Below, one piece after another: positions 1 to 64,000 of a stretch of DNA of 64,000 nucleotides. The notes beneath the pieces were generated by a model. The model worked only from the letters and a program-made list of their open reading frames with translations. It was not told the origin of the DNA and did no database searches. Where the stretch lies: the NCBI GenBank assembly GCA_964019415.1, contig OZ025879.1:7190649-7254648 (forward strand). Direction: 5' to 3'. The stretch comes from Ianthella basta. Its lineage: Eukaryota > Porifera > Demospongiae > Verongiida > Ianthellidae. The position numbers were made by a program, and so were the translations under genes. The number at the start of each line of letters is the position of its first letter. Position 1 is the first letter of the stretch.

Positions 1-195
1 GCTACTCTCACCACCATTGAGGTTGGTTCGAGAGGTTTCATCCATGTCCCCAGCTTCAATCAGCTTTATCAGATTGTGGATGCCAGCTCGAAGGCAAAGA
101 GTGAACTGGAGAGGGAGGTGATTCGGCGAGTCATCGAGGAATCATTCCGCATATGGTGCAAGAGGAATTGGAAAGAACACAACAGACTACCTTAA
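1..195 (+). mobile_element. C-terminal end of a non-LTR retrotransposon ORF (partial)
   Basis: An open frame runs from the left edge for 64 codons to a TAA at 193-195. It contains a V-G-S-R-G-F motif (residues 8-13) and a Trp/Arg-rich end (W-C-K-R-N-W). This looks like the C-terminal tail found after the reverse transcriptase in LINE-like or related retroelements, but the catalytic part is outside the window. Family assignment is weak; it could also be the tail of another multicopy ORF. Confidence 0.4.
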
Positions 196-775
196 TAACC
201 TGCATGCTTTCTTTACCCTTACTCTCTCACCTAACCTAACTGTAATTGCATGCCTGAATAGTATTTCTATCTATTTTTTTCCTTTTGTTTTTGAGGTCCG
301 ACTTTAACTGTGCATGTTTGTCTTCAGAACATTCTTTTTGGCAGTGTCGGGGTCACCTCTACCCACCTGTCACTTTTAATGCATTCAAAACAAGTATGTA
401 CTTACCTGCAGTTTTGAATAATAATGGTGACAAGTTGAAAAAAAAAGAGAGAGAGAGAGAGATTCTGTATTCATTCCATATCTGGTGCCAGCGCAACTGG
501 CTGCAGTGACAGTCCCTGTCTATGTACAATTCAGTTTGACTATAACCACATGCTCTAATCTCTTTCACACACTGCATGCCTATTTCTTATTAGGAGCCCC
601 AACTTTTAACTGTGCATGTTTTTCTTCAGAACATTCGACAGTGTTGGGATATAACTCCACCCGCCTGTCCCCATTGTTGCATGAGCTTCTTTATTTTATT
701 TTTTATACTCAGACGTTTGGTCAATTATGGTGACACGTTAAAAAAAAAGAGAAAGAGAGAGAGAGACTGGGGAAT
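148..775 (+). repeat. Two degenerate tandem copies of a retroelement 3' region, each ending in A-rich/(GA)n
   Basis: About 150-470 and 475-770 are diverged copies with a period near 310-325 bp. Shared blocks are TTTAACTGTGCATGTTT at about 302 and 607, CTTCAGAACATTC at about 322 and 626, and a GGTGACA(A/C)GTT followed by an A-run and (GA)n at about 427 and 730. The first copy contains the end of the ORF at 1-195, so the block is probably a duplicated retroelement 3' end. No other gene is seen between 196 and 900. Confidence 0.5.
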
Positions 776-1013
776 TGTGGGGCACCACAAGTCAACATAT
801 TCATAGCTGTGAGCTATAGCTACGCATGTAGCTAGCTACACAAAGGCACAATTATGTACTGTAACACACACAACACATTAGCCATGCATGGTGAAACTGA
901 AATGAAATGCATCTGGCTGTTGCCATGGTAATACTTAGTTATGCATGACTATGCTATATATAGTGCACAACCCACCAGCACAGTGGGCGGCTGTGGTATG
1001 TATGAAAGGAGTG
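776..1013 (+). promoter_or_regulatory. Promoter block of receptor gene A, with X-box and TATA-like element
   Basis: The 170 bp from about 776 are nearly identical to 13630-13815 and recognisably related to 22925-23100 and 28030-28190, which precede the other SRCR-1 exons. The best shared core is AAGTCAACATATTCATA (about 788). An RFX-type X-box, GTTGCCATGGTAAT, lies at 919-932. A TATA-like CTATATATAG lies at about 954-963, 50 bp before the chosen ATG. Conservation across paralogues is seen directly; promoter function is inferred. Confidence 0.55.
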
Positions 1014-4000
1014 ATGGCGGGCAACATGGTGGTTGTGTCAATGATAGTGCCACTGGTTCTTCTGGTAGTGCCAGTGCTGTTAACCACATATCGGTACCCT
1101 TTGGCTGCAGCAAGTGAACCTGATGACTGTGAATCTTGCTCAGATGGACCAGAAGATCGGATCAAGTTGAGATACCCATACAGCTACTCTGGGCAGATCT
1201 TAGGGCAGTTCCTGGTTTGTTATGGAGGCTTTTGGCGAACACTCTGTGATGATCAAAAGAAGTATAAGTTCACTGACACCGACGCCAGCGTCGCGTGTTT
1301 CCAACTCGGTTTCACCAGTGGCCGGGCAGGTCCAGGGCGTGGGATAGAGGACGGGTGCTTGCCGCCTCGCGGGAGCGATTTTATCGGTGTCGAGACGAAC
1401 GCGCCGTGCAAGGTCTGGGATGAAAAACTCTCCCAATGCATCAAAGGAGTAAAAGAGGGCGAAGGACGCTGTTCTCTTGAAACCACAGCCAGTGTCATCT
1501 GCAATGGTTAGTCTGACTGTCGTTAGCATTAACGTATGTTGTAGTGCATGCTGTGCATCCCAGCTAGTTAACATTACTAAACAGCGGCTACGTAGCTATA
1601 GCTATAGCTATCGTGCAAGTTGCTCGTGGCTGTACGTATCATGATATCAGTTAAAATGCGCTAGTTAATTTCCGCGTGAAATTAACACCACGTAGCAGAA
1701 GGTTACAAGAATAGGCACCAGGTAAGGGTTAATAAGAGCTGTCCAAGCTACATTTAGTACAGTACCCCGCTCCAGCTTTACTCATGACGGCCATGACCAT
1801 CGATCACAATTATATGCGTGTGTTCTGTGCACACAATGTAAGGCTTCACTGACTCTCTTCACAGTAAAGTTGTACTGATTCGTTAGCAGTATTTTAATGC
1901 ATTCCACACTGATCAAGCACACTGCAATTTATACAGAATGCAATTATAGACCTCTAAATATTGCATTACAATATTTTCCTAAAGATTCCCCCTATTACCC
2001 CTATGACTAAGCACCTATATATAGCAAAGGCCTTCACACTGCAATAGCATTAAGTCAATCTTGTGTGTAACTTTAACTGCATACAATGGATCCTTCACAA
2101 TGTTTCATTGCAGAGACTGCACAGGTTCAGCTCATACACCAAAATACCCCCAGTTACTTTGGTAAAGTGAAGCACTTCTTCAACAACACCTGGCATACCG
2201 TGTGTGATGAGAACTGGACAGATGTGATGAGTAACAGCCATGTACTGTGCAAACAACTGGGCTTGGGGCATGCAGTGGAGCACTGGCTAGATTATCCTGA
2301 TGGAGCAAACACCAGTTTTCTGCACACATACATGAACTGCAATGGCACTGAAAACGCTGACAGACTGACGTTGTGCAACCACAACTTCACCATGGATAAA
2401 AACTGTAGTGGAAAGAGTGTGCCGGGGATACGGTGCAGTGGTGAGTATGTGCTGGTGGGATTTGGCATGAATGTGTTGAGGAGGTGTGCTGTGTTTGCAT
2501 GCATGTGGCACAATTGTGCAGTGGGCAATAAAGAAGGAATCTACAGTGTATAGTATACAGTGGTATGAAGTAATGCGGTCCATGCAGTTTACAGTAACAT
2601 GCAATGAGGATAACTACAGCAGCTAAATGGGCTAGTGGATCTCATTTAATGGTGCACCTAAGGGTAGGATACTTGACTTGTACGAAACTACTACCACCAC
2701 AACATACGCGTTATACTGTATTTGCCCAAACAGGTGCCTTCATGATTTGGCCTTTTGTCTGGCCCAGATTTTGAACACACTTACATTGAATTGAATCTCC
2801 AGCCCACATGTCATATGCTGCAGAGTCCCAGTGTGTAGATTCCAGACCCAGCCTCTAAAGAATAGCTGCTTGGATCCCCAGTGCTACTAATTTTAGCCCC
2901 TGTGGGCTCCATTTGAGCCCGTCATCTACATGGACAAGTACAGGACTAAGTATATTGTGCACATTTTTATACGCAGGTCCAATAGGTAATGCCTTTGAAT
3001 CATCAGCCACCTTTACCAGCATCTCCCTCCAGTGGACTGTGCCAAATGCTCTTCAGTATTATCCTGTGATAGACAGCTACAACATCACTTACTGGGAGCA
3101 GGGAGCCGAGGATAGGGGCAAGGTCACAATTCAAAGAAATCAGCCACAGGCCAGTGCAGTGGGCATAGCATGCATACATATACACTATTAGATTGTCAGT
3201 CTTAAGGGCAGAACTCCAAACCAGGACTGAACATGACATACCAGTCACTAGCTGGTACGATTCCTTTGGCTCTAGCTTTAGAGCATGTTGATCTTGTTTC
3301 TGATTCCCTCACACAACATTTGTCACTTTTGTGTGTAGTGATAGAAGAGCTTCCTTGTGCAGGTGACCATTGGAGGACTCTATGCGGGGACACAGTACCT
3401 TGTGACTGTGAATGCAGTGCTCAAAGGTGACCATCCTGGACCTGAAACTACCCTTGTTATCTCAACCAATGGTAAACTTATGCATGCTTTGTACTGGTAG
3501 CTCAGGCATGCATGCGGAATGGAACTTTGACTGAGTAACTAACTCTTCACTGACTACATACTTGGGATTAGCACCTTTACAACTGCATGATGTTCACACT
3601 GCAGAATGATGTATATGGTTTAATTGATGTCCACATTCTCTGTGTCAATGTGTAGGCTACCTTGTGATAGGACTTGCATCAGGATTGGGAGTGTCACTGT
3701 TTGGCATGCTTCTTGCATGTGTCCTCCTTGTTGTCAATATTGGAGTCTTTGCTTACCTGAAGTGAGTGTCTGTGTTGGTGCATGTTAGCCTCTATGTACA
3801 AAGGCCATGTGGCCTATATGCATGCAGTCGTGTGGTTCAGTGTGGTTCATCTTGTTACTGTGCTGGTTTTGGTGTGCAGAACACGTGCACATCAAAGAAT
3901 GCGCGGCCCATATCAAGACATTGATGATGCAAATGACAGTGATGATGCACATGACAGTGATGAGGAACGTGAAGAACAGCATCAAGGGAATGAGCAACTC

Positions 4001-4162
4001 CACCTACAGAATCCTGCTGCTGGAGAAAATGAAAATCAGAGACTTTTGCCCAGGCGTAATGAGGATGAGCAGCCAGAGCAACCAGCAGCAGCTGATGACC
4101 AGGTGCCGGCAGAACAACCAGGAGTAGCTGTGGTCCGCCGTGGCTACTGTTCGATCCTCTAG
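1014..4162 (+). CDS. Receptor A: SRCR-SRCR-FN3 single-pass membrane protein
   Basis: Six exons: 1014-1506, 2114-2440, 2977-3158, 3363-3471, 3656-3761, 3880-4162. All junctions are GT-AG and phases match, giving 499 aa. Exon 1 encodes a signal peptide (Leu/Val-rich residues about 10-25) and SRCR-1 with eight cysteines; exon 2 a six-cysteine SRCR-2; exons 3-4 one FN3 domain; exon 5 the membrane helix ending V-F-A-Y-L-K; exon 6 an acidic, Gln-rich tail. The ATG at 1014 is preferred over 945 because copies C and D start at the same place. The tail contains ENQRLL, an acidic-dileucine pattern, and ends G-Y-C-S-I-L, a Y-x-x-hydrophobic pattern, both typical of endocytic cargo. SRCR receptors act in ligand recognition and scavenging, and sponge SRCR proteins are linked to aggregation; the role here is inferred. 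The copy looks intact. Confidence 0.85.
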
Positions 4163-4469
4163 CTCAGCAACACACTGTTGTGTACATAGTGCAGGCCCAT
4201 ACATTTGTGCTATAATTGCAAGTTTAGTATACGTGTTTAGTGAACATTTATACCATTATAGCTCAACTAACAACAGATCCTTTAGCACACATACGTATAA
4301 ACAGCACTTTACATGTACACACAAAGACCACAGTAATGTACTGCGTCAGTTCACAGTGCACTGTATCAGAACATACTGTATTGTCTGATCAGTTATGTTA
4401 TATTGCTCCTGTATACAGACATGCCTGACATTCACTACACAATGTGTAAAGATGTTAGTGCACTCCTAA
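4163..4469. other. 3' flank of receptor A
   Basis: This AT-rich stretch matches the 3' flank of the A' and C copies just after the stop (CTCAGCAACACACTGTTGTG at about 4165 and 9711). It is probably 3' UTR followed by intergenic DNA. No coding signal was seen. Confidence 0.5.
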
Positions 4470-4625
4470 CATGGTCTAATGATAGCTACACAGGTGTCCC
4501 TGGCATGGCTGGAGGGAGCTCAGAAGTGACACTGCTGAGGTCCGACAGCGACTGTACTCTAGACTCGCCCACCACCTGGATGATGGGTGTGTCTGTGGGA
4601 GGATATCACATCAGCTTCTCAGTGT
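4470..4625 (-). pseudogene. Relic of the last exon of the SLC9C1-like exchanger (after copy A)
   Basis: The plus-strand sequence from the ACAGGTGTCCCTGGCATGG block through GATGATGGGTGTGTCTGTGG is closely similar to 35565-35690, which encodes the last residues of the exchanger on the minus strand. It contains only the 3' end of that exon. It is read as a fragment carried along when the receptor was duplicated together with the convergent exchanger end. Confidence 0.8.
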
Positions 4626-4740
4626 ACTGGGGGATCCTCCAGGAACAAGCATTAACTGACTATTAAATAAGTGTTTCTGTACCCTCACCCCACTACAGCA
4701 CCATCCACCATGCCTCCACTCCCTCCCCATCCACTAACAT

Positions 4741-4930
4741 GTACATCTGTTTCACAACTGGTCACAGTGGCAGTCAGGAATGAATGCTCTTCCCACCAAT
4801 AACATTGCCTGAAGTAATATCTTCTTCTCTTTCATCTTTCTGCCACTTGCAAGAGAATGTGTAGAGACAGCCAGGTCAAGAGGAGGGCCACTTCCTTGGA
4901 CACCTGCAGAGTGACCATCATGCAGTGTAT
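4741..4930 (-). pseudogene. Relic of the exchanger's cyclic-nucleotide-binding exon (after copy A)
   Basis: Read on the minus strand this resembles the exon at 36837-37019, sharing V-S-T-H-S-L-A-S-G and K-M-x-E-K-K, but the second half has lost frame by deletions. It lies in the same order relative to the preceding last-exon relic as in the real gene. Confidence 0.75.
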
Positions 4931-4975
4931 GTAGGTGTGTAGCTGAGACAAGCCACACATTATATATGCATATTG

Positions 4976-4977
<2 letters not shown>

Positions 4978-5018
<41 letters not shown>

Positions 5019-5034
5019 CACACACACACACACG

Positions 5035-5066
<32 letters not shown>

Positions 5067-5090
5067 AACACACACACACACACACACACC
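4978..5090. repeat. (AC)n microsatellite
   Basis: About 110 bp of AC dinucleotides with a few CGCA interruptions. Its right edge is the exact 3' boundary of the retrotransposon fragment that follows. Confidence 0.95.
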
Positions 5091-6572
5091 TCCTCCTCCT
5101 CCTCTCCTCTGTTCCCCATGTCCCACTAGGGACGTTGGGCGGGTTCCAGACGCTGTGACACCGGTGCGGGGGTAGCCATGTTCACATTTTGGCAGATGTA
5201 GGTCCTCCATTGCTGTCTGTCTGTGATCGTCGTTGTCCAGTTGGTGATGTCCCTCAAGTCTCGGCTAATGAGGTCACACCAACGAAGGGGTGCTCCTCCC
5301 GTCGGTCTGCGCCTACCGCTAGGCCTGCACCTCAATAGCTGTCTTTGGGGGCGAGTGGTTGGCATTCTCCAGACATGACCAAACCATTGAAGGCGTCTCT
5401 GCTTAAGCTGATCCTCCATTGACACCATCCCTGTTCTCTCCAGGATGTCACTGTTCCGAACTCGGTTCCATAAGGTGATGCCTAGGATGTCGCGAAGGCA
5501 ACGCATCTGAAAGGAATTCAGCTTACGAATGTCATGTTGGGTTACCGTCCATGTCTCCGCTCCATAGAGGAGCACAGACAACACCAGGGTCCGGAAGATG
5601 CGTACTTTGGTGGCAATGCTGAGGGCCCGGCTGCGAAATACTTTCTTCCTCCAAATCTGATACACTTTGCCTGCCTTCTCTAGCCTCACTGACACTTCTC
5701 GTTCCACATTGATAGACTGGCCAATCTCACTGCCAAGATAGGTGAAGGACTCCACCTCTTCTAGGGGCTGGTTCTGCAGCGTGATGGATGGCTGGTTGCT
5801 AGACTGCGGCTCTCCCACAGCGAGGATCTTGGTCTTAGTGGCACTGATAGTCATACCCCACCGTCTGCAGGCATTGTCGATGGCATTGACCATGTCCTGG
5901 AGCTCTCCCCGGGACTCTGCAACCAGTGTCAGGTCATCTGCATACAGTGCATCTTGAATGGATGTAGATGCCGTAGTCTTGTCCCGGTAAGTGAGGAACA
6001 ATCCTTCACTTGTGGTGTAGTCAATCTGCAGGCCTCCATTAAGATTTGCCATTGCCTCTCTCAGGATCTTGTCTAGGAAGCAGTTGAAGAGCAGAGGTGA
6101 CAGCACACAACCTTGACGGACACCGGTTGTCACCTCAAACCTCTCTGATGTGTCTCCTGCTGATCTCACCTGGCACCAGGTTTCTGAGTGCAGCTCCTCA
6201 ATGATGGCTACCAGCTGGCGAGGTACCCCATACTCCCTCAGGATGGCTGCCATGGCTTGACGGTTGACTGAGTCGTAGGCCTTTGTGAGATCCACAAAGC
6301 ACATGAATACCGGTGTCCTGTATTCTGTTGCTCTCTCAACAACCTGTCTCACCACCCAAATCTGGTCAACTGTGCCTCGTCCCTTCCTGAACCCGCACTG
6401 TGTCTCAAGTAACTGAGGTTCAATGATGGCTTGTAGCCTCTCCAACAGGATGAGAGTCAACACTTTACCAGGTACACTGAGAAGGGAAATCCCTCTGTAG
6501 TTCTTGCATTGTGTCCTGTCCTTCTTCTTGAAAAGCGGAATCAATGTAGCATTTCTCCAGTCTTGGGGTGTG
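5091..6572 (-). mobile_element. 5'-truncated RTE-like non-LTR retrotransposon (reverse transcriptase)
   Basis: A minus-strand open frame (translation begins within 6572 and ends at 5126) encodes most of a reverse transcriptase. It has N-Y-R-G-I-S-L-L-S, G-F-R-K-G-R-G, the F-V-D-L-T-K-A-Y-D box, G-V-R-Q-G-C-V-L-S-P and the catalytic Y-A-D-D. A thumb/C-terminal region of the S-V-L-L-Y-G-A-E-T-W and W-F-G-H-V type follows. These are features of the RTE-like APE elements. No endonuclease is present. The sense 3' end is a purine trinucleotide run (GGA)n that passes straight into (TG)n. A short poly(A) on the plus strand (about 6574-6583) marks the right junction. The fragment is 5' truncated and probably dead. 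Confidence 0.85.
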
Positions 6573-6583
6573 AAAAAAAAAAT

Positions 6584-7239
6584 GGAGAACGTAAAATGCT
6601 GAGAGTCAGAAGACGCCTGAGAAGTCCACCTCAGAGCGAGCGTACGGGGACCAGCAGGCAGATGCACGTCGTTTTCGGCATGTAGACAGCCCAGCATCAC
6701 CAGCGAGTGGATCGTCCAAGTACAGCGAGCAGAATGGCAGGACGACGGAGGTGTGAACTTCTCGCGACCGAACCGGGCCTGAGGGGAGGCGCGTCCCCGA
6801 CGGGCAGAACCAACAGGCGCACGACACCGGCCAGTCAGGCGGCCTTAAGGCCTGACCCGGAGCCATCGGGACTTCGGCAGGCGGATGAGGGACGCGTCTC
6901 CCCAACGGCTGGCGGGCGGACGAGGGAGGAAACCCCAACGGCCTCTCGATACCCCCTGAGGAGGACTCGGGCCCGTACCTACCGGCGGGAGAAAGCGGCA
7001 GGGCCCGGCGTGAGGCCAGCCACCTCACACACCAGGGCGTCGGCTACAGATACGGGAACCGGACGCGGCGACCCGCGCGAGGGAAGAACCAGTGACATTA
7101 GGGACGGCAGAACCAACTCAGCGCGAACGGAAACACAAGTAGAGGAACTTACAATGCAGCCTTCGATACCAACTCGCTGCCCCCTGTGCACAGCCTGCTA
7201 CACCCACCCTAACTCGATGCGTACCCACTTGAGAAGAAC
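6584..7239 (+). mobile_element. GC-rich retroelement segment with a C2H2 zinc-finger ORF, opposite strand to the adjacent RT
   Basis: The plus-strand frame open over 6707-7351 (first ATG 6734) is Arg/Pro/Thr-rich. It contains one C2H2 finger at about 7180-7240: C-P-L-C, then H-L-R-R-T-H. It runs directly into (AC)n, where the frame becomes His-Thr repeats, so the ORF has no natural end. GC content is clearly above its surroundings. Such single fingers occur at the ends of several LINE proteins. It may be the inverted 5' part of the neighbouring RT element or a separate fragment. Confidence 0.5.
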
Positions 7240-7260
7240 ACACACACACACACACACTTA
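7238..7260. repeat. (AC)n remnant on the right side of the insertion
   Basis: About 20 bp of AC. Just to the right, GGGGAGGGGTAATGTGTG... at 7284-7330 matches 34268-34315, the right flank of the second (AC)n-inserted element, so both insertions sit at paralogous positions. Confidence 0.8.
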
Positions 7261-8542
7261 CATGCTTGCATGCATTCACAAATGGGGAGGGGTAATGTGT
7301 GGGGGTGGTGTGTCCATACTGTCACTTCCAAGGAGAGATAGCTACAGCTAGCTAGCTATTACGGATCCTTAGACACCCAAAGCAGATGGCCATGGCCAGC
7401 CAGGCACCACAAGTCAACGTATGTAGCTATTCACATCTACTGCTAGGAGGGAAGTCTTTATGCTAATCCAGTAGCTAGTACCTACACAGAGTGTGAGTGG
7501 ATGTGATCAGAATCAGTGGACTAGTTACTATAGTAGAAGCATATACTTTGAAATCTACTCGTATTCAAGAGACGCTGCAGTGATTGACAAAGAAAAATAT
7601 ACAATATAGTACGGGCCATGCCATGTACACACAGCTTGCACGTGGCAGGTACATTTGGAACTGAAATGGGATTTATGATACCAATGAATATGATTAAAGT
7701 TGCTAATAACTACTCTGACCATATGCAGCCAGCTGGACCTTCCTAACCTTTAATGTGTATATGTTAGGTATAGTTTGAAACTGAAACACATATAAGACCA
7801 ATGAATATGATTTGGGACAGCATTCTGGTTGCTAAGGGAGATGCTGTGCAGATGCCACACTCCAGCCCTCCACTGGTACTCTCTAATTACAGGGTTCTCC
7901 TCAAGGACATCATGAATATTGCTATAGTGGTGATCGTGAATGCCAATTTCTGTGTAGCTAACAGCTTCTTCAGTTTATTGGGTGTTCCTCCAGAAACAAA
8001 TATGGATTTGGGGTTACTGTAGCTACCTCACCTCCAGCCCTCAATTTGATCTTCCCTCACTTAGCATCTCTGATGATCACCTAAAACATAGCTAATGAGG
8101 GGGGGGGGGGGGGGGCATTATCGCTGTATTATGGATCCATATACACACAAAGCAGCTGGCCACTTTCTGCAGGCACCACGTCAATATGTAACACACGGTT
8201 ATATACATAATGCTGCATAAGATACGTAGATGATGTTTTAGTGAACAATTCACCACAACATACACGTTATACTGTATTTGCCCAAATAGAGGCAATTTGG
8301 CCTTTTGTCTGGCCCAGATTTTGAACACACTTACATCGGACCGAATCTCCAGCCCACGTGTCATATGCTACAGAGTCCCAGTGTGTGGATTCCAGACCCA
8401 GCATCAATTCAGACCCAGCCTCTAAGAATAGCTGCTTGGATCCCCAGTGCTACTAATTTTAGCCCCCGCGGGCTCCATCTGAGCCCGACATCTACATGAA
8501 CAAGTACAGGACTAAGTATATTGTGCACATTTGTACATGCAG
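7261..8542. other. Intergenic duplicated segment before cassette A'
   Basis: 7539-8270 is duplicated at 9794-10486 plus 13541-13575. 8275-8540 repeats part of intron 2 of receptor A (about 2725-2975). A poly-G run of about 16 lies near 8101. No SRCR exon or promoter block for A' was found here. Confidence 0.6.
7800..7965 (-). pseudogene. Relic of exchanger exon 15 (first copy)
   Basis: The plus-strand stretch around GCTCTCTAATTACAGGGTTC (written there as CTCTCTAATTACAGGGTTCTC) parallels 36490-36645, exchanger exon 15 and its donor flank. The frame is degraded. It is one of three such relics (see 10066 and 27216). Confidence 0.7.
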
Positions 8543-9710
8543 GTCCAGAAGCTGATGACTTTGAATCATCAGCCACCTCTACCAGCATCTCCCTCCAGTG
8601 GACTGTGCCAAATGTCCTTCAGTACTATCGTGTGATAGACAGCTACAACATCACTTACTGGGAGCAGGGAGCCAAGGATAGGAGCAAGGTCACAGTTCAA
8701 AGAAATCAGTCAGAGGCCAGTGCAGTAGAGATAGTATGCATGCATACACTATTAGATTGTCAGTCCTAAGTACAGAACTCCATGCCAGGACTGAACATGA
8801 CATACCAGTCACTAGTACGATTCCGTTAGCTCTAGCTTTAGAGCATGTTGATCTTGTTTCTGATTCCCTCACACAACAGTGCAATTGTTACTTTTGTGTG
8901 TAATGATAGAAGAGCTTCCTTGTGCAGGTGGCCATTGGAGGAATCAATGCGGGGACACTGTACCTTGTGACTGTGAATGCAGTGCTCAAAGGTGATCATC
9001 CTGGACCTAAAACCACCCTTGTTATCTCAACCATTGGTAAACTTATGCATGCCTTGTACTGGTAGCTCATGCATGCATGCGGAATGGACCTTTGACTGAG
9101 TAACTGACTCTTCACTGACTACATACTTGGGATTAGCACCTTTACAACTGCATGATGTTCACTTGAACCCTGCAGAGATGATGTATATGGTTTAATTGAT
9201 GTCTACATTCTCTGTGTCAATGTGCAGGCTACCTTGTGATAGAACTTGCATCAGGAATGGGAGTGTCACTGTTTGTCATGCTTATTGCATGTGTCCTTGT
9301 TGTCAGTGTTGGAGTCTTTGCTTACCTGAAGTGAGTGTCTGTGTTGGTGCATGTTAGCCTCTATGTACAAAGGCCATGTGGCCTATATGCATGCAGTCGT
9401 GTGGTTCAGTGTGGTTCATCTTGTTAATTTGCTGGTTTTGGTGTGCAGAAGAATGCGCGGCCCATATCAAGACATTGATAATCAACATGACAATGATGAG
9501 GAAGATGACAGTGATGAGGAACATGAAGAAGAACATGTACGTCAAGGGAATGAACAACTGCAGAATCCTGCTATTGGAGTCAATGAAAATCAGAGACTTT
9601 TGCCCAGGCATAACGAGGAGGAGCAGCCAGAGCAACCAGCAGCAGCTGATGAGCAGGTGCCGGCAGAACAACCAGGAGCAGCTGGGGTCCACCGCTGTCT
9701 GCTCTTCTAG
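8543..9710 (+). CDS. Cassette A': FN3-TM-tail exons of the receptor, without SRCR exons
   Basis: Four exons, 8543-8724, 8928-9036, 9228-9330 and 9449-9710, match exons 3-6 of receptor A with phases preserved (entry phase 1) and no frameshift. They encode the FN3 domain, the membrane helix and an acidic/Gln-rich tail with the ENQRLL dileucine motif. The C-terminus differs: a 6-bp deletion and substitutions replace the G-Y-C-S-I-L end with H-R-C-L-L-F. No signal peptide or SRCR exon lies between 4.2 and 8.5 kb. It may be a partial duplicate without a promoter, or an alternative 3' cassette for exons 1-2 of gene A, whose exon-2 exit phase fits. Confidence 0.6.
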
Positions 9711-10486
9711 CTCAGCAACACACTGTTGTGTACACACCGCAGGCCCATACATTTGTGCTATAATTGCAAGTTAAGTACATGTATACACTAGAAACATATA
9801 CTTTGAAATCTACTTGTATTCAAGAGACGCTGCAGTGATTGACAAAGAAAAATATACAATATAGTACGGGCCATGCCATGTACACACAGCTTGCACGTGG
9901 CAGGTACATTTGGAACTGAAATGGGATTTATGATACCAATGAATATGATTAAAGTTGCTAATAACTACTCATACCATATACAGACAGCTGACCTTCCTAA
10001 CCTTTAATGTGTATGTGTATATACAGTTTGAAACTGAAACACATAATCATGTATCATCACTAATGAATATGATTTGGGACAGTATTCCGGTTGCTAGGGG
10101 AGATGCTGTGCAGATTCCACGCTCCAGCCCTCCACTGGTACTCTCTAATTACAGGGTTCTCCAGAAGGACATCATGAATATTGCTATAGTGGTGATCGTG
10201 AATGCCAATTTCTGTGTAGCTAACAGCTTCTTCAGTTTATTGGGTGTTCCTCCAGTAACAAATATGGATTTGGGGTCACTGTAGCTACCTCTCCTCCAGC
10301 CCTCAATTTGACCTTCCCTCACTTAGCATCTCTGATGATCACCTAAAACATAGCTAATGAGGAGGGGGGGGGGCATTATCGCTGTACTATGGATCCATAT
10401 ACACACAAAGCAGCTGGCCACCTTCTGCAGGCACCACGTCAACACGTAACACACGGTTATATACAATCCCATACATTAATGCTGCA
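9711..10486. other. Intergenic duplicate of 7539-8270
   Basis: Near-identical to the segment before A', including the CAAGAGACGCTGCAGTGATT block. It ends where a LINE interrupts it at AATGCTGCA (10478-10486); the continuation ATAAGATACGTA resumes at 13542. Confidence 0.7.
10066..10230 (-). pseudogene. Relic of exchanger exon 15 (second copy)
   Basis: Copy of the relic at 7800-7965 with few differences. Like it, this parallels the real exon near 36516-36644 on the minus strand but has lost its reading frame. Confidence 0.7.
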
Positions 10487-13400
10487 TTTTTTTTTATTTT
10501 TTTTTTTTATATACGATAATGCAAACTATTACAAGGAGTGAGCTGATGATAAGGACAGAAACATGCAAAAGTCTAGTTCATAATACAATAACTGAATGAA
10601 TGTGATAGTGATTGGGAGAATATATAAAGTTAAGCAAGAAAATAGACAAAGTACATAGTCAGTTTATTTACTTATTTCTCTTTGTAATTGTCTCCTACAA
10701 GCTACCCAGTCCGGTTTGTCATCTTTAAGGCGATCTGAATTCATCTTATTCCATATTTCAGGAATTCTTCCTCGGTAGCTTCTTTTAAAAACCTCTAAGG
10801 ATTTAGTAGTGATATAGGATTGTAATTGATGGTCGTGAGACTTCGTTGGTGCTACTCTGGCTGATCTGCGAGGCTTCACTTTGCTGCAGTCTTCAAATTC
10901 AGGGGTAAGTGATTTCAGTGGAGTCTTGATGTCTCCATGCAGAAGTTTGCATGTAAGACCTACTGCAGCCGCTTGTCTTCTCTGCTCCAATGAACTGATG
11001 GGGAGTTGATCAAACATGTTGTGTGCCTGCTCTTGGACTCTGTCCAATTTGTCCAGATTGGTCTTTGCTGCACTCCAGTACACAAGGTTCCCATACTCTA
11101 GCTTCGGGCGGACAAATGCTGTGTAAGCTGTGTGGAGGCCATTATCATCAAGGTACCTTCTCGCTCGTCTTATGGCTCCTAGTCTTTGCCTTGCCTCAGT
11201 TGCAATTCTGTCAACATGAGGTGACCTTGTTCCTTTGCTGTCCAAGGTAAAACCAAGAACTTCCAATGTCTCATTCTCACAGATCACTTCTCCTTCCATA
11301 ACCAAAGGCACATTCACTACATCCCTCTTTTTGCTGATGGTGATTGCTTTTGTCTTCTTCGCTTCAAATTCGAGAAGCCATTTCTTACCAAACTTCAAAA
11401 TCCTTTCAATGTCCGAATTCAGCAACGCAGCACTTGTCTCTCTTTCACCTGTTGGTATTCGCATTACAAGGGTAACATCATCAGCATAACATAGCATTGC
11501 TGCATGCCGGGCTTCCTCAGGCAATCTTCGGATAAACACATCAAAAAGCAGTGGTGACCATATTCCCCCTTGGGGAACACCTGAGCGGATTTGACAAACC
11601 TCAGACTTCTCTCCATTGGTGGCGACCACAAAAGAGCGATCTGAAAGGTAGCTCTTCAGGAGAGCAAGTGCTCTTCCTCTAATGCCTATTGACTGCAAGT
11701 GTGCCAGTAGACCTCTCCACCATACACGGTCAAATGCACCTCTGATGTCAAGTGCTACTACTCGGAGTTCTTCACGTGCTTCAAGTGCAGTAGCAACCTC
11801 ATCAGCAATGATGACTCCAACATCAGCAGTTCCTGTTCCTGGAACAAATCCAAATTGCTCATCTGGGATGTACGGCAGGAGACAACTTCTTAGTTGAGGA
11901 AGGAGGACCCTTTCAAATGTTGTTGAGAGGGTGGGCAGCACTGATATTGGTCTATAGTTGGAAGGCAATGTTGATGGCCCCTTCTTATGGATCGGGGTGA
12001 CACGAGCAATTTTCCAGGATTTTGGAAAAATCCCGGTCCTCACGATCTTCTGAAATAGTCGAGTGATGGGCTTCGAGAGTGGGCCGGCACATTGCTTAAG
12101 CACTCTAGGGCTTACTCCGTCCAATCCAACTGATTTACTTTCATCCAGCTTCTTCAAAACAGTCCGGATTCGATTCTGTTTCACTCTGAAGGTCTTCAGC
12201 ACAGATTCAAATTCTTCATCAGGCAGATCTGGCAGCTCAGCAGATTCTTCATTAGGTATGCAAAATTTCTCACTGAAGAACTTGGCAAGGGCGTCTGCTT
12301 TGGGGGTCACTGTTTGCTTCTTAGGTGCAAAGCCTGTGATGTCTTTTGTCATCTGCCACCAGTGCCTGGAGTTGGTGCCTTTTGCCAGTTTCTTCCTGAT
12401 TCGATTCTGGTGTTGGCAAAGAGCTTTGTTGTACACATGTGTGGCTTTCTTGCTCAATTTTGCATAGCTGGCCATGTCATTCCTTCTCCACGCTGCTTCT
12501 TTCTTTGACCATGCTTCCTGGCATCGTCTGTCCCACCAAGGAAAGGGCCTGGTCATCATTGTGCTGGATCTTGGAACGAACTTGTTGGTAACAGACACTA
12601 TCTTTTCAGTAACAAATGCCACTGCTTCCTCAGTTCCGCTTGGAAGATCCCAACTAGTTGATCTGAACTCCCCAATCATGCGATTCCAGTTGGCCTGCTT
12701 CCAGTGATAAACAGTTCTTTTTGGTGCTGCAATGGGCAATTCTAGGATTCTGGTCAAGTTCACCAGCAGGGTCTGGTGATCGGATGAGCCACAATGTGGA
12801 AGGTGGGTGACTGAACCATCATACGGGCCAATGACCAGATCTAGAATTGCCTCACCTCGGGTAGGCCTCGATACCAGTTGGAGCAAGCCCCTGGCCTCAC
12901 AAAACTCACGTGTAGCCTTGCCAGTAGCATCAGTTTTGGTTGATTTCAGCCATTCCTCCTCGTGTGCATTAAAGTCTCCAATCATCAGTACTTGTTGCTT
13001 TTTGTCTTTAGTGATTTCGTCATACAGTAATCCTAGTTGTTGAATCAGGGTTGTGTCAGAGGCAGAGGGTTGGGTGTAGACACAAACCAGCGTTGTTGGA
13101 CTGTCACCCGGGATGGTTACCGCGCACATTTCAGCCTTTTCGCGTACATAGTACTTCGATACTGGGTAGTCGTCACACAAGATGTCTTCTCGCGCCATGA
13201 TGATGACTCCTCCACCGTGCTTGGTGCGATCTACCCTCGCCTTGACAGTATATCCTGTAGGTGCGATGCTGGCGTCTGGTTCTGTGTCTAGGTGAGTTTC
13301 CGTTAGGCACAAGAAGTGGGGTCTGCCGCGTTCAACCGCCATTGCTCCCAGCTCCCCACATCCCTGGCGAAGGCCTCGAATGTTGGTTGTAAGAATCGTC

Positions 13401-13540
13401 AGCTCATCTCCTAGCATAGTTTGCCGTCCTCGATCCGGTCTATCTCCTCCAGACTCGCCAAGCTGAGCGCTGACGTTGCTGGGATCCTCGGTAGGTGCGG
13501 TGGAGGAGCGCGATTCCGCCATCTTGACGATGACGAAACC
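10487..13540 (-). mobile_element. Apparently full-length Jockey/CR1-superfamily LINE
   Basis: The boundaries are set by the uninterrupted paralogue: AATGCTGCATAAGATACGTA at about 8212 is split here into AATGCTGCA (ends 10486) and CATAAGATACGTA (from 13542). The duplicated target is therefore at most 2-3 bp. The left edge is a T-rich run, the poly(A) tail of a minus-strand element. One long ORF fills it. The element arrived after the 7.5-8.3 / 9.8-10.5 kb duplication. Confidence 0.85.
10664..13522 (-). CDS. LINE polyprotein: APE endonuclease + reverse transcriptase
   Basis: A 952-aa ORF starts at the ATG at 13522; an upstream in-frame ATG at 13582 lies in host flank and is rejected. An apurinic-type endonuclease covers about residues 35-260, with N-I-R-G near the start, L-T-E-T-H, I-G-D-F-N-A-H and the terminal S-S-D-H. 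A reverse transcriptase follows: N-Y-R-P-I-S-V-L-P, A-L-D-I-R-G-A-F-D, S-G-V-P-Q-G-G-I-W-S-P and the catalytic Y-A-D-D. The C-terminal region has P-K-L-E-Y-G-N and W-S-A-A-K. All catalytic motifs look intact with no internal stop, so the copy may be competent or very recently active. No separate ORF1 is seen. Confidence 0.85.
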   Translation of the reverse strand: MAESRSSTAPTEDPSNVSAQLGESGGDRPDRGRQTMLGDELTILTTNIRGLRQGCGELGAMAVERGRPHFLCLTETHLDTEPDASIAPTGYTVKARVDRTKHGGGVIIMAREDILCDDYPVSKYYVREKAEMCAVTIPGDSPTTLVCVYTQPSASDTTLIQQLGLLYDEITKDKKQQVLMIGDFNAHEEEWLKSTKTDATGKATREFCEARGLLQLVSRPTRGEAILDLVIGPYDGSVTHLPHCGSSDHQTLLVNLTRILELPIAAPKRTVYHWKQANWNRMIGEFRSTSWDLPSGTEEAVAFVTEKIVSVTNKFVPRSSTMMTRPFPWWDRRCQEAWSKKEAAWRRNDMASYAKLSKKATHVYNKALCQHQNRIRKKLAKGTNSRHWWQMTKDITGFAPKKQTVTPKADALAKFFSEKFCIPNEESAELPDLPDEEFESVLKTFRVKQNRIRTVLKKLDESKSVGLDGVSPRVLKQCAGPLSKPITRLFQKIVRTGIFPKSWKIARVTPIHKKGPSTLPSNYRPISVLPTLSTTFERVLLPQLRSCLLPYIPDEQFGFVPGTGTADVGVIIADEVATALEAREELRVVALDIRGAFDRVWWRGLLAHLQSIGIRGRALALLKSYLSDRSFVVATNGEKSEVCQIRSGVPQGGIWSPLLFDVFIRRLPEEARHAAMLCYADDVTLVMRIPTGERETSAALLNSDIERILKFGKKWLLEFEAKKTKAITISKKRDVVNVPLVMEGEVICENETLEVLGFTLDSKGTRSPHVDRIATEARQRLGAIRRARRYLDDNGLHTAYTAFVRPKLEYGNLVYWSAAKTNLDKLDRVQEQAHNMFDQLPISSLEQRRQAAAVGLTCKLLHGDIKTPLKSLTPEFEDCSKVKPRRSARVAPTKSHDHQLQSYITTKSLEVFKRSYRGRIPEIWNKMNSDRLKDDKPDWVACRRQLQREISK

Positions 13541-13824
13541 ACATAAGATACGTACATGATGTTTTAGTGAACAATTCACCATAGTTCAACATACACACAG
13601 AGACACACGCACACACACACAGAGAGAGAGACTGGGAAATATGGGGCACCACAAGTCAACATATTCATAGCTGTGAGCTATAGCTACGCATGTAGCTAGC
13701 TACACAAAGGCACAATTATGTACTGTAACACACACATTATAATTAGCCGAAGTGAAACTAAAATGAAACACAGTCTTGCTGTTGCCATGGTAACGTTTAG
13801 TTATGCATGACTATATATATATTT
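13541..13824 (+). promoter_or_regulatory. Displaced promoter block of receptor B, with perfect X-box
   Basis: From about 13624 this matches the promoter block of gene A (776-950) almost base for base, including AAGTCAACATATTCATA. A perfect X-box, GTTGCCATGGTAAC, is at 13781-13794. It ends at GCATGACTATATATATA where a LINE begins, so it is now separated from receptor B's first exon by about 4.9 kb. Confidence 0.6.
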
Positions 13825-13828
13825 ATAT

Positions 13829-14962
13829 ATGGAGATTAAGATGGCGGCCTCGAACGTGAGAGCACGTAGATTGACAAAAGATTTGATGGGCGACTGTGAG
13901 CGAAGAGAGAAAAGATCAGTAGGGAGGGTGATTCAGAAGAGAAGAGGACAAGAGAGAAAGGAGATTATTCACAATATCGATGGTAGGACCGCAGAAGGGG
14001 TCGAGAAAAAGAGCGGAGACGGGATTGGGACAAAGATCGCGAGCAAGATTGGTGGACAGTTGGAGGAAGTAGTCGATGGTGTGGTTGGAGAAGGGGTTGA
14101 TTATGTGAGTGACGAAGGGACCGATGGAAGGAGTGGTGATGGCAAAGTGAGTCTTGTGAAGGAAGGTGAGCCAGGACTAGGGGAGACCAGGGACGAAGCA
14201 ATTAGATGTCTCTGTACTCGTGAAGTAGAGTCAGGGGAAATGGTGTGCTGCGAGATTTGTGAAGGATGGTCTCACATCAGATGCCTGGGAATGAAAGAGG
14301 ATGCCGGAGTGATGGAGGGGAAATCCTTTGTTTGCTATTTTTGCTTGTCTGCTTGTCTGGTGCAATTGCGCAAAGAAGTAGGGGGGTTGAGGGAAGAAAT
14401 GAGCATGATGAAGAGTGAAATGGATGAAATGAGAGTGGAGAATGAGAGATTGAGAGGCCTGGGCTTAGGAGGGTCCCAGAGAGAGGAGGTGTTGGAGTGT
14501 ATGACACAGAGTGAAGGGGTGACAGGTGATAAGGTGGAAAAGATGGTAGTGTCAGATGAGCGAGAGAAACAGGCAACATGCCTACAGAGATCTGGTCAGG
14601 AAAGTAGTGAGAGGCAAAATGACTGTGGGGGGAACAGTCCAAAGAGTGTAGGAAGGGAGAAGTCAGCCAAATATGTTTCAGGGGTGCGAAAAGTGTGGGG
14701 AACCCGGAAGAGAGAGTCCTGCAATGAAATTGCGAAGGAGATGGTCAGGGTAGTGGGGAAGATGTCTTCTAGGTTCTTCATTAGTAAGCACGTGGGTCAG
14801 TGGAAGGAAAAGAAGGTGTGGTGGTTTGTTGTGAAAGCCCAAGAGAGAGATCTATTGACATTGGATGAACAGTGGAAGCATAAGTATTGGCGGTGGCAGA
14901 AAGTTGGAAGAGGGGAGCGTGATTTTTTAGCGATGGAACCTGTGTCGGAGGGGCACAGGTGA
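13829..14962 (+). CDS. LINE ORF1 protein with PHD finger
   Basis: A 377-aa ORF; a second in-frame ATG lies four codons in. The N-terminus is basic. About residues 123-171 form a C4HC3 PHD-type finger: C-L-C, then C-C-E-I-C, W-S-H-I-R-C and C-Y-F-C. A heptad-like, Met/Glu-rich coiled-coil segment follows (about 180-215). The C-terminal third is Lys/Trp-rich and suits nucleic-acid binding. PHD-containing ORF1 proteins are known in CR1/L2/Jockey-superfamily LINEs; they are thought to bind element RNA or chromatin. The stop TGA (14960-14962) overlaps the start of the ORF2 frame. Confidence 0.8.
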   Translation: MEIKMAASNVRARRLTKDLMGDCERREKRSVGRVIQKRRGQERKEIIHNIDGRTAEGVEKKSGDGIGTKIASKIGGQLEEVVDGVVGEGVDYVSDEGTDGRSGDGKVSLVKEGEPGLGETRDEAIRCLCTREVESGEMVCCEICEGWSHIRCLGMKEDAGVMEGKSFVCYFCLSACLVQLRKEVGGLREEMSMMKSEMDEMRVENERLRGLGLGGSQREEVLECMTQSEGVTGDKVEKMVVSDEREKQATCLQRSGQESSERQNDCGGNSPKSVGREKSAKYVSGVRKVWGTRKRESCNEIAKEMVRVVGKMSSRFFISKHVGQWKEKKVWWFVVKAQERDLLTLDEQWKHKYWRWQKVGRGERDFLAMEPVSEGHR

Positions 14963-17900
14963 AAGCTACTGGTGAGGTGGCAGGGGGAGGGGAAGAAGAG
15001 GGATTGTTTGCAGATGTTGGGACCAGAGGTGAGGGGAGGTTGAGTATGATGTGTTGGAATGTTTGTGGGTGGGGAAGAGGTGGTGGTGAAATGGAGAAAA
15101 TGAGGGAAGGGCATGATATGAGGGCAAAGGTGATAGATTTCTACAAGCCAGATGTGGTGGCATTGGTGGAAACTTGGTTGAGGGGAGAGGAGGAGATTGC
15201 TGTGGAAGGATATAGGTGGTTTGGGCGGAATAGAAGAAACCTCCATAGGAAGGCAGTGAGGGGTTCAGGTGGGGTTGGTCTGTTGGTTCGTGAAGAGGTG
15301 CTGGAGAAGTGGGCAGTGGAAGTCATAGACGCAGACATTGAGGATATTCTATGGGTGAAGTTAAGTCAAGGGAATGAAGACACTCTGATATTGGCAGCAT
15401 GCTACATCCCACCTGAGTCCTCAAGCCGGGGACAGGGGGCAGAGGAAACCCTCCAGCTGCTATCTGAACAGGTGGCAAAGTTTTGCTCACAGGGGCCTCT
15501 GATAATCTGTGGAGATTTCAACGCTAGATGTGGGGAACTTAATACAGACAGGGATGGCATCCCTCCTAGAAAAGTGATTGATGGGGTGAAGAACAGTCAA
15601 GGCGAAGCATTGGTGGACTTCCTCCGAAGTACAAGTATGACAGAGGTGAATGGGAGGAAGGGAAGGGATGCATTCACTTGTGTCTCTGGCAAGGGATGTT
15701 CAGTGGTCGACTACTGCCTGGTCAGCAAGGAGAATTTCCATATCATTGAAAATTTCAAGGTGACAACCATGTCAGAGAGTGTGGAGGAGATGGATTGCAG
15801 AGGGGTGGTCACTAGAACACCTGACCACTCCCTTATGAGCTGGGAGGTTGCAACTGACTGGGTTAGTGGGATGGAAGAAGGCAAGGAGGAAGGTGAACTT
15901 AAAGATGGCATGGTAAAGCGGTACGCGGTCCCAGAGGGATACTTGGAAGGTGAGGTGGAGAGGGTGAGGTTGTTGACGGATAAAGTGGAAACAGCAGGGA
16001 ATGACCAGGAAGTGATTGATGAAATATACGGAGAATTGACAGAGATGATGAGACAGGGATTGGTAGAGATGAAGGTGAAGAGAGGTAAAGGTGGGCAACC
16101 ATGGTTCACCAAAGAGATTGCCAAACTGAGGAAGGCTTTCCACAGGGCAGAGAGAGAGTGGTTGGAGTGTAATGGTAGTGATGCAAAGAGGGGGAAAAGG
16201 AGAGACTATGTTGAGAAGAGAAGGGAATATAAGAAAGCAGTGAGTAGAGCGAAGAGAAGTTTTGATGAAAGCAGACGAAATGAACTGGATAGAGTGATAA
16301 GAAATCCTAAGAAGTGGTGGAGAATGGCAAGAAAGCTGGGCTTGACAAACGGTAAAAAAAAGAGGAGTGACATTGGTAAGGTATATGATGAGCTGGGTGT
16401 GGTGAGACAGGGTAAGGAAGCCGTAGGGGTATGGAAGAGATACTTTCAAAATGTGTTGAATGAGGGGGGAAGATCAGAGGTTCAGGGAGATGAAGGGGGA
16501 GAAGAGGTAAATGGGGGGAATGAATTGTTAAATGAAGATGTGACAAGAGAAGAAGTGAAGCAGGCTTTGGACACTTTGAAGCGGAAAGCAGCCCCTGGGA
16601 GTGATAGGCTAACGGCTGAAATGGTATGCAGTGATGTCCTGGTGGATTTTTGGTGTAGCCTCTTCAGTTGGTGCTGGAAGAATGGGATGGTTCCCTCGGA
16701 ATGGCGAAGAAGCACCGTGGTCCCCATACCAAAGAGGAGTAGAAGTGGGGTATGCAAGACAGAGGATTTCCGGGGCATTTCATTACTGCCAGTTGCTTAT
16801 AAGGCGATGTGCAGTATTGCTCAGAATAGGTTGGTGCATGTAGTTGAAGAAAGGAAGCTGGTGGCAGAGGAGCAGGGAGGGTTTAGAAAAGGAAGAGGGT
16901 GCAGAGATCAGTTAATGACTTTGGTATTATTGGGGCAGGTGAAAGCAGTGACAAAGACAGGGATGTTTGCCAGTTTTATTGACTTTAAGAAGGCATATGA
17001 CAGGGTGGACAGAGGGAAGTTGTGGAGGTGTTTAGAGGGAATGGGGTTAGGAGGTCGCCTCTCAGCTTTCCTAAAGGCAGTTTATGAGGATGTGAGTTGT
17101 GAAGTGAAGGTGGGAGAGGGACGAAGTGAACCTTTCAAAGTAACATGTGGGTTGAGACAGGGATGCATCCTTTCGCCACTGTTATTCTCCTTGTATATCA
17201 ATTCACTGATAACTAAGCTGAAAGAGGCAGGAGTGGGGGTAAAGTGCAGGGGTCAGCTAATCTCAGTGTTGTTGTATGCAGATGACGCAGTGATTCTTGC
17301 AGAGGATGAAAAATCTATGAAGCATGGGTTGAACACATTAGTAGAATGGTGTAATGAATGGTCAGTTGAAGTGAATGTGGAAAAATGCGGGGTAATGCAT
17401 GTGAGAAGGACAGGTATGAAAAGGACGGAGGAGAAGTTTGATGTTGGAGGTGAAGAGATTGCAGTGGTGCAGGAGTACAAGTATCTTGGGTGTGTGATTG
17501 ATGAGCACCTGCAAGGTACGAGAATGGTGGAGGAGAGAGGAAAGGCGGGAGCAAGAGCACTAAGTGACTGGCTCAGAAGGTGCAGGGCCACTGTGGGGGA
17601 AGTGAGAGGAGCTACCTTTGTGAGGCTGATGGAATCTCTCGTTGAGTCTGTGCTATTGTATGGGGCAGAGGTATGGGGTTGTGGAGCACAACTCGGGCCA
17701 GTTGAAAATGTGCAGATGCGGGCGGCAAGAATCTTTTTAGGGGTGGGGAGACTACACCCTTTGGTCTCCCTGCAATTTGAGATGAACATGCTACCAATGA
17801 AATGGGTGGCAATGAAGAGAAGTATTGAGTTCTGGGTACAGGTAATGAGGATGACTGATGGCAGGTTATTGAAAGTTGTGATGCTTGAAGCCTTGGAAGT

Positions 17901-18477
17901 AGGGTGTAAAGTACGGTGGGTGAAAGAGCTACAACAAAGTTTGGTGAGGTTCAAATGGAAGGGGTTAGATGCTGAGGCCGTGAGTGGGTTGACATTGAAA
18001 GAAGTAAAGCAGGTGTTGAAGGACATAGCATGGAGGGAAGTGAGAGAAGTATGGAGGGAAGCAGCTAGGGAACGGCCAAAGCTGGAAGTGATTGGGAGTT
18101 TAATGGATGCTGAATGCAAGGCGCGGTGTGTGGAGATAGAGTGTAAGATGCAAAGGAGGATGATGGTGAAACTACGAGGGGGAACAGCAGAATTAAGGGT
18201 AGAAACTGGCAGATGGTGTGGGTTAAGTAGGGGCGAACGACTTTGTAAGAACTGTGACAGTGGTGAAGTGGAAGATGTCAAGCACTTTGTGTGCCGGTGT
18301 GTATTTGTGGCAGAAGAGAGGAGAGAAATGGCAAGGCTGATGAATGAGATAGTGGTGGGATGGGAGAGCATGAAGGATGATGACAGGGTGATATGGGTAC
18401 TGGAGGAGGCATGCAAAGATGGAAGAGTGCGGAAGGCGCTGCAGAGGATGTGGCAGAAAAGGACAAGCTGCCCTTAA
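14959..18477 (+). CDS. LINE ORF2: APE endonuclease + reverse transcriptase
   Basis: The open frame is 1172 codons from 14959, where the first codon is GTG; the first in-frame ATG is near 15047, just before C-W-N-V-C-G-W. The endonuclease (about 30-290) has V-A-L-V-E-T-W, I-C-G-D-F-N-A-R and T-P-D-H-S. The reverse transcriptase (about 530-830) has F-R-G-I-S-L-L-P, F-I-D-F-K-K-A-Y-D, G-L-R-Q-G-C-I-L-S-P and the catalytic Y-A-D-D. A C-terminal Cys/His cluster (C-K-N-C, H-F-V-C-R-C) lies near 1095-1115. The ORF is intact. Because ORF1 ends in TGA at 14960-14962, ORF2 is probably expressed by reinitiation or frameshifting. Confidence 0.85.
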   Translation: MKATGEVAGGGEEEGLFADVGTRGEGRLSMMCWNVCGWGRGGGEMEKMREGHDMRAKVIDFYKPDVVALVETWLRGEEEIAVEGYRWFGRNRRNLHRKAVRGSGGVGLLVREEVLEKWAVEVIDADIEDILWVKLSQGNEDTLILAACYIPPESSSRGQGAEETLQLLSEQVAKFCSQGPLIICGDFNARCGELNTDRDGIPPRKVIDGVKNSQGEALVDFLRSTSMTEVNGRKGRDAFTCVSGKGCSVVDYCLVSKENFHIIENFKVTTMSESVEEMDCRGVVTRTPDHSLMSWEVATDWVSGMEEGKEEGELKDGMVKRYAVPEGYLEGEVERVRLLTDKVETAGNDQEVIDEIYGELTEMMRQGLVEMKVKRGKGGQPWFTKEIAKLRKAFHRAEREWLECNGSDAKRGKRRDYVEKRREYKKAVSRAKRSFDESRRNELDRVIRNPKKWWRMARKLGLTNGKKKRSDIGKVYDELGVVRQGKEAVGVWKRYFQNVLNEGGRSEVQGDEGGEEVNGGNELLNEDVTREEVKQALDTLKRKAAPGSDRLTAEMVCSDVLVDFWCSLFSWCWKNGMVPSEWRRSTVVPIPKRSRSGVCKTEDFRGISLLPVAYKAMCSIAQNRLVHVVEERKLVAEEQGGFRKGRGCRDQLMTLVLLGQVKAVTKTGMFASFIDFKKAYDRVDRGKLWRCLEGMGLGGRLSAFLKAVYEDVSCEVKVGEGRSEPFKVTCGLRQGCILSPLLFSLYINSLITKLKEAGVGVKCRGQLISVLLYADDAVILAEDEKSMKHGLNTLVEWCNEWSVEVNVEKCGVMHVRRTGMKRTEEKFDVGGEEIAVVQEYKYLGCVIDEHLQGTRMVEERGKAGARALSDWLRRCRATVGEVRGATFVRLMESLVESVLLYGAEVWGCGAQLGPVENVQMRAARIFLGVGRLHPLVSLQFEMNMLPMKWVAMKRSIEFWVQVMRMTDGRLLKVVMLEALEVGCKVRWVKELQQSLVRFKWKGLDAEAVSGLTLKEVKQVLKDIAWREVREVWREAARERPKLEVIGSLMDAECKARCVEIECKMQRRMMVKLRGGTAELRVETGRWCGLSRGERLCKNCDSGEVEDVKHFVCRCVFVAEERREMARLMNEIVVGWESMKDDDRVIWVLEEACKDGRVRKALQRMWQKRTSCP

Positions 18478-18707
18478 AGAACTATGCCCATTGTGATTCT
18501 TTTGACACTGTTACATTTAATTATATTATAGTGCTGCATGGGGCTGACACCCTAGTGTTTGTATTATACAACACGGTGCACTTAAATAATAATATATCAA
18601 TATGTTAATATGCAGAACGCACCCACACAGTAGGCAGGATGTGGTTGCCAGTCATACAAAAGGACTGTACGTACCTCTAATTCCTAGAAGGAGTGCTGGC
18701 AGACAAC

Positions 18708-21700
18708 ATGGTGATCAGGTCAATGATACTGCCACTGGCTCTCCTGCTAGTGCCAGTTCTTTTAACCACATATCGGCACCCTTTGGCTACAGCAAGTGAC
18801 CCTGATGACTGTGAACTTTGCACGGATGGACCAGAAGATCGAATCAAATTGAGATATCCAGCCATCTCCTCTGGACAGATCCTGGTTTGTGATGGAGGCT
18901 ATTGGCAAACAGTCTGCGATGATCAAAAGAAGTATAAGTTCTCTGTCACTGATGCCAATGTCTCGTGTTACCAACTCGGTTTCACCAGTGGACAACCAGG
19001 TTCAGGGCGTGGAGTAGAGGACGGGTGCTTGCCGCCTCGCGTGCACGATTTTATCGCTGTCGATCCGAACGCGCCATGCAAGGTCTGGGATGAAAAACTC
19101 TCCCAATGCCTCAAACGGGTACCAGACGGCATGGGAAGCTGTACTCTTAAAACCACAGCCAGTGTCATCTGCAATGGTTAGTCTGGCTGTCTTCATCATT
19201 AGTAGTACTAGTGCATGCTGTGCATCCTAGCTAGCTGACACTCAGTCTGGTAAACAACCAGCTATGTAGCTATAGCTATTGCGCAAGTTGCTCGCGCAGC
19301 TTATTAGTTTCCGCATGAATTCGCCACTACGCAGCACTAGTTGTAGCAGGATGCGAGAATAGACACCTGATAAGGGTTAAGAGCTGTCCCTTGTGCGAGC
19401 TATATTTAATACAATACACTGCTCCAGCTTTACTCATGATAGCCATGACCCTCGTTCACAACTGTGTTTTCTGTGATCAGTCGCACATTGTAATTTGCAT
19501 TGACACTGTAAAGTTGTCTTGATTTATTACAAGTACTTTATGCATTCCACACCATTAATTTAAGTTGATCAAGCACACTTTGCAATTTACATAGATACAA
19601 TTATAGACCTCTAAATTAATATAATCATTATTTTACAAAAGTTTCCTAATATTTAAAAGATTCTGCCTAATACCTAAGACTGAGTGCCTACTAGCAAAGG
19701 CCTTCACACTACCAGTAACATTAAGCAGATTTTGTGTGCAACTTAAACTGCATACAATGAATCCTTCACAATGTTTCATTGCAGAGACTGCACAGGTTCA
19801 GCTCATATACAAGAATACCCCCAGCTACATTGGTAAAGTGAAACACTACTACAATTCCAGCTGGCATACTGTGTGTGACGGGAACTGGACAGATTTGATC
19901 AGTAACAGCAATGTACTTTGCAGACAACTGGGCCTGGGACATGCAGTGGAGCACTGGCTGCACTATCCTGATGAAACAGACACCAGTTTTCTGCACACAC
20001 ACATGAACTGCAATGGCACTGAAGACAGAATGACGTTGTGCACCCACAACTTTATCATGGATAAAAACTGTAGTGGAAAGAGTGTGCCGGGGATACGGTG
20101 CAGTGGTGAGTATGTGCTGGTGGGATTTGGCGTGAATGTGTTGAGGAGGTGTGCTGTGTTTGCATGTGGCACATTTTGCAGTGGGCAATTAAGAAGGAAT
20201 CTGTAGTATACAGTGGTATTGAGTAATGGGCTCCATGCAATGGTGAAGCTTACAGCATATATCTATATATATAAAGAAGGAGTGAGCAGAACGGTTGTTC
20301 GCGAACTCCTCCCGCGAGCAACGGCGCATGGACACCAAACTTTCCCAGATTACGGACGCCACACCCAGTCTCGACAAGACAAGTACAGGACTAAGTATAT
20401 TGTGCACATTTGTACATGCAGGTCCAGAAGCTGATGACTTTGAATCATCAGCCACCTTTACCAGCATCTCCCTCCAGTGGACTGTGCCAAACGTCCTTCA
20501 GTACTATCGTGTGATAGACAGCTACAACATCACTTACTGGGAGCATGGAGCCAAGGATAGGAGCAAGGTCACGATTCAAAGAAATCAGCCAGAGGCCAGT
20601 GCAGTGGGGATATAGCATGCATACATACACTATTAGATTGTCAGTCTTAAGGGCAGAACTCCATGCCAGGACTGCCATAGACTGAACATGACATACCAGT
20701 CACTAGTACGATTCCTTTGGCTCTAGCTTTAGAGCATGTTGCTCTTGTTTCTGATTCCCTCACACAACATTGCAATTGTCACTGATTGTGTGTAGTGATA
20801 GAAGAGCTTCCTTGTGCAGGTGACCATTGGAGGACTCAGTGCGGGGACACAGTACATTATGACTGTGAATGCGGTGCTCAAAGGTGATCGTCCTGGACCT
20901 GAAACCACCCTTGTTATCTCAACCACTCAGCTGCAGGATGGTAAGCTTGTGAATGCTTTGTGCTGGCAGCTTGTGTAGAAGATAACTTCTGAAACATCTG
21001 AAATTGGTTCATCGTTTTATGCAATGACACTAACATGTGCTGTTAACTTTGATTATGTCATGAATAATGTTACCTTGTTTGCTTCCTACAAATTGTAGTT
21101 GACCATGCAGGACCCCTATGCAGTAATGATGTACATATTAATTTTGTTAAATCTCTTTCCATGTCTATGCATGTGTAGACTCGCGTGTGACAGGACTTGC
21201 AGCAGGACTGGGAGCGCCATTACTTCTTGTATGTATCCTCTTTGCTGTTGCTGATGGAGTCATTGTTTACCTGATCAAGAGGTGATTATCTGTGTGTCCA
21301 TACAGGCACATTTGGTAGGTAAACAAGTGCTGCAAATGTGTTCATTTTATGTACTGCCTCTGGCTTGCAGATGTCACCATCACCGTAGGCGCGCAGAGGG
21401 CAACCAACTGCCACTTCATAACCCAGCCCGAGCTGGTGACCCGGCCCAAGGTGGTGACCTGGCCCAAGGTGGCAACCCAGCCCAAGGCGGCAACGCAGCC
21501 CAAGGTGGCAACGCAGCCCAAGGTGGCAACCCAGCCCAAGGTGGCAACCCAGCCCAAGGTGGCAACCCAGTCCAAGGTGGCAACCCAGCCCAAGGTGGCA
21601 ACGCAGCCCAAGGTGGCAACCCAGCCCAAGGTGGCAACGCAGCCCAAGGTGGCAACCCGGCCCAAGGTGGCAACCCGGACCAAGGTGGCAACCCGGCCCA

Positions 21701-22058
21701 AGGTGGCAACCCGGCCCAAGGTGGCAACCCGGCCCAAGGTGGCAACCCGGCCCAAGGTGGCAACCCGGCCCAAGGTGGCAACCCAGCCCAAGGTGGTGAC
21801 CAGGCCCAAGGTGGTGGGGACCCAGCCCAAGGTGGAGACCCGGCCCAAGGTGGCAACCCAGCCCAAGGGGGCAACCCAGCCCAAGGTGGAGACCCGGCCC
21901 AAGGTGGCAACCCAGCCCAAGGGGGCAACCCTGCCCAAAGAGACAACAATGTACATGCTGGTCCACCACACAATCCTTATAATGATAATGAACGAGCTCC
22001 CCTATTAGGCAATGTACAGCAGGAACCAGCAGCACGCGGCTACTGTGCACTCTACTAG
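18708..22058 (+). CDS. Receptor B: SRCR-SRCR-FN3 membrane protein with GGNPAQ-repeat tail
   Basis: Six exons: 18708-19176, 19785-20105, 20422-20603, 20820-20940, 21179-21281, 21371-22058; phases agree and the product is 627 aa. Domain order is as in receptor A. The codon matching A's start ATG is CTG here (18696), so the start moves to the next in-frame ATG, 18708, still leaving a Leu-rich signal peptide. The helix is followed by R-C-H-H-H-R-R-R and then about 27-28 copies of GG(N/D)PAQ. The tail ends with ERAPLL, an acidic dileucine, and G-Y-C-A-L-Y. The tail is unrelated to A's until this end. The natural promoter block is displaced by a LINE, so expression may be altered. Confidence 0.85.
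21432..21945 (+). repeat. Coding 18-bp minisatellite in receptor B tail
   Basis: About 28 units of 18 bp (consensus GGTGGCAACCCAGCCCAA), one with a 3-bp insertion, all in frame, encoding GGNPAQ with D, A, V and L variants. A central run of six units is nearly identical. Such arrays usually vary in length by slippage or unequal exchange. Confidence 0.95.
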
Positions 22059-22319
22059 CTCTGTAACACACTCTTACAAATGCCTGAATATGCAGTACAT
22101 GCTAAGTTATATATACATGAAAACATGTAATTCGGTTTTCTTACTATACACATGTGTAGAAATATTAAGTGAACCAAGTGTATACCTGTACATGTAAAGT
22201 AAACTTGTTTATGATGGACTCAATATTGGAGTACATTATACTTTCTACTTAGGCAGTGCCTATTCCAGGACATGTTGGATCTGTTACTGCACAATATGTA
22301 CAGTCTCTGTGCTTCTAGC
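22059..22319. other. 3' flank of receptor B
   Basis: AT-rich sequence that parallels the flanks after copies D (31934-32210) and E (35301-35540), for example CTCTGTAACACACTCTTACA. Probably 3' UTR. No coding signal was seen. Confidence 0.5.
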
Positions 22320-22475
22320 ATGGTTCTATGACAACTACACAGGTGCCCCTGGCATGGCTGGAGGGAGCTCAGAGCTGACACTGCTGAGGTCCAACTGTGA
22401 CTGTACTCCAGGCTTGCCCACCACCTGGATGATGGGTGTGTCTGTGGGAGGATATTACATCAGCTTCTCAGTATA
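22320..22475 (-). pseudogene. Relic of the exchanger's last exon (after copy B)
   Basis: Plus-strand match to 35555-35690 (the GGCATGGCTGGAGGGAGCTC block and GGATGATGGGTGTGTCTGTG). Only the 3' part of the exon is present, with the same break as in the relics after A and D. Confidence 0.8.
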
Positions 22476-22574
22476 CTCTAGCAACAAACAACTAGCTAAT
22501 AATAATATGCATGGGTTTCTGCTCTCGTAGCACACCCACCTTGCCTCCACTCCCTCCCCCATCCACTAATATAT

Positions 22575-22775
22575 ACGTACATCTGTCTCACAGCTAGTCC
22601 CAGTGGCAGTCCTCTCCCCAGTCAGGATGCTCTTCTCACTGATAACATTGCCTGAAGTAAGAAGGTCAAATGTCTTCTTCTCTTTCATCTTGCTCCTACT
22701 TGCAAGAGAAGGTGTAGAGACATCCAAGTCAAAGGGAGGAACACTTCCTTGGATACCTGCAGAGTGTCCATCATG
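22575..22775 (-). pseudogene. Relic of the exchanger's CNBD exon (after copy B)
   Basis: On the minus strand this stays open across the whole exon-like segment and encodes T-F-D-L-L-T-S-G-N-V-I and L-T-G-E-R-T-A-T-G-T, very close to 36837-37019. The G-E dipeptide of the phosphate-binding cassette has become S-E. Flanking donor-like sequence is altered. Confidence 0.8.
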
Positions 22776-22826
22776 CAGTGTATGTAGGTGTAATGTAAGC
22801 CACACACAATATGCATATTGCCACAT

Positions 22827-22828
<2 letters not shown>

Positions 22829-22906
<78 letters not shown>
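22829..22906. repeat. (AC)n microsatellite
   Basis: About 78 bp of uninterrupted AC between the 3' flank of copy B and the promoter block of copy C. Confidence 0.95.
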
Positions 22907-22911
<5 letters not shown>

Positions 22912-23191
22912 TGCAGAGAGAGACTGGGCATGGGCACCCGGATTAAGTCAACATATTCATACATACCTGCACACTATAGCTGCTCAAAGGCATTATGCTA
23001 TATACATAACACACACAAAACACACCGACCATATTGGAACTGAAATGAAACACTCGCTGCATGTTGTAATGGTAATGATTAGTCATGCATGACTATGCTA
23101 AAATGCACCCACCCCAACACAGAGGTGGGTGGTTGGGCTGGTTGTATATAGTTGGCACACATACCAGGTACAAGGAATATATAGAATAGCG
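22907..23191 (+). promoter_or_regulatory. Promoter block of receptor C
   Basis: Shares AAGTCAACATATTCATA (22945-22961), CTATAGCTGCTCAAA and the TAGTCATGCATGACTATG block with the other copies. The X-box position reads GTTGTAATGGTAAT, a degenerate match. A pyrimidine/purine-rich GGGTGG segment precedes the ATG by about 60 bp. Confidence 0.5.
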
Positions 23192-26100
23192 ATGGCGGAC
23201 TACCTGGTGATCGTGTTGGCACTGGTTCTCGTAGTAGTGCTATCAACCCCATACCGGTACCCTTTGGCTACAGCAAGTGACTCTAAAGATCCTGTGTGTG
23301 AAGACTGCTCAAATGGGCCAGACGATCGCATCAAACTGCGACATCCCAAAAGCATCTCCTCCGGGCAAATTGTGATTTGTAAAGGAGGATACTGGCGGAC
23401 GGTTTGCGATGATCATGGTGACTATACGTTCAGTGAGACTGATGCCGACGTGGCGTGTTTCCAACTCGGGTTCACCCGGGGGTCGGGAGATACAGGAGCT
23501 GCTGCTCCGGGAGAGCTTGGGTGCTTGCCACCAGCCCTGAGCGCATATATCGCTGTCAACCCGAAGGCGCCATGCAAGGCTTGGTACGAAAAGCTTTCCC
23601 GATGTATTATAGGGGACGTCGTGGGATTTTGTTCTCCTGAAACAGCAGTCAGGGTCACCTGCGAAGGTTAGTTTATCTGCCTGTCGTCTCATTACGCTTG
23701 TTGTCAATCGTGCGTGAAGCGTATCTCGACTAGCTAGTTAACAGTGGTAGCTAGCGCATAGACCCTACAACAGTGTAACTTGCAAATGTGCTTTTCACTC
23801 GTGGCTATGTCAATGGACGCTAACGCCAGGCGAATTTGATTCGCAGTTTATCGTACCCGCCCGCATGTTTTTTATCTAGCCTCTCCAACTTTCATCATTC
23901 ATTATTTAGATCACTAGTTGCAGATTAACTCTACCTATCTATGCAGAGCCAAAATTAACACCATTTGGCTAGGTAGAGGCTATCCTCACCTGCCAGACCC
24001 ATCACCCATAGCGCAGACTGCTCCAAATTGGAGCATATATCTGGATTGCCAGCTATTGATGCGTTTCGGTGTGTTTCAATAGCTATAGATGTTTATGATG
24101 AATAATGAAAAATGACATCCCGCTCTCATGCCCTTTACAAATGTACTGGACGATAAATTGTGAATCAAATTTGCATGGCCTAATTCTGTCCTGCGTGAAT
24201 GTGCCACTAGCACTGGTTAGTGAAGGGTGCAAGAATGGGCAGAAAAGAATCAGTGTTAAAGAGCTGTCCCTTGTGTAAGCTACAGTTACAGCACCCTGCT
24301 CCAACCTAGCCTATGCCAGTCATGACCCTCACAACTATGATCTTTGAAGCATGTATTGTAATTTGCACCAATTATCATTACATTAAAGTTGTATCAATGA
24401 TTTGATAGAGGCTCATAGCTGCGATGTTCAGTCAATTCACTATAGCAGTAATATCCAAGCTTCTCAATGCAGTACATGCATTTTATGCCATTTAAGCCAA
24501 TCAAGCAAACCTAAATGCTAATCTAGATGCAACCCCAGTAGCTATCATTATGTAGGTAGAGCACAATTCACAAGGATACAATTATAGACCTCCAATTATA
24601 CCCTTTATCATTATTAATAATTATTATAACAAAAGTTCCCTAAAGATCCCCGACTTTGAGTACCTATTAGCTTAATAATCAGATGTGTAGGCAACTTAAC
24701 CTGCATACTATGGATCCTATACCATGCTTCACTGCAGAGACTATACAGGTTAGCCTCATAGATGGGAGTACCCCCAGCTACATTGGTAAAGCGCAACACT
24801 ACTACAACAACACCTGGCATACTGTGTGTGACGGGAACTGGACACATTTGATCAGTAACAGCCATGTACTGTGCAGACAACTGGGCCTGGGGCATGCACT
24901 GAAGCACTGGCTTCACAATCCCGACAGTACAGACATCAGCTTTCTGCACACACACACATGAACTGCAATGGCACTGAAGACAGACTGACATTGTGTGACC
25001 ACAACTTCATCATGAATGATGCCTGCAGTGTAAGGAGTGTGCCCTGGGTGCTGTGCAGTGGTGAGTACATACATACATGTACTGTTAGGATTTGGTGTTA
25101 ATGTCCTGAGGAGGTGTACAGTTAACGTGTGACACATGTGCTGTGGGCAATGAAGAGGGAATCTAGTATACAGTGGTATGGAATAGTGGGCTCCAGTGGG
25201 GAAGCTTACTGTATACAGTGAAGATAACTACACAGCAGCTAAATGGGATAGTAGATCCCATTTAATGGTACACATGTGTGTGCTAGTTATTTTATTGCTA
25301 TGTGTTTTCACTGAAGCATCTCAAGTGCCAAAACATTATAATTACATTATTCATCTGTATAGCTTCACTCAATTATGTTAATTGCATGCAGCTTACACTG
25401 TACTATGTGTAGAATACATGCAACCTCAAATGGTATGCCTGAGTGTAGACCACAGACCATGTTACCCATGGGAGTTAGTATGAGTGCATAGTGTGCATTT
25501 GTGCAGGTCCAATAGCCGATGCCTTCGAATTATCAGCCACCTCTAACAGCATCTCCCTCCAATGGACTGTGCCACTACCCCTTCAGTACTATCATGTGAT
25601 AGACAGCTACAACATTAGCTACTGGGAGAAGGGAGCTACGGACATACAAGGTCACAACAACTCAACCAGAGGCCAGTGCAGTGGGCATAGCATGCACGCA
25701 TACACTGTAAGCATTAGTTCTAACTACAGTAACTGCATACCAGAACTGAACATGTCTTGTCATTCCCTGTCGAGTATAGCTTTAGAAGGCCTTGCACTTG
25801 GCTTTGGGCCGACTCACTCACACAACTTCATGAATGCACTCATGCATATGCCTACAGCGAGGTGTGTACATGGAGTGATGTAAGGGCTTCATTGTGCACG
25901 CAGGTAACCATTGGAGGACTCAAGGCAGAGACACAGTACATTGTGACTGTGAATGTGGTGCTCAAACGTGACCATCCTGGACCGAAAGCCACCCTTGTTA
26001 TCGCAACCACTGGTGAGCTTATGCATTGTCACTACATGCAGAATGTGCGTACCTCCAAACATCTCAAACTGCATGGGTTAGATTCATGAAACAACATCCT

Positions 26101-26787
26101 TTTTCAACAATTGAATTCCCTGTTTGCTTACTTCAAACTGTAGTTGACCAAGGTCCCTAAAAATGATGATGGATGCTTTTGTTAAATCTTAATCCATGCA
26201 TGTCTGTGTGTAGGCGCTGTGTCTACAGAAGGACTTGAAGCAGCATTGGGAGTGTCATTGCCGGTCATGCTTCTTGCATGCATCCTAGCAGTCAATCTCG
26301 GAATCTTTGCTTACCTGAAGTGAGTGTCTGTGCTGGTCATGTTATAACTGTATATACAGTGGAACCTGTCTAAGATGGTCACTGCATGTATTAGACAGCT
26401 ATCATACAGCCAGTCACCCTTGGCCCAAATGGCACAAAAATATTGCCTTCTACCACTGTAGAGGAGCAACCTCTCTTTATAGGCCAGTTTGAACTGACCC
26501 ACAGATGGCTGTCTTAGACAGGTTTCACTGTATGAACAACAGTCATACAGTCATGTGGCTCAGTGTGGTTTGGCTTTATTGTACTTGTGCTGCTTTTGGT
26601 GTGTAGAACGCATCAAAGGGGCCCATACCAAGGCCGCAATGACTATCACCCAATTAATGGACCCCCCCGTCCAGCGAATGGTGATGGTGTAAGGCAGCCA
26701 CTAGTGCCACCCCAGGTAAATGCACCGGAGCAGCAGGAGCAACCAGAAGAAGATGCAGTCCGTCAAGGCTACTGTTCAATCTTCTAG
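23192..26787 (+). pseudogene. Receptor C: SRCR-SRCR-FN3 receptor copy with two indel-broken exons
   Basis: Exons by homology: 23192-23666, 24738-25060, 25507-25680, 25904-26012, 26214-26319, 26607-26787. Exon 1 (signal peptide and SRCR-1) is intact. Exon 2 has six CA units after TTTCTG where A, B and D have the length of five. The extra 2 bp (about 24947-24958) shift the frame into an immediate TGA. Exon 3 lacks 2 bp relative to D near 25640-25650. The two changes do not rescue each other because of the stop. Exons 4-6 are clean; the tail is short, lacks the dileucine, and ends G-Y-C-S-I-F. Either a recent pseudogene, a null allele, or sequencing error in the CA run; a secreted one-SRCR product remains possible. 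Confidence 0.75.
26357..26530. mobile_element. 174-bp pogo/Tigger-like MITE in intron 5 of receptor C
   Basis: The terminal inverted repeats begin CAGTG(G/A)AACCTGTCTAAGA and are flanked by TA on both sides (26355-26356 and 26531-26532). Size, TIR start CAGT and TA target fit non-autonomous pogo/Tigger (Tc1/mariner superfamily) elements. Absent from the same intron of other copies. Confidence 0.85.
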
Positions 26788-27105
26788 CTTAATTGTAACA
26801 CACTTTTACATAGGCCCATACATTCACGCTAAGGTATAATACAGGTTTCAGTGAGCAATTGCAACAGCATAATATACCATAGATCAGCTGACTTATACTT
26901 CAAAACACACCTTTAGTGTGGACTCGCATCACTTTACACGTAATTGTACATGCATACATGACCACAGTAATGTACTACAGTAGTTTGCAGAGTGTACTCC
27001 TTTAGACTATACTGCATTGTCTGATCAGTTATGCTATTGTTCCTGCATATGTGACATTCACTGCACCTTATGTAAAGGTATCGGCATGCCCCTAGCATGG
27101 TCTTA
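26788..27105. other. 3' flank of receptor C
   Basis: AT-rich sequence resembling the flank of copy A (for example the TACTGCATTGTCTGATCAGT block at about 27010 and near 4375). No gene was seen. Confidence 0.5.
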
Positions 27106-27150
27106 TATATGATCGTTACACAGGCGTCCATGGCATGGCTGGACAGGTGA
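27106..27150 (-). pseudogene. Short relic of the exchanger's last exon (after copy C)
   Basis: About 45 bp (ACACAGGCGTCCATGGCATG...) corresponding to the extreme 3' end of the exchanger coding region near 35575. Confidence 0.6.
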
Positions 27151-27215
27151 AGGTGCATGTGACAGGTGCCTTTTAAAACTGAAAATGACTCATGAGACCA
27201 ATGAATATGATTATA

Positions 27216-27362
27216 TTTACTAACCTGGTACTCTGGCTGCTTCACGAGGAGTTGAGATGCAATGCGGATGCCACACACCCTCCACAGGTGCTCTCTAATG
27301 ACAGGATTCTTCTCTAGGATTTCAAGAATATTGCTGGCAGTGATCATGAACAGGATATCACA
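27216..27362 (-). pseudogene. Well-preserved relic of exchanger exon 15 (after copy C)
   Basis: The minus strand is open through the whole exon equivalent and encodes F-M-I-T-A-S-N, N-P-V-I-R-E-H-L-W-R-V-C-G and E-Y-Q, nearly the same as 36516-36644, with the GTTAG-type donor conserved. Only this exon and a CNBD piece are nearby, so it is a detached copy rather than part of a second gene. Confidence 0.8.
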
Positions 27363-27555
27363 TCAGCTTATCAGTGTAGCTATTGGGTAGCTAATCCTCC
27401 AGTAGCAAACATAGCTAGCTAGCTATAAAAACTAATAATTTGGGTTTCTCTTACTGCAGTTATCTTCCCTCCCTCACCCACACCCCTCACTTTCACCTTC
27501 CCTTAGCCCCCATGACTATAGCACCATCGACCTTGTCTCCTCTCCCTCCCCATCC

Positions 27556-27725
27556 CTCACCTGTACATCCGTCTCACAGCTGGTCCCAGTGGCAGTCCTC
27601 CCCCCAGTCAGGATGCCCTTCTCACCAATAACATTGCCTGAAGTGAGAAGGTCAAGAGTCTTCTTCTCTGTCATCTTGCTGCTGCTTGCATGGGCAGAGA
27701 TAGCCTCGTTCAGGGAGGATTGACA
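27556..27725 (-). pseudogene. Relic of the exchanger's CNBD exon (after copy C)
   Basis: The minus strand retains T-L-D-L-L-T-S-G-N-V-I-G-E-K-G-I-L-T. The start of the exon is diverged, and the sequence runs towards an (AC)n tract. Confidence 0.75.
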
Positions 27726-27839
27726 CTACCTTGAATACCTACACAGTGACCCACCAAAGTGTATTCGAGTGTAGCTAATTAGCTTGCTTGCTATAGTTAA
27801 GACATGTTACACACTGACGAATGTGCAAACACAATGCTA

Positions 27840-27913
27840 CACACAAACACACACACACAGCACGCACACACATACACACACACACACACACACACGCACA
27901 CACACACACACAG

Positions 27914-28012
<99 letters not shown>

Positions 28013-28020
28013 ACACACGC
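27840..28020. repeat. (AC)n microsatellite with GCACGCAC interruptions
   Basis: About 180 bp, at the same place relative to copy D's promoter as the array before copy C. Confidence 0.95.
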
Positions 28021-28279
28021 ATTCAGAGACTGCAGTGGGACACCCAGATCAAGTCAACGTATTCATATGTATCTGCACGCTATAGCTGCTCAAAAGCATA
28101 TGCTAACACACACAAACCACATTAACCAAGTTGAAACTGAAATGGAACACTCGCTGCATGTTGTCACGGTATTGATTAGTCATGCATGGCTAAAATGTAC
28201 CCACCCCAACATATAGGGGTGGGGGGTTGGGCTGGTTGTGGTCGGCACACATACCAGGTACAAGGAATACAGAGTAGCG
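28021..28279 (+). promoter_or_regulatory. Promoter block of receptor D
   Basis: Shares AAGTCAAC(G)TATTCATA (28051-28067), GCTATAGCTGCTCAAA and TAGTCATGCATGGCTAAAATG with C. The X-box position is degraded (GTTGTCACGGTATT). Confidence 0.5.
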
Positions 28280-29798
28280 ATGGTGGACTACATGGCGATC
28301 GTGTCAATGACACTGCCACTGGTTCTTGTGGCAGTGCTGTCAACCCCATACCAGTACTCTTTGGCTACAGCAAGTGACTCTCCTGATCTCGAGTGTGAAG
28401 ATTGCTCAAATGGGACAGAAAATCGCATCAAATTGATATACCCTCACAAAAGCATGTCCTCTGGGCTGATTGCAGTTTGTAAAGGAGGATACTGGCGGAC
28501 GGTTTGCGATGATCAGTCGACCTTCACGTTCTCTGAGACTGATGCCAGCGTGGCATGTTTCCAACTCGGGTTCACCCGGGGGTCGGGGGGTCCAGGAGCT
28601 CCGGGAGAGCTTGGGTGCTCGCCGCCACCCCCGAGCGCATATATCGCTGTCAACCCGAAGGCGCCATGCAAGGCTTGGTACACAAAGCTTTCCCAATGTA
28701 TTATAGGGGTACCGATCTTCAGGGGATTTTGTTCTCCTGAAACAGCAGTCAGTGTCACCTGCGAAGTTAGCCTTTATTAATATAATTTATCTGCAAGTCA
28801 TCATCACTGCGCTTGTTGACGATCGTGCATTGAGTGCCTATTATATTAGCATAACATTAATCAGATTTTGCACGTATAGGCAACATAAACTGCATACATT
28901 AGATCCTATACCATGCTTCACTGCAGAGACTACACAGGTTCGCCTCATGATCAAGAATACCCCCCGGCCCAGCTACATTGGTAAAGTGCAACACTTCTTC
29001 AACACCACCTGGCATACTGTGTGTGACGGGAATTGGACAGATTTGATCAGCAACAGCAATGTACTGTGCAAACAACTGGGCCTGGGACATGCAGTGGAGC
29101 ACTGGCTTCACAATCGAGATGAAACAGACACCAGTTTTCTGCACACACACATGAACTGCAATGGCACTGAAGACGCTGACAGACTGACATTGTGCAAACA
29201 CAACTTCAGTATGGATGACACCTGCAGTGGAAAGAGTGTGCCCTAGGTGCTGTGCAGTGGTGAGTACATATTCATGTACTGTTAGAATTTGGTGTGAATG
29301 TCCTGAGTAGGTGTACTCTGTTAACGTATGGCCACGTGCTGTGGGCAATGAAGAGGTGTACAGTGGTATGGAGTAATGCGGTCCAGTGGAGAAGCTTGCA
29401 GTATGCAGTGACAATAACTATACAGCGGCTTAATGGGATAATAGATCCCACTTGAGGGGACACATGTGTGCATGGCCACGTGATTCATTGATCACTCTTT
29501 TGTTCTGTTAAGTGCATATGCAGGCATGCATGCTACCAGATGATGTTAGCACACTATCATCACACACTCTGGTATTACCAGACTGGCGTGCAAGTAGTCG
29601 TTTTGGAAGCGCCGTCGTGGGGGTGCCAGAGCTGGGAAGGCGGGCTTCCCTGCTAGTTTTTTAATTATCCTTACACCGAAGCATCTCAAGTACCAAAGCA
29701 TTCAATACATTTTGCTTATTTGTATGACTTCAACCCCAAAAGGTATGCCTGAGTGTTAACTCATATGTTCACCACATAACTTAGTATGTGTGTATGTA

Positions 29799-30503
29799 CA
29801 GTGAATCCTCAGTTATCCCAACCCCTTTGGTCAAATGCCACAAACATTTTGCTCGGATAAGTGAAAAGTTCGGATAAGTAAAATTACAAACAACTACAAC
29901 ATTAACTGTACAAATACACATGCATGCATTCATACATACATTTACTTTTGTAGCAACTCTAGTAAGGTCCTCTGCTTTAGGGACTCTCCTCGTTTACGGA
30001 CTGCGAGGGCATGGGGTTCTCTCAACGTGCATGTGTTGTATTGATTTACTTCAGGCTGGTATCGCTTTTGGCGCAATAACTACGAAACAGAACGCCACCA
30101 CACTCTCAAGGATTATAAAGTGGGGCTCCAGAAGTGTCCTCCTCGGGTTGAAATCGCCCGTCTAGCAGTTCGATCCTGAAGAGATATCCTTCAATTCCGG
30201 TTTTTCGTTCGCCGCTAACAGCCATTTTATTGATTATCGCTCATTGATTCCTTTTATATCGTGCGGTTTAATTCGCTGTCGTCCAACGATCGAATTTAAC
30301 TCGGCCGTCATTATAGCAGCTACCCTTCGTTGCTAACAGCGCAGACCCTTCAAATCAGCCTGGGCCCGATTCGCTGTTGTGCGACTCGCCGAAGCAGAAG
30401 CCCGCCGAAGCAGGCGCCCTGCTAGTAATTGTATTATCCACGTCACATGCAAGGTAATTTTGTGATCCGGATAATCGAGGTTCTGATAACCGAGGATTCA
30501 CTG
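29799..30503. mobile_element. 705-bp pogo/Tigger-like non-autonomous element in intron 2 of receptor D
   Basis: Ends CAGTGAATCCTCAGTTAT and ATAACCGAGGATTCACTG are inverted repeats, flanked by TA (29797-29798, 30504-30505). Subterminal GGATAA motifs recur. No transposase ORF is present. Copy E has the matching empty site with a 3-bp insertion (34370-34376). Confidence 0.85.
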
Positions 30504-30721
30504 TATTGTGCACAATTGTGTAGGTCCAGAAGCCGATGACTTTAATCTATCAGCCACCTCTAGCAACATCTCCCTCCAGTGGACCGTGCCAGTGCCCCTT
30601 CAGTTTTACCCTGTGATAGACAGCTACAACATCACTTACAGGGAGAAGGGAGCTACGGATAGGAACAAGGTCACAACAACTGAACCAGAGGCCAGTGCAG
30701 TGGGCATAGCATGCATACATA

Positions 30722-31050
30722 CCGTATAGCGGGAAAATTTCGCGGAAGAAAATTTCGCGATTTTGTTCAAAACCTAACATTTCGCGGTTTTAATTTCGCG
30801 ATTTCCAACCTCCAAAACCTCTCTTTGGCAGGCAAACTACTTAGTTGAAGGGAATGTTCGAGCACAGAACCATAAAATAGCACTTAAATGGCTAAACCCA
30901 CTTCTGCGCTACGCGGCGGCCATCTTATTATGACGTTTGCATATTATTATACTGATGGGTGGAGAAAATTCGCGAAGGAAATTTTCGCGAATTTGGTGAA
31001 ATCGCGAAAATCGCGAACATTAAACCTCGCGAAATTTTCCCGCTATACGG
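30722..31050. mobile_element. 329-bp MITE with CCGTATAGCGGGAAAATTTC termini in intron 3 of receptor D
   Basis: Perfect terminal inverted repeats of about 23 bp (CCGTATAGCGGGAAAATTTC then GCG) with TA duplications at 30720-30721 and 31051-31052. The arms are rich in TTCGCGAA-type blocks, so it can fold extensively. Its right 200 bp recurs at 53486-53692. Confidence 0.85.
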
Positions 31051-31580
31051 TACACTAGAAGTATGCCAGCTGTGAGGTGTGCACATAGAGTGATGTAAGT
31101 GTTCCTAGTGCAGGTGATCATTGAAGGACTTATGGCAGGAACGCAGTACATTGTGACAGTGGAGGCAGTGCTCAAAGGTGACCGTCCTGGACCAAAAACC
31201 ACCCTTGTTATCTCAACCACTGGTAAGCTTGGCATGCATGCTATGTACATCTCAAGCTGTAAAAATCTCAAATTGGTCATTATCCTATTTCTTTCTTTTA
31301 AGTTGTAGTTGATCAACCAGGACCCCCACGCACAGAACTTGTGACGGGACTTGCAGCAGGATTGGGAGTGCCATTACTTCTTGTATGTGTTCTCCTTTTA
31401 TTTGCTGTTGAAGTCATTGCTTACCTGATCAAGAGGTGATTATCTGTGTGTCCATACAGGCACATTTGTTAGGTAAACAAGTGCTGCAAATGTACATGTG
31501 TTCAGTTTATGTGCTGCCTCTGGCTTGCAGAAGACGTCAACATCTTCCTATGCTCCCAGTGGGCAACCAACTGGTAGTTT

Positions 31581-31820
31581 ATGACCCAGCCCAAGGTGGT
31601 GGAGACCCGGCCCAAGGTGGCAACCCAGCCCAAGGGGGCAACCCAGCCCAAGGGGGCAACCCAGCCCAAGGTGGAGACCCGGCCCAAAGGGGCAACCCAG
31701 CCCAAGGTGGCGACCCTGCCCAAGGTGGAGACCCAGCCCAAGGGGGCAAACCAGCCCAAGGTGGAGACCCGGCCCAAGGTGGCAACCCAGCCCAAGGGGG
31801 CAACCCTGCCCAAAGAGACA
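31581..31820 (+). repeat. Coding 18-bp minisatellite in receptor D tail
   Basis: About 12-13 in-frame units encoding GG(N/D/K)PAQ, same consensus as in copy B but about half the number and with variants such as RGNPAQ. Confidence 0.9.
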
Positions 31821-31933
31821 ACAATGTACATGCTGGTCCACTACACAATCCTTATAATGATAATGAACGAGCTCCCCTATTAAACGATGTACACCAGGAA
31901 CCAGCAGCACGTGGCTACGGTGCACTCTCCTAG

Positions 31934-32214
31934 CTCTGTAACACACTCTTACAAATGCCTAAATATGCAGTACATGCTCAGTTATGCATGTAAACATTTA
32001 ATTCTGCTTTCTTACTATACTCATTATGTGACTTTAAGGTTAGATTAGGTTTTGAAGCCTATTGTACCTGTTACAACTAAAGCAAATTTGTTTATGGCAG
32101 ACTCAATATTGGAGTATATTTAGACAATAATTAATGCCATTGTTCCAGTACATACATGTTACGTATATGTTGGGCCAGTCACTGCTTGCATAGTATGTAC
32201 AGAGCTCTCTGTGT
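31934..32214. other. 3' flank of receptor D
   Basis: Parallels the flanks of B and E. AT-rich, no coding signal. Confidence 0.5.
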
Positions 32215-32370
32215 CCCTAGCCTGGTCCTATGATAGCTATACAGGTTTCTCTGGTATGGCTGGAGGGAGCTCAGAGATGACACTGCTGAGGTCCGACTGT
32301 GACTGTACTCCATGCTCTCCCATCACCTGGATGGTGGGTGCGTCAGTGGGAGGTTGTTACATCAACTTCT
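32215..32370 (-). pseudogene. Relic of the exchanger's last exon (after copy D)
   Basis: The same 3' portion of the exon as in the relics after A and B (TGGCTGGAGGGAGCTCAGAG and the GACTGTGACTGTACTCCATG block), with several changes. Confidence 0.8.
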
Positions 32371-32494
32371 CAGTGCATGTACTGGGTGATCCTCCAGCAA
32401 TAAGCACAACTGGCTAATAATTAAGTGTTTCTGTACCCCCATGCACCCACTACAGTACCATTGACCTTGTCTCCACCCCTCCCCTAACCTATAC

Positions 32495-32680
32495 ATCCAT
32501 CTCACAGTTGGTCCCAGTGGTAGTCTCTCCCCAGTCAGGATGCTCTTCTCACCAATAAATATTGCCTGAAGTAATGTCTTCTTATCTTTCATCTTTCTGC
32601 CACTTGCAAGAGAATGTGTAGAGACAGCCAAGTCAAAGGGAGGACCACTTCCTTGGACACCTGCAGAGTGACCATCATAC
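32495..32680 (-). pseudogene. Relic of the exchanger's CNBD exon (after copy D)
   Basis: The minus strand retains [15 protein letters not shown] and G-E-K-S-I-L-T-G-E-R but is frameshifted before and after. Order and spacing to the last-exon relic match the copies after A and B. Confidence 0.75.
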
Positions 32681-32733
32681 AGTGTATGTAGGTGTGTAGC
32701 TGAGACAAGCCACACACATTATATATGCATGTT

Positions 32734-32811
<78 letters not shown>
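32734..32811. repeat. (AC)n microsatellite
   Basis: About 78 bp of AC. Its right edge is the 3' boundary of the second RTE-like fragment. Confidence 0.95.
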
Positions 32812-32812
<1 letters not shown>

Positions 32813-34206
32813 CTTCTTCTTTACTCCTTGTCCATCATGGACGTCGGGCAGAATCCATTTGCTCTACCTCATCACAGATTGGGATAGGGCTGACTTGGGT
32901 TGGTGTATTGCAGCTCTCCATTCACTTCTGTCCATCACCACTTCTTGCCAGTTAGCGATTCTGGTTAGATCTCTGCTGATCACATCTACCCACCGCAGAG
33001 ATGTCCCTCCTGGTCTCCTCTTCTTTCCTGTTGGTCTGCATCTCAGGAGCTGCTTCTGTGGCCGATGGTCTGGCATTCTCTGTAGGTGTCCAAACCACTG
33101 GAGCCTCTTCAACCTTAGTTGTTCTTCTACTGGTAGTTCCCCAGTCTCCTCCAATATGTCGTCATTGCGTCGTTTGTCCCACAGAGTCACTCCTACAATG
33201 TCCCGGAGGCATCTCATCTGGAATGTCTTCAGTCTTCTGATGTCGTGCTGGGTTACTGGCCAGGTCTCTGCACCGTAGAGGAGGACTGACATGACCATTG
33301 ATCGAAACACACGCACTTTGGTTGTCTTGCTGAGGTTTCGACTCTTGAACACCTTCCATCTCCACATTCGATAAACAGTTGCTGCCTTCTCCAGTCTGAT
33401 TCGAACATCTCTCTCCACCCTGGCAGTCTGTTCCACCTCACATCCAAGGTAGGAGAAGGAGTCGACTTCCTCAAGTGTGTGACCATTAAGTGTGATGGCC
33501 GGATGGTCCCCTGTCAGTTCGCCGATGTTGAGCACCTTGGTCTTGTCTCCATTGATCTTCATCCCCCATCGAGTGCAGGCTCTGTCCAACACATCTACCA
33601 TACGCTGCAGTTCCCCTCTGGTCTCTGCAATGAGGGTCAGATCATCAGCATACTGGATGTTCTGGATGCAGGTGGTAAGTGGGGTTTTGTCCCTGTATGA
33701 TAAGAACAACCCCCCACTGGTGGTGTATTCAATCTGCAGGCCTCCTCCAGTCATCTCCATGGCTTCCCTCAAGATCCTGTCCATGAAGCAGTTGAACAGG
33801 AGAGGGGACAGCACACAGCCTTGTCTTACTCCAGTCTTCACCTCAAAGTCCTCTGATGTCCCGTCTGTGGTTCTCACACAGCACCATGTCCCGGTGTATA
33901 GCTCCTTAATGATGTCAATCAGCTGTTGGGGAACCCTGTAGTGCCTCAGCATGGCAAACAGGGCAGAGCGGTCCACCGAGTCATAGGCTTTAGTGAGATC
34001 CACAAAGCCAAGGTGTACAGGGGTCTGGTACTCAGTTGCTCTCTCTATGATCTGACGTGCTACCCAGATTTGATCAACTGTACCCCGTCCCTTCCTGAAG
34101 CCACACTGCGACTCCATGAGTTGGGGGTCAATGATGGTCTCCAGTCTGTCCAGCAGCACAAGGGAGAGCACCTTTCCTGGAACACTCAGCAGGGATATGC
34201 CGCGGT
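32812..34206 (-). mobile_element. 5'-truncated RTE-like retrotransposon inserted within (AC)n
   Basis: The minus-strand frame from 34206 to 32864 encodes a reverse transcriptase starting at Y-R-G-I-S-L-L-S. It has G-F-R-K-G-R-G, F-V-D-L-T-K-A-Y-D, G-V-R-Q-G-C-V-L-S-P, the catalytic Y-A-D-D and S-V-L-L-Y-G-A-E-T-W, related to but clearly diverged from the copy at 5091-6572. Upstream sense sequence is pure (GT)n, and the sense 3' end is (GAA)n followed by (GT)n, so both ends lie in the microsatellite. Truncated before the RT finger domain and presumably dead. Confidence 0.85.
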
Positions 34207-34240
<34 letters not shown>

Positions 34241-34247
34241 ACACACA
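34207..34247. repeat. (AC)n remnant on the right side of the insertion
   Basis: About 40 bp of AC with CGCACACGCA interruptions. The right flank matches the one at 7262-7330. Confidence 0.9.
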
Positions 34248-34369
34248 TGCATGCATGTATTCAGATATGGGGAGGGGTAATGTGTGAGGGTGGTGTGTCC
34301 ATACTATCACTTCCAAGGAGAGATAGTGTTGACTCATATGTTCACCACATAACTTAGTATGTGTGTATG

Positions 34370-34376
34370 TACAGTA
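34370..34376. other. TACAGTA: likely pogo/mariner excision footprint
   Basis: At the position where copy D carries TA-[CAGTGAA...TTCACTG]-TA, copy E has TACAGTA: the TA target repeated around the three terminal bases CAG. Flanking sequence (ACTTAGTATGTGTGTATG and TTGTGCAC) is the same in D and E. Confidence 0.65.
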
Positions 34377-34394
34377 TTGTGCACTATTGTGTAG

Positions 34395-35300
34395 GTCCAG
34401 AAGCGGATGACTTTAATCTATCAGCCACTTCTAGCAACATCTCTCTCCAATGGACTTTGCCAGTGCCCCTTCAGTTTTACCCTGTGATAGACAGCTACAA
34501 CATCACTTACAGGGAGAAGCATGCATGCTATGTACATCTCAAGCTGTAAAAATCTCAAATCGGTTCGCTCATTTTATGCAATGAAACCTACATGCCCTTT
34601 CAATTTTGACTATGACATTATCCTATTTCTTTCTTTTAAGTTGTAGTTGATCCACCAGGACCCCCACGTACAGGACTTGTGACGGGACTGGGAGTGCTGG
34701 GATTCCTTCTTGTAGTTGCTGTTGGAGTCATTATTTACCCGATCAAGAGGTGATTATCTGTGTGTTCATACAGGCACCTTTGGTAGGTAGGTGCTGCAAA
34801 TGTGTTCATTTTATGTGCTGCCTCTGGCTTGCAGGAGACGTCAACATCCTCCTATACCCCCAGTGGGCAAGCAACTGGTAGTTTATGACCCAGCCCAAGG
34901 TGGAGACCCCACACAAGGTGGTAATCCTGCACAAGGTGGCAACCCAGCCCAAGATGGCAACCCAGCCCAAGGTGGAGACCCCGCACAAGGTGGTAATCCT
35001 GCACAAGGCGGCAACCCAGCCCAAGATGGCAACCCAGCCCAAGGTGGAGACCCCGCACAAGGTGGTAATCCTGCACAAGGTGGCAACCCAGCCCAAGATG
35101 GCAACCCAGCCCAAGGTGGAGACCCCGCACAAGGTGGTAATCCTGCACAAGGTGGCAACCCAGCCCAAGGTGACGACCGAGCCCATAGAGAGAACAATGT
35201 ACATCCTGTTGCACTACTCAATCGTAATGATGAACACGCTCCTCTATTAGACAATGTACACCAGGAACCAGCACCACGCAACTACGATGCACTCTCCTAG
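34395..35300 (+). pseudogene. Fragment E: receptor copy with deletion from exon 3 into intron 4
   Basis: Exon 3 starts normally at 34395 but breaks at about 34518 (T-Y-R-E-K) and joins sequence equivalent to intron 4 of copy D (GCATGCATGCTATGTACATC). The end of exon 3 and all of exon 4 are gone. Exon 5 (34647-34749) and exon 6 (34835-35300) are open and in phase. The tail has GG(N/D)PAQ repeats, keeps EHAPLL and ends N-Y-D-A-L-S. No SRCR exons precede it; a transposon and (AC)n are there instead. Not expected to encode a working receptor. Confidence 0.8.
34891..35180 (+). repeat. Coding minisatellite in fragment E with 72-bp higher-order units
   Basis: 18-bp units are arranged as GGDPAQ-GGNPAQ-GGNPAQ-DGNPAQ blocks (24 residues, 72 bp) repeated about three and a half times. 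Codon usage (CCCGCACAA, CCTGCACAA) differs by position and repeats with the block, so the array grew by 72-bp steps. Confidence 0.9.
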
Positions 35301-35561
35301 CTCTGTAACACTCTTACAAATGCTTGAATATACAGTACATGCTGAGCTACATGTGAACACATGTAATTCTGTTCTCTTACTGTACACATGTGTAGGGATA
35401 TTATGTGAACAAAGTGTACCTGTATACATGTAAAGTAAATTTGTTTATGGTGAACTCAATATTAGAGTATAGTATACTTTCTGCTTAGGCAGTGCCTACT
35501 CCAGTACATGTTGGGTCAGTCACTGCACAATATGCACAGTCTCTGTGCCCCTAGCATGGTC
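35301..35561. other. Convergent intergenic spacer between fragment E and the exchanger
   Basis: About 260 bp, AT-rich, resembling the flanks after B and D. Presumably holds both 3' ends. This is the original junction that was copied with each receptor. Confidence 0.5.
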
Positions 35562-47390
<11,829 letters not shown>

Positions 47391-47544
47391 TGTCCTTGCT
47401 CCAGAGGAATGCTACATACGTACTAGAATACCTACGAATGCACGACAGGAATGTAGCATGGCGACGCCCACACTGGCTATATAAATCCCTTCCATTGGTC
47501 GGAGGAGTTATGAATCGATTCTGATTTGATTTGAACACGCAGCG
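47391..47544. promoter_or_regulatory. Bidirectional promoter between exchanger and TGF-beta gene 1
   Basis: Only 154 bp separate the two divergent start codons. A TATA-like CTATATAAAT lies at 47478-47487, usable on either strand. An inverted CCAAT box (CCATTGGTC) is at about 47490. On the minus strand the order CCAAT, TATA, then about 90 bp to the ATG suits the exchanger; on the plus strand TATA is about 60 bp from the ligand ATG. Confidence 0.6.
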
Positions 47545-48668
47545 ATGGTGCTCGTTCTGCTGGTTCTGGCGAGCTTGTTAGCTGTACCGAGCGGTGTTGC
47601 ATCGCAGGCCAATGACTCCTTTGTGCACCCCTATATGCTTCAACTGTACCAGAGAACAACCGACTTGCAGGGCAACATACGGCCAGGAGTCCAACCGGAA
47701 GATTTGGCCACGTGGGGATTTCTAGACAATTTCAACGGTTAGTCACAAATCTTCTTGCAAGTGGTGGTACAAGAGTTAGTCACTCCTGCGGTATAATCTT
47801 CTTCCTTACAGGTAGCCGTGCTGTATCAGCGAATGCTTCTTGCCAACAGTCGATGGTGAACAGAGTATCGATGCGTCGTCTGTTTACGTCTTCAAACAGC
47901 ACCAACATCACCAAAGCGGTGTGGACGTTCTTCACCGAATTGCGGTCGAGCGGTAGCAGATGTAGCAATGTTACAGCCAAAATTAGTGTTCGGCTGTTAG
48001 AGGGCGACCAGAGCGTGCACACCGTTACACAGCCAGCTAAACTAGGCTGGGTAGAAGTGGATTTGAGTGCATTCTTCGACTCCTGGCTGGACTCTCATCG
48101 GCGGTTGGAATCACTTGAGATTGAAACAAGCCTAATCTGCAGACAGTGCACAGCCAAGCAACTACCATATTTAAAGCTTATGGACCTTGGGCTAATGGGG
48201 CAGACACGCTTACAGCACAAGGATTTACAACCACTGCTAGCTCTTCACGTGTACGACCCAGCGGTGGTAAGTCTACTGGAACACAGTGTTACATCAGATG
48301 GTGGTCAGGCGGCACAACGCAAGAGAAGAGAATTTCCATTGTTTGATCAGCCCTGCCGTCGACAAATGTACACTATTCCAATTACCGGGTTTCGAAAGTA
48401 TAGAGATGTAGTCCATCCCCAAATGGCTGACATTGGCAAATGTGTGGAAAGCTGCAGTTTTGATGTAATCACTTCTTCAGAACTGTCCGGCAAAGTAACA
48501 GAGCATGCTATGTTCATTTCCTATCACAACCTGCATAGTGATCAAACGGTAGAAGCACTATGTGTCCCCATCAAGTACAAACTGATCCATTTCTTGGTGA
48601 AAGTGAATGGAGTGTACTCGAGTATTATTCAAAACGATTTGTCTGTATCAGAGTGTGGATGTAGGTGA
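47545..48668 (+). CDS. TGF-beta superfamily ligand 1
   Basis: Two exons, 47545-47737 and 47812-48668 (intron 74 bp, phase 1), 349 aa. The N-terminus is a signal peptide (residues 1-20). The prodomain continues to a furin-type site R-K-R-R. The mature domain of about 110 residues has P-C-R-R, D-I-G-K-C-V-E-S-C, L-C-V-P and the terminal E-C-G-C-R. That is six cystine-knot cysteines; the first Cys of the usual C-C-V-P, which joins two chains, is absent, as in GDF9/BMP15-type ligands. Secreted ligands of this family signal through type I/II Ser-Thr kinase receptors and Smads. Subfamily cannot be assigned; it is closely related in layout to ligand 2 (same exon-1 V-H-P-Y motif and intron site). Confidence 0.85.
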
Positions 48669-49620
48669 CAAAGCATACAGATGACAAAATAAGTTATTAC
48701 TTGCAAAAGTATTTTTTTCAATAATAGCATCATTAATCATTGCAATTTTGTATTTTACTCCATTCATGATTTTTTTATTTTTTTTACATCTACATTACAT
48801 ATATTACATTACACTACATTACATTATATATTACATTAGATTTTATTTACATACATTTTTACATTATAAAATACATCATTTTATACATGATGCTTTCTCG
48901 ATCACCTCTATTACTTCCCTGTTCATATTTTTCCTTCCTCATCACCAAATGCACTTAATGGTGTGTATGTGAACATGTGTCCATGTCATGCATTTCCCAT
49001 AGTTACACAGAATGTAGATATCGAGCCACTGTCATGACAACAAGTTGTGATAAGGCTACTACTGTATAGTCGGAAAGTACCACTCTGCTATTCACCAGTG
49101 GATACCTAGCATTTTCACACCTGGTTGCGTAATTAGGGGCACCCTGATTAGTGTATCTGCTCGGACTACTTGCATTCCTCAGCCATAGAGGTGTGCACTT
49201 GTGGGGATATCTTATTGTATTGCATGGTCGTATAGGGGATTCTGCGGGAGCTACTCCTTGGGTTCTCAACAGATGACAGCCAAATGTGGCAGGAGTACGA
49301 AGAGGTGTTGCTGGGGAGAGAGACAAGCATAGCAGGATTAATGTGTGATGGTGAATGCAATGAATTAGTTCAGTCTTGATCTGAATTGGTAGGTATACCA
49401 TGCACGTCATTCCTGTAGTGCCTTAACTAGTGGGAGTGTATTATGCATTGCATACTCATGATTCAGTGTATATTGCAATGCCAGTATGCAAATGCTCATG
49501 CATGCATACATCCATACACTCATGTACATGTGCGTGTATGTACATATGTATAGGCATGTACAATGTATGTATGCATGTATGTATGTGCTATGCGAGTATG
49601 TACATATGTATGTATAGATC
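48669..49620. other. AT-rich intergenic DNA after TGF-beta gene 1
   Basis: 48700-48870 is T-rich with (ACATT)n-like repeats. A minus-strand open frame of 135 codons at 49003-49410 has no recognisable motif and biased composition; it is not called. Nothing else was seen. Confidence 0.5.
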
Positions 49621-49622
49621 CC

Positions 49623-49800
49623 GTTGCCATGGTAACGTGCGTCTAAACGATGATTCTAAATCGGAGAGAAGCATTCCAATTGCTTTGCGCGTGATTATAA
49701 ATCCCGTAGACGTACGTGGCGGGCAGAGTGCGCGTGACAATAAATCCCATACACGTACGTTGCGGGCAGAGTGCGCGTGAAGTGTATAATGACGTCATCA
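49623..49800. promoter_or_regulatory. Putative regulatory cluster: X-box, tandem repeat, CRE
   Basis: A perfect X-box GTTGCCATGGTAAC (49623-49636) is followed by two copies of a 48-bp unit with ACGTACGT and GCGGGCAGAGTGCGCGTGA (about 49690 and 49738) and a full CRE palindrome TGACGTCA (49790-49797). The motif density suggests a promoter or enhancer; the target is unknown. Short open frames on either side (49643-49936 minus, 49972-50180 plus) are unrecognised. Confidence 0.4.
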
Positions 49801-49971
49801 CTGCCAATTTGTATCTGCTGTGATACGAGCTTGTCGCTGCAAGTTTTTCCTTCAGTTCTCGCCGAATGGCCTCCCTACGAAGCAGGAGTAAGGGCAGACG
49901 GTGAAGGAGTGTAACGAGAAAGATTACGGGTGCCATAAAGTTCTTTTATTGAGCTTCCGCATCGTCATCCG

Positions 49972-50200
49972 TTGCCAATGACGCGGTCGTCGTCAAGAGG
50001 AGCTAGTGGAGAGGATTTTCATTGGATTAGTGAACAGTTTTTGGATCTATATTACTTAATGCCGACCAATCGGTGTCTGCGAAGATTTAGACCACTCAGC
50101 ACTCGGGCGATTCGCGCCCTCGAGCTTCGTGCTCTAAATCCTGCAGACAGATCTTGGGCGGCATTTAACTATTACATGGATGGATGGATGGATGGGTATA
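49972..50200 (+). other. Short unrecognised open frame running into microsatellite
   Basis: Opens with M-T-R-S-S-S-R-G at 49978 and continues about 65 codons of non-repetitive sequence (D-F-H-W-I-S-E-Q-F-L-D-L-Y-Y) before entering (ATGG)n and (ATGT)n. It follows the CRE/X-box cluster at the right distance for a first exon, but a donor and downstream exons were not found. Confidence 0.25.
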
Positions 50201-50440
50201 TCCATAACATGTATGTATGTATGAATGTATACATGAATGTATGTGTGTATGTATGTATGAATGTATGTATGTATGCATGTATTTATGTATTTATGCATGT
50301 ATGTATGTTGTACACATGCATGTATGTATGTATGTATGTATGAATGTATGCATGTATTTATGTATTTATGCATGTATGTATGTTGTACACATGCATGTAT
50401 GTATGTATGTATGTATGAATGTATGTATATATGTATGCAC
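50176..50440. repeat. (ATGG)n and (ATGT)n microsatellites with an internal tandem duplication
   Basis: A block of about 75 bp containing GTTGTACACATGCATG occurs twice (about 50265-50340 and 50341-50415) within the ATGT array. Confidence 0.9.
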
Positions 50441-51660
50441 CCTTGACATGTCCAAGTGTCTGCCTATTCCTATAGTGCCCTTTCCCTATCCTAATTAGCA
50501 ATATATACTTGTGATACATATCAATTATTGGGAGACAAGCTACAGCAGTTTGCAAAATGGTCATTGTCATTGGCACCAGATCAGTTTCAAAACTGCCAGC
50601 TAGGGCCCAGGACAAGATTTTGCTAGCTATACCTTGCAATGCATGATTGCTTACATACCCCTTCCAGGAAAAGTGGCATGTCATGGCCCCTGCCCCCTTT
50701 GTTTCCAACACCTGTGGTTGTGATAATCATTTGACTAATGATTCACCAGTGAAATTTGGCCTCACTTGGCATCATAATCAGGAGATCCCACCATTTAGGT
50801 ATTACGCTACCATGCCAAAGTGAAGCTAAAATGGTGAGCCGTCAGTCAAATGGCATTTGCAACAGCCACTGTACTGCTAGTGTACTGGCTTGGCCCAGAG
50901 GGGCTGGGCCCCACTGGCCCCTGTGCACTTTGATCTTCACCCTGTGATCTTGACCTCAAAGGGGGCCACACATGCACGGACCCATATAGCCTCACTTGGT
51001 ACCTGGGGGGGGGGGGGGGGGGGGGGCAGGCCCAACCACACTTTCACACACTCCAGAGTGGATGGAGAGGAAGCACAGTTTACAAATGAAGAAATGAACT
51101 ATCAAACATCTTGGAGGTTGGGGAACAAATTCCTAGATCCATGGAGAATGCCATCATCTGTGTGCAACAAGAGAGTGGTGGGAGGTTCTGTCATCCTGGA
51201 CCTACTTCCTGCCCCTGGTTCAGGGATTCCTATAGGGTCCTGCTATCAGAGTACTATGTACTGTGGGCAGCTTTTAAGGCTTCAAGAATGTATGTGGGAT
51301 GGGTCTGTGGCAAATACAATTTCAATTCATCCCTATCGTGCATGTATGTGTAACACAATCTGTAGCTACTGGTACTTTCATCACATTTTCTTCCTCAAGT
51401 GCAGCCAGCCAGAGTAATTGTACATAATTACCCCGCACGATTGCGCAAGGGGTAAAGTGATCGGTTCTGTCGTCGTTGTCGTCGTCGACACAACTTTTGG
51501 CATATCTCAACATCAAGGCACCTGCGCTACTGGTATGCGCCACGTAGGGGTTGTCACTGGTGGAAAACTGGCTCTAGCTCCTTCAAATCGATTCAATACC
51601 ACTGGTGTTTGCAGCATTTGCCCACTAAGTGATACTTTCTGTTGGGCCACCATTTTCGCC
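50441..51660. other. Intergenic DNA with a poly-G tract
   Basis: A run of about 21-22 G lies near 51006-51026. The plus-strand frame 50890-51417 crosses this run and shows no domain; it is not supported as a gene. Confidence 0.5.
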
Positions 51661-51666
51661 AGGAAT

Positions 51667-52127
51667 GTAAAATGGCGGTACAAAACAGAAAGTGACTTGC
51701 TTTATATAGGCTAAGATGGCGCTAATGTGAGTGACAGCAGGTGAGATGACGAATAAAATTAAGGAGCGGGGTGGGCGGAAATCAGGGAAGCATGCAGGGT
51801 ACAGAGGTGGTGTCTAACAGGAAAATAAGGAGTTGTACACTAGGGGCAATGTTCCATCATTTCTGTTTAATGTGGTGGGGTGAGACCTAATGTGAATTGA
51901 CTCTAATGTAAGTCTGTGGTAGAGATGGTGTTGCTGCTCCAGTACTCTGACGTTATTCCAGTCCACAGGGTGGTGGTGGCTCCACCTCTGTACCCTGCAT
52001 GCTTCCCTGATTTCCGCCCACCCTGCCCCTTAAGTTTATTCATCACCTGCCACCTCACCTGCTGTCACTCACATTAGCGCCATCTTAGCCTATATAAAGT
52101 GAGTCACTTTCTGTTTTGTACCGCCAC
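51667..52127. mobile_element. Foldback / long-TIR element
   Basis: About 145 bp at the left (TGGCGGTACAAAACAGAAAG... through GGTACAGAGGTGG) is repeated inverted at about 51976-52127, with a 160-bp unique core. It can form a long hairpin. No ORF. Likely a non-autonomous element; a target duplication was not resolved. Confidence 0.65.
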
Positions 52128-52208
52128 TGATGAAGACAACCGTATGGTTGTCGAAACGTTTGGCAATTATCCTTCAACTCTTGGCACTACCACATATACT
52201 CTCTGGTC
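52128..52208 (+). ncRNA. Hammerhead-ribozyme-like core (degenerate candidate)
   Basis: CTGATGA at 52128-52134 is followed by A, then a perfect 7-bp hairpin GACAACC-GTAT-GGTTGTC and GAAA: the order CUGAUGA / stem II / GAAA of a hammerhead. The extra A before stem II and unclear stems I and III make activity doubtful. Such cores occur in retroelements including Penelope-like elements. It lies between the foldback element and the breakpoint of the inverted duplication. Confidence 0.35.
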
Positions 52209-53209
52209 TGCATGATCCGCTTCATAGCGACAGATACCAACGCACTTGCCAATATCATATGACTTTGGCAGGATGACGATGTCTCGCAGATGGGGAATAG
52301 TCTCGAACTGGACAGTGTAGCTCTCCTTGTGACAGAATGACGCGTGTATATCCGCAACAGCAACTTCACTTCGTTTGGTTCGCGCTTCCTGCAACGCCAG
52401 CGATTGGCGAATGCTATTCCAAGCTACATCGTTCTGCAAGTGCAGGGCCAAGACCGGCTGGAGGGCTAGCACGCCTTGTCTATCTTCGCTCGCCACTAGT
52501 CTGAGATCTACCATACGGAGCTGCAGATTAATTCCCTTGCAGGCCTTTCGGCAACGCAGCGATGTTTGGACGCGAACTTCGCTCCAGTTCGCGTGCAGTG
52601 GCCAGATCACCTGCATAATTGCCGTCAGATCCAGGTCTATCCACCGGCTCACTGTCGGGCGGTTCATGACCAGCTTCCTTGCTCCTAAACGGCTCCCATC
52701 GACGTCAAGCGTAACCTCCATCTCCACTCTGCTGCACCCCTTCCCGGCTTGTCCCTGCTGCACGTACACTCTCCAAACGGCCTTGGCAAGGGGTAGGTTC
52801 CGCTCCGCCTTGTCCTCATTAAGCGTCTTCAAAGAGATTTGCTGGTACATAACCTGCTCGCACTCCGTGCTGCGAGGGACATCGTCCGCTGCATAGGTGT
52901 CGTTCGCCGGACCTGCATGTGTACACAAGTAGGCATAAGGCGCCATGGATGGCATTCGCTCAGGTACTCGCATGGGGGGAGACTGTGTCAGCTGACGTGC
53001 ATTGTACAAACAAACAGTAGTCACAACACCTCACCCGAGTCTGTGAATCCCCAAACGTGGAGGTCCTCGATTTGAACGTCCGGACGAAAGCTGCCATCAG
53101 AGGTGGTCGACCGTTCGTAGGCCTCCAAAATGTAGGGATGAACGAACGTGGCCACAACGCTGGCAAGCAAGTTAAGGGATACCACTACGAAAGTTATCCT
53201 TCCTGCCAT
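52209..53209 (-). pseudogene. 3'-truncated inverted copy of TGF-beta ligand 2
   Basis: Exon 1 (53035-53209) and most of exon 2 (from 52912) mirror the intact gene with only a few mismatches. The copy breaks at D-I-G-K-C-V-G-I-C-R-Y-E-A-D-H-A-D. The second half of the mature domain, with three of the six knot cysteines including the E-C-G-C-R end, is lost; the frame runs into foreign sequence and stops at 52167. It keeps the signal peptide, prodomain and R-T-K-R cleavage site. A mature ligand cannot form; a secreted prodomain product is conceivable. Confidence 0.85.
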
Positions 53210-53485
53210 CCTGCTCCTCGAGCTCTCGTGATATAATGTTCCTTCTCACTTCTTGCGATTCATTTATGCATGCCACTAATCAATTAGCTAACCAAAACTG
53301 GAAGGGAAATATAAGGGGGTTTCCCACTATTTTTGGCAATGCGCTGGAAAATCGCATTGCAGCATTTTACACACATGCATTTAAAACACTGCGACGACGA
53401 CACTGTTCACGTTACTGCATCAATCTACCTTTGCTCCACAGCAATATGCACAGCATATACATAGTACTTCCCTCCTTCTGCCCTC

Positions 53486-53692
53486 TTTCGGGAAAATTTT
53501 GTGAGGTTTAATGTTTGCGATTTTCGCGATTTGACCAAATTCGCGAAATTTTCCTTCGCGAATTTTCTCCACCTATGATTATAACTATATGCAAACGTCA
53601 TAATAAGATGGCCGCCACGAAGCGCAGAAGTGGATTTAGCCGTTTAAGTGCTATGTTACTGCTCTGTGCCCGAAAATTCCTGGGTGTGGAGA
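53486..53692. mobile_element. Truncated MITE at the centre of the inverted repeat
   Basis: In reverse orientation this matches the right 200 bp of the MITE at 30722-31050 (GCGGCCATCTTATTATGACG, the TTCGCGAA-rich end). The terminal CTATACGG is missing where the repeat arm begins. Confidence 0.8.
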
Positions 53693-53977
53693 GGGCAGAA
53701 GGAGGGAATAAGGAGGAAAGAACTATGTATATGCTGTGCATATTGCTGTGGAGCAAAGGTAGATTGATGCAGTAACGTGAACAGTGTCGTCGTCGCAGTG
53801 TTTTAAATGCATGTGTGTAAAATGCTGCAATGCGATTTTCCAGCGCATTGCCAAAAATAGTGGGAAACCCCCTTATATTTCCCTTCCAGTTTTGGTTAGC
53901 TAATTGATTAGTGGCATGCATAAATGAATCGCAAGAAGTGAGAAGGAACATTATATCACGAGAGCTCGAGGAGCAGG

Positions 53978-55185
53978 ATGGCAGGAAGGATAACTTTCGT
54001 AGTGGTATCCCTTAACTTGCTTGCCAGCGTTGTGGCCACGTTCGTTCATCCCTACATTTTGGAGGCCTACGAACGGTCGACCACCTCTGATGGCAGCTTT
54101 CGTCCGGACGTTCAAATCGAGGACCTCCACGTTTGGGGATTCACAGACTCGGGTGAGGTGTTGTGACTACTGTTTGTTTGTACAATGCACGTCAGCTGAC
54201 ACAGTCTCCCCCCATGCGAGTACCTGAGCGAATGCCATCCATGGCGCCTTATGCCTACTTGTGTACACATGCAGGTCCAGCGAACGACACCTATGCAGCG
54301 GACGATGTCCCTCGCAGCACGGAGTGCGAGCAGGTTATGTACCAGCAAATCTCTTTGAAGACGCTTAATGAGGACAAGGCGGAGCGGAACCTACCCCTTG
54401 CCAAGGCCGTTTGGAGAGTGTACGTGCAGCAGGGACAAGCCGGGAAGGGGTGCAGCAGAGTGGAGATGGAGGTTATGCTTGACGTCGATGGGAGCCGTCT
54501 AGGAGCAAGGAAGCTGGTCATGAACCGCCCGACAGTGAGCCGGTGGATAGACCTGGATCTGACGGCAATTATGCAGGTGATCTGGCCACTGCACGCGAAC
54601 TGGAGCGAAGTTCGCGTCCAAACATCGCTGCGTTGCCGAAAGGCCTGCAAGGGAATTAATCTGCAGCTCCGTATGGTAGATCTCAGACTAGTGGCGAGCG
54701 AAGATAGACAAGGCGTGCTAGCCCTCCAGCCGGTCTTGGCCCTGCACTTGCAGAACGATGTAGCTTGGAATAGCATTCGCCAATCGCTGGCGTTGCAGGA
54801 AGCGCGAACCAAACGAAGTGAAGTTGCTGTTGCGGATATACACGCGTCATTCTGTCACAAGGAGAGCTACACTGTCCAGTTCGAGACTATTCCCCATCTG
54901 CGAGACATCGTCATCCTGCCAAAGTCATATGATATTGGCAAGTGCGTTGGTATCTGTCGCTATGAAGCGGATCATGCAGACCGTCCGGAACACTTCTTCA
55001 AGAACCATGGTCTTGTGCTCAGTCTCCTACAGCTCAACCCAGAAGGATGGCCGGGCAGTGACGAGCCAAACATCACTTGTGTGCCCATCACTTACAAGAC
55101 AGTCCAGCTTATCATTCGGAGGCCATTGGCAGTGGAGTCAGTTCCATATATGGAGTTGGAGGTGTCAGAGTGCGGGTGTCGTTGA
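53978..55185 (+). CDS. TGF-beta superfamily ligand 2
   Basis: Two exons, 53978-54152 and 54275-55185 (phase 1, intron 122 bp), 361 aa. A signal peptide ends near V-V-A-T; the prodomain follows; the processing site is R-T-K-R before S-E-V. The mature domain has F-C-H-K, D-I-G-K-C-V-G-I-C, T-C-V-P and terminal E-C-G-C-R: six knot cysteines, again without the interchain cysteine. Same architecture and intron position as ligand 1, so the two are paralogues, though diverged. The gene lies in the right arm of the inverted repeat and extends 207 bp past it, which is why only this copy is complete. Confidence 0.85.
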
Positions 55186-55321
55186 GAAAGCCACCTATGC
55201 TGTAGTACTTGTGTGCATGTTCATGTGCATGTGCATTTGCACCAAAATTTTTAACTCCACGCCATGGCATGCGTACTGATACTTGATTTTTGTTTTTAGT
55301 GGTCTAATTAATTTTATAGCA
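55186..55321. other. Convergent spacer between TGF-beta 2 and the ARM-repeat gene
   Basis: 136 bp between two converging stop codons, AT-rich. Both 3' UTRs must overlap or be very short. Confidence 0.6.
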
Positions 55322-63804
<8,483 letters not shown>

Positions 63805-64000
63805 CTGCAGGATGTGAGCAGGAGGAGGTAGGGGGGAAGGGGACACACAGAGACAGATGTGCTGACATGGCATGAGATCATTTTCTGTAGTGTGGGAATG
63901 GGATGGACACTGCAAATTGGGAATGGGATGGACATTGCAGATTGGGAATGGGACACAAATTGGGAATGGGCCAGTACCACTCGGAATAAAACAGTAATTG

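Follow-up and report, generated by a model that had tools for sequence, protein, structure and literature searches.

What might a sponge do with a tandem cluster of receptors in which one kind of ectodomain, SRCR-SRCR-FN3, is carried on tails of differing composition? Sponges have greatly enlarged SRCR families, of which, in my judgement, few individual members have an assigned role. The sponge SRCR superfamily comprises hundreds of genes, many in tandem (PMC10855680), and some of these genes combine SRCR with FN3 (PMC8242945, PMC6208332). An earlier note on such a cluster in Ianthella basta, lying in the 64,000-nucleotide stretch analysed here (the window, to whose numbering positions refer unless a contig is given), proposed a rapidly turning-over recognition locus, and a recognition role is plausible from domain content. 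By its mitochondrial code and mitochondrial genes, too, the host looks sponge-like. I lean, with slightly better than even confidence, towards the view that these would be endocytic scavenger receptors with shuffled tails. The locus, a small family confined to one place and with natural ectodomain/tail swaps, yields the concrete prediction of two sorting signals combined with several types of spacer, and it makes uptake, signalling and self-recognition directly testable against one another.

Extent and composition of the locus

All six copies in the window (A, A', B, C, D and E) were found where the earlier note had placed them, and the family proved larger: seven further units (U1-U7) lie upstream, the farthest about 52 kb before the window start, making 13 tandem units on C12:7138743-7225948. 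Across the locus the units follow, whole or in parts, the plan signal-SRCR-SRCR-FN3-TM-tail. SRCR1 has no match outside the 13-unit locus at E 1e-5, and the SRCR2 matches outside it reach at most 39% among the matches listed. The units most likely make up a young family of type I membrane receptors restricted to a single locus. As had been proposed, copies are intact, partial or broken: of the 13 units, six read as open genes, another six are damaged or incomplete, and an N stretch masks the remaining one. The open set includes U3, whose tail-exon acceptor was read by eye inside the first codon with the frame intact; the script scanned upstream of that codon only and so missed it. These mixed states, together with the close pairing of U5 with A and of the U6 and B ectodomains, and with the sharp recombination breakpoints described below, support the claim of rapid turnover. 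Scanning the window against Rfam and for tRNA genes gave no matches.

The shared exon layout and phases were confirmed on spliced models of A and B, which have six exons and an open frame and whose introns all obey GT-AG and fall in the same phases (1,1,0,1,2); the FN3a exon offers two in-frame donors, of which the downstream one was adopted. Copy A (1014..4162, + strand, 499 aa) joins exons 1014-1506 (signal and SRCR1), 2114-2440 (SRCR2), 2977-3158 and 3363-3471 (FN3), 3656-3761 (TM) and 3880-4162 (acidic/Gln tail). Copy B (18708..22058, + strand, 627 aa) joins 18708-19176, 19785-20105, 20422-20603, 20820-20940, 21179-21281 and 21371-22058. The predicted receptor thus laid out has a signal peptide, a divergent SRCR1, SRCR2, FN3, one TM and a disordered-looking tail, which would face the cytosol. 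Pfam, run on three spliced proteins (A, B and U1, the tails of the latter two cut short), placed two SRCR stretches and one FN3 in each, both families above cut-off, and the SRCR1 exon alone, at 32.5-36.1 bits in A, C and D, exceeded the 26.1-bit cut-off. The SRCR2 exon matches solved SRCR chains by sequence, the best being CD163/M130 (E 4.3e-42), and SRCR1 matches CD163 partially (E 3.5e-6 over residues 25-73). Because an AlphaFold model of the SRCR1 exon (4 alignment rows, all from the window) reached a mean pLDDT of only 39 and was left unused, the fold of SRCR1 rests on Pfam and these partial CD163 matches.

Four window copies (A, B, C and D) conform to the supposedly constant ectodomain plan, from which A' and E, being partial, depart. 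Copy A' (8545..9710, + strand) consists of FN3a, FN3b, TM and tail exons only, and copy E (34397..35300, + strand) retains a remnant of FN3a, a TM stretch of reduced length and the tail. Copy C (23204..26787, + strand) has an open SRCR1 and a frameshift in SRCR2, with FN3a also frameshifted by my reading, and copy D (28280..31933, + strand) carries a stop codon near the SRCR2 end. A non-LTR retroelement (13823..18617, + strand; endonuclease and reverse transcriptase by Pfam, 1184-aa open frame) separates the 5' flank of B (13621-13822) from its first exon; its ends were judged by eye and are approximate, and no exact target-site repeat of at least 8 bases was found.

Sorting motifs in the tails

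The earlier note had divided the tails into two classes, and within the window the difference is real: A and A' are acidic and Gln-rich, C has a shorter Pro/Gln/Glu tail, and B, D and E carry GG(N/D)PAQ arrays. Once the upstream units are included, however, there are more than two spacer types and the C-terminal ends are of the same kind, which rules out two unrelated classes. I scored the tails for the sorting signals defined as [DE]xxxL[LI] and YxxPhi, exemplified by LIMP2 (DERAPLI), LRP1 and LAMP1 (PMC5297682). [DE]xxxLL occurs in 12 of 13 tails, a terminal YxxPhi in 11, and at least one of the two in every tail. Copy A has ENQRLL and a terminal GYCSIL, copy B the end ERAPLL...RGYCALY after a GGNPAQ array, D (GGNPAQ type) ERAPLL and GYGALS, and E (GGNPAQ type) EHAPLL and NYDALS; A' keeps the dileucine and has lost the terminal Tyr (HRCLLF), as the open copy U6 also lacks it. 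Copy C, with an A-class TM and short tail (about 26608-26787), ends in GYCSIF and has no dileucine. When each tail was shuffled 5000 times, both motifs appeared together in at most 0.44% of shuffles, a figure to be read knowing that the tails are related and so not independent. In five of 13 tails (U1, U4, U7, B and D) an NP[FY] stands exactly 6 residues ahead of the dileucine.

That both terminal motifs persist behind different spacers argues for constraint on the tail ends, and the motifs that the tails share point towards uptake with delivery to lysosomes and away from signalling. Counted from the start of the tail exon, the dileucine lies at 47-207 residues and the terminal Tyr at 55-224; the sorting signals of LAMPs sit nearer the membrane. 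This distance weighs against an endocytic reading, as do the shortness of the motifs, the relatedness of the tails, and the absence of the terminal Tyr from U6 and of the dileucine from C.

Tail exchange and growth of the array

Ectodomains and tails have different histories. Copy B groups with U6 in the ectodomain tree and with D in the tail tree, while C groups with D in the former and with the A class in the latter, where it sits on a long branch flagged by the program as unsurely placed. Only one of the seven inner branches of the tail tree is starred, and B+D stands at 94/94; the conflict between the trees, together with AU tests, counts in favour of exchange. In both breakpoint scans the observed value was reached in 0 of 1000 shuffles, and the best-fitting breakpoint in B (20870..20901, + strand) divides a U6-like upstream part from a downstream part that is D- and U3-like. 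Given the tree conflict, the tail module has probably been exchanged at least twice.

The units have also duplicated together with part of a neighbour. Leaving E aside, 10 of 12 units are followed by a C-terminal piece of an exchanger, and all 12 by some exchanger-like piece. On the - strand, such 3'-end fragments follow copy A (4429..4916, as 4429-4600 and 4724-4916, with 85% and 80% identity to 35517-35685 and 36823-37032), copy B (22244..22765, as 22244-22449 and 22577-22765; 90% and 88%), copy C (27055..27753) and copy D (32163..32673). Beside E, in convergent orientation, stands the 3' end of a Na+/H+ exchanger gene (35480..37100, - strand), to which I also assign the exchanger domain found by Pfam at 46699-47169; a cNMP match at 36810-37160 falls below cut-off (E 0.025). 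This 3' end is the apparent source of the fragments in the other units. A tandem unit that carries part of a neighbouring gene points to where duplication started, and the fragments together with the gene beside E suggest that the array began to grow from that end.

Competing explanations and known systems

In the favoured reading, the receptors would bind particles or macromolecules outside the cell, at its surface, and deliver them into endolysosomes. An acidic dileucine signal like those of LIMP2 and LRP1 would serve this transport together with a C-terminal YxxPhi, which often takes the GYxxPhi form found in LAMP1, and the variable spacer would set how far both signals stand from the membrane. 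Tandem duplication of receptor and exchanger 3' end as one unit would enlarge the locus, and recombination around the FN3 exons and the pre-TM intron would re-pair ectodomains with TM/tail modules. I infer endocytosis, and with it the type of ligand and a feeding or immune role.

How much of this could arise with no special function for the diversity of the tails? In a neutral birth-and-death array, the exchanges and tail repeats would be by-products of unequal crossing over and of a minisatellite. The broken or partial state of six of 13 units, the 18-bp arrays that B, D and E carry in their tails, and the reverse-transcriptase frames between units (one of them Pfam-confirmed) all suit this account. 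However, dN/dS summed over all pairs of copies used is below 1 in every ectodomain exon (SRCR1 0.53, SRCR2 0.44, FN3a 0.77, FN3b 0.57), which indicates constraint, and neutrality fits the spacers better than the terminal motifs retained across them; I consider it unlikely. Quite doubtful is a combinatorial system, in which recombination around the FN3/TM introns would keep joining ectodomain and TM/tail modules in new pairs, and individuals would therefore vary in the trafficking tail that a given ectodomain carries; if true, an early-branching animal would possess a germline repertoire built by exon shuffling.

An allorecognition locus, polymorphic between individuals and with variable ectodomains binding self or aggregation-factor ligands, seems to me very doubtful. 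It would agree with a tandem array in turnover, with the rejection of non-self grafts by sponges (PMC5450542) and with a reviewed sponge aggregation receptor (PMC4557014), which shares SRCR with the present family. That receptor also has SCR domains, whereas Pfam at E 0.1 found no SCR/Sushi (CCP) match in any of the three scanned proteins (A, B and U1), and SRCR is mentioned zero times in the main text of the graft paper. pN/pS does come near or above 1, but in short stretches only (mature SRCR1 start 1.68, SRCR1 loop 0.94-1.13, SRCR2 start 0.98, FN3a start 1.73 and 1.46). The per-exon dN/dS of 0.44-0.77 shows no overall hypervariability, leaving strong overall diversification of the ectodomain unsupported, and the tails hold trafficking motifs, not ITIM/ITAM.

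Paired activating and inhibitory receptors, which would set a single ectodomain, kept matched through gene conversion, on tails with opposing effects, are highly improbable and in the strict ITIM/ITAM sense ruled out, for although one ectodomain type on two tail classes is seen twice, much as related ectodomains bear different tails in the CEACAM and CD300 families (PMC2832619, PMC12447643), ITIM, ITAM and NPxY patterns occur in 0 of 13 tails, a single hemITAM-like match lies in the broken C, and both tail classes keep the same sorting motifs; a variant with spacer-specific adaptors may be envisaged.

The endocytic reading has its nearest relatives among the scavenger receptors, membrane receptors with SRCR ectodomains, of which CD163/M130 is endocytic. 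CD163 is the best solved-structure match of SRCR2; the present receptors differ in combining two SRCR domains, the first very divergent, with FN3, and in a repeat-spaced tail with a dileucine and a C-terminal YxxPhi. The Geodia FN-SRCR-CCP multiadhesive protein reportedly also joins SRCR to a fibronectin module in a sponge, with a CCP, for which A, B and U1 gave no match. Relative to the sponge SRCR expansions (PMC10855680, PMC8242945, PMC6208332), the exchange of tail modules, the shared sorting tails and the co-duplicated exchanger fragment are described in none of the available portions of those papers. Finally, the tails resemble those of LIMP2, LRP1 and LAMP1 in bearing [DE]xxxL[LI] and/or (G)YxxPhi, with ERAPLL close to the DERAPLI of LIMP2 (PMC5297682), but here the putative signals belong to unrelated ectodomains and lie far from the membrane, past a variable spacer.

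Extent and setting of the array

All six receptor copies or part-copies (A, A', B, C, D and E) that the earlier note placed in the window are present where it put them, and the tandem cluster is larger than it described. Together with the upstream sequence I count 13 units, in the order U1-U7, A, A', B, C, D, E, each with all or parts of the plan signal-SRCR1-SRCR2-FN3 (exons FN3a and FN3b)-transmembrane segment-tail. The genome (209 Mb, 96 contigs) is rich in SRCR domains, with at least 150 matches from the 150 of 1173 first-look candidates that were scored. Searched against the whole genome, the SRCR2 exon of B has at least 11 copies of 60-100% identity, at C12:7139733-7219921 (C12 is contig OZ025879.1), and among the matches listed those outside the cluster reach at most 39%; these counts are lower bounds, 150 of 949 candidates having been scored. 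SRCR1 of A has at least 11 copies (12 matches, U7 being split over two), every one of them on C12, and no match beyond them at E 1e-5 among the 150 of 248 candidates scored.

Directly upstream, at C12:7060350-7129412, lies a second, distant SRCR-FN3 array of ten SRCR2-like matches (about 30-48% identity, same orientation as the cluster) with FN3-like matches close by. Elsewhere, a 4341-base sequence from contig C96, translated with table 4, carries on one strand the end of nad6, then nad3, trnR, nad4L, cox1, cox2, trnK and atp8, the mitochondrial protein names being assigned by eye; its COX1 has nine in-frame TGA, and the opposite strand of the nad4L-cox1 interval has two tRNA calls (Asn, and another with anticodon tca). 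These mitochondrial features are consistent with a sponge.

State of the units and the neighbouring exchanger gene

Six of the 13 units (U1, U3, U5, U6, A and B) read as open genes with five introns of phases 1,1,0,1,2 and GT-AG ends, where the U3 tail-exon acceptor was read by eye and FN3a offers a choice of two in-frame donors. Their top hydropathy peaks, at the N-terminus and directly ahead of the tail, fit a predicted signal peptide and one transmembrane segment. Frameshifts break U4 (in SRCR2), U7 (in SRCR1) and C (in SRCR2 and FN3a), and a stop in SRCR2 breaks D; A' and E are partial, and U2 is interrupted by a 7500-base N stretch. Direct repeats on either side of A' (w7534-8207 and w9789-10465, w being the position in the window; 93% identical) are likely a trace of its origin. 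A 5' flank with a TATA-like stretch (w756-961, w13621-13822) is conserved in A, U5, U6 and the flank of B, which is separated from B exon 1 by a non-LTR retroelement (w13823-18617) that contains a long open frame and has the orientation of B; this element may silence or drive B.

Just past E, on the opposite strand, stands a convergent Na+/H+ exchanger gene (Na_H_Exchanger domain at w46699-47169). Some exchanger-like piece lies behind every one of the 12 other units; in ten it includes the C-terminal piece (w35517-35685), which is missing behind U3 and A', where only short pieces (67-107 bases) occur. Similar short pieces, with no preceding tail exon, also occur in the U6-U7 interval (C12:7181622-7181928) and ahead of A' (w7635-7944). 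The simplest reading is an origin beside the exchanger with outward duplication: the first receptor would have adjoined this gene, and duplication would then have spread away from it.

Another retroelement frame (RVT_1 and endonuclease, w38381-40960) lies inside the span of the exchanger gene. TGF-beta-like frames at w52167-53030 (minus) and w54157-55185 (plus) are near-identical mirror images, the sequence between them is mirrored too, and they look like a fresh inverted duplication; a third lies at w47616-48668. The domain scan of these frames left out the minus-strand one.

Selection and probable exchange of modules

Summed over all pairs, dN/dS is 0.53 for SRCR1 (10 copies, broken U7 left out), 0.44 for SRCR2 (9 copies, broken U4 and C left out), 0.77 for FN3a (10 copies; U2, C and E left out) and 0.57 for FN3b (12 copies, E having none). 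A scan of 7-8 representatives by 12-codon windows puts pN/pS above 1.2 at three places, one where mature SRCR1 begins (1.68) and two at the start of FN3a (1.73, 1.46). Values of 0.94-1.13 occur across columns 115-144 of the SRCR1 alignment, and the start of SRCR2 has 0.98. Some close pairs rise above 1 in individual small exons: dN/dS is 3.39 on 9 changes for FN3b of U6/A', 1.15 on 4 changes for FN3b of U4/U7 and 1.06 on 5 changes for SRCR2 of U6/B, and FN3b of U6/B has six replacement and no silent changes. These sequence comparisons may be read as selection that ranges from purifying to relaxed, in a signal to which recombination and broken copies also contribute.

The earlier note proposed a rapidly turning-over recognition locus with a possible immune or self/non-self role, and comparison of copies within this one genome bears out the turnover. 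In a nearest-neighbour scan B is closest to U6 (89-99%, one 150-base window unmatched) until about w20796, and past that point to C, U3 and D. Trees of the same 10 copies (all units but U2, A' and E) join B with U6 (100/100) and C with D (100/99) for the ectodomain, and B with D (94/94), U4 with U7 (92/95) and C with U5/A/U6 (100/99) for the tail, where C carries a long-branch flag; four of seven inner branches are starred in the former and one of seven in the latter. The AU test rejects both a B+U6 group in the tail tree (p 3e-51) and a B+D+U3 group in the ectodomain tree (p 8e-5), the tested groups having been chosen after the nearest-neighbour scan. The best breakpoints fall at w20870-20901 in B (two scans), w-15472 in U6 and, in U7, w-2146 to -2134 from SRCR2 onward (two scans) or w-2054 to -2029 in the whole scan (negative positions are upstream of the window). 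In each of the six scans the observed value was reached by 0 of 1000 shuffles, which ignore linkage between neighbouring sites.

The tails and their putative sorting signals

The tail spacer is acidic/Gln in U2, U5, U6, A and A' (C has a shorter, altered version), GG(N/D)PAQ in B, D and E, GGDAVQDGNAAQ in U3, QPPDDD/QPPHDD in U4, PPPDDD in U7 and mixed Pro/acidic in U1. Despite these differing spacers the tails end alike, with [DE]xxxLL in 12 of 13 (absent from C) and YxxPhi within the last 8 residues in 11 (absent from U6 and A'). In 5000 shuffles both motifs arose in 0-0.44% per tail, the tails being related and so not independent; taken singly, the dileucine reached 17.5% (in U1, the highest) and the terminal YxxPhi no more than 3.7%. 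A pattern search for ITIM, ITAM and NPxY gave no match in the 13 tails, and one hemITAM-like match lies in that of C. The array likely comprises endocytic-looking receptors with shuffled tail modules.

Both SRCR expansions and SRCR-FN3 combinations are already known in sponges from the portions consulted of PMC10855680, PMC8242945 and PMC6208332, and an excerpt of PMC8242945 reports individual-specific expression of pattern-recognition receptor genes in Halichondria panicea. Exchange of tail modules in SRCR genes has no description in the parts of the literature surveyed, which does not prove its absence from print. The [DE]xxxLL and YxxPhi motifs of the array tails are of the same kind as the sorting signals used by LIMP2 (DERAPLI), LRP1 and LAMP1, as presented in the consulted section of PMC5297682.
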